Shown here in pieces: positions 1 to 64,000 of a DNA stretch of 64,000 nt. The position numbers and the translations under genes were made by a program. The stretch spans positions 8,162,250 to 8,226,249 of the forward strand of contig JASSKH010000019.1 of the NCBI GenBank assembly GCA_031763025.1, in the 5' to 3' direction. Every line of letters starts with the position of its first letter. The stretch's first letter is position 1. A model generated the notes under the pieces. That model ran no database searches. It saw only the letters and a program-made list of their open reading frames with translations, and was not told the DNA's origin. The stretch comes from Macrocystis pyrifera (Eukaryota > Sar > Phaeophyceae > Laminariales > Laminariaceae).

Positions 1-24
1 TTAAATATCAACATTAACATATAC

Positions 25-417
25 TTGCTACAGCAGCCAGTAGTACCCGACATCACTTACCGGCAACCCTCTTGGGTTGCTGACAAAAAATTACGACGTC
101 CACCAACGGCCAAGAAGTCACTGCGTGACTGGAGAATGATTCTGCAACAGGGTGTCCGAGTTACAATGGTTGATACGAGCAGTACGGCACGGGCACGACA
201 GGACGACCATCCTACCCCTGGTGCTGCTTACGAGTACTGCCGGGCGCTGACGCTGCTCTCGCACATAAAAAGATGGTGGTACGTAACTGCCCCGAGTTAT
301 CGTTCTTCTGATGACTATCTTGACCATCTTCGAACACCCGAGGGAGATAAGAATCCCTTGCTTTTGGCCGGGCTCAAGTTATCCTTCACAGATGCATCCG
401 TTCCTTACGCTCACTAG
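25..417 (+). other. Open frame of 130 codons, probably repeat-derived
   Basis: This frame stays open for 130 codons but shows no domain I recognise. Its middle (about 116-275) recurs in diverged form at 56613-56757, where the frame is not kept. I therefore read it as part of a dispersed repeat rather than a gene. Low confidence either way. Confidence 0.2.
116..275 (+). repeat. Dispersed repeat, pair member of 56613-56757
   Basis: The stretch containing AATGATTCTGCAACA, TGTCCGAGTTAC and GGGCGCTGACGCT is found in the same order and orientation at 56613-56757. The two copies differ by many substitutions and small indels. No terminal structure is visible, so its class is unknown. Confidence 0.55.
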
Positions 418-624
418 TACTATTATCTGCATATACTAGGGGGGGGGTTAGGTAAGGTATGTCCCACGCTGCTGTCACTGCTGTGAACACATCGTCCTCT
501 CAAGTTTCGCGCCAAAGCCGAGCCAAAATAGGTGAACGCCCAGTTTCGTATGAGCTGCCGCGTCCTGAATCGACCAACAACCCCCCCATCAGCCCCCTGC
601 CCCCTCTTCTTCCCTCATGTCTGC

Positions 625-712
625 CCGGACGGTGAAAACCCGACGAGCTGCAGTCCCGGGTTTGTCATTCACACGCCTACGGCGATACATGACATGAGTG
701 CACCCCCTCCCC
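625..712 (-). mobile_element. G-tailed element, B-type fragment
   Basis: A diverged minus-strand copy of the element described at 5711-6245. It keeps the GGTGAAAACCCGACG block, the CTACGGC..ATACATGA block and a final GAGTGCACCCCC that runs into C-rich sequence. Confidence 0.5.
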
Positions 713-734
713 TACCCCCTTCCCGCACCATGCC

Positions 735-847
735 ACTATTACGGGGGGGCATATTAAATAGGACCTACGGTAGACACAAAAACCTATATATTTACCTATT
801 TTCACTAACAATATTTGGTCCTATTTACTATGGTCTCCCGTAAATAG
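735..847. mobile_element. TA-flanked palindromic MITE, copy 1
   Basis: One of nine copies of a roughly 113-bp element. Its ends read TTACGGGGG..CC and GG..CCCGTAA, flanked by TA. The centre is AT-rich (ACCTATATATTTACCTATTTT). The inverted ends and apparent TA target site suggest a non-autonomous Tc1/mariner-like element. It encodes nothing. Confidence 0.75.
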
Positions 848-1269
848 GATTGGTGATGAGAGATGCATCCGGATGACTGCTGTGATAGTACAAAAGCTAG
901 AATATGCAGGAGAGAGCATGGGAAGGGAACGCGAAACGGTGCTGACGACAAGCAGCCGCTGAAAACAAACACTGAGGTGCTCAAGCACGGCGAGTGACAA
1001 CCTTGACCCCTCCAGGACTCATCTCTCATTGTAGGACAAAACACTCACGTTCCCAAGTAGTTTGTTCCCCAAACGGGACTCTGCTGTGTAGGCCCAAGAG
1101 TAGAAACTGGGAATGTACCCACTCAAGACAATTATTTAGAGACATGAGAAAGTTGAAATGGCAACATGAAGGAAGATGCCAAAATTAGAGAACCCACCCT
1201 TGGTTGATAGAACGGTATGGTAAAAAGCAACAAAAGGGCGAGAGCTGGAACGAGGTGGGATGGCGTGGT
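848..1269. other. No gene seen
   Basis: Short overlapping frames on both strands have no recognisable domain or convincing splice structure. This is probably intergenic. Confidence 0.4.
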
Positions 1270-1317
1270 TGTGAGAGTATGGAAGGATATACAGTAGGAG
1301 GAGGAAACCAATGAGAG

Positions 1318-1855
1318 TTGATGTCCGCAGAGAAGTTTCGGAGGTACAAGACAGAAATAGAAGAAATGATAGAAAGAATAGAAAGGCCAGCGCTAAGAAA
1401 CAAGGTGGACTCGGAAAAACACTTGGAGATATACGGGGGCCGGAGCGAAGCGACAGGAATGGAAACGTATTTGCACGGACCAACGGACTCCGCGAAAACG
1501 CTGAAAGTGCGCTTTCGTGTAGGGGACCTGGACCTGCCAGAAAGGAAAAAGAGGTATACCAGTAGCCAGGAAGAGGAGGAAGTAGATGCACAGATGTGCC
1601 CGTGTGGCAAAGCGATAGAGAGTAGAACTCACATAGTAGAAGAATGTGAAGTATACAAGGAGGAACGGGATGTGCTAGAAGAGGAGATGAGGGAAATAGA
1701 CGAATGTGACATGGAGGAGTTTAACACAATGAACAGCAGCGAGAAAAACGATCGCTATCTTAGGAGATAGATGGTGGCCACAGGAGGCCAAACAGGAAGG
1801 GGATAAGATTAGCAAAAAGTTTCTATCTACTATATGGAAACAGCGGAATAATTGC
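1318..1855 (+). pseudogene. C-terminal remnant of a LINE-type reverse transcriptase
   Basis: A 150-codon frame (1318-1770) ends in a lysine/glutamate-rich stretch around a CPCG..SRTHIVEEC motif. This matches the zinc-binding tail found after the polymerase domain of many non-LTR retrotransposon proteins (C-x-C-x7-H-x4-C). The frame closes at a run of five A near 1744. In the +1 frame the same kind of sequence carries on (SEKTIAILGDRWWP and onward) to about 1855, so the tail is broken by a single-base slip. No polymerase domain or 5' part is present upstream. I infer a 5'-truncated, dead copy; the reading as zf-RVT rests on the cysteine/histidine spacing alone. Confidence 0.65.
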
Positions 1856-1883
1856 CCAAATGTTGGAAGTGTCTCTATTAGGA

Positions 1884-1960
1884 GTAGGAACGGTGCTCCG
1901 TCTCGAAAGGGATGCGTGGTCAATGATCAAATGATTACGGCACCCAGCAAATGAGTATCC
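1884..1960 (-). mobile_element. G-tailed element, A-type copy
   Basis: Minus-strand copy of the short A form. It keeps AGGAACGGTGCTCCGTCTCG, AAAGGGATGCGTGGTCAATG and AAATGAGTATCCCCC, ending against a C run. Confidence 0.6.
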
Positions 1961-1961
1961 C

Positions 1962-2040
1962 CCCTCGAACCGGCATTGTAGGGATGCGAGGGTCTATTGT
2001 CCTACGACTACGGCCATGCATGATATCGAGTACACCTTCC
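1962..2040 (-). mobile_element. G-tailed element, short B-type copy
   Basis: It contains CCGGCATTGTAGGGATGCGA, TACGACTACGGCCATGCATG and GAGTACACC next to C9. These are the core of the B form seen full-length at 2226-2757. Confidence 0.65.
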
Positions 2041-2059
2041 CCCCCCCCCGCATATTTGT

Positions 2060-2168
2060 TGGAGGTGTCTCTGTTAGGAGTAGGAACGGTGCGAGGAACG
2101 GTGCTCCATCTCGAAAGGGGTGCGTGGTCAATGCTCAAATCACTAAGGCAAGCAACAAATAAAAAACG
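2060..2168 (-). mobile_element. G-tailed element, A-type copy
   Basis: An A-type copy with a small internal duplication of the GGAACGGTGC block. It ends at CAAATAAAAAACG and runs straight into the 57-base C tract. Confidence 0.65.

Positions 2169-2225
<57 letters not shown>
2169..2225. repeat. Poly-C tract, 57 bases
   Basis: An uninterrupted C run between an A-type and a B-type element. Similar tracts lie at 8927-8982, 12522-12581 and 60779-60869. The true length is uncertain because such tracts are hard to sequence. Confidence 0.9.
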
Positions 2226-2757
2226 ATTATATACCTGGTATGTATACAGGTTGAGTTGGCGTCTGTTGGCGACGACGGTGTCAAACACGCCTCTCACTGC
2301 GTAGGCTGGACAGCCAACCAGAGTACTGTTTTTTCTCCTTTTTTTGCGGTCACTACGACTGGTGGTTGTGCTACGAAAATCATTTGGGTGCGGGGAGAAC
2401 CTTCACTCCGCACTAGGGGGATGGTCGTATCATGTACTGTGTATAAGGTAAGGCACCCACCAGGCAAGTACATACTGAAGTCATTGCTGTCTCTGGAAGT
2501 GGCTGTAACAGAAATAACTCAATACATTGACGCTGCCTTCCATATGCAAGAAAAACCCCCTCAAAAGCGGTTCTCGGTAGGATATGCCCGTCATGCGACT
2601 CGCCCACCACCTCACGGCGCGTCGCGTTTGGTGCAAGCAATGTCTGCCTGGTCGGTGAAAACCCGACGTGCTCCGTCCCGGCATTGTAGGGATGCAAGGG
2701 TCTATGGTCATACGACTACGGCCATGCATGATAATGAGTACACCCCCCCCCCCGCTT
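2226..2757 (-). mobile_element. G-tailed element, near full-length B copy
   Basis: This minus-strand copy is collinear over about 0.5 kb with 5711-6245 and 44440-44945. Shared blocks include the GCCACTTCC..GAGACAGCA region, GAACCGC, AAGCAATGTCTGCCTGGTCG, CGTCCCGGCATTGTAGGGAT and CTACGGCCATGCATGATAAT. It ends GAGTACACCCCCCC. No intact protein is encoded. Confidence 0.7.
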
Positions 2758-2826
2758 CCCTATATATGGAGAAGAAGACAAAAAAAATGTCACCCGCCCC
2801 CTCCCTGTTTTGGCAGGAAAAAACTC

Positions 2827-5800
2827 TCAGGAATTCAGCTCAGGGGATGCCATGTCTTTCAACACGTTTGCCACTTCACGTGACATAAACGGATGCCCCT
2901 CTGGTCGGAAATATAAGGATCGATTATACAATAATACCAAGTCCACGCGTTCCTTCAATTACCGCCCAGAGTGTTATACACGTGTAACTCCTAGCGCTGT
3001 GAGTCGGCAAGATTTCCCGACTAAACACTAAATCGGTGGGTGCCGTTCGCCAACCAACTGACACCAACTGACATTTTAGTCGGCAATTCGGCTCGTTTTT
3101 GTCGGCAATTCGGCTCATTTTAGTCGGCAATTCGGCTCGTTTTTGTCGGCAATTCGGCTGGGGAAGCCATCTGATGACGGCCAGCCGACTCGCCGACTTG
3201 AGCGATGGAGAAGCCATCTGATGACGGCCAGCCGACTCGCCGACTTGAGCGAGGCGAGCGAAGCGAGCCAAACCAACCCTCCACCCCCGCCCGCTCAAGG
3301 GATCCAATCCTAACATTGAAAAAAAAACGAAATATCGCATTCAACAATCTTTCACAAAAGTGGAGAAGCCGAATAAGTCAGAGGGATAGTCGGCACCTCG
3401 GTGACACGATGAACCGTTACAGCAGTAGTACCACTACTGCTGTAGCAACTACTGCTGTAGTTGCTGACTTAACGCCGCCTTCAGAGCTGCGGTCCCGTTC
3501 TGGCGACGAATGAGTCGAATTCTAACCAGTTTGTCCCCAAAACGGGGACTGCTTACACAAAAAGGGTTAAAAGACTGTTCGGGGGAGAAAATAAAAAAAT
3601 GCCAGCAAAAAAAAAAAACAATCGGCTTCTGAGGCGTGAGAAAAAAAAAACTACTCGGAATTTTGGTACGGTCAGTAGCAAAAGGCAAGACCACCTTCAG
3701 AGATAAGACCACGTTTATTGACTCGTCGCAGGATGCTATTGCCGTTCCGTTCGGAGGACAAACTAGTCAGATTACAACTATTACGGGGGTCCAGAGTTAA
3801 CGGGACCAAATTTTGTTAGTAAAAATAGGTAAATATATAGGTTTTTATGTATACCATAGGTCCTATTAACTATGTATACCCCCGTAATAGTTATTACGGA
3901 GGACCATAGTTAATAGGACCTACGAAACACACGAAATCTTTTATATTTCACTATTTTTACTAACAAGATTGGGTTCTGTTTACTATGGTCCCCCGTAATA
4001 GTGCTCAAAACGGGACCGCAGTCCTGAAAGGGTTTTCAAGTCGTGCCGACCCACAGCTATACCAATTCCAAGCAATTTGAGTCATTTGTTGCGCGAAACG
4101 GAAGTGCGGCCCTACAAGGGGTATCATCAACAATCAAGAAAAAACACACACACACCTCTGCTGGCGATTTTCCACGCTGTCGTCTCCGCGGCGGGGAGCG
4201 AGGGCGCAAAAAAAAAAAACATGCAGAATGCCCGAGCGACGCATCGACCAAAACGATCTCGACGACCGCCCCCCTGGTTGGTTAATTTACCTGCTTGATG
4301 ATATCCATGAGCGACTTGAGCCCCACCCGCTCGTCGAGGTCGTCGCAGTCCTGAATCTTCTGCTCCAACCACGTCATAAACCTGCCCGTCGCCGTGTGGG
4401 AGGCGGTGTGGGAGGCGGTTGGGGAGGGGGGGGGAGAGGGGAGGGGGTACTCATTTGATACGTCGCTTAGTCATTTGACCATTGACCGCGCGTCCCTTTC
4501 GAGACGGGAGGGGGTATGGAGGGCGTATTCATTTGTTGCTTGGCTCGGTCATTTGATCATTGGCCACGCATCGCTTTTGAGACGGAGCACCGTTCCTGCG
4601 TCTACTAATAGAGATACACCTCAGGTATGGCGAAACGAGATAGGCAGGCAGGTAGGCAGGCAGGCAGAGAGAGAAAAGAGAAGGCATGAAGCAACTATCA
4701 GTGTAAACGCCCGCAAAAAACATGTACGGGTTTGTGAATACCCGGTAGGTAGCCCCATTTCCTAACTGTTCAGTCCCCATCCCATAATAGCATCACGTAG
4801 GGCTGTGCACCGGCAGTAGTAATCTACTGATTGAACTGGCCAGTACATTCGCCAGTTCATATCGCACGTACGCCCAAGACACATGCCACATTACAGTACG
4901 GAAACCCGGCGATTCATGAGGAGAGAGGAGAGAGGAGCATACTGCTGCAATCCAGTATACTGATTGATTTTGACAGACAGCAGTATAATCGCTCTACTGT
5001 AGACTGAGTAGGCCAGTGCCCAGTCCTAACAGTACGGGGATGCCCACGTCATTGATGGAAAACCGCCTTCGATACCCACGCATAAAAAAAACGATATTCC
5101 GGCATATCGGAAAAATCGCTAAGACACATCCGATGCCCACGTCATTGATGGCAAACCGCGTGCGATACCCACGGATAAAAAAAAAAACGGTATTCCGGCA
5201 TGTCGGAAAAATCGCTAAGACACATCCGATCCCGTGTACTCTCCAGCCCCGATCCCCCCACTCACCCCACATCGTACGCGAAATGTCGATATTCCGATAT
5301 AAATGGAAAACGTTCGACACGATACTATCCAACAGCAGCAGCAGTACCTCCTTATCCCTGACTCACCCTTCATCCCCTGCCTTGTCTAGGCTCTTCAGAA
5401 CGTCATCTCTCACGTCCGACTGAGAAAAAATCAGCTCCCCCAAGAAACGATCGTAATCAGCCTGACTGGAAAATCCTTCCAAGGGAGATGCGCAAACCCT
5501 GACATGGTAGTCGGAAATGGGGGGGGGGGGGGCGAGGGGGCGGGGGTTGGGGGGGAGGGGCACTCATTTGTTGTTTGTCGTGGCAATTTAACCATTGACC
5601 ATGCATCCCTTTCGACACGGAGCCCCCTTCCTACTCCTGATAGAGATCTGCAACAGTTGAGCGCTCATTACGGGGAGGGGGTCGGAGAAGAAGGGGGGGG
5701 GCGGGGGGGGTGTACTCGATAGGAGAGATGTACTCGATCTCATGCATGGCCGTAGTCGTATGACCATAGACTCGCATCCCTACAATGCCGGGACGGAGCA

Positions 5801-8288
5801 TGTCGGGTTTGCACCAAGCGCAAAGCGCCGCGAGGTGTTGGGCAAGTGGCATGAAGGGTGAGCTGCATCCAACTAAGAACCGCTTGTGAGGCGGACTTCC
5901 ATGTGGATGGCAGATTCCATGAGTTGATTAATTTTCCGGTGCAGCCACTTCCCGAGACAGCAATGGGAGTACCATGTAACTGCCTCTTGGGTGCCTCACC
6001 ACAAAGACGACGTGATACGATCGTTCCCCTTGTGCGGAGTAAAGATTCTTCATCTCGCACAAATTATCTAACTAGACCACCAGCCAGCTGAAACCGACAG
6101 CCAAAAAAAAATAAAAATAAAGCAGTACCCTGGTTGTCTATGAATAGCTCACGTACGAGTAGTGAGCGGCATGTTATTATAGCAGTGTCGCTGCCAACCG
6201 AAGCCACCCCAACCTGTATATATATATCAACAAGGGGGGAGGGGGGGGGGCATCCCTTTCGAGACGGAGCACCGTTTTTACTCCTAATAGAGACATCTCC
6301 GAAAGTTGGGGCGCTCATTACGGGGAGGAGGTCGGAGAAGGGAGGGGGGGCGGGGGCGGAGGCGGGGGTTACTCATGTGATGCATGGCCGTAGTCGTAGT
6401 CGTGTGACCATAGACGGTCGCATCCCTACAATGCCGAGACGGAGTACGTCGGGTTGTCACCGATCAGACACATGTTGCTTGAAACCAGGGGGGGGGGGGC
6501 TCAAGGGGTTCGGGAGGAGGGGTAGGGAAGGGCTTGGGGATTGGGGAGGAGGGAGGAGGCTCTGGGAGGAGGGTGTGAAAATAGTGTACCAGCCCACTCG
6601 TAGTAATGCAGAATGCTGCTCTCTGTACTCTGTAAGACTATTACAATACGAAAAGTGGTCTCAATGTACAGGTGATACAGCGGCGTTTCTCGTTGCGTAC
6701 CACGCTGCCAATAAATATGTACGGTATACCGTGCCAGGATACCGTTGTTTGGTCCCTTGCTTGGCTGACCGCCCGCCACACTAAAGCGAGTACACCTGAC
6801 ACTACTGCTGTAACGCCGAACGAGGCTCAGACGAGCGAAACAGACCGGCATATAATACGCACAACAAGACAACAGCACGACAACATTTGCTTGCCATAGG
6901 ATACTATATTAATAGTGGTGTTGGTACCCGTTATCGCAATCCAAACACTGATTCGCAAGTGCTGCGTACGTACCTACGTACGTACGGCCCATTTTTTTTG
7001 CATTATAGAGGTACAGCAGTTATTAGCAGTACAGCAGCAGGGTATAAAGCATGATATCACTCTGACCCAAAATATAAAACCCATTTGGAGGCTGAGACCC
7101 ATACCGAACGGTATTTATTTTTCCGTCAAGGCGGCGAGAAAGACAAAAGCAGTTATTTATCGTTACATACTGCTGTACGAGGTATATATCATACAGCAGC
7201 ATGTATTTTTTTACCGCAGACAGGTTGAAATTACACTGCTTGCTGTACATGCGAGGCTCATGCGAGCACAGCCTCTGACCTGGCCTGGCCGTTCACAGAG
7301 CATGGACACAAGGACACCACTCACTCAGCATGAGCATGCCACATGAACGGAAGCATCATTTTTCGAACGCTACGACATCCCAAGCATGCTCATCACCACA
7401 TGAGTACCTCGGATGGTCGTGTGTGTGCGTACTACAGCAGCAGCAGTACTATACAGCAGCAGAGCTGGTTGTTTGTCTTTGGCGAGTGGCTTGGTTGGGC
7501 TGTTCTCGAAACGACAACGTCACAAGCATTCTGTTTTAGCTAATGGACATTCGTTCCGCAATGGCAGCGCGCACGCCGGGTCCAAGCGAGGCCGATGCTC
7601 AGGGGGCGAGAAGCAGGCACAACGACATACACACGAAGGTTACCCCCAATCAAGCACACCCTACATCTGCTCCAACTAGGCCACGAGCCATGAGAGAGCG
7701 ACAGGTAGCCTCGGGAATGGGAATGCTACGAGCTACGAGCTGTCATCGCCGCACGTCCCTCACAACAAATAAAAAACAAAAAAACGACATACGTGGATCA
7801 TGCTCCTCTCTGGACCATGTCTTATAGACGACGAGCCAGACAAACACTAGTGCGTAGCCAGAGCAGTAACCCTACGGCTCGACGCAGGGATCCAGGCTCT
7901 CGGGCCATCGTGACACCCGAACTGAGGGATCAGGCTCAGCGCTGCTCTGTGCAGTGAGCAGTGGGAGGGCGAGAGAGAGCTCATGTACATACATTTTGTG
8001 GACAATTGTCTTTTACGACGACGTACGAAACCAACATACTTTTAGCTTCCTCCATCTCTCCTCTCCCCTCCCATGCCGAGCCTTGACCCACCTCGTTCTT
8101 GGCGCGCGCACAGCACCCCAGTTAAACACGCTAGGAGTACGGCACCGTGATGCGGGTTGGGCGGTCAGCGCTCTGGCTGCGGTGGCCGGAGTGCTGGAGC
8201 ATCTACTGCTGCTGCCGCAGGGGAGCACGAAAGCCTGGCACCCGGGCAATGACGCCGATGCAACGACGAGCGCAGCCCATCGTCCCAT
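2827..8288 (-). CDS. Plastid-targeted protein of unknown function, five exons
   Basis: Exons, in reading order: 8288-8092, 5465-5367, 4381-4291, 4183-4156 and 2900-2827. Each junction has GT-AG ends and the phases (2, 2, 0, 1) are continuous, giving about 162 residues and a TGA stop at 2827. Residues 1-19 form a signal-peptide-like segment (MGRWAALVVASASL..CQA) followed by F20. The A|F cleavage site is typical of heterokont plastid presequences; a Ser/Thr/Ala-rich transit part runs to about residue 55. The mature part is charged and probably helical, with ADYDRFLGELIFSQSDVR, FMTWLEQKIQDCDDLDERVG and FMSREVANVLKDM. I do not recognise the family. Exon 4 has only 28 bases and is the least certain; it is kept because it alone joins exons 3 and 5 in phase. 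The introns hold MITEs and G-tailed elements. Confidence 0.7.
3074..3160. repeat. 22-bp tandem repeat, four copies
   Basis: Units of TCGGCAATTCGGCTCGTTTT alternate with slightly changed spacers (TTTTAG or TTTTTG). It lies in the last intron of the plastid-protein gene. Confidence 0.8.
3163..3256. repeat. 47-bp tandem duplication
   Basis: GAAGCCATCTGATGACGGCC starts at 3163 and again at 3210. The two units are nearly identical up to TTGAGCGA. Confidence 0.85.
3477..3569. mobile_element. Short palindromic element, GGACTGCAGTCCCG family
   Basis: The left arm reads AGAGCTGCGGTCCCGTTCTG and the right arm TTGTCCCCAAAACGGGGACT, ending AAAAGGGTT. The arms are inverted copies of each other. See 53878-54125 for better copies. 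Confidence 0.55.
3778..3890. mobile_element. TA-flanked palindromic MITE, copy 2
   Basis: The ends are TTACGGGGGTCC and CCCCGTAA within TA. It abuts copy 3 directly, forming a doublet inside an intron of the plastid-protein gene. Confidence 0.75.
3891..4001. mobile_element. TA-flanked palindromic MITE, copy 3
   Basis: It follows copy 2 with only a base or two between them, in the opposite orientation as judged by the asymmetric AT-rich centre. The ends are TTACGGAGGACCATAG and CTATGGTCCCCCGTAA. Confidence 0.75.
4003..4034. mobile_element. End of a GGACTGCAGTCCCG-family element
   Basis: CAAAACGGGACCGCAGTCCT followed by GAAAGGGTTTT matches one arm of the family. The other arm is missing, perhaps displaced by the adjacent MITE doublet. 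Confidence 0.45.
4447..4622 (+). mobile_element. Two A-type G-tailed element copies in tandem
   Basis: The first copy (about 4447-4505) follows a G-rich tract and reads GTACTCATTTGATACGTCGC..CATTTGACCATTGACC. The second (about 4512-4622) continues to GAGACGGAGCACCGTTCCTG and AATAGAGATACACC. Both lie in an intron of the plastid-protein gene. Confidence 0.65.
4798..5028. mobile_element. hAT-like MITE, 231 bp
   Basis: The ends TAGGGCTGTGCACCGG and CCAGTGCCCAGTCCTA are imperfect inverted repeats (13 of 16). Flanking 8-mers GCATCACG and ACAGTACG match at five positions, as expected for an old 8-bp target duplication. The interior shares GGCCAGTACAT-type blocks with the better preserved copy at 28805-29049. 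Confidence 0.6.
5039..5230. repeat. 93-bp tandem duplication
   Basis: GATGCCCACGTCATTGATGG begins at 5039 and 5132. The units stay alike through AAAAATCGCTAAGACACATC, differing mainly in the length of an A run. Confidence 0.85.
5548..5650 (+). mobile_element. G-tailed element, A-type copy
   Basis: It is preceded by G-rich tracts, with CACTCATTTGTTGTTTGTCG, ACCATTGACCATGCATCCCT, CGACACGGAGC and CTCCTGATAGAGAT. Confidence 0.6.
5711..6245 (+). mobile_element. G-tailed element, full-length B copy
   Basis: This plus-strand reference copy starts after G tracts with GTACTCGAT and reads CATGCATGGCCGTAGTCGTA, CCCTACAATGCCGGGACGGA, GGCATGAAGGGTGAGCTGCA, CTAAGAACCGCTTGTGAGGC, CTTCCCGAGACAGCAATGGG and CTTGTGCGGAGTAAAGATTC, then ends near TGCCAACCGAAGCCACCC. 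It has no terminal inverted repeat and no coding capacity that I can see. The A-type repeat is a diverged relative of its first 80 bases. Confidence 0.7.
6240..6320 (+). mobile_element. G-tailed element, A-type 3' part
   Basis: A G tract is followed directly by CATCCCTTTCGAGACGGAGC, ACCGTTTTTACTCCTAATAG and AGACATCTCCG. The first third of the A unit is missing. Confidence 0.55.
6370..6490 (+). mobile_element. G-tailed element, short B-type copy
   Basis: After a G-rich run it reads TTACTCATGTGATGCATGGC, a duplicated TAGTCG, CATCCCTACAATGCCGAGAC and GAGTACGTCGGG, ending in a G run. It lies within intron 1 of the plastid-protein gene. Confidence 0.6.
6500..8091 (-). other. Intron 1 of the plastid-protein gene, no further gene seen
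   Basis: Scattered TACAGCAG/CTGCTGTA motifs and short frames only. A 94-codon plus-strand frame (7543-7827) has no recognisable domain. I treat the stretch as intron sequence. Confidence 0.4.
8092..8288 (-). CDS. Exon 1 of plastid-targeted protein (presequence)
   Basis: The ATG at 8288 opens 65 codons plus two bases. The donor GTGGGT follows at 8091. It encodes the hydrophobic signal segment, the CQA|FVLP cleavage motif and a Ser/Thr/Ala/Arg-rich transit region. Confidence 0.7.
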
Positions 8289-8925
8289 GATTTTCTCTCT
8301 GGAGCAGCGTTAGCCGGTCACTGGGGCGTGCTCCTTCGCCTCCGTTTTTCGTACCGAGAAGTACCTCCTCCCTCTCTTCCACAGCGATGCTCCCTCTCCG
8401 TCTCTCTATCTATCGGGTGAGTCCTGGGCGTCAACGCAATGAGAGTGTTCAACACGCAACCCCGAGAAAACAAAAAAAATGTTTTTTTCGTTTTTTTTTT
8501 TGCCACATTTTTTTTTAGATAGTTTTTGACCGAAATAACGCCAGTGCGGTGCAACTCCGGAGAGCGTGCCCAAACCTCCCCCCCCATGATTTTTTGGAGC
8601 AGAGAGGAGAATCATTAAAAAACAAACCACCCCTTTTCTCCAAGCCCGGGGAACGGTCTCGAGCGAACCGCGGAGTGCCTCGTTTTGACGGTTCACGACC
8701 TGGCTCGTCTCCTTCGAACGGGTGTCGGCGACCAGTCACCGTGAGCTGAAGAACCACCATCACAACAAACAGCAACAGCAGCACCAGCATCATCAAAAAG
8801 AGCTCAGAAAGTGCCCAGAAAGTACATTTTTCAATTTTGAGTTTTCTTTCCCCATTCATCTCCCGCGCACATTGCTGCAAACCCCGGCAAGTACCGGGGG
8901 GGGGGGCAAAGAGATCGTGAGGGCG

Positions 8926-8984
<59 letters not shown>

Positions 8985-9015
8985 ACCGCTTCATTGAGGA
9001 TAGCGGTCAGGCGAT
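8289..9015. promoter_or_regulatory. Shared divergent 5' region
   Basis: The plastid-protein gene starts leftward at 8288 and the EsV-1-7/PHD gene starts rightward at 9016, so these 727 bases must hold both 5' regions. I see T- and A-rich runs near 8465-8520 but no clear TATA box. A 56-base G run (8927-8982) sits just upstream of the rightward start. Confidence 0.4.
8927..8982. repeat. Poly-G tract, 56 bases
   Basis: An uninterrupted G run 33 bases upstream of the ATG at 9016. Unlike the other long tracts, I find no clear G-tailed element beside it. Confidence 0.9.
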
Positions 9016-9237
9016 ATGGACTTCTCCCCCGCTGGTGTTATCTGCGCCGGGGCGGCAGCAGCTGGGCCGACTAGTATTTCGAACTCGGCCCAACCAAATC
9101 TAAACTTGCAGGATGATCGCATGGAAATAGGAAGTGCCGGATCATTATCATCCCCTTCTGAACGAGGCAATCCAAACGCTCGACAGCAGCATCAGCAGCA
9201 GCAGCAGCAGCAGCAGCAACAAAGCAGCATTGGTCAG
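9016..9237 (+). CDS. Exon 1: N-terminus with poly-Gln
   Basis: 74 codons starting MDFSPAGVICAG, with a run of glutamines near the end, closing at GGTCAG|GTGAGG. The ATG at 9016 is the first in frame after the poly-G tract. The acceptor of the next exon is uncertain (9597 or 9599). Confidence 0.5.
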
Positions 9238-9527
9238 GTGAGGGGCACTGCACCCCCCGCCGCAGGGCCGTACTCCGACGGGTCCATTACAGCAGCGGTC
9301 ATATCTGCACGATCGGCTGTGGTCGCGTCTGCTGTGTCGGCCATGGGGGCCATCGTTGCTGTTGCGACTAATATGTCTCCCCCACCCCTACCCTCTGCTA
9401 TTGGGCCAAAGTCCACTACTACTACTAGTACTACCACTTTTACTAGTACTATTACTAGTACTATTACTAGTGGTAGCAAGAAAACTGGGAGCTAAGCATA
9501 GCAGCAGCAAGAGAAGGAGGAGCAGGA

Positions 9528-9566
<39 letters not shown>

Positions 9567-9743
9567 CTGTGGCTACTGCTGCTGTGTCAAGGAAAGAGCA
9601 ACGGCAGAAGCAGCAGCAGCAGCAGCACTCTGGTGATGATGATAACGGTGGTTCCCTGTTCCCAGGGCCTTCCCCATGGCCGCTTGAGAGGACGCTGGAG
9701 GAACAGGAGGAGGAAGAGTGGGAGAAGCAAAGGGAGGAGGAGC

Positions 9744-9823
<80 letters not shown>

Positions 9824-12520
9824 CAACAGCAGCAGCAGCAGCAGCAGCAGAGGCAACGGCAGCGGCAGCTGGAGGAGGAGGCCGATGAGTACGAGGAAGA
9901 GGAGGAGGACGACGAAGAATACCATGAGGAGGAGGGGGAGGGGGGGGGATGAGCCGGACAATGATCACGAAATGACCGAGGCTACCAGTATGAACGGCAC
10001 CATCGGCGAACACCCAATTAATAGACTCCACAACAGCAGCAGCAGCAGGGCCAAAAAGGTGAAAAAATACATTGACGATGACGGTGATGACCGATCGCCC
10101 TCCCCCAGAGCTTTGGGTGGTGGCCCCCGGCAGGGAGCACGCGGGGCGGGGGTGAAGCGAGAGGTGGATACGGAGGCGGGGGAGGAAGAGGCAGGGGGGG
10201 GGGGGGAGGGGGAGGGGAAGACGAGGAGGGGGGCGCACAGGGGGGAGGGGTCGGCCAGCCCTCACCCACCGTCCCAGCTGGAGGCCGGTGAGATTCAATA
10301 TTTTTATTTCTTATTTTTGAGTTTTGTGTTCATGTTATTGCTACCCAACTCAACTACCAGGTACATCAGGAAGTACACCCACACCACAGCTGTAGCAGTG
10401 TCCGCCCTGATTCCTTATCCTACCGCAGACTGCTGCAGAGAGATGACCATGACCACAGATGCTCCCAGTACCTGGGGGTAAAGTATATTATTCCCGACAG
10501 AAAGTACTTCAGGTGCTTCGTGTACTCGCACTATTTTCCCTCTGTCTGCTGCAGTACTCGCAGTATTTCGAGGTTCTGTGCTGCGGATACTGCCATGCTC
10601 GCAGCAAGCGTTCCGACGAGGTTCCGGCCGGACTGCTGTGCTGTGCTGTGCTGTGCTGTGTGCTTCCAAGTATTTCAGGGTTCTGTACTGCGAAGTACTA
10701 CTGTTATTTTACGGGGGGGGCGGGGGGTCCATAGTTAACAGGACCTATGGTGTACATAAAAACCCATATATTTGCCTATTTTTACTAACAAAATTTGGTC
10801 CCGTTAACTATGGACCCCCGTAGTAGTAGCAGTATTTCGTCCGGTGGTATAGCGAGTACTGCGAGTACTAGTAATACTAGTACTATTAATAGTGAATAGG
10901 AGTATGCAGTGTACATACTTCGGCCGTCTGTGCACCGCACCGTTTCGATAGTAGTTTCATCCCCACACATTTTATTGCAGAAACCATTCACGTATGGTCC
11001 CGCGAGTGGGAGTTGGAGCAGGTAACTGATAACTCTCGGGGGGGGGGCAACTGGAGTACTTACAACTTACAACAGCAGTACTGGCAGCGTTTTGGGAATA
11101 TATACTGCTGCGAGTACTCCCAGTGTTGACGGGTTCAGTACTGTTGGTACTGAGTACTCCCAGTATTTCGGACGTGTGTACTGCTCGTACTTGGGGTTCT
11201 GTACTGCTCCTACTCCCAGTATATTATTTGGACCTTCAATACTGCTCATATTCCCAGCACTCACGAGTACTGCAATACTCCCAGTACTCGGGGGACGAAA
11301 TGTACTATTAATATATACTCCGAGTATAGTGGGGGTATTAAGCATACGTACTGGGGGCATCTATGAGTATGAGATATACTGCTGTTAATAATTATGTGGT
11401 CACAGAGTGTGGGACGGATAAAAAAACTAAACAAATATACCTGCAAATGAAAGGGTAAAGCAACTGAAATGCTAACGTACCGGGTACGAGAGCACGACAA
11501 CGCAAGCCAGACCAGAAACCAAGAACAAAAAGACAGTAGTACGTACCTAATATACAAAACCAAAATAGTGCTGAGTGGTGAAATGAAACAGAATAAACGC
11601 AATGCAAAGAGATCAGAAGGGCTCGCATATAGGCTCACGAGGAACAGATATCTGCTGCTCGGACGAAGGAACGGCAAGGAGAGGACGTGCGACTTGCAAA
11701 TTGCGCCCCCGTTTTTTCGTTCACGAGCAGTTTCGAGATGAGATGCTTTTCCCTCATTTTCTCGTTCTGTATGGTACCACTTTGTACGGAAATATAAAGA
11801 TGGTTCGGTTACTAATATTTATATTCAACCGGTCCTTAGATTTTCGGCAGGTATCTACCCAGGTACGTCTGGCACCAAAATTATGTTGACCAGGTATTAT
11901 ATACATATATATATACCCGGTACAACAATTTACTATTAATATACTGCTGTAGACTGGTACAGAAATCAGACACACTCGGTCTTATATCATACTCGTACGG
12001 TACAGCAGTGTGGTACAGCAGCGAGTATATTCTGGTATACGCTGGTATACTGGTACCGGTATGATTTAAAGTACTCGTACTGCAAGTATGTACGTACAGC
12101 AGGAGTACACAGATGCTCCCAGCATAGATCGTACTCCAAGCACACTCGAGTATCGAGAGTATTTCACACTGAGAGCACTGACGGCCGGAATACTACGAGT
12201 ACTGGCAGTCTGGCAGCATGAGCAGTGTCCAAGATTCCTTGCCGAAAGACTACCAGTATTAAATATTGTACGTACTGTACAGTAATTTCGTTGCTCGTCA
12301 ACCCGGTTTCTCTTGTTTGGTGAACACTCACTCATGAGTCGGGTACCCCACTGCTGTGTCATGATGTCATGATGTCATCATACATACCGACCTCCGACGC
12401 CTATGCGTACCAACCCAGTGAACGGTGTGGCGCCTGGTGATGCAATCCCACGATAATACCCAGTGCCCCAAGCCCCCCCCCGCCCCCCCCGATACGACAA
12501 CGGCCATGCATGACAGAAGT

Positions 12521-12582
<62 letters not shown>

Positions 12583-15500
12583 TCCACCACCTTTCCCCCC
12601 CCCCCCCCTCACTCCCCCCCCCCCCCCCCCCCCCCTGCTCCGTCTCGAAAGGGATTCGTCGTCAATGGTCAAATGACTAAGGCAAGCAACAAATAAGTAC
12701 GCCCCCCCCCCCCCCCTGCTGGAAGTTGAAAGCTCGACGTGCTCCGTCCCGGCATTGTAGGGATGCGAGGGTTTATGGTCATACGACTACGGCCATGCAT
12801 GGTGACGAGTACTTCCCCCCTGTCACCCCCCCACCCTGGTCACATCTACAGCACCGCTGCTGCCGCCGTCGCTGCTGATAGTGTACCCACTACAGCAAAC
12901 AGTAGGGGGTATACTATTAACAACATATATACTGCTGTAGAGATGATCCGATGCCTTTTTAGGACTGCAGTGTCCGTTTGGGGTCTAAAAACTTGGAATT
13001 TAAGTGGCTTGTCGTCTCCTAAACGGGGGCTGCAGTCCTCGGTTTACCTAAGCTAAAAGGGTTGGGATTGATGTACTCTAATCGCCGTGTCGTGTCCCGC
13101 CAATACAAAAAAAGCTGTACGTAGTAGGTATTGTCCACTACAAATAAGCAGAGCAATCTGTACGAATTATATACCAGGTACCTGGTGACTGGTACCTGGT
13201 GACTGGTAGTACCGCTGCAGTTATCCCTCGTACACGCAACTCGTAATGGAACAAAATGAGCTGTCGACGGCTCCTGGGTGGCGCTATCCCGAGCTAACCT
13301 CTTGGTCGAAGCTTAAAGGGGTCGACTAAGGAGGGCCGGCAAGTCCATGACACGAAAAGACGGAAGGAGTGTGCGTGTTGAGCCTGTGTGGTGCTGCGGA
13401 TGGACTAGAACCGGTACACAACTACAAAACCGTATTGGGCGAAAGCTTTCTTTTTACCCAGATCTCCTATTTATCAATAGGAGGATTACAAAAATACTTA
13501 CATTAATACAGCTCGTAGTTTTTGTTGTACTCTAATTCAGAGTGTTTTGTCCCCAAAGCGTGGGTGCGGTGGTGAAAGGCTCAACCCTTGTTTGTGACTG
13601 CAGTGCCGTTTCGAGGGCACTGCAGAAGGGTTTACCTGCTAGTAGGCGTGTCACGGGGCGCGTTTTTCTTTTTTTGAACCGAGGTACCCGCCTGCTGTGT
13701 GATGATACCGACCTCCGACCGTCTACCGACCGTTCGTCGCATGGTTATGGCAGTCCTGCGAGAATGTCCGGTGCACCAAGAGTCCCTGCTTCGGGTTTCC
13801 CGGGCGCAAGGGACAGTTTTGCTTCAAGCACAAGGAGGAAGGGATGATAAACGTCCGACGCGCCAAGTGTCAAGTCAAGGAGTGCACCAAGGTTTGTGGG
13901 GAGGGATGATATTTGGAGGTTTGGGGGTCTCAGGTAGGATGAGGGGGTTATATGAAGCCCGTGCTCTCGTGAGGCCCCGAGTGATGTGGTAGCTTTGACC
14001 CGCTACCGAGGGCTGCAGCTCTGTTCCTTATATCTAGGACAAGGAGAGAGCCCTCCGCGCGATATCGTGGAAAGGAGAGAGGACGAGCAAAGTTTGGGCG
14101 GGCAAACAAGGTTCTCCTCGACTTCAAGGAGACTCGGGGTATTACGCCGAGTTCGGGTTATTTTCGGGTTAGCATTGGGGCTGTCTATTAGCAGCAAGAT
14201 ATCAAGGGTTAAATAAGGTTGTTGGGTCAGGGTGAAATTCTAGGGCTGGGGTCTTCCCGAGGCCCCCCGACCGGACTTGAACGTGTAGTGGGTGGCGACC
14301 CGCGCACAGCGGGAGGGCTGTGGTGAGCGCGTGTACATTTTTTTTTTGTGGTTGTATTTGTAGTTTGCCGACGCAACCGTTCCGCTTTTCCTTCTCTTCC
14401 TCCTCCTCCTCCTCCTCCTCCTCCTCCTCCACCACCACCACCACCACCACCACCACCTTTGTGTGCCATCGCTTTCTCGGCCTCTGTCTTGGTGTCCGTC
14501 TTTTCTTGATGTGTTTGCTGCCGTCTCTGTTTATTTGTATATAATGTCCCTGCCTCCTGCCCTCTGCTACGCTTCCCTCCGCTCCCCACCTCTGTCGCCC
14601 TCTCCCTCCCTCCCCCCCCCCCTTCTTTCAAAGCAGCCGCCGATTCCAGGCCTGATCCGAGGTCAAAAGGCTCGATTCTGCAAGGACCACCGCCTCCCGG
14701 GTCTGTTGGGGGAAACAGAGGCGATAGAGTGTCAGCACCCCTCAGGGTGTACCCGATTCGCCACGCACGCGCCCCCTCTCCCCCCTATCGCTCTTACTCC
14801 TACTGTTACTGCCGCTTCTGCTTCTAGTGGTACCTGTACTTCTGTAGTTAGTTCTACTCGTGCTCCTGCGGACGCGGTCGCCGCTGATGGTTCGCTTGTT
14901 GCCGCAGCGGAGGATGAGGAGGCGGGAGCGATGGCGGGGAAGGGGGGGGGGGGGGCGCTGGAGAAGAGGGTGATTTGGCTGATGGTGGTGGTGTTGGAGT
15001 TGGTGTTGGTAGTGTAGATGGCGGTGGGGATGCTACTAGTGATGGTGGAGTTGGCGTTCGTGCCGGTGCTGGTGCTATCGCGAGCCCCATCGACCCGGTC
15101 CCGAGCACTACTACCAATCCCGGCGCAACGGCTGCTCCTTCTTCTGTTGTTGGGGCGGCGGCAGAGCAGGCGCCGGCCGTTAGAGAGGTGGGACGAGGAG
15201 GAGAAGGAGGAGAGGGAAATCCTGCATCCCCGGAAGCGCCAACGCTAACGGTGTCGTCATCGCTGGAACCCCGGCCCCTAACGCTAGTAGCGCTAGCGTC
15301 GGCGCAAGCCCTAGCGCAAAGCCTAGCCCTAGCGGGGGCGATACTGCTGTTGCTGCTGCTGCTGCTGCTGCTGGCGGTGATGACGGTGGTGGTGGTGGTG
15401 GTGGTGTCGATGATGGTGTCGGTGATGACACCAGTGGCGCCGGAGCGGCGGGCGCGCGGAACCTAGACCAGGGGGGGCGGAGACAGCCGATTATGTGCGA

Positions 15501-15852
15501 GGAACACGCCAGCCCTGGGTGGGTGCGTCTTGTCTACGATGGCGACCTCGGCGGTGCTGACTTCACGGGAATGCAGGTCAGGCGGAGGGGGGCGTTTTCG
15601 AGAGGGGATGGGGTGGGTGGGGGGGGGGGGGGGGGGGGGGCGGTTAGAAAGAGAGAACGGGAGAGGGGGGGGGTAGTGGCGGGGGAGGCGCTGACATCGC
15701 CGGAATGCAGGTGGGGCGGAGGGGGTGTTTACGGGAGGGGATGGGGGATGAGGGGAGGGGGGAGTGAGAACGAGAGAAGGCTTTACCGGAACGCAGCTGA
15801 GGCGGAACGTATTTCGGGACGGGGGGTGGAGGGGGAGGGATGCGGTTAGAAA

Positions 15853-15889
<37 letters not shown>

Positions 15890-18800
15890 AGCGGTTAGAA
15901 ATCAGGGCGAGGGGGAGGGGGGGGTTGAAAGAGAGAGGACGGGGGCGGAGAGCGGTAACAAGGAGGGTTTGGGGGAGGGGAGGGGAGGTGTTTAGAAGGA
16001 GAGAAGGGACTGGGGACTGGGGGGGAGGCGGTTAGAAAGAGGGAAGAGGGGAGGGAAGTGAGTGATACGTGGTGATGAAGAGGGGAAGAGGGAGGGAGGG
16101 GGGGGGCTCTCCCTACTTCCGCCTCCCTACAGCCTCCGTTAACTATTCACTCCAAGTAGTTTGGGATGCGGTTCTTAAGGGGTTGGGTCGGATTCGCCGT
16201 TACGTCTGACGTGGTGCTTGCTTTGTCTCCATGTCTCGACCTCGGGCGCACGATGGCCCTGAGGTTTAAGGGCTGTTTGTGTTTCTCTTGCCTAAAGAGG
16301 CCGTATCCCCCCACCCCCCTTGCCCCCCTTGTCTCCCCCATTCCGTCCGCCCTCCCCCCCTACCACCCCCGGCCACCCCATCCCACCCCAACCCATGTTT
16401 AAGGAAATTTGGTCTTCGCTTACCTGAGGAGGCCGTACCCCCCCCCCCTGATGCCCCCCCTTCCCTCCCGCCACCCCCCAACCCAACCCACCCCATGCTG
16501 CCTCACCACCCCCAACCCCTCCCCCCCTATCGCCCAACACGCCAAGGCGCTTCGCGCAATACGTGTCTGGTCGGCGAAACCCGACGTGCACCATCCCGAT
16601 GTAGGCGTGGGAAGACCTATGGACTTATGACTACGGCCTGCATGGCATGAGCCCCCCCCCACCACCACCACCACCACCACCTCCATGGTCATACGACTAC
16701 GGCCATACATGACACCCCACCTCCCGCACCCCCGTACTCCCTTTCGTGCTCAATTCGAAAAATGAAAAACCTGTAGCGTCCGAAGCGTCGGCGGACGGTG
16801 TCGTCCCTCCTGCGGGGAACAGACCACGATCGAGATCGAGATCACGACGGTCTCGATCGGCCTCGACATCGCGACGGGCGGAGCTCGTTGTACTACTACG
16901 ACTCTGACGAGTACGAGGACACCTCCACCGGGTCTGGTAGCGCTGCGGGAAGCAGTAGGGGGGGTCGGGGAAGGGGAAGGGGAAGGGGGAGGGGGAGGGG
17001 GAGAGGGGCAGGGGTGGTGGTGGTGGTGGTGGTGGTCGGGGGTCATCCGTTTCGTCGGCGAGAGGGCTACGTGGCAGCAGCGGAGGCGGCGGCGATGGCG
17101 GTGGCGATGGCAGTGGAAGCAGCAGCAGCGGCATACAGGGGTTCAGAAGGGGTTCTACAGCGGTTGGAAGGGTCAAGAGCGTTAATGACCAGTAAGTGGA
17201 AGAGTTGTGGTCGTTTGGGGGAGGGGGGGGTGTACTCGACATCATGCATGGCCGACGGGGGGAGGGGGGGGCGTGTGCTCGTGTCATACATGGCCGTAGT
17301 CGTATGACCGTAGACCCTCGCATCGCTTCTTTGTCGGGACGGAGCATGCCGGGTTTTCACCGACCAGGTAGACTGTGCTTGGGGTGTTGTTGTTGTTGTT
17401 GCTGCTGCTTCTTTTTCGCTGCTGCTGCTACTGCTGTTGTTTTATTGTTGGTGTTGGTGTTGTTGTTGTTGTTGCTGCTGCTGCTGCTTTTTCGCTGCTG
17501 CTGCTGCTGCTGCTGCTGTTTATTGTTGGTGTTGGTGTTGTTTATTGTTGGTGTTGGTGTTGGTGTTGTTGTCGTTTGTTTGTGTTGTTGGTGTTGCTGT
17601 TGTTGTTGTTGGTGGTGGTGTTGGTTGCTGTGGCGGTGTCGCTGCCGTTGTTGTCGTGGTTGCTGCGACTGCTATTGTTGTCGCTGTCGTCGATCCTGTT
17701 GCTGCTGCTGCTGCTGCTGTCGTTGTTGTTGTTGTTAATGGTGTTGTCCAGGCGGCAGCGACCATGTTTCACGGGAGCTGTTCCTACCCTGGTGATTGGT
17801 TGATGAACCCTTCCTTCCCTGTGCGCGATGGCCGCGATCCACCTCCCCCCAGCCTCTCTCCGTGGCCACTTTATTCTGTCACAATTTCGTGTTTCGTCCT
17901 TTGAAGTTGATGCTAAATCGGCTGACTTTATCCCAGGGGTTTCCAGGGGTTTCGCGCGGCGCTTCTTGGCCGTCTGTCCGAGTACCCGCCCACGTGCCGT
18001 GCTCAGTCGCCTATTTTTTTCTATTTTTTTTTGTTTGCGTGTTTATGTGTGTGTGTTTTTTTTTCCCTCTCTCCCTTCCGTTTTTTTTTGTTTTTTTTTT
18101 TTTTGTTCAAGGTGCCCGCACACTGAAAGCAAACACTACTGCCGCGGGAAGTGTAAGCTGTGCTACATGAAGGTCAGCCAAATTGTTTCGTTTTTGTTGT
18201 TGGTTAGTTTCTTGTTGTTCTATTTGGTGCTCCTTTTCTTATTTGTCTTATTTTAACGGCCCGGCGATAATCTTTTGGTCTTAGAGCTGTATGAACTATT
18301 TTTTTTTTCGATTATTTTTTAGAGCAATCGCGAGAATCGACTTTCCGGCTGTACTGACTGTACTTTAAGCAGCACACCCGAGTCATAAAGGGCAGCAACT
18401 ACATGTGCGCCAGAGATATTCCGCATTTCCATGTTGTTTGTTCTCTCTCTAAACGAGCCAAACCGAACCGAACCCAACCGAAACGAGTCGAGTCGAACCG
18501 AACCGAATCGAACCGAACCGAACTGAACTGAATCGAACTGAATATTGACTGTAATCGTGTAGAACCGAAGTGATATTGAATCGAACCGAACCGAACAGAA
18601 CCGATCTGAACTTGAATACATTGTTAAGATACCAAGTATACCATAATCCATTCGATTCAGACCCAACCCAACCCATCCCATCCCAACCCAACCCAACCGA
18701 ACCGAAACGATTCGTACCGAATCGAATCGAATCGAATCGAACCGAACCAAATTGAAAAATTTAATCGAACCGAATCTCTACACCAGGAGTACAAACAGAA

Positions 18801-21800
18801 AAAACGTAATTTGATTGGAGGGGAGCAGGACTATATGCAGAAGGTTCGCAGGGTCTCAAAAACAAGAGGGGAAGAACGCGAGGGGGGAGGAGCAGGAGGA
18901 GCACCAGCAGGAGGGGGAGGAGGAGGGAAGGGGTCAGGGGGACACGGAAAGTCTTCCGGGAAGAAGACGGCGCACGCCGATGAAGGTATTACGAAACCTT
19001 TTTTCTAATTCGTTTTTCTGTTCGGTTTTTGCTTTTTCCCTTGTTGTACTTTCCCGCTCGAGTTGCTTGGGTTTCCAGGCACTCTCGAGCACGTTCTTGA
19101 GATGAGTTGTGGCGCACGTCAAACAGGCAGATCAGATAGATCATCTAGATCCTTGCCTGCGGTTATGAGACGCTGTTCAGGATCTGTAAAGTACAGATCC
19201 AGCCCAGCAAGCATGTCCTACCGACTGTGGTAGATCATGAAGGTTATACAGCTCCCCCGGCAACACGAGCTATTGTCATACAGATCGTATGTACAGATCA
19301 TGCATGTCTATTTTCTGAAACGTCGAGATGATGAAGTGGGAATCGATTATCTGCCCGTTTTGTGACTCTGTTGCGTCGGTTACGACCGTTGCCCTCAAGC
19401 ATCTACTAGCTGTAGCTGTAGCTGTAGACCATGCTGTCCGATGTGTCAAGTGTTGGTGTTGATACCAAGGTGTATACGAAGAAAAATCACCAAGAAAAAG
19501 AACGAAGCAATGAGATCGAAAATGTGCTCAAAGCTCATCTTTGCCAGCTTAGCTTGGGGCGATAATTCGATCGCGCGTTGTACGGGGTGTGTCGGTTTTT
19601 TCAGAGTTGCCCATAAATTATTTTATGAAATTTAAAAAAAAAAAAAGCAACAGCTGTAAGTGAGATCGAGGATTTCGTCGAATCGCGTGTACTACGGGTT
19701 TAGTGTGGCCTCGTGAAGGGTATATATACATTCCGTAGACGAGGGAGGCAAAATCTGAAGCTGCAGAATTCAAGGAGTGGTGGATGTGTCTACATTTGGG
19801 AACTATCATAGTACAAATTGTTTTCGAGGTTGCACTTAGCTTTCCACGAGTGGGGATTTGTTTTGGTGTGTAAATCCATACCAGATACCTGGTATTACTA
19901 TTAATTAACTGTTTCATAAATATATACATACCAGGTATATATTGGGATACCATCATCACTGTGAATGCTAACGGGCAGCGTTAGATAGTGAAGAACTTTG
20001 TCTATATTTGAGAGCGAAGAAAATTTAATGAGGCGTGCGAGGACCATATTCCACTCACGAGGCAGGTGGGGGCATGCGATTACTATTGATTGATTTTGTG
20101 TTCGCTTTTTCCGGCAGAAAGCGGACACGATTTTGATAAAACACGATACTATTACGGGCGACCACAGTAAATAATACTGGAGGACCTACGGTATACCCGA
20201 AAACCTCCATATTTACCGATTTTTACTCACGATATTTGGTCCTATATATGATATGGTCCTCCGTAATAATGTGAAATCGAGGATTTCGTCCACCCTCACA
20301 TTTCCAAGCCGTGTGTGTACAGCGGATATGACAGGTTTGTACATCGGTGCCCATAGTTGTGTATCGAGTGTGCGATGTTGGTGTCGATGTCGATGATGCC
20401 CTCGAATCGATTCCGGTGTCCTCTTGACATCTGTGTATATTTTATTTTAATATTGCGGGGGATCGTAGTAAATTGGACCAAATTTTGTTGGTAAAAATAG
20501 GGAAACGTATAGGTTTTTGTGTGTGTACCGTAGGTCCTAGTTACTATGGTTCTCCGTAATAGGGTATATGCACACCTTCTGACTACGACCACGGGTGTCG
20601 TAGATCGCCCCCCTAATCTCAATTGGCTGTACGCAGGGAAGGAGAATTGACGGGACGAGATTAATGGTATTCGATGAATTGTGTCGGCCTATTCATTCTG
20701 AGTGAAAAATGCCCTCCCTGCACATTGTCCGAAGACAAATAAAGCTATATAGTTGGGGATATCACTCTGGACGGGAATACGAACACCATTTGGGCTCTGA
20801 TATGAATGTCCAACGGAGCTTATATTCTGGGTTCAGAGTGGTACATAAACATCCTTCAGGAGGTCATACAAAACCCGTCGTAGTAGGCGCGATCTAAGTA
20901 TCACACACACACCTTGCAAAAATGAGTCTCGACGAAATCTGTGAGATCTCACTCAGCTGATTGTTTTTTTTGTGCTTTTTTTTTTGTCCTTCGAAGTATA
21001 TGGATAGTTATTTTTGTGAAAAATGCGGACCTTTTCGAACATTTCTCTTCGTGAGAGCACTTTTGATATGGATGTTTACCTCTATCTTTCATCGATATAC
21101 GTGCTGTTGAGTGCGACATGTCGATGTTGATGTAGACTCGATGTGGTTGTTTTGTTGTGGTCGGTGTCAATGACGCCGATGTTGGTATTGTTCATTAAGT
21201 AACTCGAGGCTGTTTACTGTGTGGTTCAGATATTTTTGAGTCTCAGATTTTGACCAGATCGCATTTTCAGCTGGGAAGTTCGCAGGTGGAAACAGTCTTC
21301 TTATCTTGTTACGATGCGAAAAAAATCGGAGTTATAGTGCGCGCAGAGATTTGAGCAAACGCCGAAACCAACTGTTGTTGTGGTCTGGCGCCGCGACTAG
21401 ACGTGCCGAGTGCGCTCGAGTCAACCTGTCTTGGTACTATGAATACAATGAAGGCATCTGAGCCCAAGATGCTGTCTGACTGACTGACTGCTGCTGCTGC
21501 TAACGCCGCGGTAGTCTACGATTACGTAATTATCCGCAGAGAGGCACGCGCGGAGTGCGCTTCCTTTTGATTCCTAGCCCGCGCCAGCCAACTGTAGTCT
21601 GACCTCAGAGAAACGCGCCGACCGCCGGCGGCGCATCGGACGCGAAAGCAACGTAGCCGTGTCACCGTCTAACTCATCGATCGTTCTCTACTGCGACGTG
21701 ATTGCGTGGAGAAGATCTTGGATTTTGGAGACCATGCCATTTTTCGATTTTGAAAAATCTGATTTTGGGACAGATTCTGACGACCTCGGCCTTCGGAATT

Positions 21801-24800
21801 TCTAGAATCGAAAAAAAATCGATCCGATTTTGCACTTTCGGACTGCATAAGCAGATGCTTTCATTTTTTTGACCGAAAAATACAAATCTGAAGGTTGAAA
21901 TCAAACCGCATAGGAAACAGCCTGAAGCCTTTCATATTTTGGATGTCGATTTCGATGCTGGACGTCGATCTCGATCCCTTCATTTCGATTTTTTTTGTGT
22001 TTGTATCAATTTTGAGTTCGATGCCAATCAATGCCTATGTCCGCCATTGCCGTGAGCACCTAGCGTGGGTAAAGCTGTTTTTCGACGCGAGTCGACGAGG
22101 GAGGAAAGCGCCGATGACCTCTTCTCGCGATGAAATGCAAGGCGCGTATCGCGGTGGGGAGGGGTGAGAAGAGTCTGCTATCAGATACTGACCCCCGCAT
22201 CAAGAACACGTTGGGATTAGGAGGGGGGGAGGGAGAAGGGCGATGGGATGAAAAACGAAGGAGAAAAATATTGGGGTTGATGTCAATGTCTCGGTGTTGA
22301 CGTTGTTGTCGATGTCGATTTTGATGCCGTCATCGATATCGGTGTGGATGCTTGTGCTGTCGGCCGTTTCGATGTCGATAATGACGTCGATGTACAGTAG
22401 GTGGTGTTTTCTCTTCGGGCGCTTGTTTCGCGGCCCGCTCATTGCTATTGCCGTTGTTATTTTTATTATTTGCTTGTCGCTTGTTTTTGGCGCAGGAGAA
22501 AACGTCCCCGTGGCATCCGCCGGGGAAACAGGGGCAGGTGCCCAGGGCACGGCATCCGGAGCATCTGCTGACGCGGCTCCTTCCGGCTTCAGGTGTGGCA
22601 ACTGGCAAGACATGTTTTCATGTCGACGTTCTCTAAACATAAGGGTACTGACCAAACATACTACTGCTGTTCGTACTACTGCTGTACAACCACCACTAGA
22701 CTACTGGTATGTAAAAATCACTCAACCGCGGATATCATCACGTGTTATATTGTATCACTGAGTAGCACGGCACGAGCTATTGCTCTGTTTACTATTACGG
22801 GGGACCATACTGCAGTTAATAGGACCAAATGTTGTTAGCAAAAGTAGGAAAATATATACTTTTTTGTGTGTACCGTAGGTCCTATTAACTATGGCCTCCC
22901 GTAATATCACAGGGGACCGTGGTAAATGGGACCAAATATCGTCAGTAAAAATAGGTAAATATATTTTCATGGTAGGTTTTTTGTGTCCGCCATAGGTCTT
23001 ATTTACTATGGTCCCCCGTAATATCAACAGCGTACCAGTTTTGTTGGCCAACGATGTAATATGTGGCAAATGTTGCTATTAATACGGTATACAAACTTCG
23101 GTATACAAACTTCGTTCCCAGTACAATACCTGGTGTATGGTATCTTAACGTGGAATAGTGAGTGGCGCGACCTCTTTTCTCGTTTAGTTTAAGGTATGAT
23201 CGGGCTTGAAAAAAAAAAAAAGAGGTTAAAAACATTCTGGTGTAAAAAAATAATGTTTCGGGCTTGAAGAGAGATCAAACAGTCTGGTTTTTGAGACGAG
23301 CTCGTGTTTTACGAGATGCTCAACTTGAACAGGCCTGACACACCCCCCCCACCCCTCTCTTCAACCGCGACTCCCACTGATATTTTGCTGGATAAATCAA
23401 GGAGGCGTCGCCGCTCTGGCCGTGACCCCGCATCCCCAAACGCCGGTGGAGGCGGTAGCTCCGGCCGGCCATGAGAAAGGGTGGCGACGGTCGGTGTCGA
23501 GCTGTGAGCACTCCGACGCTGCTCATTACGGGAAGGGATTCTGCCGGCCTTGTTACATGGTAAGGGTCTATGGTTGATGGTGGTCGTTGGTGGTGGTCGT
23601 AGTGCTATTTTGGTCGTTGATGGTGGTAGTGGCGGTGGTGGTGAGGCTGGATGGGAGAGTGGTGGCGGTGGTGGTGTCGGTGTTGTTGTTGTGGTTGGTG
23701 GTGGTGGTGGTGGTGTAGGTTGTGGTTGTGGTTGTGGTCGTGGTGGTGGTGGTGGTTTGCTGTGGTCGGCGTTGATGCTCCTGCTGGTGGTGGCGGTGAT
23801 GGTGGTGCTGGGTGTCAGTCGTGGTTGTGTTGATGGTAATGGTGGTGGTGCTGGTGTTGGTGTTCTCGTTGTTCGTGGTGGTGCTGGTGGTGGTGGTGGT
23901 TACGGTTGTGGTGTCGGGGGTGTTGATGTTGACGATGGCGTTATTTTGGGGGTGTTCTTGACGGTGGAGTTATAGTTGTGGTTGTCATTGGTGCCATTGC
24001 TGTTGGTGATGGTGGTGGTTCTATGGTTGATGGTGGTGGTGGTGGTGGTGATGGTGCCCCCCTGTCCCACAATGGGTAACAGTGGGCACCATCGACACGC
24101 TTCCTGCATGACGTCTATCGGTCGTTTACGTGTTGGCTCACACCGCGCCCCGTTGACCCCCGCGTTCCGTCGTGCTTGTTTGGTTTTGCTGTCATGTATC
24201 CCCGTGTTCGATCTCATGACCGTTTGCTCTTGTTGCAACCTTTGCGCCGAAACAAAGCCGTAACAAAACCAAACGAAACAACGTCACATGAAACAACAAA
24301 CAATGCAAAACGAAACGTATGAAGACCAAGCAAAACATGTCGTCAACGGCCTGAACCCCCCTCCCCCCCCCCCGTGCCCCCCCCCCCCCCAGCCTCCCCT
24401 CCGCTTCCCCTCCACACACACACACCCTCCGTTTCCCCTCCCCACTCCCCTCCCCTCCTCCTCCTGCCCCACCCCCCCTCCCACCTGTCTTACTTTCCGC
24501 GCCCGGTGTGAGTAGAGAGAGTACAACAAGGCTAAGAGGAGGGGAGAGTCTGTGGTTCGGCTTCCCCGCCCCTATCGCGCAGAGGCGGCGGAGGGGGGGG
24601 GGGGCGGGTACGGGGACCCCCGCATCCCCTAAAGCCGTTACCTCGAAGACGGCGGCGGCAGTGGAGGCGGTAGCGGTAGCCGGGGTGGGGGGGGGGGGCG
24701 GGACGGGGGGCGGAGGGGGGGGGGGGGGCAGCGGGGGGGACGCGGGGTTCGAACTTCGCCCCTAAGATTAGGGCATTGCCCGCCCCGCTGTGCGCCGATT

Positions 24801-26439
24801 GTGGACAGTCTGAGAGATCGTGGGCCGTGGTTCTTACGTGTGATGGGTGAGTGGAAGTTGGTGAGGGGCGGGTGTGCTCACGGTCATGCATGGCCGTGGG
24901 TAGTCGTATGACCATAGACCCTCGCATCCCTACAATGCCGGGACGGAGCACGTCGGATTTTCACCAACCAGGCAGACATTGCTTGCACCAAGCGCCGTGG
25001 TCGTATGGCGACAGGGGGGGGGGGTGCTCATTTGTTGCTTGCCGTAGTCGTTTGACCGTTGACCATCCCTTTCTAGACGGAGCGTAGGGGGGTTGCTTGT
25101 TTTGGAAGAGTTCAAGAGGGGGGGCGGGGGGCATGAGGGGGATACTCATGTAATGCATGGCCGTAGTGGTACGACCGTAGATCCTCGCATCCTTACAACG
25201 TCGGGACGGAGCACGTCGGGTTTTCACCGGCCAGGCAGGCAGATAATGCTTGGAATCAAGGGTTACAGCTTTGGTGCGCGGCGTCTAGTAGGGGAGTTTG
25301 CGATTTATTGGCAATGAGCTACCGAGCTGGTGTGGGTGGTTTGATGCGACGTGAGGCACCTCGTGCGGATTATGGTATGGTAAGGTACGTCCCTGGTGCG
25401 TATTTATGGTTTGGCGTTTGATACGGTATACTGTGAGGATAGTATATATTATTTTTCCGATGATACGTAATCGTACTTTACGGATATCGGTACGTATAGG
25501 GAGTGTTTTGGCTGTGTGCTTAGTTTTGATAGGAGTGATACAGCAGTGTTCGATACGATACGATACGATAACATACGATGGACCAGGTAGTACGCCCTGC
25601 TATTTACTTTAGGTAATATCCTTTTTCGCGATCCAGCACCAATTTAGGACTATGATATCAACATCGCATAGAAATATCGGTCGGTTCGGGCGAACAAACT
25701 TCTTCGAAGTCCTCATGTTATTATTAGCCTATCATAAGGCGCCACCCCTGACGCGGCATTGCTCGAAATTGTACCAGCCACGAAGTGAACTTGACACGAC
25801 AGGTCGAAGGCGGCTTACCACCTCGGCTGCAAGGTCCAGAACACGATATATATGGCACATTTTTCTCCAATTACGGAGGGCCATTCGTATATGAATGGTG
25901 ATCAGGACACATCGTATCATATTCACAAAAAAAAAAAAAATGTGTTCCAGTATTTTTAATAGGCACAGGTTGGTTCTGATTACTGCGTTCCCCCGTGGCG
26001 CACGATATAATAACGTATGTGTTCTGATATTATACGATAAACGACACCTGATACAGTACGGATGTTCTATAATGTGACTGTGGTGTGACAGGTGCGAGGC
26101 GACCTTCCACCTCGGCTGCAAGGGCAGGAGCCACCAGCCCGTCGGGGAATGGTTCTGCACAAGCTGCACTGCCATCCTCCTCGATAGCGACAGCGACTCC
26201 GGTACAGACCCAATGCGACGATCGCGGGCGTCTCCCCTGTCCAGCCGGCGCCAAGCGGGGACGACCAAGCCGGCAGCACATACGCGGCCTAGAGCCGCCG
26301 GCACTCTGGACCCACCCGGTCTAGGAAGGTCCAAAGCGTCGCTAAGGTCGACTGCTGCTGGTGCCGCTGCTACTGCTGGTGATGCTGGTGGTGGTGGTGG
26401 TGGTGCTGCTGCTGCTGCTGGTGATGCTGCTGATATTCG

Positions 26440-26471
<32 letters not shown>

Positions 26472-26673
26472 ATGGTGGCGGTACTGGTGCTGATGCGGCC
26501 ACGGAGACTACCGCTGGTGGTGGTGGTGGTGGTGGTGGTGGTGATAAGCTGGGGGCCTCTTCTTCCGGACCGAGCGACCGAATCGATGAAGTCAGTGGTC
26601 CAAGCGCTGAGGATGACGCTGCCCCTGCCCCTGCTGGTGCTGCTTCTCCCGCTGGTAACGCCTCTGCTGCTGG

Positions 26674-26705
<32 letters not shown>

Positions 26706-29700
26706 ATGGCATTGCCGCTGATGGCGCTGGCGCGGACGGCGAAAGCGGAAGCGGCGCTGTAGGTTGGCTGCCGCCCAAGCCACCGGGGGCGGTGGTGGCA
26801 GCGGTGTTGAATGCGGCGCCACCGCCCGGATTGACGCCCTCATCGTCAACCCCCTCCTCCTCCTCCCCCGCGTGTCCCTCTCGCCGGGCACGGCGGGAAG
26901 ACGGCGTGGAAAGCGAAGCGGCGCTGGCCTCTCAAGGGGGACGTTCGGGGTTGTCGTTGCCCCGACTGCGTGTCCATCTTGCTGCAGAGCGGAGCCAAGC
27001 GCCCGGCCGAGGCCACTAGGCTGCTGCTCCTGCCGACTGACTCGCGGGGTAGCGCGTGGGCTGCGTGGGCCCAGCCCTCCTCGACGGGCGCGGACGCGAG
27101 TTTCCATGGCTCTGTTATTGGTAGTAGTGGTGAGGGTGGTCGGGGCGGTCGTGGTGGTGGTGGCTTGGGGGTTAAGAGGAGGCGCCAGCGGTCTCCGATG
27201 GCGGACGCTGGCCGGGGGGAGGGCTGGAAGGGGCGATCTGATCGCGCGGAGCTTCAGGGGCTGGCGGCCGCGCCGAAACGCTCGGAGCACGGCCAACTAG
27301 GGTCCCCCGGTGGCGATGGTCCGGCCAACTCCGCTGAGGCAGCGGCCGCGAGTGGTGATGGTGGTGATGGCGGTGTCGCGAGGGAGGCGGCGGTGGCGGC
27401 GGCGGCGGCGAGAGCAGCTACGAAGGTTGAAATCGATGGACAAGGGGTTGTCGGCGATAAAGATGACAAGGAGAATGCCGCGCTTCTCCGCGTAGCGTTG
27501 CCGGCGAGACGCGAGGTCCGGGTCGGGGTCGCAGGCGCGGTGGCTGGCGCTGGCGGTGCCGCCTCCGCCGCTGCTGTTGCTGCCGCTGGTTCTGCTGCCG
27601 CTGGTTCTGCCAGTGCTGCTGCTGCTGCTGCTGCTGCTGACGGTGGTGACCCGACCCCTAGCCCGAAGGCAGAAACACGGGTCAGCGCGAGGGCAACGCG
27701 CGGCAAGCGGAAGGCTCACGACGCCAACGACTGGGACACGGGTGACTGGATGAGCGAAGACGATTGGAGCAGCGATATCCCCGCAACCGCTTCCACCCCG
27801 GCCGCCGCCACCGCCGCCTCTACCGTCGCCGCCAACTCTTCCGACGCCTCGGTGACTCCCGCGTCTACCCCGCGAGGAGGGGAGAGGGCAGGGGTAAGGC
27901 CGACGCGGACGAAACGGAAGACCCACGGTGTCGACGAGTGGGACAGCGGTGGCTGGGTTAGCGAGGATTATTGGAGCGACGTCCCCGCGCCCGGCACCCA
28001 CGCCCGCCAGTTCGGGGCCAGGACGCGCCGCCGCCGGGGGGGGGGGGTGCCGAGAACAGCGACGACAGCTACTCGATGAGCAACAGTGGCGGCAACACCA
28101 GCAGCGGCGGCGACGGCAAGAGAACCAGACGCGCTGGCGGTGGTGAGGGAGGCAGAGGGTCGGGGCGTCCCAGAAAATCGAAGACATGTTCTCGTGGGCG
28201 CTCTGCCGCGCCTGGGTCGGCGGCAGTTGGCTCTGCGGGGTTTCCTGGGGAGGCGGGTGATGGTGGGGGAGGGGGAGGGGGGGGGGGGAGGGGAGAGAGA
28301 GGAGGTGACGAGAAAGAAGTCCAGGAGGAGGACGCGGAAAGGGGTGGTGACGGAATGCGAGCATACGGACCGTGAATTGTACTCGAGGGGCAAGTGCAAG
28401 CCGTGTTATATGGTGAGGAAGGAACCGATGCGCGCACCAGCAACGACGAGTACACAGCATCAAGCCGCGCGCGCTCTTCGATATGCGTCCCCTGCCCAGA
28501 TAGCACCTTCTAACTTCACATGAGCGCGTGAAGTCTTGTTGTTTCACCACAGTTTATGAATACTGTATGACACGCAGGATAACAGACACCTGTCGGACGA
28601 AATTCCGTAGCTGGTCTTCTCTCGACATCGGCTAGAGTGTCAACGCCAATCGATACGTATCTACGGCTACGGAAATGTCTAGACGAGATATTTCCAAAGC
28701 CACCGTTCTGGTTGCGTGTGGTTATCCTTGTTATCGAGAAAACATGTCCGTAAATTGGGCCCCAGGGGTGTTGTGTTACTTGTTACCAGGTATACGGTAG
28801 CAGCTAGGGCTGGGCACTCACTCGATAGCGATTATACTGCCGTCAAAAAATATCAGTATACTGGATTACGGCAGTATACTGTCTCTCCTCTCTACTTTAT
28901 CCTCCCCAAATGTAATGTAGTGGGTTTCCTTACTGTGGTATGACTTGTTTCTTAGGCGTACGTAAGATAAAAAATTCTGGCGAATGTACTGGCCAGATCA
29001 ATCAGTGGATTACTATGGCCAGTACATACTGCGACAGTGCCCAGCGCTGGTAACAGCACAACGCGCTCGCTCCTGCGTTTGTGTTCATCAGCCATGATGT
29101 GTTGTGCCTATCGCCCTCGGGTTCTTAGGCCGAGGTGGGTCTTTGTACCTCTCCAGCAAATCGACTGTTTTTTTTTTTTCAGAATAGCAGATGCACGCTG
29201 CCGTTGCCGTTACCGCTGTCGCTGGCGTTACGGTAGCACCCCTCTTATAGTGCCGGTGTATATGCGCTAGGCAACCTAGCCAACAATACCGGCACGATAG
29301 CGGCAACCGGCACTAATCCCTCCGCACACTTTCACACGGTTCGGCAAGCGGCTTCACCGGCACTACCCACAGCCGGCACCGGAGAGGGACCACCACTGTC
29401 GAAGTGCGAGCGAAGCGAAGTTTTTCCAACTTAGGACGGCACAAGAAGAAAAAAGAGCTCATGTCCAGCCTCGCGTGCCGAAATCTCCGTGTCCCGTCCG
29501 ACGACTGGACTCTGCCGTGAAAATAAGAGAATACAGTGAACGAATCGTTTTGCGACTACATGTAAATGCTTGCATCGTGTTTTTTTAGTCTTCTGCATCC
29601 CATCAGCGCACACAGTTGGCAACAGTTTCAAGTAGACACCAGCGCGAATGCCTAGCGAGAGCTACAACCGTACGTTATGTTGTTGTTGTTGTTTTTTTTC

Positions 29701-31838
29701 GCCGACACCGTTTGCACGTGGCCTCCTGGTTGTTGGTGACGGGGTTCTTGATGCTGACATTTATCTGCTGCTATCGTTGTCGTTTTTGTCGCCGTCGTTA
29801 TAGTTTGTGGCATCCCGCTGTCATTTTGGTCATTTTCCCTGCCTTTGACACACGACGACTTTTTTTTTATTTCGTCAGGTGGCCTACTGGCACCGTAAAC
29901 ACGCCGAGCTCGGCATCAAACCCCGCAAAAAAAACGTTCTTCTAATGGGAGCGGTGGCGGCGGGGGGGGCGGTGGGGACGACAACGACAACCCGGGGGTG
30001 GGGGCGGGAGAAAAACATGCTGACGCAAACATTAAAACGCCGCGGGACAGCGCCCACAGCGACTCTCCTTCTTCGCCCGAGGTTGGACACCGACGGAAAC
30101 ACCGGGGGAAAAAGGCCTCCGCCGCCGCTGCCACTACCACTGGCGATGACACCCTAGTGCAGCCTAGAGGTGGTGGTGGTGGTGGTGGCGGCGGTGATGC
30201 GGAACCCATCGGGAGGGGGGGGTAGTGCCAGGCTTGGCGGGCGCGCGTTCGCCGGTCGATGGCCAGATTGATGTTGGTGGCGATAGCAGCGGCAGTGGCG
30301 GCGGCAATGGCAGCACCTCTGGGCGGGGGAAGGAGGGGGTAGGCAAGGGCGGAGGCCGCGGGAGGGAGGGGGGGGGGGGGGGTCGTGAGAGAAGCTCTCA
30401 GGCTTTATCGAAGGGGAGTGATGCGAGCGTAACCGCCGGTGGTGGTGGTGGTGGTGGTAGTGGTGGTGGAGAGAGGGCTGATGGGGATGGAGGTGGTGAT
30501 GGTGATGTAGGAACGGCAAACGGAAGGAGCGCTTCTGCCAAAAGTGGGGCGTCTCGGAAAGCTCCTGGGGTGGAGGTTGTGGTGGGGACCACGCTGGCGC
30601 GGCCGGGCGGACGGCAGCGTCCAGCGAGTACGGCTGCTGCTGCTGCTGCTGCTGCGACGACGGCGGCATGTCCACGTTCGACGCTGAATGCCGTGAGGCC
30701 GGAGCACGAACCCATTGAGACGGTGACCTTGACGAAAACGACGGCATCGGCAGTCACAGCAGTGGGGGCGGGAAACCTAGCGGGTCCAGCGGAAACGTCG
30801 ACAGCGAACGCGGGAACAACAACAGAACCGGGGACGGAGTCGGCGAGGCCGGCGATGGCGACGTCGCTGCCCAAAGTGGATCGTCCCAGAAAGCCCCACC
30901 AGAAGCCTGGGCCGAAGCCTGGGTCGAAGCCTGGGCCGAAGCCTGCGACAAAGCCTGGGCCGAAGCCTGGGTCGAAGCCTGGGCCGAAGCCTGCCTCAAA
31001 GCCTGGGCCGAAGCCTGGACCGAAGCCTGCGACGAAGCCTGGGTCGAAGCCCGCAACTGGTAGCTCTCACGCGAATAGTCCTCCTGCAGCTACAAGTCTT
31101 TCCACAAAACCTGCAGCAGGGGGGAACAAAGCCCCCCAAACTATTGGAAAGTCCGAAGGAGAGGGGGAGAATGCCTCGAAATCTACTGGAAAGCTTGCAG
31201 GAGGGGGGAACGGCAGCGCCTCGAAATCTACTGGAAAGCCTGCAGGAGGGGGGGACACCAATGCCTCTAAATCTACTGGAAAGCCTGGAGGAGGCTCTGC
31301 TGGAAAGGCTGCAGGAAAGCGTTCTGGATCTTCTGCGGCAGGGCGTGCTAGTAAGCCTGGTGGAAAGCTTTCGGGGCCTGCAGCGGAAACGCCTGGGCCG
31401 CAAGCTGGGTCGGCTGGACGCATTGCGAAGAACTCTGCGCCGAAGTCGATGGGAGCGGCAGTGATGGCGGTGACGGCGGCGGCGGCGGTGGTAAAATCAG
31501 CGCCCTCGAGGCCTGCGGGAAAGAGGCCGGAATCGTCGTCACCATCACTGTCATCATCGGCACCTTTACCTTCACCATCATCGCCAACAGCACCGTCAGC
31601 GTTACCATCACCATCCTCGCCATTACCGCCGTCACTACCACCATCCTCATTGTCCCCGCCATCATCATCGCCGGCCGTTTCTTCTGAAGCTCTGGGGTTA
31701 GCATCGACAAACGCGGTACCGGCGGCGAAGGGGGCGAAGGGGGAGACCGCAGTGCCAAAGGGGCAGGGCTCATCCAGCCCCCCCGCCCCCAGGCACCTCC
31801 CCTTTCCGCCTCCTTCTCCCTCTGGAACCGCTGAATGA
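9016..31838 (+). CDS. Giant EsV-1-7 / PHD / zinc-knuckle protein, 13 exons
   Basis: Exons: 9016-9237, ~9599-10287, 10981-11021, 13754-13891, 14637-15576, 16777-17191, 18112-18172, 18787-18985, 22496-22592, 23402-23559, 24516-24846, 26092-28412 and 29879-31838, about 2,500 residues in all. Phases agree at every junction. Order of parts: poly-Gln and acidic N-terminus; EsV-1-7 repeats; Arg/Asp-rich linker; knuckle 1; knuckle 2; PHD finger; Ala/Gly-rich linkers with a duplicated Trp/acidic motif; knuckle 3; a Lys-Pro-Gly repeat tail. PHD fingers usually read histone tails and EsV-1-7 proteins include a brown-algal developmental regulator, so I infer a chromatin or transcription role in the nucleus. 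The frame slips about ten times, nearly always at G or A runs. It could be two or more genes, the 3.5-kb intron after 18985 being the likeliest break. Confidence 0.65.
9599..10287 (+). CDS. Exon 2: poly-Gln / acidic low-complexity
   Basis: This exon encodes a long glutamine tract (CAG array about 9755-9850) and Glu/Asp-rich runs. After a one-base slip at the G run 9943-9949 it continues with DEPDNDHEMTEATSMNGT and a basic AKKVKKYIDDDGDD segment. It ends at GCCG|GTGAGA in phase 1. Confidence 0.55.
10703..10827. mobile_element. TA-flanked palindromic MITE, copy 4
   Basis: The ends TTTTACGGGGG and CCCCCGTAG enclose AACCCATATATTTGCCTATT. It lies in intron 2 of the giant gene. Its left end is G-expanded. 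Confidence 0.7.
10981..11021 (+). CDS. Exon 3: small 41-base exon
   Basis: The acceptor TTTTATTGCAG and donor CAG|GTAACT frame 41 bases. Joined in phase they encode ETIHVWSREWELEQ. It links exon 2 (phase 1) to the EsV-1-7 exon (phase 0). Confidence 0.65.
12522..12581. repeat. Poly-C tract, 60 bases
   Basis: It follows GACAGAAGTA, the end of a damaged B-type element on the minus strand. Further C runs continue to about 12635. Confidence 0.9.
12640..12700 (-). mobile_element. G-tailed element, A-type copy
   Basis: CTCCGTCTCGAAAGGGATTC, GTCAATGGTCAAATGACTAA and CAACAAATAAGTACG lead directly into C14. Confidence 0.65.
12715..12815 (-). mobile_element. G-tailed element, short B-type copy
   Basis: CGACGTGCTCCGTCCCGGCA, TTGTAGGGATGCGAGGGTTT and ACTACGGCCATGCATGGTGA, ending GAGTACTTCCCCCC. 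Confidence 0.65.
12953..13062. mobile_element. GGACTGCAGTCCCG-family palindromic element
   Basis: The left arm is TTTTTAGGACTGCAGTGTCC and the right arm CGGGGGCTGCAGTCCT. The interior CTTGGAATTTAAGTGGCTTG matches other family members. Confidence 0.55.
13754..13891 (+). CDS. Exon 4: first EsV-1-7 repeat
   Basis: 46 codons between ATGGCAG| and ACCAAG|GTTTGT. The cysteine/histidine spacing is C-x4-C-x15-C-x2-H-x12-C, with CENVRC, FGFPGRKGQFC and CFKH. This is the brown-algal EsV-1-7 motif (usual form C-x4-C-x16-C-x2-H-x12). The last cysteines (CQVKEC) begin repeat 2. Confidence 0.85.
14398..14456. repeat. (TCC)n(CAC)n microsatellite
   Basis: About ten TCC units are followed by about ten CAC/ACC units in the intron before exon 5. 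Confidence 0.85.
14637..15576 (+). CDS. Exon 5: second and third EsV-1-7 repeats
   Basis: Starting at CCG after CAAAGCAG, the exon completes repeat 2 with C-x16-C-x2-H spacing (ARFCKDH). It opens a third repeat at CQHPSGC, whose C-x2-H (MCEEHASPGWVRL) arrives only after a roughly 240-residue Ala/Gly/Ser/Pro insert. Two frame changes are needed inside the insert, one at the G run 14942-14955 and one near 15190-15230. The exon ends FTGMQ|GTCAGG in phase 0. Confidence 0.6.
15577..16140. repeat. G-rich minisatellite containing copies of an exon end
   Basis: The sequence around the exon 5 donor (GCTGACTTCACGGGAATGCA) recurs as GCTGACATCGCCGGAATGCA near 15691 and CTTTACCGGAACGCAG near 15780. Between and after these are several GCGGTTAGAAAGAG blocks and long G runs, including G30 at 15859-15888. 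Confidence 0.6.
16555..16712 (-). mobile_element. Two damaged B-type G-tailed elements
   Basis: The first (about 16555-16642) reads GTCTGGTCGGCGAAACCCGA..GACTACGGCCTGCATGG. The second (about 16685-16712) is only GGTCATACGACTACGGCCAT. They sit in the intron before exon 6. Confidence 0.5.
16777..17191 (+). CDS. Exon 6: Arg/Asp and Gly/Ser-rich linker
   Basis: Beginning after CCTGTAG it encodes RPKRRRTVSSLLRG, an Arg/Asp/His-rich stretch, YYYDSDEYEDTSTGSGSA and a Gly-Arg run. A one-base slip in the purine tract near 16950-17005 leads into Gly/Ser repeats. It ends VNDQ at the strong donor A|GTAAGT. Confidence 0.55.
17228..17380 (+). mobile_element. Two short B-type G-tailed elements
   Basis: A truncated copy (GTGTACTCGACATCATGCAT) and a longer one (CATACATGGCCGTAGTCGTA to GACCAGGTAGACTGTGCTTG) lie side by side, each preceded by G runs. 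Confidence 0.6.
17385..17740. repeat. GTT/GCT compound microsatellite
   Basis: Long interrupted arrays of TTG, GCT and GTT triplets in the intron between exons 6 and 7. Confidence 0.8.
18112..18172 (+). CDS. Exon 7: zinc knuckle 1
   Basis: A 61-base exon after a long T-rich tract. In phase it encodes CPHTESKHYCRGKCKLCYMK, a C-x2-H-x9-C-x2-C pattern of the kind seen in uncharacterised stramenopile and ciliate proteins, where each Cys/His quartet probably binds one zinc. The donor AAG|GTCAGC follows directly. Confidence 0.75.
18452..18770. repeat. (GAACC)n degenerate pentanucleotide array
   Basis: Imperfect CCGAA/TCGAA/CTGAA units with an interruption near 18545-18580, inside the intron that splits knuckle 1. 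Confidence 0.8.
18787..18985 (+). CDS. Exon 8: basic tail of knuckle 1 and Gly-rich linker
   Basis: Begins EYKQKKRNLIGGEQ after CTACACCAG and runs without a slip to KTAHADEG, ending in phase 1 at GAAG|GTATTA. If that donor is not used, the frame closes at 19008 and the gene would end here. Confidence 0.55.
20149..20270. mobile_element. TA-flanked palindromic MITE, copy 5
   Basis: The ends are TTACGGGCGACC and GGTCCTCCGTAA, with GGACCTACGGTATACCC and ACGATATTTGGTCCTATA inside. Confidence 0.7.
20449..20562. mobile_element. TA-flanked palindromic MITE, copy 6
   Basis: The left end is decayed (TATTGCGGGGGATCG); the right end is GGTTCTCCGTAATAG. The interior AATTTTGTTGGTAAAAATAG is typical of the family. 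Confidence 0.7.
22496..22592 (+). CDS. Exon 9: Ala/Gly/Ser linker
   Basis: After GTTTTTGGCGCAG the exon encodes GENVPVASAGETGAGAQG and SGASADAAPSGF, ending at TTCAG|GTGTGG. Phase 1 in and phase 2 out fit the exons on both sides. Confidence 0.5.
22791..22906. mobile_element. TA-flanked palindromic MITE, copy 7
   Basis: TTACGGGGGACCATAC to CTATGGCCTCCCGTAA. It is separated from copy 8 by only a base or two. Confidence 0.75.
22908..23023. mobile_element. TA-flanked palindromic MITE, copy 8
   Basis: The left end is shortened (CACAGGGGACCGTGG) and the right end is CTATGGTCCCCCGTAA. With copy 7 it makes the second MITE doublet in this window, here in the same orientation. Confidence 0.7.
23402..23559 (+). 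CDS. Exon 10: zinc knuckle 2
   Basis: The exon ends with CEHSDAAHYGKGFCRPCYM and the donor GTAAGG, again cutting right after CYM. The start after AAATCAAG reads RRRSGRDPASPNAGGGGSSG in phase 2. One extra base between about 23440 and 23500 is needed to reach the knuckle frame. Confidence 0.65.
23565..24060. repeat. (GGT)n-rich degenerate microsatellite
   Basis: Nearly 500 bases of interrupted GGT/GTT/GTC triplets in the intron that splits knuckle 2. Confidence 0.8.
24516..24846 (+). CDS. Exon 11: basic tail of knuckle 2 and first half of PHD finger
   Basis: Starts REYNKAKRRGE, passes a Gly-rich stretch with G runs at 24593-24604 and 24690-24740 where the frame slips twice, and ends CADCGQSERSWAVVLTCDG at the strong donor GG|GTGAGT. 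That supplies the first three zinc ligands of a PHD finger and the start of the CDGC motif. Confidence 0.7.
24870..25010 (+). mobile_element. G-tailed element, short B-type copy
   Basis: CATGCATGGCCGTGGGTAGT, CCCTACAATGCCGGGACGGA, GCACGTCGGATTTTCACC and ATTGCTTGCACCAAGCGC. Confidence 0.65.
25024..25085 (+). mobile_element. G-tailed element, A-type copy
   Basis: A G10 run is followed by TGCTCATTTGTTGCTTGCCG, GTCGTTTGACCGTTGACCAT and TAGACGGAGC. Confidence 0.6.
25140..25260 (+). mobile_element. G-tailed element, short B-type copy
   Basis: GATACTCATGTAATGCATGG, CATCCTTACAACGTCGGGAC and CGTCGGGTTTTCACCGGCCA. Confidence 0.65.
25795..25850 (+). pseudogene. Decayed copy of the PHD exon start
   Basis: GACAGGTCGAAGGCGGCTTA followed by CCACCTCGGCTGCAAGG matches the acceptor and first codons of the true exon at 26092, 289 bases downstream. 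If used, it would read SKAAYHLGCK. It loses the fourth zinc-binding cysteine (CDGC becomes CDGS) and lacks the WFCTSC end. Confidence 0.6.
26092..28412 (+). CDS. Exon 12: second half of PHD finger, linkers, start of knuckle 3
   Basis: The exon completes the PHD finger: CEATFHLGC, then WFCTSC, giving C-x2-C-x12-C-x2-C-x4-H-x2-C-x12-C-x2-C with the usual Trp two residues before the seventh ligand. Long Ala/Gly-rich stretches follow (GCT arrays). KRKAHDANDWDTGDWMSED and KRKTHGVDEWDSGGWVSED form an internal duplicate. It ends CEHTDRELYSRGKCKPCYM|GTGAGG. The frame changes near 26940-26995 (where TTGCTGCAG could instead be an acceptor), at the G run 28037-28046 and near 28265-28294. Confidence 0.7.
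28805..29049. mobile_element. hAT-like MITE, 245 bp
   Basis: The ends TAGGGCTGGGCACT and AGTGCCCAGCGCTG are inverted repeats (12 of 14). They are bracketed by GTAGCAGC (28797-28804) and GTAACAGC (29050-29057), an 8-bp target duplication with one mismatch. It lies in the intron that splits knuckle 3. No transposase frame. Confidence 0.8.
29879..31838 (+). CDS. Exon 13: tail of knuckle 3 and Lys-Pro-Gly C-terminus
   Basis: After TTTCGTCAG it begins VAYWHRKHAELGIKPRK. Slips at the A run 29929-29936 and the G run 30214-30220 link to a 537-codon frame. That frame carries KPGPKPGSKPGPKPATKPG-type repeats (about 30895-31062), three N/SASKSTGKxAGGG units (about 31165-31300) and a Ser/Pro-rich end. 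Lys-Pro-rich tails often bind DNA or RNA. The stop is TGA at 31836. Confidence 0.65.
30894..31062. repeat. Coding minisatellite, GGGCCGAAGCCT units
   Basis: About fourteen 12-base units (GGGCCGAAGCCT, GGGTCGAAGCCT, GCGACAAAGCCT) encoding the Lys-Pro-Gly repeats of exon 13. Confidence 0.85.
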
Positions 31839-31909
31839 GGCACAAACTACGGGGGAAAAGGAGGAGAAAGGGCTTTTGCATGTACGAAACGGGCGCTGGG
31901 TTAATTCCT

Positions 31910-32110
31910 TTGCCCTCAGGATGATGGTTTTGCGCTTGGGATGATCGTGTACCCATCCCCCGGTGTAACCTAGGGATGATGGTGTACCTTCAGTATGATG
32001 GTGTACCCAATAGGATGATAGTAGTGTACCCACCAGGATGAGGAGTTACCCACTCGGATGATGGTAGTGTACCCGCCAGGAGAATGGGTTTTACCCTCAA
32101 GATGATGGGT
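31910..32110. repeat. Degenerate GGATGATGGTGTACCC tandem repeat
   Basis: About eight imperfect units of 20-30 bases (GATGATGGTGTACC and variants) just downstream of the giant gene's stop. Confidence 0.7.
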
Positions 32111-32235
32111 GGCTGTCTTCCCTCAAAAGATGGGTGGAGAAGTGAGTGGGACGAAGAGAGGGTAGCGGCGGCCGAAACACCGTACACAAGCTCGAAATCT
32201 CCGCTGCCGTATCGATAGCATACCCGAGTCTGCAA

Positions 32236-32365
32236 ATGTACCGACAACACAATCTGGAAATGTACCGATCACACACCGGAAATCTGGAAATGTACCGACT
32301 ACGCACCGGAAATCTGGAAATGTGCCGACCACACACCGGAAATCTGGGAATGTACCAACGATGCA
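32236..32365. repeat. 33-bp tandem repeat, about four copies
   Basis: Units read CACCGGAAATCTGGAAATGT followed by ACCGACTACG or a variant. Minus-strand translation gives repeated GTFPDFRCVV, which I regard as fortuitous. Confidence 0.8.
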
Positions 32366-32369
32366 CCCG

Positions 32370-33736
32370 ATTGGGGATATGTACCGAAAGTCAGACCCGG
32401 ACCCGGCGATTTTTTTCCCCGACAGAAAAAAGCGTGTGTGAACCTGGAGCTGAACCGACGCCACATCTGATGATGCTGACGCTCTACCGGCGACAACTCG
32501 TCCCCGAAGTATCGAGATGTGCCGGCAACTTGTGCGATTCTGGAGATGCAGTACCGACAACTTGTCAGATTCAGTTCTGGGAGGGTTGATGTTGGGAGAG
32601 TTGAAGGTGTCGTGTCGGGAGCAAAACGTGTCGAAGGACGACCCGTCGCCAAGACAATGAGCGCCGGTCACGCGCGCACGTACGGCCAAAGTGTGCATCT
32701 ACCCGTAGTAGTCATACGGTATTGGCGAGCGTCCGTGATGCATCTTTTTTTTTTTTTCCAAGGGTTTGTTGTCGTCGACTGCTGCTGTGACACCCCTTCA
32801 AAAGCTGCCGCCGCTCGACACGCATCTTTGGCCGTGAAGGTTGAACCTGCCAGGAGCATTGTTGTGGTACCTCGGTGCATGTAGGTTGGTTGGTGTGGTG
32901 TCTGGCCATCCATACTATTTGTAATGGTGCGGACGCGGCGTATCTGCTGCCGGATAGGCGCGAAACGGCGGAGTTTGTATGGACCAAACGGCGGGGAAAA
33001 AACGAAACGGACGAATAGGCCGGACGTGATGAACCGGTCGAAACGGACCCCCCAACATCAGCCTCTTCGTCCGCTGGTTCGTTTGTTCGTCCGTTCGTTC
33101 CTGCGGGAGGAGTGCGTAGTGGCGTGGGGCTGTGATGATTCGTCCCCTGGGCCTGACCGTCAAGCTTCCTTCGCGCCTCGTGTCTGGGGTGTTGAACACT
33201 TTTTTTGTGGGTTTCGTTGGGCAGTTGAGCGCGTGGCGTGTCGCCAGGGGGGGGATGTTCAAGCGTTTTTTATCTTGTTGCCGTTCTTGCGGTCGTTTGT
33301 TTTGGGTGTTTCGTTATGTCGATGAACGTGCCGTATCGTCGATGGCAGATAAAGGTGATACGTACTGTAGTTGCGGGTGTTTTGATTGGTTGGTGGATAC
33401 TGGGTGTGTGCGTGTGTTTTTTTTTTTGTTCTTCAGGACGCCCGTGCTGCTTTTCTTTGCAACTGCTTCCACCGCGCTTTCGTTTAACGGCATCGGAGCC
33501 GAACCACGAACGGGTACATGTTATTATCACTATCCCTCGTTTACGTACGTACTGGCTAGTTTCGCCTGACTGACTGAGTGGGGCAATGCACCGGGTACAG
33601 TCTGTAGTTTACTCCAAGGCGTGGGCAGTTTTGATGTTTATGGAGTGAGCTTTTTTGTGTAGGATGTGACTAATTACGAGTGTTCCCCGACATTTTTTCA
33701 GCAGCAGCAGCAGCACGCTTCTTCGTGGTTGGGAGG

Positions 33737-33769
<33 letters not shown>

Positions 33770-36150
33770 CGTCGCCAAGGAGAAAGGGCATGGTTGGGGG
33801 AGGAACCACTCGTAGGAAGACGACGGAGTTAGTTGTTGCTTGACACTTTCTTCGGCTCAACTTGCTGGTGCCGGTATAATTTTGAGGCCCTGTTTCTCTG
33901 TTTTGTTGACGAGATTACAGTAGTAGTAGCATTTTGTCAAGGGTGTGCTCAGTGAGGGAACTACTCCGGGGTAACCGGGTACCAAAGCTAGTTGTTTTGG
34001 CCATACTCGGATACAAAACCTGGTTGTTTTTGTTATACCCGGGTATCATACGCGGGTACCGAACGTGATTGTTTTAGTTGTACTCGGATATCATACTCGG
34101 GTACCAATTTTGCTTGTTCTGGTCATACTCGATGATTTTGGTTTATTCGGTTAGGTACCCGAGTACCCCAGAGTATGTGCCCCACTACAAGCGCTCTCCC
34201 TTTTTCGGCAGACGTTATTACAGTACACCGAACACAATGGTTGAATGGTGGCACAAACCTCAAGTAGTATTAGTAGTGGTAGTAGTAGTACTATTAGTAG
34301 TAGTAGCAATAGAGTGCTGCTGATGTGCGTTGTGTCTCCCTGCGAAGCTATAACATCTCTCTGTGGACGGATTGCCCTGCAAGAGGGGGTGCTAAACGTC
34401 ATCAACCAGTACTACAGCAGTATATAGCTCAACGGAAGCGCCGTGGTGGCGACAGATGATGTAGCCTTTTGGATTTTGAGTTTTCCCGTTCAGCCGCTGA
34501 TCAGTTGGTAGGTCTGGTTGTTGCGGTACCGAGCATTCAGGGAGTGTCATTGGCGTTACGTTGGCCGTACCGTTGAAATGCCGTTGCAGCACCGTTGAAC
34601 GGCCACCTGTTGTTTTTTTCCCAGCAGAAGTAGTTGGATGGTGCAACCAACGTTAACTTAACAATGACCTTTTTTTTTGCGGAGTTTGTTTTTTGTTACA
34701 CTGATTTTTTGTGCTTTGTCCTTTCTTCTGTGTTGAACTATTCGTGTGTGAAAAGATGTTATCGTTGTCCTTGTTGGAGTTGTAAGAAGGGGGCTGGCTG
34801 TGGGGCTGGGATTGAAAAAAAAAGAGTGTTTTCACCGGGACCTGCCTGTCTGTTTATAGTTCTATGATGTGATGTGTCTACGTAGATTGCTCCGTCTCAT
34901 CTATCTGACTACGTACGCATATATCATGACGTGTCTACGCATCTATATATAGGTGTGCAACAAGAACCTGTTCTACGTATGCTACATTAATACTGGAACA
35001 ACACGAGTTATTCCGCGAAATGCTCTTGCACCACTGCTTCTTTTTCCATGAAATCTATATATTGTGCTGTGTCGCTGGTTACATGACCCCTGTACATCAA
35101 ACGATGTGATACAACGTTTTGGGGACAAACTACTTGGAATTAGGCTGGTTTATTTGGCGGTATTGAAAGGGGCCATTGTCGAGGGTATCGAGTGTACCAC
35201 TTCTTCGAGAAAGTGGTTGACACACACACTGTATAGTACTACAGGACTTTTAAGATGAATTCCCCGGTGTGGTACACGGGGGACTCTACTGTTAGCAAAA
35301 ATGAACCGTGCCCCGGCCGTCAGTCCGTCCATCTTCACTTACTTTTCTCGTTTACCGCAGGCGTGACTTTCGCCGATTTGTCAATGTTGTTGTACCTTCT
35401 GATCCGTGGCGGTTGACCCCCGCACGGCATTAACGAGTACCGAAAGCCACCATGCAGACGCTCCGCCTGCGCCTAACCCCACGTCCTAGGGTGTCGTTTG
35501 TGTCGACGTCTCAGTCAGATTTTTGACTGAACAATCATAATCGAAGCATTATTGGCACGGTAGCAATTTTCGAAACCAGTCGAAGCGTTATTGGTAAAAT
35601 CACACCAAGAAAAGTACAGTACTGTATGTACATTCTACTGTCGTGGAACGCATTCCGGTCACAATGATGAGTGCACTGCAAAACAGGCTGAAGCTCGATC
35701 CCTCCCTCTCTCCGTCCTTCCCTCCTTCCCTCCTTACCTCAAAAATTCGTAACGTATGCCGCGGTGGAAACGTTCACATGTTTTGTAGAGATACTTACTT
35801 AACTTTGTCATTTCATGTTCCTGAGCGTGCTCGGTTGGTACATCCCTGGTATCCCAGAGCTCCCACTTGGACACCGCCTCCTTCTACTACTTGCCATCGA
35901 GAGCTTTTTTTTCCCTGTTTTCTTCTTTCGTTTTGTATGCGCGCGTGCACCCAGAGCACGGCACCGCGGGCGAACGCGGGTGTCGGCGGGCGCTGGTAGT
36001 TAGAGCGGGGTTGGAAGGAGCGCGGTCCCCGTTTTCGTGCCTAGACGTCGCGTGTGCGTCGAGACACGACGGGAGCAATGAATGGGCTCTGTCTGGCCTC
36101 CGGATGTCGAATGGAAGATAATATGTACGAGTCTATAAGGTTCGTTTTGG
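32370..36150. other. No gene assigned
   Basis: Several T-rich stretches ending in AG look like acceptors (32776, 33438, 35360) but lead into no recognisable protein. The region also has a 32-base G run (33738-33769) and diverged GGTACC/TACTCGG repeats (33960-34180). A fragment of the GGACTGCAGTCCCG family lies at 35119-35172. Confidence 0.35.
33738..33769. repeat. Poly-G tract, 32 bases
   Basis: An uninterrupted G run with no adjacent G-tailed element that I can detect. Confidence 0.85.
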
Positions 36151-36187
36151 GTTGCCAAATATTATTCAAGCGGCGCATATTTTTCAG

Positions 36188-36457
36188 ACCAAGGTGAATT
36201 TCAGAGAGATAGCATCGCAGTCTGACCGCCAGCATTGGTCGAGCTGGCGAGCGAGGGCCACGGTGAGCACCGAGCTTCACGCGCGACGGGGCTCACCGGG
36301 GCAGAAAGGGAGGAAAACTTTAACCCGGATCGACTCGGTGGCGAGGTGGTCGCGAGAGAGGCGGGCAGCGTACGAGGCTGAGAGAAGCTCTGCCGTTCAA
36401 AATTTGTTTGACCGGCGCAAGGATGCTCCAACCAGGCGGGAAATAATTACCTTATAG
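36188..36457 (+). CDS. Candidate terminal exon, Arg/Glu-rich protein
   Basis: After CATATTTTTCAG the frame reads TKVNFREIASQSDRQHWSSW and continues through a strongly charged helix-like segment (RWSRERRAAYEAERSSAVQN) to a TAG stop. The composition differs from the low-complexity frames around it. I could not place an upstream exon in phase and know no matching family. Confidence 0.35.
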   Translation, partial: TKVNFREIASQSDRQHWSSWRARATVSTELHARRGSPGQKGRKTLTRIDSVARWSRERRAAYEAERSSAVQNLFDRRKDAPTRREIITL

Positions 36458-36589
36458 AGGGGACAGGAATTTTTGTTGTTTTTCATTGTTTCCGTTCAAT
36501 TTTAATTATTTCGCGGTGCGGTGCCGTGTTGTGCTTTCTCTTTCGCACATATCAAAAGAAGAACATAAGTTTTTATGTACGTTCATGCA

Positions 36590-36813
36590 CGTGGTGTCCG
36601 GGCTGTTTCCCGGGATGGAGCATGGAGCTCTTGGCTTTCGCAAAAGTCGCCTGTTTGCACCTAACGACTGTTTTGACCATCTGTTCCGTTCCATTGTTCC
36701 TCGTGAGCGAGCGAAGCGCTTGGAATACACGTACTGCAACTCGAAATTTCAGACGATCGACACTTCGCACTTGGCGTATCTGGCCTGTATGGATCCAATA
36801 GGAAAAATGTGAA
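36590..36813 (+). other. Possible coding segment of unknown identity
   Basis: Without obvious repeats, the plus frame reads GMEHGALGFRKSRLFAPNDC, then ERAKRLEYTYCNSKF, and stops after PIGKM. The minus strand is also open here. Neither has a domain I recognise. Confidence 0.2.
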
Positions 36814-36917
36814 ACTGTTGATGAAAATAAGAAGATGTTGTTGCTCTAATCGCACAACTCCGTAAGCTGGAGCTCAAATAGGTGCACACGTTTCGACCAC
36901 GACGATGAGTGACTGAA

Positions 36918-37035
36918 CACCCCCCCCCCCCCCCCCCCCGAATAACATCTCTCCCTCTGTCCGTCACTTCCTCCCCCCGCCCCCATCTCTCTCTCCCCCC
37001 CTCCCTCTGCCCCCCCCCCCCCCCCCCCCACCCCC
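36918..37035. repeat. C-rich low-complexity tract
   Basis: Runs of C18-C21 alternate with CTCCCTC stretches on the plus strand. Confidence 0.8.
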
Positions 37036-37279
37036 CCCTTCTCGCTCCCTCCCTCCCTCCTCCTACAGTAGTTTCATTCGCCGCTTTATCATTGAGGTCA
37101 TTATTATCGCAGACTTTCATTTTTTTGGTATTGCCCTCGAAGAGATGTTCGAGCGCTGTTCTCAGTTTGCTTGTCTTTTTTTTTGTGAAGTCGCGGTTGG
37201 AGATGGTGAGCGTGACGAGAGAGACCAGTCGGCACCATGATCCCCAACAAGAAGTTCCGCAACAACAGGATTTTTTTCC

Positions 37280-37375
37280 GACGTATTTTGTGGACAGGCA
37301 CATTCTGCCTGCGAACACTCGTAGAGTTGGGTTTCGATAGGTAGAACTATAAAAACAAAACCGTTATGACAGGCC

Positions 37376-37421
<46 letters not shown>

Positions 37422-37615
37422 CACTGCTGATGTACCGACCTCTACAGCAGATTCTCTCCTGCTTCTCCGTCCCCTCATCAGTAGTAGGAGAATGGACCTG
37501 ACAACACCACCTGCACCATGTCTTAGGACACGGCCCGCATGTTAGTGCTGTAGACAGACACAGTCTGCCTACGAGCATTCGATAACAGGTAGAACTAAAA
37601 AAAAACAAAACGGTT
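37280..37615. repeat. Direct repeat pair of about 80 bp
   Basis: GACAGGCACATTCTGCCTGC..AGGTAGAACTA (37296-37360) recurs as GACAGACACAGTCTGCCTAC..AGGTAGAACTA (37552-37610). An ACT microsatellite (37379-37420) lies between them. Confidence 0.6.
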
Positions 37616-37874
37616 TGATGTTTTTCGGTTCTGTTTGGCCCAGCCATGTATGCCTACACAGTGACACGTTGCCGCATCTGCTGTTGTAGCTCGACCAACT
37701 CTGAACGAACTCCAACGGCACCAGCACGAGAAGGTTTCGTTTGTGTGTGCATGCACAGAGCCCGCCGGGACGGGCACTGGTGAAGTGTGCGTTGAGCGCG
37801 GTGGACAAACGTGGCCGAAAACAATGTTGAATCACACACGATGACACAATGACAGCAGTGACACACACAAGCGG

Positions 37875-38202
37875 GTGGACAGACCTTGATAGTAGATCAT
37901 TATGGGGGTTTTGTGTTGGACGCCTGAAGCCGACCCTCCGACCCGAACCCGAACCCTAACCCTAACCTTAACCGAACCCTATGCCAGTGGTCAGTGCTGG
38001 GATGCTGTGCTTGTTAAGACTCTAGGTTGGCTCGGCCGGCGTGGATGCTGAGCTTGGGAAGACTCCAGGTTGACTCGGGATGACTCGGGATGCTGTGGCT
38101 GGGAAATACTCGAAAGTTGATTAAGCCGCGAAAAACATACCCCTAGCCAATCAGAGTGCCTAATTAGCTACTCCAGGAAGATCTACTATCAAGGTTGTCC
38201 AC
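37875..38202. mobile_element. Element with 23-24-bp inverted ends and telomere-like core
   Basis: GTGGACAGACCTTGATAGTA..GATC at the left is inverted at the right (GATCTACTATCAAGGTTGTC..CAC), differing by one base. Inside, 37940-37982 holds CCCGAA/CCCTAA/CCTTAA units. No transposase or target duplication is visible. Confidence 0.6.
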
Positions 38203-39055
38203 TACTGAAAAACTACGAGTGAGGCACCCTACTCCCGTACGACGAAGCTTTTTATCTTGGGAAACCAACAAACACAGGCTCGCGCACCTCATTATAGTCA
38301 TAATTTATTTAGTAGCAAGCTTCTGGGCATTTTATTTTCATCGTAGAGCAGGGCGAGGGTTGCCTTGCTGTTCCCTAGATGTTACTATATAATAAAAGGT
38401 TGGACGGAGGTATGGAAATTCTCTCGCGACGTAGATACTTGCTACGTAGAATATTACTTGTTTGAAGATGCTGCTGTTGCCGCTATTTCGAAGAAAAAAA
38501 ACCACAACATAATATTACAGTCGCATCCCGAAGATTGCGATGACCTCGACGTGTCGCGAACACACCCATACCAAATAAAACGCCGCAGTAAAGTCCAACA
38601 TGACAAAAGGCATACAAGTAGACTTTTCGCCGATGATCGATACGTACATGCACCCCGTAAACAACACTCCGTCGACCAAACAGATAATACAAATGTAGCT
38701 GCTCGAAGGGCTGGACGTGCCGTGTAACATTTCCGCCAAATGCGTTCTAGCAAAAAGAGGGGAAGAAGAAGGCAGGCAGTCCTAATCGAGAAGCAATATC
38801 ACACAAAAAAATAAAAACGTTTCAACACACATGTGGAGAACACGTGAGACGCTCAAGGCGGCGGCACGTCGGACCCGAGTCGGCAGGGTACAGCTGCGCT
38901 CCCCCCCACGTCGTAGTGGCCAGGACTTCGGTAAGGCGGAAGCATGATCGGTCGTTGTCTAGTTGCCTCTATTATCTCCGAGCGTTCTTGGCTTGGGCGC
39001 TCATGGTAGCTAGCACTACGGTATGCTGTCGTTAATGCCTGGGGAACAGGCAAGG
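38203..39055. other. No gene assigned
   Basis: A 120-codon plus frame (38365-38727) overlaps open minus frames and shows no domain. CAAGCTTC.GGGCATTTTATTTTC near 38320 recurs at about 39747. Confidence 0.3.
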
Positions 39056-39886
39056 TCATAGACATTTCCGAAGGTAGACATACATATGCTGGCAACCATG
39101 ATACCAGTCATTGTCGAAATCGTCGCAAGACGTGGTACTCCCCCCGAGTATACAATCGTACTTGAACCACCGCCTTCTGGAACGCAACTGGGTCACGAAA
39201 TAGTTCGGAATGGAGTAGATGACAGCTGCAAGGCAGTACTCAACGCCTATCATCAAAATGGGTGGCGGTGCCGGCGGCTCTCCGGCGTCTTCGTAGATGT
39301 CTCTACGTGCAGACGCGAAGAAAACGCGATCTGGGACGTTGTCCGCACTCCAAGGAAGAATCGACCATATGGATGTGCTGACGTGCCGGGCGCAGCTCTC
39401 GTCGCAGGGGGGGAACGGAGCAGGTCCACCAAATGAGAAGTCGGAGGCGGCTCCGGTCAGAAACAAGGCATTGACTGCATCCTGGATGACTGGGGTGGTC
39501 CGTGCGGAATCAACTGGTGCGGGATCTCGCCATCGTGCACATTGGGATGCGGTTATCTCGATATGGCCATGGTCCTCGATATGGCAATCGGTAGTCCAGT
39601 TGAAGCCGAGAGCCGTCCGAGTGTACATGATACGAGCATGCCGTTCCACGTCACCTGGCCATCCGCTGTTGGGGTGGAGTTGATCATCAGGTCGAAGGGT
39701 GATCGCTTCGTATATGGAGCCCGGCGTTCCATTACGGATCCAGCAAGCTTCAGGGCATTTTATTTTCCTATTGTGGCACATCCTGGCCCAGCAAAAACGC
39801 ACAGCACACGGCACAGCTCTGACAACAACATGCAGCAGGAGCAGCCACACAGCTCTGCAGCAACAACGTATATATAGGACCGCCAT
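39056..39886 (-). CDS. Unexplained 276-codon open frame
   Basis: One of the longest frames in the window with ordinary amino-acid composition. The first ~45 codons lie in a sequence repeated at 40060-40240 (CCCRAV..CRAVPCAVR). Further on it reads GDVERHARIMYTRTALGFNW, TDCHIEDHGHIEIT, CARWRDPAPVDSARTTPV and a hydrophobic segment near the end. The His/Asp-rich stretch suggests nothing specific to me. It could be a transposon-borne gene remnant or chance. A good translation start and promoter are not evident. Confidence 0.3.
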   Translation of the reverse strand: MAVLYIRCCCRAVWLLLLHVVVRAVPCAVRFCWARMCHNRKIKCPEACWIRNGTPGSIYEAITLRPDDQLHPNSGWPGDVERHARIMYTRTALGFNWTTDCHIEDHGHIEITASQCARWRDPAPVDSARTTPVIQDAVNALFLTGAASDFSFGGPAPFPPCDESCARHVSTSIWSILPWSADNVPDRVFFASARRDIYEDAGEPPAPPPILMIGVEYCLAAVIYSIPNYFVTQLRSRRRWFKYDCILGGSTTSCDDFDNDWYHGCQHMYVYLRKCL

Positions 39887-40250
39887 ACAATCCGAACCTT
39901 CAACCCAAGTACAACCGCCTCTCAGTGCAGTATGAACTCGCAGTCATCACCTGCAACAGCAGCAATGTCGGCGGCGTTGAGGGGCATCCAGGCTGCAGCA
40001 CTCGTGACTGAACCGACAGCATCTTCTCGTAGGAACTGGAAATGATCGACCACAATATTGCCCCGACTTTGACATTTTGTTTTCACATTGTGGCACATCA
40101 TGACCCATCATAAACGCACAGCACACGGCACAGCTCTGCAGCGGCATGCGGCAAGAGCAGCCACAGCTCTGCAGCAACAGCCCATACATAGCACCACCAT
40201 ATAATCCGAACCTTCAACCCAAGTATATATAACCCGCCTCTCGATGGTAC
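39745..40250. repeat. Direct repeat pair of about 160 bp
   Basis: CATTTTATTTTCCTATTGTG..AACCTTCAACCCAAGTA (39758-39908) recurs at 40072-40227, keeping AACGCACAGCACACGGCACA and AGCTCTGCAGCAACA. The unit carries TATATATA-type motifs that could act as a minus-strand promoter. Confidence 0.65.
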
Positions 40251-40429
40251 ACAAACATGAACAACGGGGATAAGAGATCCTCAACAAGCGATGAAAGAGC
40301 TGACGACGCTCTGTTGGCCAATGAAAAACATGTCGGTTGCTTACAAGGTCAAGGAAAGATTGGCAAGAGATGTCTGTCCCACGAAATATTAGAGATCTCC
40401 AACAAGCAGTTCCGCAACAACAGCATTTC

Positions 40430-41360
40430 CGATGTATTTTCAACAGCGGGGTTACTAGAGTGCCGAAATATACGACGAGGATCTCAAAATGAAGAAAACA
40501 TGACACAGAGAGGAGGAACACAAACATGAACGAGGATAAGAGATCCCCAACAAGGGGTGAGAGAGTTGACGACGCTCTGATGGCCAAAGAAAAATTTTTC
40601 GGTTGTTTACTATAAGGTAATCGACAGAATAACAAGAGATCTCTGTGCCGCGAAATATCAGAGATCCCTCAAGGAATGCTCTTGTGTACTTGTGGTGTTC
40701 CTCGTCGCGCGCTCGCATGCTCTTGTGTACTTGTCGTGTTGACACAGCAGTATGATATCTATACTCGTTCCTGCTCTGTCGCCCTGAAGGCGTATCCTGT
40801 TGTGCACTTGACGCTCTATCTCTAGTCGTTCCTGCTCTGTCGCCCTGGAGGCATATGCTCTTGTGCACTTGACGTATTTTCAACAGCGGGGTTATCAGAG
40901 CTACTGAAATATACGACGAGGATGCTATGTCGCCCCTCAAGAAATGCTCTTGTGTACTTGTGGTCCTGCTCGTCGCGCGCTCGCATGCTCGTGTGAACTT
41001 GTCGTGTTGGAACAGCAGTATATGGTACATATACTTTGTTCCTGCTCTGTCGCCCTAAAGGCATATACTCGTGTGCACTTGATGGTATTATTTCTACTCG
41101 TTCCTGATCTGTCGCCCTAAAGGCATATGCTCTTGTGCACTTGACGCTCTGCCATCGCTCGTCATATTTTAAGAGATCCTCAACAAGCGTTTTGGTACAG
41201 CAGTATGATATCTAACGAGCGATGGCGTGCTCTTGTGTACTTGCGGTGTTGGTGCAGCGGTATGATATCTATACATTATGTGTTCTTGTGTAGTTGTGTT
41301 GGAACAGCACTATAGCCCTGGAGCCATGTGCTCTTGTGCATTTGACGCTCTGCCATCGTC
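40430..41360. repeat. Complex tandem array
   Basis: Three kinds of unit are shuffled: TCTTGTGCACTTGACG, CGTTCCTGCTCTGTCGCCCT and GTATTTTCAACAGCGGGGTT..GAAATATACGACGAG. Minus-strand frames read through the units as repeated peptides (QVHKS, RARDE, HKYTRAFLEG), but I see no gene. Confidence 0.65.
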
Positions 41361-41379
41361 GCTCGTCGCGCGCTCGCAT

Positions 41380-41810
41380 GCTCTTGGGTATGTTGGTATG
41401 GTATGATGGTACGCTTTGATATACCGTTGGTATCATATGATGGTACGGTTTGATGTACTATATGGAAATGGTATGATGGTGCGGTTTGATATAGTATATG
41501 GGGGGGGAAAATGTTGGTATGGTAAGATGGTACGGTTAAAATATACTGTATGGCAAAAAAACGGCATGTTATATGGTATGTTGGTATCGTAGGATGGTAT
41601 GTTTTATGGTATGTTGATGCGAAAAAATGTTGGTATGGTATGATGGTAAGGTTTGATACGAAGTATACTATATGGAAAAACACGGTATGTAATATGTATG
41701 TTGGTGGTATGGTATGACGGTACGGTGTGGTGGATGTATTATATGGCTAAATATTGCCCAGTGGTATTGTATGTTTCAGTATATATGGTCCGAAAGAATC
41801 GAATACGTCG
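41380..41810. repeat. Degenerate TTGGTATGGTATGATGGTA array
   Basis: Imperfect units of roughly 60 bases built from GGTATG and GATGGTACGGTTTGATA. Similar TGGTATGG sequence surrounds the CK2-beta exon copies at 63.2-64 kb. Confidence 0.7.
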
Positions 41811-42289
41811 TATGAATATCATCTGTAACAACATTATATATCGATTATTGGAACGTGTTAGAAAATATAAGGCATGCGGACAGACGGACACAGACAGGCA
41901 AATTTGCAATCACCAAAACATAAGAGAGAAAGAACCGGAAGAAAAAAATCGCGAGGGTTTGTAGCAGGAAGTGATCGCACATGGAGGGTCCTCAACGGGA
42001 GGGGGTCCTCCAGAAGAGGGATCCCCAAGAATCCTACCGATATTCCTCTTCAATTGTTTTCAAGTGTATATCGGTCGTTCGACTCAAGCTTCAGGAATTC
42101 GATACGAGTACTCGTAGCCGAAAGGGAAAACCTGAGAGGTAAACTCTTAGGAAAACACATCAAAAAGGAGGAATATTGAACAAAAACCAATGTCTCACCC
42201 GGGCTCATCCTCCTCCCCTACCCGCGCCCACCCTCCTCGCGGCGGCGAAACCAAACAAGAAATGGGGCAACAACAGGACGAAACCGCGC

Positions 42290-42750
42290 TGCACCGATCA
42301 TCGCAACGTCGGATTTCAGCCATCCCAACGTCGGATAAAAAACACAAGATCACATCGCAACGTCGAACCAACCATCACAACGCCTTTTTTTACCTGACTG
42401 CTGCAACGCTGCGGAGGCCCTTCTTTGCCGTCCTGAGCCCTCCAGGCGATTGAAGCGATGCAAGAAAATAACGGACCTCCTCGCAATCGCAACGAACGTT
42501 AAGACGCGCGGTGCCCCTACAGCCGCAGTGAATAGGGTAAAAAAGCAGGATGACGCCAATCCGCACCAACCACCCCCCACGTCGTCAGCATCAATCTTCT
42601 CAAACGTCGGACCAACCATTGCAACGTCGCATCCACAATCGCAACGTCGCATCCAACAGTGTCACAACATCGCATCAGCCATCGCAAGGTCACATCGCAA
42701 CGTGGAATCACCCATCTCGACGTCGCATTTCAACCATCCCAACGTGGTCT
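42290..42750. repeat. Degenerate CATCNCAACGTCG repeats
   Basis: Short units such as CCATCCCAACGTCGGA and CATCGCAACGTCG recur around the decayed SpoU exon copy. Confidence 0.6.
42400..42535 (-). pseudogene. Decayed copy of SpoU exon 3
   Basis: On the minus strand GGGGCACCGCGCGTCTTAAC, GTTGCGA, TTGCATCGCTTC and CTGGAGGGCT follow the order of the true exon (44090-43845), the part encoding GTASLNVTVAASIILHRF. Several indels destroy the frame. A shorter second fragment lies at 42765-42830. Confidence 0.65.
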
Positions 42751-42764
42751 GCACTCACTGCTGC

Positions 42765-42830
42765 AGTACTGCTGCTCTGAAGTTCTCTTTGCCATCCCCG
42801 AGCCCTTCCTTCCCTCCAGGCAAAGCGAAG
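42765..42830 (-). pseudogene. Second decayed fragment of SpoU exon 3
   Basis: Minus-strand GCGTCGCTTCG..CCTGGAGGGA and GGCAAAGAGAACTTC..GCAGCAG match the end of the copy at 42400-42535, including flanking sequence not found in the parent exon. The two copies therefore share a more recent ancestor. Confidence 0.5.
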
Positions 42831-43204
42831 CGACGCATAAAAAAAGGACGGGCCCGGCTGCCCTGACCTCACGTAGCGGGTACTAGCCCCGTTGCTATTA
42901 CTACTCCTGCAAAATACAGTCAACTGTACCGAAGTTAAAAAAAAGTAGTTAGAAGCCGGATGCTTGGGGCGCAGGTCTATCCCAGTCTGATCCGAAGGAC
43001 CTTTGGCCGTGAAACGTGGGTGGCAGTTGTATCGTTCTATCGTGCACTACCTCCAACCTGGTTTGGATTCCGAAACGTGGTTGCAATTCCATCATGGTCT
43101 AATTCGAAGTAGGCTTGCCCCCGAAATGTGGGTGTACTTCGAAATGGGGGGTTAAGAGACTCGGGGGGGGGGTACAAAAACAGGAAGAAAAAAAAACGGG
43201 GCTG

Positions 43205-43380
43205 TTTACGGGTCAGGTCAAATCTCGCGGGTCAAGTCAGATTGGGTCGGGCAACGGTGGTGGAATCTGATTCGTGTGAATTCGAATCGCCTCTGATCCG
43301 ACCCGACCCGACCCGACCCAACTCAACCCGACCCAACCCGACCCGTGAGATTTCGAAATTTTCCTGACCCGACCCGCCAG
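43205..43380. repeat. (GGGTC)n / (GACCC)n array
   Basis: Degenerate pentamers on both strands, with the G-rich phase first and the C-rich phase after 43295, so the two halves could pair. Related arrays occur at 54640-54930 and 55190-55500. Confidence 0.75.
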
Positions 43381-43599
43381 TTGGGATCATGCCCCGTGAA
43401 GAGCCCCGTAAAACAAAGCCCGAAACACCCCCGTGCCAAGAGTAGGGTGCCTCAAATGTATCGCCACCCTACCAACAAACTCGTATAGGGACCTCTGTGG
43501 TCAGTTTCATTTGTTTTTCACGTCGACCCAAGACCCAACCCGACCCCCGGCCCTGACAGCTACCCTAACCCTAGCCCTGACCAGAACCCCAACCTGTTG

Positions 43600-43690
43600 G
43601 GGGGGGGGGGGGGGGGGGCGTACTCATTTGTTGCTTGCCTTAGTCATTTGACCATTGACCACGCATCCCTTCCGAGACGGAGCACCTGTT
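43600..43690 (+). mobile_element. G-tailed element, A-type copy
   Basis: A G19 run then CGTACTCATTTGTTGCTTGC, CATTTGACCATTGACCACGC and CCGAGACGGAGCACC. Confidence 0.7.
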
Positions 43691-43844
43691 GGGGGGGGGG
43701 GCTCAATCAAGGTCAGCAGGTGCTTAGTCGCACGAACGGCTCCGCTGCGCGCGTGTCGGTGGCTTTTTCTCCGAAAAACAGTCTTGCGCGAGTTTCCGTG
43801 CTGGGTGGTATTGCAAGTTAGTGGCTCTTCGCTGCGCTATATAG

Positions 43845-44090
43845 TCATCCCAAGTTTGTCCGCACTGCGCTTGGGGTTATTATCGTGGAGGCAGCAGCTG
43901 CGCCACTACCATCACTGCCATCACCACCACCACCACCACCACCACCACCAGAAGCCCTCCAGGAGGCGAAGCGATGCAAAATGATGGACGCCGCAACGGT
44001 GACGTTGAGAGACGCGGTGCCCCCGCCGTGCTGGGAGATGTACACGAAGGAGTCGCAGCAGGCTTTCTGCTGCTCGCTCATGCCGGACCC
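43845..44090 (-). CDS. SpoU gene exon 3 (motif 3)
   Basis: Acceptor CACTGGCAG|GGGTCC. It begins GSGMSEQQKACCDSFVYISQ and holds the motif 3 Ser-Leu-Asn. It ends in a CCACCA microsatellite-encoded Gly run and a short unrelated tail. Confidence 0.85.
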   Translation of the reverse strand, partial: GSGMSEQQKACCDSFVYISQHGGGTASLNVTVAASIILHRFASWRASGGGGGGGGGDGSDGSGAAAASTIITPSAVRTNLG

Positions 44091-47000
44091 CTGCCAGTGT
44101 GCATACGCCACATTTACCGCATGCATTGACGATAAGCATTTTCAAGGAAACTAACGACAGGGCGGGGGGGGCTTGGAGGGGGGGGGGGGGGTACTCATGT
44201 CATGCACGGCCGTAATCGTACGACCATAGACTCTGCGGGGGAGGGGCGTACATATTCGTTGCTTGCCTTCGTCATATGTACATTGACCACGCATCCCTTT
44301 AAAGACGGAGCACCGTCCGTACTTAGAGACATTTGGGCGCTCATTGAGCTTTTTTCCGTATATTGGGGAGTTGGGGGGGCGGGAGGTTACTAACAATTAA
44401 AATACAGGGGGGAGTGAGAGGGACGGGGAGGGGGGGGGGGGTGGTCGACATCATGCATGGCCGTAGTCGTATGACCCTTGGACTTTCGTGTCCCTGCAAT
44501 GCCGGGACGGAGTACGTCGGGTTTTCATCGACCAGGCAGACATTGCTTGCACCAAGCTCGAAATTCCGTCAGGTATTCGGCGAGTCGCATGAAGGGTGAG
44601 CTGCATTCTACTAAGAACCGCTTGCAAGGCGGATTTTCTTGGATATGGATGACAGCGTGGATTCAATTGGTGCGTTTTCCGGTGTGGCCACTTCCAGAGA
44701 CAGCAATGGGTTTATTGTGTATCTGCTTCGTCGGTACCTTACCATAGACACTATAATTCCCCTCGTGCGGAGTAAAAAGGTTCTCCACCCCGCACAAAAT
44801 GATCTAACTCGACCGCCAGTTGCGGCGACCGTCAAATTAACAAAAAAGGTGTGTACCCTTGTTGTCTAACTGACGTAGTGAGCGGCATGTTTTACAGTGT
44901 CGTTGCCAACCGACTCCAACCCAGACTATATAGAGAGGGAGGTGTACTCGATAGAAGAGGCGTACTTGATGTTTTGCATGGCCGTAATCGTATGACCGTA
45001 GACCCTCGCATCCCTGCAATACCGGGACAGAGCATGTCGGGTTTTCACCGACCAGACGGACATTGCTTGCACCAAGCGCGAAGCGCCGTGAGGTGTCCGG
45101 CGAGTGGCATGAAGGGTGAGCTGCATCCTACTAAGAACCGCTTATGAGGCGGACTTGCATATGGATGACAGCTTCAATATAGAGGGGGGGTGTACTATCT
45201 GCACCAAGCAAAAGTGCAACGCGATTCCCAACAACACCTGACAATATCGCAGTTGATGTCTGTTTAAGACTTTGTTGACCTCTGCGCCACCTATCCCCCG
45301 ACCCCGCCCGTTTTTCGTATTTGATGAGAACCACCCCTTCCCGAGGAATGGGGGAGGGTGGTTCTCAGTAAAGACCAAACGCGGGCGGGGTGGAGGGCGA
45401 GGGACGGGAGGTGAGTGGGGGGATAGTTGGCGGAGAGGTCAACAAAGTCTTAAGACCGACATCAGTTGCGCTATACCGGGTATAGTTGGGAATCGCGTTG
45501 CGCTTTGGCTTGGTGCGGAAAATACTCCTGGCTGCTGCTCCTGTGGATTCCGCTACTGCTACTACTGCTACTGCTACTACTACCACTAGTACTACTACTA
45601 CCACTACTACTACTGCTACTACGACTACTACCACCAACACCACTACCACCACTACTACGAGACGCAGGGTTTCCAGCAAACCGAGAACTTACCTCATTTC
45701 CCGCCATAAAGGCACACGTCCCCGTGAAAGGGTCTTCGTCCACGTTCTTTGCCCCGTCACCGATCTCCACGCCCACTAGAGTACCCCCAGCGGAGTGAAT
45801 GAAATCTCGACACGACGGGAGGTCTGCGAAACGCTTCACGGAAAACCCAGGGGGAAGGCGGCTAGGAGCGTGGGTCTCCATGGAAAACTTGGGCTGCCCG
45901 ACTGGCTCGAGGAGGCGTGAAACCGAAAGGAGGGGATGGGGGATAGTGGGTCGCCCGGAATTAGTTGACCCCTAGGGAGGACGCTGACACGCTCAGGAAT
46001 GCGTCGTCAAGTACCCGCGCGTAGGCGTTTCGGCAACATACACATAATACTTCGAACTAGAGCAATGGATTTGCAGCCAAGATCCGTATTTCGTGGTTGT
46101 AGAATGGTTGACGCAAATGTACGAGAATCCTGGGCTTTTTAGCCCTTATTTGCACTTTTTGGGGCCCTATAACGTACTACCCATCATGGAAACGTAGTTT
46201 TGAGCCAGGCAGCATCTTCAACGACGACTGCCTAAGAGATATAGCATCCGCTTGGAAAGCGGCAATCTTCTAGTGAAGGCCATGTCCTCATCGGTGATGT
46301 AGCCATTGTGCTATGCTCCCTCGCGTGGAATGAAACTTTTTAGTAGCGTTTTTGCGAGCTTTTCGAGGTACTCGCTCGCAACTTCGAACACACGAAAACA
46401 CCTCGTGAGTTGTTTCTCGCTGCCGACGACTGCTGTTTGGCGCACCCGACGCCCTCACAGACCCCATCATGAGCATCCCTCAATTTCGCGGGCTGTAGTT
46501 TCCTGTGAAGAGCTGTAGCCGTCCGCAAGTGAGGTGCAAACGTTCAGTTGGGGGTTGTTTTTGGTCTCATTTTTTGCACCCCAATTTTCGGCCAACTTCG
46601 ACCACTGGAGCACCTCTTAGTCGAGGTGTAGGCCTCTGTTGAGAACCTGCGGGGGATCAATCTCTAGATAAACACAAGCTGCTGCGATTAACCTCTAGCA
46701 AGTCACCGTCGCTCTCCGGTGAGCACGAAGCAGCCGAAGTTCTAAACGCAGCGTGTTAAGATAGCGTTTTTTTTCTGTTCCGACAAAACATCTAGAGATT
46801 AGAATCACCGGAAACCCGGGAACCAAGGGATGCTTGGATGCCAGCGTCCCTCTACGGACTGTCACTATGTTTCAGAGAAAAACTACTTGGACACAAACGA
46901 ACAGAAAAAAAAACACCGAGGAGGGAGTCAAACCGAACGGAGGGTTAGGGTGTTGATGGGTCGCCGAAAATTCACCCCTTTGAAACCGATGGCCGCTATG

Positions 47001-47529
47001 TTTCGCGAGCGAGCTCCTTGAAATTAAACTGGAAAAGCGTTGTAGAGAGGTGTCATTGGGACACGGTTGACACACAACAATCGATCGTTCTTCGAGGGGA
47101 AATAAAACCAGCAGCAGCACTAACCGACTGTTTGTTCCATCCTTTCCGCAATAACGTGTCGCGAACGTGAAGACAGCACATCAGCAAAAACGCGCGGCGG
47201 CCAGATTTCGACGTGAAAAAAAGTACAGCAGCAACACTTTTTTTTGGGCGGGGAATGTACAGCTCCAACAGCTTTTGACGTGAAAAAAAGGCACAGCTAC
47301 AACAGTTTTCGATGTGAAAAAAGGTGCAGCAGCAACACGCGGCGGGGAAGTTTGGACAGTGTTTTAGGATTAGGCTTCAGGGTTTTTGGGGCTAGCTACT
47401 GTTCTCACCTATCAAAACTTCAGCTCCGAAGGCCACGGAAGAGACAATGAGCGACCGGACATTGCAGCGCTTGGAGATGTTCGCGATCACCAAGTACAAC
47501 TTCGCCGGCTGCTTGCCCGTCATCATCAT
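43845..47529 (-). CDS. SpoU-family RNA 2'-O-methyltransferase, three exons
   Basis: Exons 47529-47409, 45901-45693 and 44090-43845 join in phase (1, then 0) into about 191 residues. This SPOUT (SpoU/TrmH) family transfers methyl from S-adenosylmethionine to the 2'-O of a tRNA or rRNA ribose, forming a knotted homodimer. Motif 1 region: LYLVIANISKRCNVRSL, then VAFGAEVLIVGQPKF. Motif 2: FMAGNEGSGM, split by intron 2. Motif 3: TASLNVTVAASIILH. A Gly-rich tail follows. I chose the ATG at 47529 because it gives a short MMMTGKQPAK leader straight into the fold. No organelle presequence is seen. The Arg usually found six residues after the motif 1 Asn is Val here. At about 190 residues it is near the minimal size for the family. 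Which RNA it acts on cannot be told. Confidence 0.85.
44190..44232 (+). mobile_element. G-tailed element, B-type start only
   Basis: G15 followed by TACTCATGTCATGCACGGCC and GTAATCGTACGACCATAGAC. Confidence 0.55.
44245..44345 (+). mobile_element. G-tailed element, A-type copy
   Basis: CGTACATATTCGTTGCTTGC, ATTGACCACGCATCCCTTTA and AGACGGAGCACCGTCC, ending near AGAGACATTTGGGCGCTCAT. Confidence 0.6.
44440..44945 (+). mobile_element. G-tailed element, full-length B copy
   Basis: Starts after a G10 run (GGTCGACATCATGCATGGCC) and is collinear with 5711-6245 to its end near GTTGCCAACCGACTCCAACC. It lies in intron 2 of the SpoU gene. Confidence 0.7.
44946..45190 (+). mobile_element. G-tailed element, 3'-truncated B copy
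   Basis: TGCATGGCCGTAATCGTATG, CCTGCAATACCGGGACAGAG, CCGACCAGACGGACATTGCT and TAAGAACCGCTTATGAGGCG, ending in TATAGAGGGGGGG. Confidence 0.65.
45201..45516. mobile_element. Foldback element, 316 bp
   Basis: GCACCAAGCAAAAGTGCAAC at the left end and GCGCTTTGGCTTGGTGC at the right are inverted repeats. The pairing continues inward through ACGCGATTCCCAAC and AAGTCTT..TGTTGACCTC almost to the centre near 45345 (AGAACCACCC / GGGTGGTTCT). It sits in intron 2 of the SpoU gene. No coding capacity or target duplication seen. Confidence 0.7.
45545..45660. repeat. (CTA)n compound microsatellite
   Basis: Interrupted CTACTA/CTGCTA/CCACTA triplets just inside intron 2, beside the donor of SpoU exon 2. Confidence 0.85.
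45693..45901 (-). CDS. SpoU gene exon 2
   Basis: Acceptor GAGCCAG|TCGGG and donor GAG|GTAAGT. It encodes VGQPKFSMETHAP through VKRFADLPSCRDFIH, GGTLVGVEIGDGAK and FTGTCAFMAGNE. The middle part corresponds to the central sheet of the SPOUT fold. Confidence 0.85.
47208..47350. repeat. TTTTGACGTGAAAAAAAG tandem repeat
   Basis: Three or four diverged units (CGACGTGAAAAAAAGTACAG, TGACGTGAAAAAAAGGCACA, CGATGTGAAAAAAGGTGCAG), each followed by CAGCAACAC or CTACAACAG. It lies in intron 1 of the SpoU gene. Confidence 0.65.
47409..47529 (-). CDS. SpoU gene exon 1 (start, motif 1)
   Basis: Three ATG codons in a row at 47529-47521 start the frame. Donor ATAG|GTGAGA in phase 1. It encodes the first strand and the NISKRCNV motif. 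Confidence 0.8.
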
Positions 47530-47797
47530 CTGATGATGATTGGTGTCTGATAACGTAATAGCCTGCGTCCGATGGTTGGCGATCTGACGAATGATTATTT
47601 TGGCAGACGGTGGCGGTAGAAGATGCAAAACGGAAAGAGAAACACGATACTAATGATAAGTGTAAGGCGGTATGAACCTAGAGACCGACTACTGCTCGTA
47701 GGCGATGCCCTTGGCTCTGCTCTGATCACTCATGCAAGGTGCCTGACGATGTTAGCCGTAACAATAACACGTAAGCCAGCTTGAGCTGCTCGCACAG

Positions 47798-48087
47798 AAG
47801 GTGGCTCCGCAACGGCCGAGGACGTAGACAAAATCGAGACTGAAAATGCGACAGGACTGCCAAGGGGTGCAATGAGAAACTTCCGTGGTTCAGTCAGGCT
47901 GAGTAGAAGAGCGCAAAAATCCCCTACACCCTGCACCCTACCCCCTCCACCCTACATAGAGGATTCAAGTGTTATTCATAGTGAGCTGAAAGCACACAAC
48001 GCAGGTCCGTATCCACCCGGCTTCGAACGACGCCGAGCTGCGAGTATTCTCGCCACGTGCCCCCCCTCATGTCATTCGACGCCATAG
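47798..48087 (+). CDS. Candidate exon of unknown protein
   Basis: After CTCGCACAG an open plus frame reads EGGSATAEDVDKIETENATG, then LPRGAMRNFRGS and a Pro-rich stretch, and stops at 48087. It would diverge from the SpoU gene about 0.3 kb upstream. No upstream exon was found and no domain is recognised. Confidence 0.3.
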
Positions 48088-48167
48088 TCATAGCAGCAAG
48101 CAGCAGCGGCCTCAACCCAAACATCTAAGCCGTGACCGTCCTCGTCGTAGCACTTGGCCGTACGCTG

Positions 48168-48212
48168 TACTTTCTCTCTCTCTCTCTCTCTCTCTCTCCT
48201 CCTCTCTCTCTC
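48168..48212. repeat. (CT)n microsatellite
   Basis: About twenty CT units with one CCTC interruption. Confidence 0.9.
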
Positions 48213-48299
48213 AGTCGCCTCGTGGCTTGTCAGCGCAGTTTCTAATTCTGCTGAGCAGCCACCGAGTCCATCAACTACAGTTTCCACGTGCATCGTCCC

Positions 48300-49600
48300 C
48301 GGTGTAGTATTGCCGCCTACAGCGCGTGAAACCAGTTAATAATCTCCTATTTGGGGTAAGGCTGGCGGCTTACTGTGATGCCAACGTTGAGAACAGGCTC
48401 TTAACGGCTATTATTTAGGGTTTAGAGCAGCGTACTTGTTAAGCATAAAAGCTTACTAGCTTTAAATTCTCAAGTTGTACCAGGTACCAGGTACCAGGTA
48501 CGAAAAATCAGCCTAAAAAAAACTCGACAACCAAATTATTTGCACATGACGCGCACTGTACTGCTGTAGTGCAATACCTACGGGAGATGGTCTCAGAGAT
48601 ACGTAGAGGACAAGCACGTCCGGAAGGAGGTACATCAGTACAACATGAAAAAAGGCTGTAGGATCGAGCCGGCCGCACTTAGGCCTCAGGATCCAACAGC
48701 CCGTAGAACATAGGCAGTGCAACATCCAGAGAAACAGGTGGATGTGCAGGGCAACGGCAATAGAAAGGCTTTTTTTTCGGAGCTTGGAAATCGTACCGGC
48801 TGAAGCGCGGGACAACCACTACGACGACTGTTAAATGTACGGCAGCAAGCAGTGCAGTATCGAAAGGACATGATTTCGAAGGTGCGCCGGACAACGGCTA
48901 CCGCATAACAAGGAAAAGAAAAAAGTACACCCTCCCCCCCCCCCCACACACACATGGGCAAACACGGTGACATAACATTTTGGTCCCTTTTTCGATCGTC
49001 ACATTATCACCGGGGGAACGTTGAATACAACACCCCCCACGAAGGGTGCGTCTGAAAACAGCATCAAAACTCCAAGTTTTCACATCAGCTGGTGGGTACG
49101 GTACCCCTTACCCACAACGCTGCTGCTACTACTCGTGCTTCTGTTCCACAAGCTCCAACCGCCGGCGCCGGTAGTACCTTTGTGGCCAATCACGAAACGT
49201 TTCGCGTGTTATTGTAGCATCCAGCGCGTAGTGCTACGGACGGCGTCTTGTACTCCGGGGCGTCGGCTAGACACACAAGTGATTCCATGAGTATGGCAGC
49301 AGTTCGTTTCTCGGCGGGGCTTTAGGCTTGAAGTGCAATATTTCGGGAGTTTCGACATTTTTGAATTCGTGTCGTCTTGCAGCAACGCCCAACGCGCCAG
49401 CCAAAGGGCCTGAGGCCCCGTCGGCAGCAGCCCAGCCGAATCGCGAGCCACTACGATTGCGACAAGCGGCGAGACCATGCTGCCCGGTGAGAGCCACGAG
49501 TGGCAGGACAACTGCTGCGGGGAAGCCCTCTCTCTTCTCAGGGCCCCCGAAGAAAGAGGGCAAGAGGACATGTGGAAAGCTTGAGTTGAAACCGCCCGAA
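48300..49600. other. No gene assigned
   Basis: Overlapping frames on both strands (for example 49382-49488, with usable splice sites and PNAPAKGPEAPSAAA) lack a recognisable domain. GTACCAGGTACCAGGTACCA lies at 48478. Confidence 0.3.
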
Positions 49601-49616
49601 TTTCAAATTCCGGAGT

Positions 49617-50036
49617 TTGGTGGCGGCCGGCACCGCAACGGATACCCTATCTATAGAGTTCAAACTGAAGGCGATCGGTTACTCGCAATCTGTAGTCGAG
49701 GGTGGAAGGGGGCCCGAAGGCACCGTTGGCTTGAATTATGCCACCAGGGCGCTGAGAATTTTGGATATGGCAACACTGGCACCGTGCATCAAGAACCGGT
49801 CTACGTGTGAGAAGGAGGTGCAAGCGGCCACGGCAGCGTCCGGGACCAAAGCCTCCCATGTGTTAGAACACCCGTTGCTAACACACCCCCTCGTTATCAC
49901 ACCCCCCGTATTCTGGCCGGGGTCTGTTAACACTCACTCCATAGCAATCATTGATATACAGCAGTTATCACGCCCTCTCATTACCACACCCCCTGAATCT
50001 GGCCGGGGTCTGTTAACTCTCCTTACCAACCAATAA
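49617..50036 (+). pseudogene. Transposase-like N-terminal fragment
   Basis: The frame includes LSIEFKLKAIGYSQSVVEGG and later ALRILDMATLAPCIKNR. The first part resembles the start of the helix-turn-helix region of pogo/CENP-B-like DNA transposases (FKLKAI-x-Y..). The expected Trp before the KNR motif is replaced by Cys, and the frame runs into a C-rich tandem repeat after about 49860. No DDE domain is visible. I read it as a relic; the family call is tentative. Confidence 0.4.
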
Positions 50037-50180
50037 TGCCGTCAGCACACCCCCTCGTTGTCACACCCCCTCGTTACCACACCCCCTAGCTGCGGGGCTC
50101 TCGTGCATGGTGTTTATCACCAGGAATGCCGTTAGATAGCACACACCCCCACTACAGCACACACCCGGTGATTATATTTT
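49860..50180. repeat. CACACCCCCTCGTTATCA tandem repeat
   Basis: Diverged units of about 60-110 bases built from ACACCCCCTCGTTATCACAC and TCTGGCCGGGGTCTGTTAAC. Confidence 0.7.
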
Positions 50181-50437
50181 AAAATGTCAAAATGTTATCA
50201 CCGGGGTGTGCTTTCTTCCGTGTTATACGGTACTGTTGTCATATCCAAGTATGATATGGCACATGGCATTGCATTGTCTACTGCTGTTGTACATACTTAC
50301 CCCGGTATACTGCTTACCTGGTACGTAACACCGCCGTACGTAGTATCTCTGTTGCGTAGTTTTGTGACCACAGAACTTGTATCTCTCTTATTATTGAGAA
50401 CCAATAGGATTTTAACCCAATAGGATTTTATAAAGTT

Positions 50438-51126
50438 TTGAAATACGTCAGCTGTGAGTTCGACTGATTAAATAGTTGATACGTTGATACTCAACTTTGC
50501 AAGCTGCGTAATACGTCTCGTCTATATTCCATTTTTACCGAATTTTACAAGTATTTTGTGATAAACCGAACGCGCGTATTCTATACCAGGTACCTGGTAT
50601 GTAATTCCTTGTCAAAGATGTAGGCCAGCGGCTCCCCTGGATGCTGCCCGGGTCAACAGATTTTATTAACTTTGAAATACGTCAGCTGTGAGTTCGACTG
50701 ATTAAATAGTTGATACTCAACTTTGCAAGCTGCGTAACACGTCTTGTCTATATTCCATTTTTACCGAATTTTACAAGTATTTATTGTTATAAACCGAACG
50801 CGCGTATTCTGTATGTAATTCCTTGTCAAAGATATAGGTCAGCGGATCCACTCGATTCTGCCCGGGTCAACAGGACAATTTTTTTAAATTTTGAAATACG
50901 TCAGCTGTGAGTTCGACTGATTAAATAGTTGACACTCAACTTTGCAAGCTGCGTACAATTTAAAAAAAAACTTGAAGCGCACGTCAGCTGTGAGTTCAAC
51001 CCGGTCGGTCGGTACTATATAATTAGGTAAAAATGGAATATAGACGAGGCGTATTACGCAGCTTGCAAAGTTGAGTATCAACTATTTAATCAGTCGAACT
51101 CACAGCTGACGTATTTCAAAATTTAT
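50438..51126. repeat. Tandem units of about 220 bp plus an inverted copy
   Basis: TTGAAATACGTCAGCTGTGA starts at 50438, 50672 and 50891 (spacings 234 and 219). Each unit carries AACTTTGCAAGCTGCGTA and, in the first two, GGATCC/GCTCCCC..TGCCCGGGTCAACAG. From about 51027 to 51126 the same sequence runs in reverse, ending ACAGCTGACGTATTTCAAAA. Confidence 0.85.
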
Positions 51127-51129
51127 AAA

Positions 51130-52700
51130 ATATGATTTAAGAATCGGCACGGACACTACTACTAACTAATAATACTGGTTGTCGGGATGTCGACGGGTAC
51201 GTAGAAAGAACTGAAGAACACACGCACGTACGTACTTTGATACCTGGACTGCTGTTTGTCAAGGAATAACGTCATCTATCTGCTGCTGATGTTTGAAATT
51301 TAAAAAGTCAAGTTTCAATTTGGGTGGTGGAGAGGACTCTCATGCGTTGTGTGGCTGGTGGTGGTGGTGGTGGTGGTGTTTGTGGTGGTGGTAGTGGCAG
51401 ACAACCCTGAGGATAATGAGTATAATAGCTCACAGCAGCACTGCCTATTATACTGCACCGCACAGCAGGCACACAACAACAACACCAAAGGGCACAATAA
51501 GCGCACAGCAGCAGCGGGAATAGCATAGCAGCAGCAGCAGCAGCAGCAGCACAGCAAACAGCAAACAGCACGACGAGCAAGTACTACAAAAATATATGTA
51601 TTTGGCTAAAAACACATCCCGCTGCCGGCCAGTCCCGGCCTCTCTTCTTCTTCTAATGGAACCAGGCTGACGTACATACGTGTCATAAGGCTGTTGCCTG
51701 TTCTCTCTCGTCGCGTCGGCCTGTGTCGCTCGTTGTTGCGTGGATTTTTGTGCGCGGACAGATAGATGTCAGGAGACATGTCAAGCACACGCAAGACGTA
51801 CGCTGTCAAGGGTGTAGGGTCGAGTCCTCCATATTAAAGCCTATTTATTATTTTTGTGTCAGTCACGGCATGTCAGGGCAAGGTTGCTGTCTGTCAAGGA
51901 GTGGAAGTTGTTGTCTGCTGTCTGCTGGCTGACATCTTCGGATGTGTGTAAAGTGTGGGGGTTGTTGACACGTCATTCGAGAGTCACTCGTCCGGGTACG
52001 TTTCTCTCACGTGAAAGTTCTTCCTTCCTTAGCTACTCGCACTTTCTTGCTACGCATCCCTGCCCTGTTTGTTCTTTGACTCTCGTCCTCTCATAATGTG
52101 GCACGGAGACCCCCTCTCCCCCCTTCCCCAGCTTGAACGGTACTCGCCTTGGGTCTTATTGCGCAGCGGCGGGGTCACAGCACTGCCTGTGCACTCAATC
52201 GTCTTCAGGTTTTTGCTTGTGCACACACAACACTCGCCACCATCGACCACCCACCACCCACCACACCACACACAACAACAGCACACAACAGCCTGGTTGC
52301 CAAAACGTTTTAGCGGGTAAAAAAAATGAAGAAACAGACGTTTGGTATGTACCGTTTCAGCCGAACGGATTGGGTACGTGGCCTGAGTAAAAGCGTCCGC
52401 ATCTATGTGGGTACTGCTGTGGTGTGTGGTGGCTGGGCACCGCGGTGGTATGGTATACAGAGGAGGGCAAGCAGGAGCACCGTCCTCTGCCAGCGCATGT
52501 TCAGCTGCAACTGATACATTTATTGTATCTCTTTTCCATAAGTGACGAGCGCAGGAGGGAATCCCAGTCGTCGTCACACATACGTCATTCTGGCTCTAAT
52601 GGCGTGTGTGACGTGTCCGATGTATGACCATATGATGAAAAAAAGTGGAGTTCGCAAAGAAAATGAGGCATGTTTCAGTGTTCTCTCCCTTCCCCTACCC
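51130..52700. other. No gene assigned
   Basis: Contains GGT (51352-51390) and CAG (51528-51551) microsatellites. Frames on both strands overlap without a recognisable domain. Confidence 0.3.
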
Positions 52701-52718
52701 CAGAGTAAGTAGGCCAGC

Positions 52719-53130
52719 TTGGGAAGGCAAGCTGAACCACAGCAGCGAAAAAGACAGGTGAGACCAGAGGTGGCCTTGTCCCGAGGGTGTGTCCCTTCTC
52801 AGCTTGAGGTTGCTCGCTTGCATGCTTGCGCGCGCGAGAGAGAGAAGACCCCCCTCAAGCTCTCGATGAGTTTGGGGGGTACAGTTTTGTGTGTCTTCTC
52901 GTCTGTTTCTGTTTTCGTCGCCCTTCTCTTTTTTTACAGCCGAACCAACATCCAACGCTCGGCTATACGCCGCTCCCAAAGAGCGAGGCGAACAAACTGA
53001 GCATGGGAGGAGAACGCCGAGTTCTAGCCCCCCGATGTATCGTTCGACGCGCTGCTGTACTTCCCTCATCGGTCAGACGAACGTCTATAGCGTGCAGCGA
53101 AAAAGCAAGACGACACGTCTGCATTTCTGA
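52719..53130 (+). CDS. Candidate three-exon segment, unknown protein
   Basis: Segments 52719-52757, 52803-52878 and 52940-53130 have usable donors (CAG|GTGAGA, GGGG|GTACAG) and acceptors (TTCTCAG, TTTTTACAG) with matching phase. They encode PQQRKRQ, LEVARLHACAREREK and AEPTSNARLYAAPKERGEQT.., ending VYSVQRKSKTTRLHF. The first intron would be only 45 bases and may not be real. An overlapping minus frame is also open. No family recognised. Confidence 0.3.
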
Positions 53131-53870
53131 GTTTGGTATTTTATTATACATGTACCTGTCCGAGTTTTTTTACCGTATAGCTCATCTCATGCACGGAGGA
53201 CGAGCGACAGGTCCACGGCGTGCGCGCGAAGCCTCACCCTGATTCACGGCGAGGACATGCTTCACCTTCCGTTAGGGCAGTGTGCGCCCGGGTTTGTGAC
53301 CTCCGCCGGACTCCCTTTTTTGTTTGTCGCGTGGTGGTATCGTACCCTGCTGTGCGTTGTGGGCGTACTCGTACGTTTGGCGGGACTGGGCTGGAAGGGT
53401 ATTTATTTATGTTCCTTGTTGCCGCGTCTATATACTCTTGATACCTTTTGGCGATTTACGACTGCTGTGGACGATAATGTAGAGATTTGTTAGGTATCTA
53501 TATTTACATTAGAACATTGCTTATATTTCCGTTCAGAGCGGTAGGATCTGGTACATGTACGAGTACGGCAGTTGTTCAGTGAGCGCAGAGCTTGTATATC
53601 AGCTGTCAGTGCATACTCGTGGTACGTATATCTCGTAGGCAGGGACGCAGGGACTTTTTCGTGCACAAACAAAAAATGATTACGTACGTATTAATAATAG
53701 CAGGAAAGACGAGAGCGTTGAGTTACAGCAGTATTAATAGCAGCATTCGATGAAAATCGACCAGCACTAGGAATGCTGAACCCTGTGCGCGAAATAAAGT
53801 GAAGGCACGTCGCCGGGGGGAAGAAGGAATGGCACCTGTGACCACGGCTTGTCCAGACGATCGCAGAGGG
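53131..53870. other. No gene assigned
   Basis: Only short frames without domains, with scattered TACTGCTG and GTACGTAC motifs. Confidence 0.3.
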
Positions 53871-53877
53871 TAAAACC

Positions 53878-54013
53878 TCCCTTTAGGACTGCAGTCCCGT
53901 TTTGGGGGACAAACCACTCAGAGTTTGAGTGGTTTACTCAGAATTTGAGTTGTTTACTCAGAATTTGAGTGGATTGTCTGGTTTTTCACCGAAAAGGGGC
54001 TGCAGTTCAAACA
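53878..54013. mobile_element. GGACTGCAGTCCCG-family palindromic element
   Basis: The left arm is TTTAGGACTGCAGTCCCGTT and the right arm CGAAAAGGGGCTGCAGTTC. The centre contains three tandem copies of ACTCAGAATTTGAGTGGTTT, a within-element expansion. Confidence 0.7.
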
Positions 54014-54030
54014 GTCCCATTAAATAAAAA

Positions 54031-54125
54031 AGGCTTTAGAACCGCAGTCCCGTTTGGGGGACAAACTACTTGAATTTTTAGTGCTTTTCTCCAAAACGGG
54101 ACTGCGGTTCCAAAAGGGTTTTTTA
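54031..54125. mobile_element. GGACTGCAGTCCCG-family element, well preserved
   Basis: TTTAGAACCGCAGTCCCGTT..GGGGGACAAACTACTTG at the left and CAAAACGGGACTGCGGTTCC..AAAAGGG at the right. The arms can pair over about 35 bases around a short TTTTAGTGC centre. Confidence 0.75.
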
Positions 54126-54639
54126 GCGCGAAAGTAAAAGTGACGAAAAAAAAAGAGCTTGTATCCCCCTAAATGAACATCGGCACACCGCATTTATTTA
54201 GAAGGAGTAGGATCAACAATCAAAAAGCACGGACACTGGCTGCGCTGGACATGGATGTGCGCACGTATCAGCATCAACATTTAAATAGAGGCTGCCATCC
54301 TGTGCACAGCACCTGCTGGGCTGCTGGGGAACATTTCGTTAAAGGCATTAAATTATCGGCATGTTTTCGTACGGGAGAGTCTGTTTGACTTGGTTTTAGA
54401 GTTCGTTTTTGATTTTTTCCCACGTACGAAGATCGTACCACTCTGTTCGAACATGTGAGTACCGTTTGAGTGCTGATAGGACGACGAACACGGTCTTACA
54501 TTTCCGGTCAGAGTACAGCATTGCTGCTGCAAACCACTCTGTCCCACAATTTAAGAACTGTTTGGGTACAAACATGATAATCTAAACCCTCCTACATTTC
54601 CGGACTGGGTGGTATTATTCAGGGCTGTTTGTGGGTCAT

Positions 54640-54930
54640 GACCCCACCCGCGGGTCGGGTCAAGAAGTGTTCAAAATCTCACGGGTCGGATCGGGTCGGG
54701 ACAAGAGGTCTTCAAGTCTCGCGGGTCGGGTCAGATCGAGTCGGGAGTTTTTCGAGTCTTACGGGTCGGGCCAGGTAGGGTCTAGAGTTTATATCACGGG
54801 TCGGGTCGGGTCGAGTCGGGTCTGGTCAAGAGGTGATGAAAAGCTCACGGGTCGGGTCAGGTCACGACCCGCGAGAAACGGATCACTCGTGGGTCGGGCC
54901 AGCATGACCCACGAGTTTTGTTTTATTGAC
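54640..54930. repeat. (GGGTC)n degenerate array
   Basis: Tracts of CGGGTCGGGTC-type pentamers broken by TCTCACGGGT and AAGAGGT spacers. Confidence 0.8.
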
Positions 54931-55189
54931 CCGGGGGTCGTACCGCGCATCCGCCCCGCGGCTCCGACACGTCCAAAACATGCCTCTTTCTGTCCACAGG
55001 CTTCTCTCGTACCGACACTGAATCATACTCCCGTGGTGCGATATTCGAACGTTAAAATACCGTCTACCAGGTGTTATACTGCTGTGTTACGCACGTCCGC
55101 ATCCATCGATACCCACTACAGCCAGGCTACATACACATTTTGTGGGGTACAAAAATGCAGATTCGATTGTTTTTGAAGTGTCGATCCAC

Positions 55190-55500
55190 GGGCCGGATGC
55201 GCGGGTCGACTCCGCGGATCGAGAGAAACGGTCTCGTGGATTGAGGTGACTCGACCCGCGACATGACCCGTCAATCGGAATCTGGCGGGTCGGGTCCGGT
55301 CAGGGGGTATTCAAAATCTCACGGGTCAGCTTGGGTCGGATCCAAGAGGGCTCTAAATATTGCGGGCCGGGTCGGGTCGGGTCGGGTCGGTCAGGGTCTC
55401 AAATCTCACGGGTTAGGTCAGGAGGCTTCCAGAATGTCGCGGATCGGCTGACTCGACTCGACCCGACCTGGCCCGTGAGGTTTGACGTGACCCGCGAATG
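55190..55500. repeat. (GGGTC)n degenerate array
   Basis: The same pentamer and spacers (CAAAATCTCACGGGTCA) as at 54640-54930. The last part turns to GACCC on the plus strand near 55455. Confidence 0.8.
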
Positions 55501-55828
55501 GCCTTGGTATTTTCGCTGCAGTGGTGCTGCTGTGTAAGATCTGAAGGAAACACGTCCTGCCTACGACAGTTAGTGCTACTGCAAGCAACAGGATTTTCCG
55601 CTCCTGTGTTAATATGCTGTGTTTATATTTTTACACCACTGTCTCTCAATATAAGGACATTTTGTGTGCTATTATTCATTCCGAAAGTTCCTTGTGTTTG
55701 TGAACAGAGTGGTAGCAGAGAGAGACTTACGTAAAAGCTTCGGCGCGTCATACAGAGCTAGGAATAGCGCCTACGTGGCATTTTTTCTTCTGAAACTCAC
55801 GTCAGGAACTCTACACTATTATTAGTAC

Positions 55829-55862
55829 TGTAGTATATATATATATATATATATTATATATA
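55829..55862. repeat. (AT)n microsatellite
   Basis: An interrupted TATATA run. Confidence 0.85.
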
Positions 55863-56420
55863 TCCCCCAAAAAATGATTTTTGAGAAAAATGGGCGCTTA
55901 GCCGATCTCTTATGGCAAAAAACCGGTTTTGGTTTCTGGAAATCGAGGTTTAAACAGCGCTTTCGCGGGCGTGTTTGACCAGGGAAACGGGCGAATCGGG
56001 CCCGCTTCTCCTGAAGTCCCACCAGCCATTTTGCGAAAGGCATGCAACGCCATTTGCCGTTTCTTCAGGATACGTAGCAGTTTGAAAAATTGTCGATAAA
56101 CTCCAGTTTCCTCTATTCAGTTTCGGACGCAACTTATCTGAAAAAGAGGCCAATTTTTCTGCTGAAACGTCGACATATATCTGGAAATGACTTTTTGTTT
56201 TTTTTTGTCTGAAAATGACAAAATCGTAAAAATTTCGAACGACACCCCTGGATAAAAGAAAAACGGGTCTAGATACCTCTCCCCAAAATACTGCAAGTAT
56301 TCTGAGAAGAGCGAGCCTGATTCGGTCGGACTCCGGGTCTAGAATACGTGAAAGCACGTATAAAACACAGTTTCGGGTACGTTTTTCGGTTTTCTAAACC
56401 CTCCCATAAGAGATGGCATC
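55863..56420. other. No gene assigned
   Basis: A 135-codon minus frame (56357-55950) shows no recognisable domain. The sequence has many AAAAT/GATTTT stretches similar in style to 21700-21900. Confidence 0.3.
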
Positions 56421-56424
56421 AACC

Positions 56425-56516
56425 CTTTCAGGACTGCAGTCCCGTTTTGGGGACAACACGCTCCGAAATAGGCTGGTTTGTCCCCAATACGAGACTGCAG
56501 TTCTCACAACGGGTTA
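56425..56516. mobile_element. GGACTGCAGTCCCG-family palindromic element
   Basis: AACCCTTTCAGGACTGCAGT at the left and AGACTGCAGTTCTCACAACG..GGTT at the right. The interior GGCTGGTTTGTCCCCAATAC fits the family. Confidence 0.7.
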
Positions 56517-56612
56517 ACCTCGGCCTTGCAGAAGCAAAACCCTCTTTTGGGGCTTCAGAGGGGAAACATCGAAAAATACGTAGGAAAAAAAAAGTAAATT
56601 ACAGCAACGGTC

Positions 56613-56757
56613 GGAAAGTCATTCCGTGGGTGGGGAATGATTCTGCAACATGGTTGTCCGAGTTACGATGATTGGAAGGAGTCGTACGGCACGAGGCGCG
56701 ACGTGGTGGTCGTTCACCTCGTGGAACTGCTTGCTGCTGGGCGCTGACGCTTCTGGT
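56613..56757 (+). repeat. Dispersed repeat, pair member of 116-275
   Basis: It shares GGGGAATGATTCTGCAACA, TTGTCCGAGTTACGATG and TGGGCGCTGACGCTTCTG with the copy at the left edge of the window. Confidence 0.55.
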
Positions 56758-57239
56758 AGACGCTTGACAACACCAAAGTTAGCGTTGTTTCGATCGCAAG
56801 ACATCTCGCCGTCCCTAAAGGAGTTGTAACCTCGGCCTATACGTATTTCGTGCAGGAATTATACTGTTCGAACTCGTATAACATTCACCGTTATTTCCCT
56901 ATAAATATGGATCGTTCGTGTTGAATATTAGTATATAAGTGGCACCTATATTTCGGGACGGAGTGGTGGTTTACAACAATGCATGGGATCGGCGATGTCG
57001 GGTGCTCTGTCTGCCACCATGTGTATCGCAGCACGCTGTCTGTCGATCCTCTGCGGTCTCCCAACTGCTGTCGGTCCGAGACGATGAAAATATCGCAAAT
57101 GCAGTATCGTACGTACTCGTAAGAGACTATCGACTACCGGAAACAGCGTTGACTTCGCTTAGGGGTACGATCGTTTCTGGGCGGTCGTTTTCTGTCAAGC
57201 ACGGAAAAAGGGTGCTCATATATCAAGTCTAACCTTTTT

Positions 57240-57350
57240 CTTTTTCGCGGAAGGCTCTCTATCTCGACCAGGTCTTTCGGAAAACCCCTCGTTCATCGGT
57301 ATTACACTAACCTTAACCTTCCCGTTCTTGAAAAAAAGTCGAGCGTTAAA
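57240..57350 (+). repeat. Dispersed repeat, pair member of 59125-59245
   Basis: GGAAGGCTCTCTATCTCGAC..CTAACCTTAACCTTCCCGTT..CGAGCGTTAAAAAACGAT occurs again, diverged, at 59125-59245 inside the CK2-beta intron. Confidence 0.55.
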
Positions 57351-57354
57351 AAAC

Positions 57355-58650
57355 GATAGCACTCTCGGTGCGAACGATGTACGCTGTTTGCTGTAGACAG
57401 CAGCAGGAAGGAGTACGTACGCTTACCTCTACACTATATTGTTTGTAGGGCGTGTTTTTTTTTTTTTTTTCGCACGTTTGCAAGTTCTTCCCCCCGGCGG
57501 CTGCGGGTCTTTTCTCGCGCGTTCGGCTGCGGGGCACGCAGGGACGGGGGGACGCCGATGCATTACGCAGCACGCCTGGGTCCCGGCCGAGCTCCGTGGC
57601 GTGTGCTCTGGGTATCCCAAGTCGCGCTGGTAGAGTATTGCCTTGGTGATTGCGTTCCACCTCTCCGAGCAGCGCATGGCGATGGAAACCCCATGATTTT
57701 AGCCTCTTGTTTTTTTCGCTCGTGCTTCACTATTAATAGCTGTTGTATGGATGTCTGCATCACACTTGCCCTCCTTAATGATAAAGTCAACTCAGCGTGT
57801 TGTATTTTATGGGTTCAGTAGTATTGTACTAATAATACGTATTGTACTACGAAAGGCTCAATCTTATCGGATAGCTTTTTTTCCAGAATTTCCAAAGTTT
57901 GGAAATAAATGGAGATTTATATCAAGATACGGAGGCGTTTTGTCACCATTCGTGAACTTCTCCAGAAGCAAAAAAAATCAGGGGAGCTTAATTTCACATA
58001 CTCGGAAAAAAAAATCAGGAAAATCTGCAAGTTTATAAAATGCGCGAAAAAAATATGGAAATTATGGAAAAAAAGCTCTCCGAAAAGAATGACCCAAGTA
58101 TGTTATGTTTTTGCTCAGAATGACCCAAGTATGTTATGTTTTTGCTGGTCTGGTGGTACGTGTAATTCAGACCTACCTGTTGGTGTGTGGTTTAGTTTGC
58201 TCGTGCGCTCTTTCGTTGTCGGGAGGTTTTTTTTCTGCTCAATTCTGTTTTTTCTTTCCGCTGTTATGTTTTGCTGTAACTGCTGCTGCTCTTGTTGTTG
58301 TTTTCGTGGAGTTCCTATTTGCGTTCTCGGTGTTGTTCTGGTCATGTCGTTGCTGTTGGTGCTGTCGTTGTTCACTTTTATCTGATACATGGTTGCTGTT
58401 TTTGTGTTGTCCACGTGCCGCCCTTTTTCTGTTTTTGTGTTGTCCACGTGCCGCCCTTTTTCCATGCGTTGTTTTCTGTCTGGTTGTTTTCTGGTGGGCA
58501 TTGTTGCTGTTTGTTGCGTTGCACGCGTCTCACCAATCTATAAGTGTGGATGGTGCGTTGTTCATGTGTCAGTGGTGTTTGTGTTGCGCCGTTTGCTGCT
58601 TGTTGCTACGACGTGCTGACTATTATATAGTGGGCAAATGGCGCATGTGC
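57355..58650. other. No gene assigned; first CK2-beta exons may lie here
   Basis: A GC-rich island (57480-57660) is open on both strands but has no recognised domain. 58140-58650 is T-rich and intron-like, with a duplicated TGTTTTTGTGTTGTCCACGT..CCC block. I could not find the expected SWxxWFC-type first exon of CK2-beta. Confidence 0.3.
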
Positions 58651-58817
58651 TGATCATTTGTCCATGAGTTCGACGTGCTGTTCATGGCTTGCGTGTTTTT
58701 GTTTTTGTTGCTATCTTGTGCTTCTGTCCTTGCTCCCTGTGTTGTGTGTTCCTGCTCTTGTTGTTCGTTTTGATGTTGACGCGTTGCTGTGCTTTTTTAT
58801 TTGTTCTTGGTGGGCAG

Positions 58818-58952
58818 GGAGGCACGAACGCGGCGCAGTGATGCTATGTGAGGTCGACAGAAGCTATATAGAGGACGGGTTCAATCTATACGGGCTGAGG
58901 CATCACTTTGCTAACTTCCAGGGATGCCTCGACATTATTCTCGACCGCACCG
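58818..58952 (+). CDS. CK2-beta exon A (CEVD motif)
   Basis: Acceptor GTGGGCAG and donor ACCG|GTGAGG. If the donor were skipped the frame would end within a few codons (TGEDWK then stop), so splicing here is needed to reach exon B. Confidence 0.9.
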
Positions 58953-60634
58953 GTGAGGATTGGAAATAATCGTGAAGTTTGTTTGTAGCTTCGAAAATCA
59001 TAAAAATGAAATGTATTTCTGAGTACTGTAAAAGAACGTTGAGCTGGGTGCGATCGTTTTCCAGCGCTCTTTCTCCCCTCATAAGCGGTGAAGGTGCAAA
59101 AATCGTGCCAGGTACGTTCTATTTCCGGAAGGCTCTCTCTCTCTCTCTTTCTAGACCACGCTTTCCAGAAACGCCTTTGTTCGGTGTTGGCAACCTAACC
59201 TTCCCGTTCTTTTAAAAATATCGAACGCTGAAAAAACGATCCCGCGCCCCTGTGCAACCTTAACGCGCTTGAAACTGTTTGGGACGGACGTGGCACGGTT
59301 ACACGCGGCCATAGGGGGTCTGGTGACGCTCGGGAGAGCCTTCGTTCGTCGGGGCATACTAAAATAGACATACTACTGATTGTAATTATGAATTGCCATT
59401 TGGACACCGCCACCAACCACCATCACTACTTCACAAACGTAAATTTATTAGAAAAAAACGGTACCCATTGTGTAAAATGCTCATGTTCTTGAGTGATGCC
59501 CATGATCATGTCCATGCTCATGGCCTTGCTGCTCGTGTTTTTATGCTCGTGATGCGCGGTGTCCGTGCTTGCGCTCACGGTGATTCTGCTCGTGTTCGTG
59601 CCCACGCTCTATTTGTAGGCTTCATGCTGAAGGTCATACCGCTCAATCTCACGCCCGTGCTGCTTGCGCTCATGAGTTTGCTGCTCATGCTCATTCTGCT
59701 ACTTCGGATGCTGCTCATTCTCGCACTTGTAGTTGATGCGGCTGATTTTCATGGTGCTGGCACTGCTACTGCTGATGTCCACGCCTTTGACGTAGTGCTA
59801 GTGCTGATGTCTATGCTGGTATTGCCGGTGCTGATGCCCACACCGCCGATGCTGATGCTTATGTCGACGTTCTCGCTGCGTATATATGCATGATGGTATG
59901 ATAGTGTTTTATACACTGATTATGCCCGTCCTTCGGATGTTGATGCTTATGCACGCGCTGTTACTAACGTTGCTATTGCTCGTCCTCATACTGATGATTT
60001 CCATGCTGCTGATGCTGATGTCCATTCTGCTGGTGCCCCAGCTTGTTTCACCCATGGTGATGTTCATGCTGCTGGTGCTCCTTGCTATCGCTGAATGCTC
60101 TGGCGTCAATTTTCCTGATGCTGCTACCCATGCCTACGATCCCCAAGCTGGTGTCTCATTACGCTAATACTGGTGCTTGTGGCACTCATGACGGTGTATC
60201 TGTTCTGCTGATGCTTTTGCTGATGTCTGTTCTGCTGATGCTTTGTAGCGGATGTGCACGCTGCTGCTCATCCTTCGAGGGGAGTGTACCACTTACTCGG
60301 CACGATGGTTGAGGGTCATTTTGTAGCCAAGTACGCCCAGGCCTACCTACTACCAGACCCAGTCAACCATTGGTTGGCATAACTTATGGCGACCTCTGTC
60401 TACGGTCGTAGCGCACCCTGTCCTTCGGAACATGTGCCGAATTCTACTGCATGCCTTGTGTTCCCCCGTGCTAACGTCCATCCTGCTCATGCTGCTCATG
60501 CTGCTCATGCTGGCGTTCTGTCTACTGCAGTCGCCGATGAGCCTCAAGACCCAGTGGTGGCGCAATCGGCATTCATGCTGTACGGCATGATACACGCCCG
60601 CTTCATCGTCACCGCTAGGGGCCTCGAAGCCATG
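58818..60634 (+). CDS. Casein kinase 2 regulatory (beta) subunit, partial
   Basis: Two exons, 58818-58952 and 60531-60634, join as ACCG|TCGCC in phase 1. The first encodes MLCEVDRSYIEDGFNLYGL and FQGCLDIILDRT, matching the start of the conserved CK2-beta domain (CEVD-x2-YI-x-D-x-FNL-x-GL). The second encodes QSAFMLYGMIHARFIVTARG and LEAM, the signature helices before the zinc-binding region. CK2-beta dimerises and binds two catalytic CK2 subunits, setting substrate choice. The gene is partial: the N-terminal exon and the zinc-finger and C-terminal exons are not in the window. The second exon ends at the donor ATG|GTCAGT in phase 0, and its continuation should lie beyond 64000 or be lost. The acidic linker seen in animals is short here. 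Confidence 0.9.
58953..60530. repeat. CK2-beta intron with GATGCTCATGCTGCT-type array
   Basis: From about 59480 to 60530 the intron is mostly degenerate 6-12-base units such as GCTCATGCTGCT, GATGCTGATGTC and CATGCTGCTGGTG. The end of the intron is TCTGTCTACTGCAG. Confidence 0.65.
59125..59245 (+). repeat. Dispersed repeat, pair member of 57240-57350
   Basis: Shares GGAAGGCTCTCTCTCTCTCT, CAACCTAACCTTCCCGTTCT and ATCGAACGCTGAAAAAACGA with the earlier copy. Confidence 0.55.
60531..60634 (+). CDS. CK2-beta exon B (YGMIHARF motif)
   Basis: 34 codons plus two bases, encoding ADEPQDPVVAQSAF and LYGMIHARFIVTARGLEAM. Its last 60 bases and the first ~12 intron bases (GTCAGTCACTGG) are the parent of the decayed copies downstream. 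Confidence 0.9.
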
Positions 60635-60776
60635 GTCAGTCACTGGGATTGCACCGCGGGATTTTTTTTTTGTTTTTAGTTTTTTTTTTTTTCTCGTTCT
60701 TCCCGTTCATCCGCCTCTGCCCTTCTTTTCTGTCTCCCTCCTTGTCGTGACTCAGGTGCGGGGTCACATAGCAGGC

Positions 60777-60778
<2 letters not shown>

Positions 60779-60869
<91 letters not shown>
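60779..60869. repeat. Poly-C tract, 91 bases
   Basis: The longest homopolymer in the window, about 145 bases after CK2-beta exon B, within its presumed next intron. Confidence 0.9.
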
Positions 60870-61058
60870 ACCCACCCCTTCCCACCACCGTTTGTGCCTA
60901 CGTTTTCATCGCGAGCGTGCTTCAACCGTTTCTCCCCCTCTTTAGACTCGCGTCGAATTTCGCCCGCCCACGCTACGCGCTCTCGGCAGTTGATTCTTTT
61001 TTATTATTATTTTGGAAAATAAATATGTGGTATGGTACGGCGTGGTATTGTATTGTGT

Positions 61059-61150
61059 GTTCATGCTGTAGGGTATGATACACGCGCGTTTCATCGTCGC
61101 CGCTAGAGGCCTCGAAGCCATGGTCGATCACTGGAATACCGCAGGATATG
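61059..61150 (+). pseudogene. Decayed copy 1 of CK2-beta exon B
   Basis: TTCATGCTGTAGGGTATGAT, ACACGCGCGTTTCATCGTCG and CTCGAAGCCATGGTCGATCA match exon B and its first intron bases. A TAG replaces the Tyr codon of LYGM. No acceptor precedes it. Confidence 0.85.
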
Positions 61151-61331
61151 GTGATAATATATGCCAGGTATACTGCCGTGCTACACCCCTGCGGAACATG
61201 CCAAGGGGAGTGGCCAAGGAACCATTTAATTGAAAACCGTACAGCATGCAGATGATACAGCAATATTACGACTTTATGAAATATCTGATTATTGCTGTTC
61301 TGTACATGTACCTTAAGACATGACAACTAGA

Positions 61332-61390
61332 CCCTTTTAGAACTTCAACTGCGTTTTTTGGGGACAAAACGTACATGGAAATAGTGTGGA
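61332..61390. mobile_element. GGACTGCAGTCCCG-family fragment
   Basis: CCCTTTTAGAACTTCAACTG and TTTTTTGGGGACAAAACGTA match the left arm; the right arm is missing. Confidence 0.45.
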
Positions 61391-61399
61391 ACTCCGTTA

Positions 61400-63030
61400 C
61401 TATTGACTGAATCGTTTTTTCAGATTTTCTTGATTCCGCCAACCATTGTGCCTGGTATCATGTTTGTCAGTATGCAAAAGTAGTATCTATGTTGTGCCGT
61501 TCCGCCCACGGCGAAGATGGCCTCTCCTGCACAAACCCGAGGACTGCCGCCCAAAAAAATGTGTTGAAAGCTCTCCACGCGTGACGCATGGAACACAACA
61601 GTACAGAGTAGCGGGATAATATATACAGGAATAGGAAAGGATGCACCGAAGAAGGGGCTGGAACTCTCGAGCACACGCGGCTGCCCACGAAAATCGCACT
61701 GCAGCAGCAGCAGCAGCAGCAGCAGCGTTATTGTGCCTGTGGCAGCATGCATGTATCGCACAACAGCAGAGACCCCCAGCGCTGCAGATGGCACGGTCCA
61801 ATAAAAAAACAACTACAGAGTACGTAGGAAGCCAAGCGCGGACATGCTACCGCACACGCGCGTGGTGTTGCTTCCTGCTCTGATGGCGGGCGGCAGGCTT
61901 GTATAGCGTTATACTGTGTTATACTGTAGCCAGCTGGCTGCAGCACGTACCCCGTGCTGCTGCTCGTATGCCGTTTGTTGTCTGGTGTCTGGGCTATGTA
62001 AAAAAATACAACAATAAAAGTTGGAGAAAAACGTTAAAAAAAATACATGATGTCTGCTAGGATTGAACTCGCGCCTTCAAGTCCGAAACCGGCCATCGCA
62101 ACCATTTTCAATTTTTACGAAAGATCCATGTTATTATTTTTGGCGGCGCGCGACACACTGGGCGCACATGCACAGCACAGCAGAAGAGAGAGAGGTGGGG
62201 ATGGCGGATGACGGATCGCGGCCTCCGATAAAGCAACCAGCCACAGCGGTACACCGCACGCGCGTGGTGTTTCTGACCGCTGCTTAGCCTGTTAGGCGGG
62301 GTTGTAACGTTTTTTTTTTGTGTTCTCTGCATTGTATTTACTGCTTGCCGTAGATGTCTGGTGTGTGCTCGGGGCAAGAAACACAAAACATCGGAAATAG
62401 AAGGGCCATTGGAGTATTAGTATGCAATGCAAATGGTGCTTACATTTCCGTGCAGAACTATTAATAGCGTGGGTCTGTCACACACGAGGCAGCAAAGATA
62501 GGTAGACGGTGGATTACGGACCGCAGGCTCCGATAACACACAACTAGTCACAGCAGTACAGCGCGGATGGGTTTGTCACACACGCACGGTGCTGCCTGCT
62601 GATGCTTACGGGCGGCAGCGTTGTGACGTTGTGCTCTGTACCTGTTGTCTGTTGTCTGTTGTCTGTTGTCTGTTGTCTACCTGGTACATACATGCCTGGG
62701 CTGTGTGCTCGTGAAAGGGCAAAAAGCTGATGACATTTTACCGACACGTACGTACAAAATATGGCCTCTTGTACTGAAACCAGGGAAATCGTCGTATCCA
62801 CTCCCGCTGAAATTTTTTTTGAGGGCTTGCCACGCGCTCCGAAAGGCACGGATCGCGCCCGGACTTCGACCAATGTATCCGGACGAGCTTCCGGTGTCCA
62901 CTACTTGGCGTTTTGCCAAAAGTGCTCGTACGAAGAGATATATTTGAAAAAGTACGAAAAAATCACAAACTTGACTCTTATATTTTATGGTATACCAGGT
63001 AGTACAGTAGTCTGGCATGGTGTGGTGTGA
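61400..63030. other. No gene assigned
   Basis: Contains a CAG microsatellite (61701-61723), a TTGTCTG tandem repeat (62645-62680) and a tRNA-like fragment (62045-62110). Short frames on both strands show no domain. Confidence 0.3.
62045..62110 (-). other. tRNA-like remnant with A- and B-box-like motifs
   Basis: On the minus strand GATGGCCGGTTTCGGACTTG is followed by AAGGCGCGAGTTCAATCC and TAGCAGACA. GAGTTCAATCC fits the Pol III B box (GGTTCGANTCC). A T8-like run follows after about 10 bases, as in Pol III terminators. The acceptor stem does not pair, so this is at best a decayed tRNA or SINE head. Confidence 0.35.
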
Positions 63031-63031
63031 T

Positions 63032-63146
63032 ACATTATTACGGGGGACCACATAGTAAATAGGACCTACGGCACACACAAAAAACTATATATTTACGCAT
63101 TTTTACTCACAATATTTGGTCCTATTTACTATGGTCCCCTGTAATT
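63032..63146. mobile_element. TA-flanked palindromic MITE, copy 9
   Basis: TTACGGGGGACCACATAGTA at the left and CTATGGTCCCCTGTAA at the right, one of the best-kept copies. It sits immediately before exon B copy 2. Confidence 0.8.
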
Positions 63147-63148
63147 TG

Positions 63149-63225
63149 TTCATGATGTACGGCATGATACATGCGTCGTCACCACTAGGGCCCTCGAAGC
63201 CACGGTATGTCACTGGGGTACCACA
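63149..63225 (+). pseudogene. Decayed copy 2 of CK2-beta exon B
   Basis: TTCATGATGTACGGCATGAT, ACTAGGGCCCTCGAAGCCAC and GGTATGTCACTGGGG. A deletion removes the ARF codons and shifts the frame. Confidence 0.8.
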
Positions 63226-63330
63226 CGATGTGGTGTGGTTCCATAATGTGGTTGTCGTAATATACCTGGTATGGGATAGATATATTGTATGGTATGTACG
63301 TTATGGGATAATATGGTATGGTTTGGTATG

Positions 63331-63405
63331 TTCATGCAGCAAGGCATGATCCGCTAGGAGGCTCGAAGCTATGGCTGTAGGCACCGGGATACCGCGAATG
63401 TGGTG
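63331..63405 (+). pseudogene. Decayed copy 3 of CK2-beta exon B
   Basis: TTCATGCAGCAAGGCATGAT then CCGCTAGGAGGCTCGAAGCT, with the segment encoding HARFIVT deleted. Confidence 0.7.
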
Positions 63406-63516
63406 TGGTGTGATGTGATGAGATGTTTGTGGTACCATATGGTGTGGTGTCGCATGTTTTACGGTATAGTGTGTGCATGCGTTATGGCGCGGCATTTTGG
63501 TGTACGTACGCTGGAT

Positions 63517-63571
63517 ACTCACACGCTTCATCGTCACGGCTGGGGGCCTCGAGGCCATGGCCAGCCACTGT
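63517..63571 (+). pseudogene. Decayed copy 4 of CK2-beta exon B
   Basis: CACACGCTTCATCGTCACGG, CTGGGGGCCTCGAGGCCATG and GCCAGCCACTG. Only the second half of the exon is present, but it is well kept. Confidence 0.75.
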
Positions 63572-63684
63572 ATACGTCAGGATGTGGTTGTCGTGTGATG
63601 TGATTTGGTGTTGTGTTGGTGTGTGTACTACGGTATTTCGCCATAGTGTGCCATTTTATGGCATGGTATGGTACGGTTCGGCGT

Positions 63685-63782
63685 GCTCATACCCTTAAGG
63701 CATGATACACGCGCGCCTCATCGTCACCACTGCGAGATGCCTCGAGGCTTTGGCCAGTCGCTGGAATACCGCGCGATGCGGT
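63685..63782 (+). pseudogene. Decayed copy 5 of CK2-beta exon B
   Basis: CTCATACCCTTAAGGCATGA, TACACGCGCGCCTCATCGTC, CTCGAGGCTTTGGCCAGTCG and CTGGAATACCGCGCGATG. It shares the intron-derived tail with copies 1 and 6. Confidence 0.8.
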
Positions 63783-63828
63783 GTGAGTTGGTAGGATGTT
63801 TCATGGTATGCATGGTATGGTAATGTGT

Positions 63829-63880
63829 CGAAGCCGTGATCGGCCATGGTCAGTTGCAGAGATACCGCGCGATGTGGTGG
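63829..63880 (+). pseudogene. Decayed copy 6 of CK2-beta exon B
   Basis: GTCGAAGCCGTGATCGGCCA, TGGTCAGTTGCAGAGATACC and GCGCGATG: the last codons and the intron-derived tail only. Confidence 0.6.
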
Positions 63881-64000
63881 GATGTGGTGTGATGTGATCT
63901 GACGTATTGTGGTGTGCCGGGTACCTGGTATGATATGGATTGAAATGGTATGGTATGATCTGGTATGGTATGGTACGGTACTACCAGTTATAATATGGTG

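Follow-up and report, generated by a model that had tools for sequence, protein, structure and literature searches.

A candidate giant kelp gene combining EsV-1-7 repeats, a PHD finger, and an uncatalogued small finger in triplicate

EsV-1-7 proteins and the kelp locus

The EsV-1-7 family (Pfam: PF19114) is expanded in brown algae and present also in viral genomes, and its studied member, IMMEDIATE UPRIGHT (IMM) of Ectocarpus, controls early development, according to the available parts of three papers (PMC7457493, PMC12993054, PMC12629598). EsV-1-7 proteins are hypothesised to be zinc-finger transcription factors in the accessible portion of one of them (PMC12629598). In the literature searched, most of it readable without subscription, we found no paper that joins an EsV-1-7 domain with a PHD finger in one protein; the initial annotation of the locus described here had likewise found this combination unfamiliar, and part of it is present in a gene model from Ectocarpus (P0002, below).

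We analyzed a window of 64,000 nucleotides from the genome of the giant kelp Macrocystis pyrifera. Its forward strand likely carries one brown-algal nuclear gene that extends at least from 13754 to 31838 and encodes a large protein that has small folded parts and is probably disordered over most of its length. The order of its parts is EsV-1-7 repeats, small fingers 1 and 2, a PHD finger, a conserved block that we name after its GCRCPDC motif, and an AT-hook-like sequence, followed by small finger 3 and a tail rich in lysine and proline (Table 1). What is new is the way in which familiar domains are combined, together with the uncatalogued small finger; the system itself is not of a new kind. 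Protein searches recovered five relatives of the PHD and finger part, P0002–P0005 and P0007. P0002 (1,223 aa, one gene model) comes from Ectocarpus sp. CCAP 1310/34 and P0007 (548 aa) from Scytosiphon promiscuus, both being annotated as unnamed protein products, and P0003–P0005 cover later parts only.

Table 1. Exons predicted in the window, with their content and the basis of each prediction
Exon	Positions	Strand	Content	Basis and remarks
1 (tentative)	9016–9237	+	ATG; MDFSPAG...SSIGQ; donor CAG/GTGAGG	Open frame and donor
2 (tentative)	9508–10287	+	Poly-Q, acidic, and basic stretches	Start uncertain; donor at 10288 in phase 1
3	13754–13891	+	EsV-1-7 repeat 1; repeat 2, first half	PF19114; phase 0 to 0
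4	14634–15576	+	Second half of repeat 2, repeat 3; MCEEHASPGWV at 15493	PF19114; P0002 match
5	16777–17191	+	Linker RPKRRRTVSS...DSDEYED..., ending in VGRVKSVNDQ	Phase 2 donor; end resembles GRPKGVNDQ (P0002) and GRAKGVNNQ (P0007)
6	18112–18172	+	Small finger 1, CPHTESKHYCRGKCKLCYMK	Identical to P0002 at 16/21 and to P0007 at 17/22; without Pfam family
7	18787–18985	+	Remainder of finger 1 (EYKQKKRNLIGG) followed by a linker	Phase 0 in, 1 out; EYNQKTR in P0002 and P0007
8	23402–23559	+	WRRSVSS and small finger 2, CEHSDAAHYGKGFCRPCYM	Identical to P0002 at 26/35 and to P0007 at 27/32; both alignments extend a few residues beyond the donor
9	24516–24846	+	Remainder of finger 2 (REYNKAKRRGE), linker that contains a frame change and the runs G12/G12/G14, first half of PHD finger (24791–24846)	P0002 matches at 24516–24572 and 24749–24847
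10	26092–28412	+	Second half of PHD finger (to 26167), block WPLKGDVRGCRCPDCVSILLQSG (within 26889–27029), GRPRK, small finger 3 (28356)	PF00628 on the spliced finger (24.7 bits); matches of P0002–P0005 and P0007
11	29879–31838	+	End of finger 3 (VAYWHRKHAELGIKP), linker, K-P-G-P-K-P repeats, stop codon 31836–31838	Open frame; identical to P0002 at 16/17 over 29879–29929

EsV-1-7 repeats and a family of small fingers

Spliced together, exons 3 and 4 match PF19114 in three stretches with 72.8 bits (cut-off of 25), a match that spans repeats 1 and 2 and enters repeat 3; the repeats of the window thus exceed the Pfam cut-off as do those of the EsV-1-7 family, and the initial annotation had recognized this region (13754–15576) correctly. 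The unspliced frame yields one stretch of 23.7 bits and the half-repeat near 15490 taken alone 15.2 bits, both below the cut-off. Counted by eye, the spacing in the C-x4-C-x~16-C-x2-H pattern is 15 for repeat 1 and 17 for repeat 2, and repeat 3 is broken by a long low-complexity stretch. In this the window departs from the rest of the family: it has three divergent repeats, the third interrupted, whereas 20 EsV-1-7 stretches of 3.1 kb, some of which overlap, fetched from the kelp genome hold 3–17 repeats by pattern. Neither the small finger nor the pattern of the second half of the PHD finger occurs in any of these 20 stretches, a result that at 3.1 kb each carries little weight for genes whose introns are long. 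The same genome holds 1585 first-look EsV-1-7 candidates, and all of the 150 that were scored, from which the 20 fetched stretches were drawn, exceed the Pfam cut-off, indicating that the domain has expanded very strongly.

The small fingers at 18113, 23503, and 28356 are the only matches to their strict pattern in the six frames of the window, and 100 mononucleotide shuffles contain no match. An alignment of nine rows (three from the window, three from P0002, and one each from P0003, P0004, and P0005) gives the consensus C-x-H-x5-Y-x2-G-x-C-x2-C-Y-M-x2-Y, with nine positions invariant in all nine copies. A Pfam search with the three fingers of the window returned no match up to an E value of 10. 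The classical zinc knuckle has the spacing C-x2-C-x4-H-x4-C (CCHC), and we rejected it for this family given the spacing C-x-H-x10-C-x2-C in every aligned row and the lack of a Pfam match. Three knuckles with C-x2-H spacing had been proposed at 18112, 23503, and 28356; the motifs themselves are confirmed, the first with a shift of one nucleotide, while the spacing and the zinc knuckle assignment are not. Each finger of the window is interrupted by a phase-0 intron immediately after C-Y-M (C-Y-M-K in finger 1). Finger 3 of P0003–P0005 is continuous through the place of this intron, which is therefore either absent from those genes or spliced out. In structure models a helix begins at the last two cysteines (residues 31–47 beside C30/C33 in finger 1 of P0007, pLDDT about 70; residues 317–331 beside C316/C319 in finger 3 of P0005, pLDDT 80–89), and in P0007 a short hairpin precedes it. 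The models are of low quality except in fingers 1 and 3 and in two helices, and what they show would be compatible with a treble clef, in which a hairpin is followed by a helix with the last two ligands at its start.

The PHD finger and a possible role on chromatin

The PHD finger is split by an intron, and joining 24846 to 26092 restores C-D-G-C in a finger that reads LCADCGQSERSWAVVLTCDGCEATFHLGCKGRSHQPVGEWFCTSC. Its C4HC3 ligands and a PF00628 score of 24.7 bits for the spliced sequence, just over the cut-off of 24, identify it as a PHD finger; the second half alone scores 17.4 bits. Both Pfam models, PF19114 and PF00628, therefore exceed their cut-offs in the assembled translation, the check that the initial annotation had suggested. 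A canonical C4HC3 finger had been placed at 24791–24846 plus 26092–26160, and we amend only its end, the last cysteine being encoded at 26165–26167. Among the relatives, the finger of P0007 scores 25.1 bits and that of P0002 18.2 bits, the latter below the cut-off. The window finger shares its C4HC3 pattern with structurally characterized PHD fingers, among them those of PHD finger protein 12 (E value of 2.4e-07) and ING1, whereas the companion domains differ from those of these proteins.

In ING1, a tryptophan before F-H has a role in methyl-lysine binding and the S-F site provides the first residue of the aromatic cage. The window has a threonine aligned with this tryptophan, so it lacks the residue that marks ING-type readers of H3K4me3, and reading of that mark in the manner of ING1 is doubtful. 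The same substitution could indicate that the gene is single, as we propose, but that its PHD finger is a protein–protein module rather than a histone reader, with the protein acting through its fingers and basic tails. We consider this somewhat unlikely given that the window, P0002, and P0007 all retain an S-W pair, which aligns with S-F of ING1. S-W may form one aromatic wall, and the finger might bind an H3 tail that is unmodified or carries another mark.

The domains are joined by conserved linkers. Within the GCRCPDC block (26889–27029), which has no Pfam match, the stretch GDVRGCRCPDCVSILLQ is identical in the window, P0002, P0003, and P0004. An AT-hook consists of a GRP core flanked by basic residues; GRP cores are present in the window and in four of the five relatives, P0007 having none, and occur in contexts such as RGSGRPRKSK in exon 10 of the window and KRPGRPP and RGPGRPR, among others, in P0002, for which a Pfam search gave no AT-hook match. 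The linkers are of low complexity with basic stretches, and the tail carries K-P-G-P-K-P repeats. Exon 10 also encodes, within 27660–27990, two copies of R-x-T-R-x-K-R-K-x-H-x3-(E/D)-W-D-(T/S)-G-(D/G)-W-(M/V)-S-E-D-x-W-S, and neither copy of this W-D-x-G-x-W motif has a Pfam match.

Because the low-complexity linkers, basic stretches, GRPRK, K-P-G-P-K-P repeats, PHD finger, and small fingers resemble known families, we infer by analogy that the product is most likely a nuclear chromatin-associated regulator. Such a protein would sit on chromatin, where its PHD finger would make a putative contact with the histone H3 tail, its AT-hook-like and basic parts would hold DNA, and its EsV-1-7 repeats and small fingers may serve as further DNA- or protein-binding modules, its overall role being that of a chromatin adaptor or regulator. 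We tentatively propose that brown algae joined an array of EsV-1-7, a domain that their giant viruses also have, with a PHD finger and three fingers of a new family, giving rise to a lineage-specific chromatin reader. If true, this reader would tie the EsV-1-7 family to chromatin, and an EsV-1-7 member joined to a PHD finger offers a direct test of a chromatin role for a family of hypothesised transcription factors.

Continuity of the gene and its relatives

The exons of Table 1 were predicted from sequence, homology, and phase; the gene models of the relatives are likewise predictions, and most of the acceptors used score below a simple consensus threshold. Phases agree at all eight joints from exon 3 to exon 11 (E3–E4 0/0, E4–E5 0/0, E5–E6 2/2, E6–E7 0/0, E7–E8 1/1, E8–E9 0/0, E9–E10 2/2, and E10–E11 0/0). 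To this extent the exon-by-exon linkage first described holds, with the qualification that frame changes inside exons need bridging. Joints E5–E6, E6–E7, E9–E10, and E10–E11 are also joined in the predicted models of the relatives. Joint E8–E9 is supported by position only: P0002 has 15 residues between C-Y-M and REYNK, which we would read from the sequence as an unspliced intron, and P0007 is without REYNK. Exon 4 could alternatively contain an intron (14970–15183), which would replace the apparent frame change there, and exon 5 has to be read in frame 1 where it begins and in frame 0 where it ends.

The gene had been drawn from 9016 to 31838, and we retain 13754–31838. The membership of 9016–10287 is doubtful: no homologue of exon 1 was seen, exon 2 has an apparent frame change at a G9 run (9940–9948), and its phase 1 donor does not fit the phase 0 of exon 3 unless there is a further frame change (for example in the G13 run at 10194) or a further exon. 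By homology we also moved the starts of exons 7 and 9 to 18787 and 24516. A suspected break at 19008 was dismissed, as a donor at 18986 bypasses the stop codon and both P0002 and P0007 carry fingers 1 and 2 within a single protein. The original estimate of roughly 2,500 residues is matched by a bridged model of 2,498 positions, which is not a measured length, as it includes the doubtful exons 1 and 2, two stop positions, and exon limits that were later revised.

The decisive joint is E4–E5, which ties the EsV-1-7 repeats to the remainder and is visible in the relatives only through the last EsV-1-7 half-repeat. P0002 starts with MCREHAGPGWV, and its residues 1–14 match 15493–15534 of the window, the end of the last repeat, at 10 of 14 positions. 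From this point it has the same order as the window, namely the repeat end, fingers 1 and 2, the PHD finger, the GCRCPDC block, GRP cores, and finger 3. It differs in that its model begins inside the last repeat, its PHD finger falls below the Pfam cut-off, it has five GRP cores where the window has one, and it has no KPGPKP tail. P0007 shares fingers 1 and 2 and the PHD finger with the window, but its model starts at MTSGRWIGRAKGVNNQ just before finger 1, without an EsV-1-7 part, and ends before finger 3. The same domain order, which the initial annotation had suggested looking for in other brown algae, is thus seen in P0002 from the last half-repeat to finger 3, in support of a single gene with EsV-1-7 repeats, fingers, and PHD finger, but not in P0007. 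The fusion is supported in part by one relative and is not seen in a second, the other three being uninformative; the upstream repeats appear in none of the five and are seen in the window alone, because P0002 holds only the last half-repeat.

The start of P0007 would be expected if there were two neighboring genes, an EsV-1-7 gene ending at about 15.6 kb and a finger/PHD gene starting in or near exon 5. We regard this arrangement as unlikely given that P0002 unites the half-repeat, fingers, and PHD finger in one model, that the phases at E4–E5 agree, and that the P0007 model may be incomplete on either side, since it also breaks off ahead of finger 3.

Frame changes and the assembly

Returning to the single gene, five frame changes in exons 9, 10, and 11 are bracketed by anchors drawn from the relatives and from stop codons (24573–24751, 26781–26888, 28035–28057, 28121–28340, and 29927–29940), and further, unbracketed ones occur in exons 2, 5, and 11. 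Homopolymers of at least 8, among them G12 at 28036, G12 at 28277, and A8 at 29927–29934, lie in four of the five intervals, and none of 5000 random placements in the model exons reached four or more, although the third and fifth intervals were drawn narrowly with the runs known, which flatters this test. The interval 26781–26888 has no run of 6 or more, and the frame change there is unexplained. The assembly of the window comprises 537,376,219 bases in 223 contigs; for a published giant kelp assembly of 537 Mb and 223 contigs, PacBio reads were assembled with Canu and the result was polished with Racon, according to the available part of its description (PMC10498591). Homopolymer errors are expected to persist in such an assembly, and so a decaying pseudogene, in which the five frame changes (including the one without a run) would be real mutations, is very improbable, all the more given that the PHD ligands and the nine invariant finger positions are intact.

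Two uninterrupted and unusually long homopolymers, of 56 G at 8927–8982 beside the region and of 60 C at 12522–12581 inside it, are either real tracts or artefacts of the assembly. At 18440–18780, in the intron that precedes exon 7, short P-N-R-T-E-like repeats occur in several frames and appear to form a tandem-repeat stretch.
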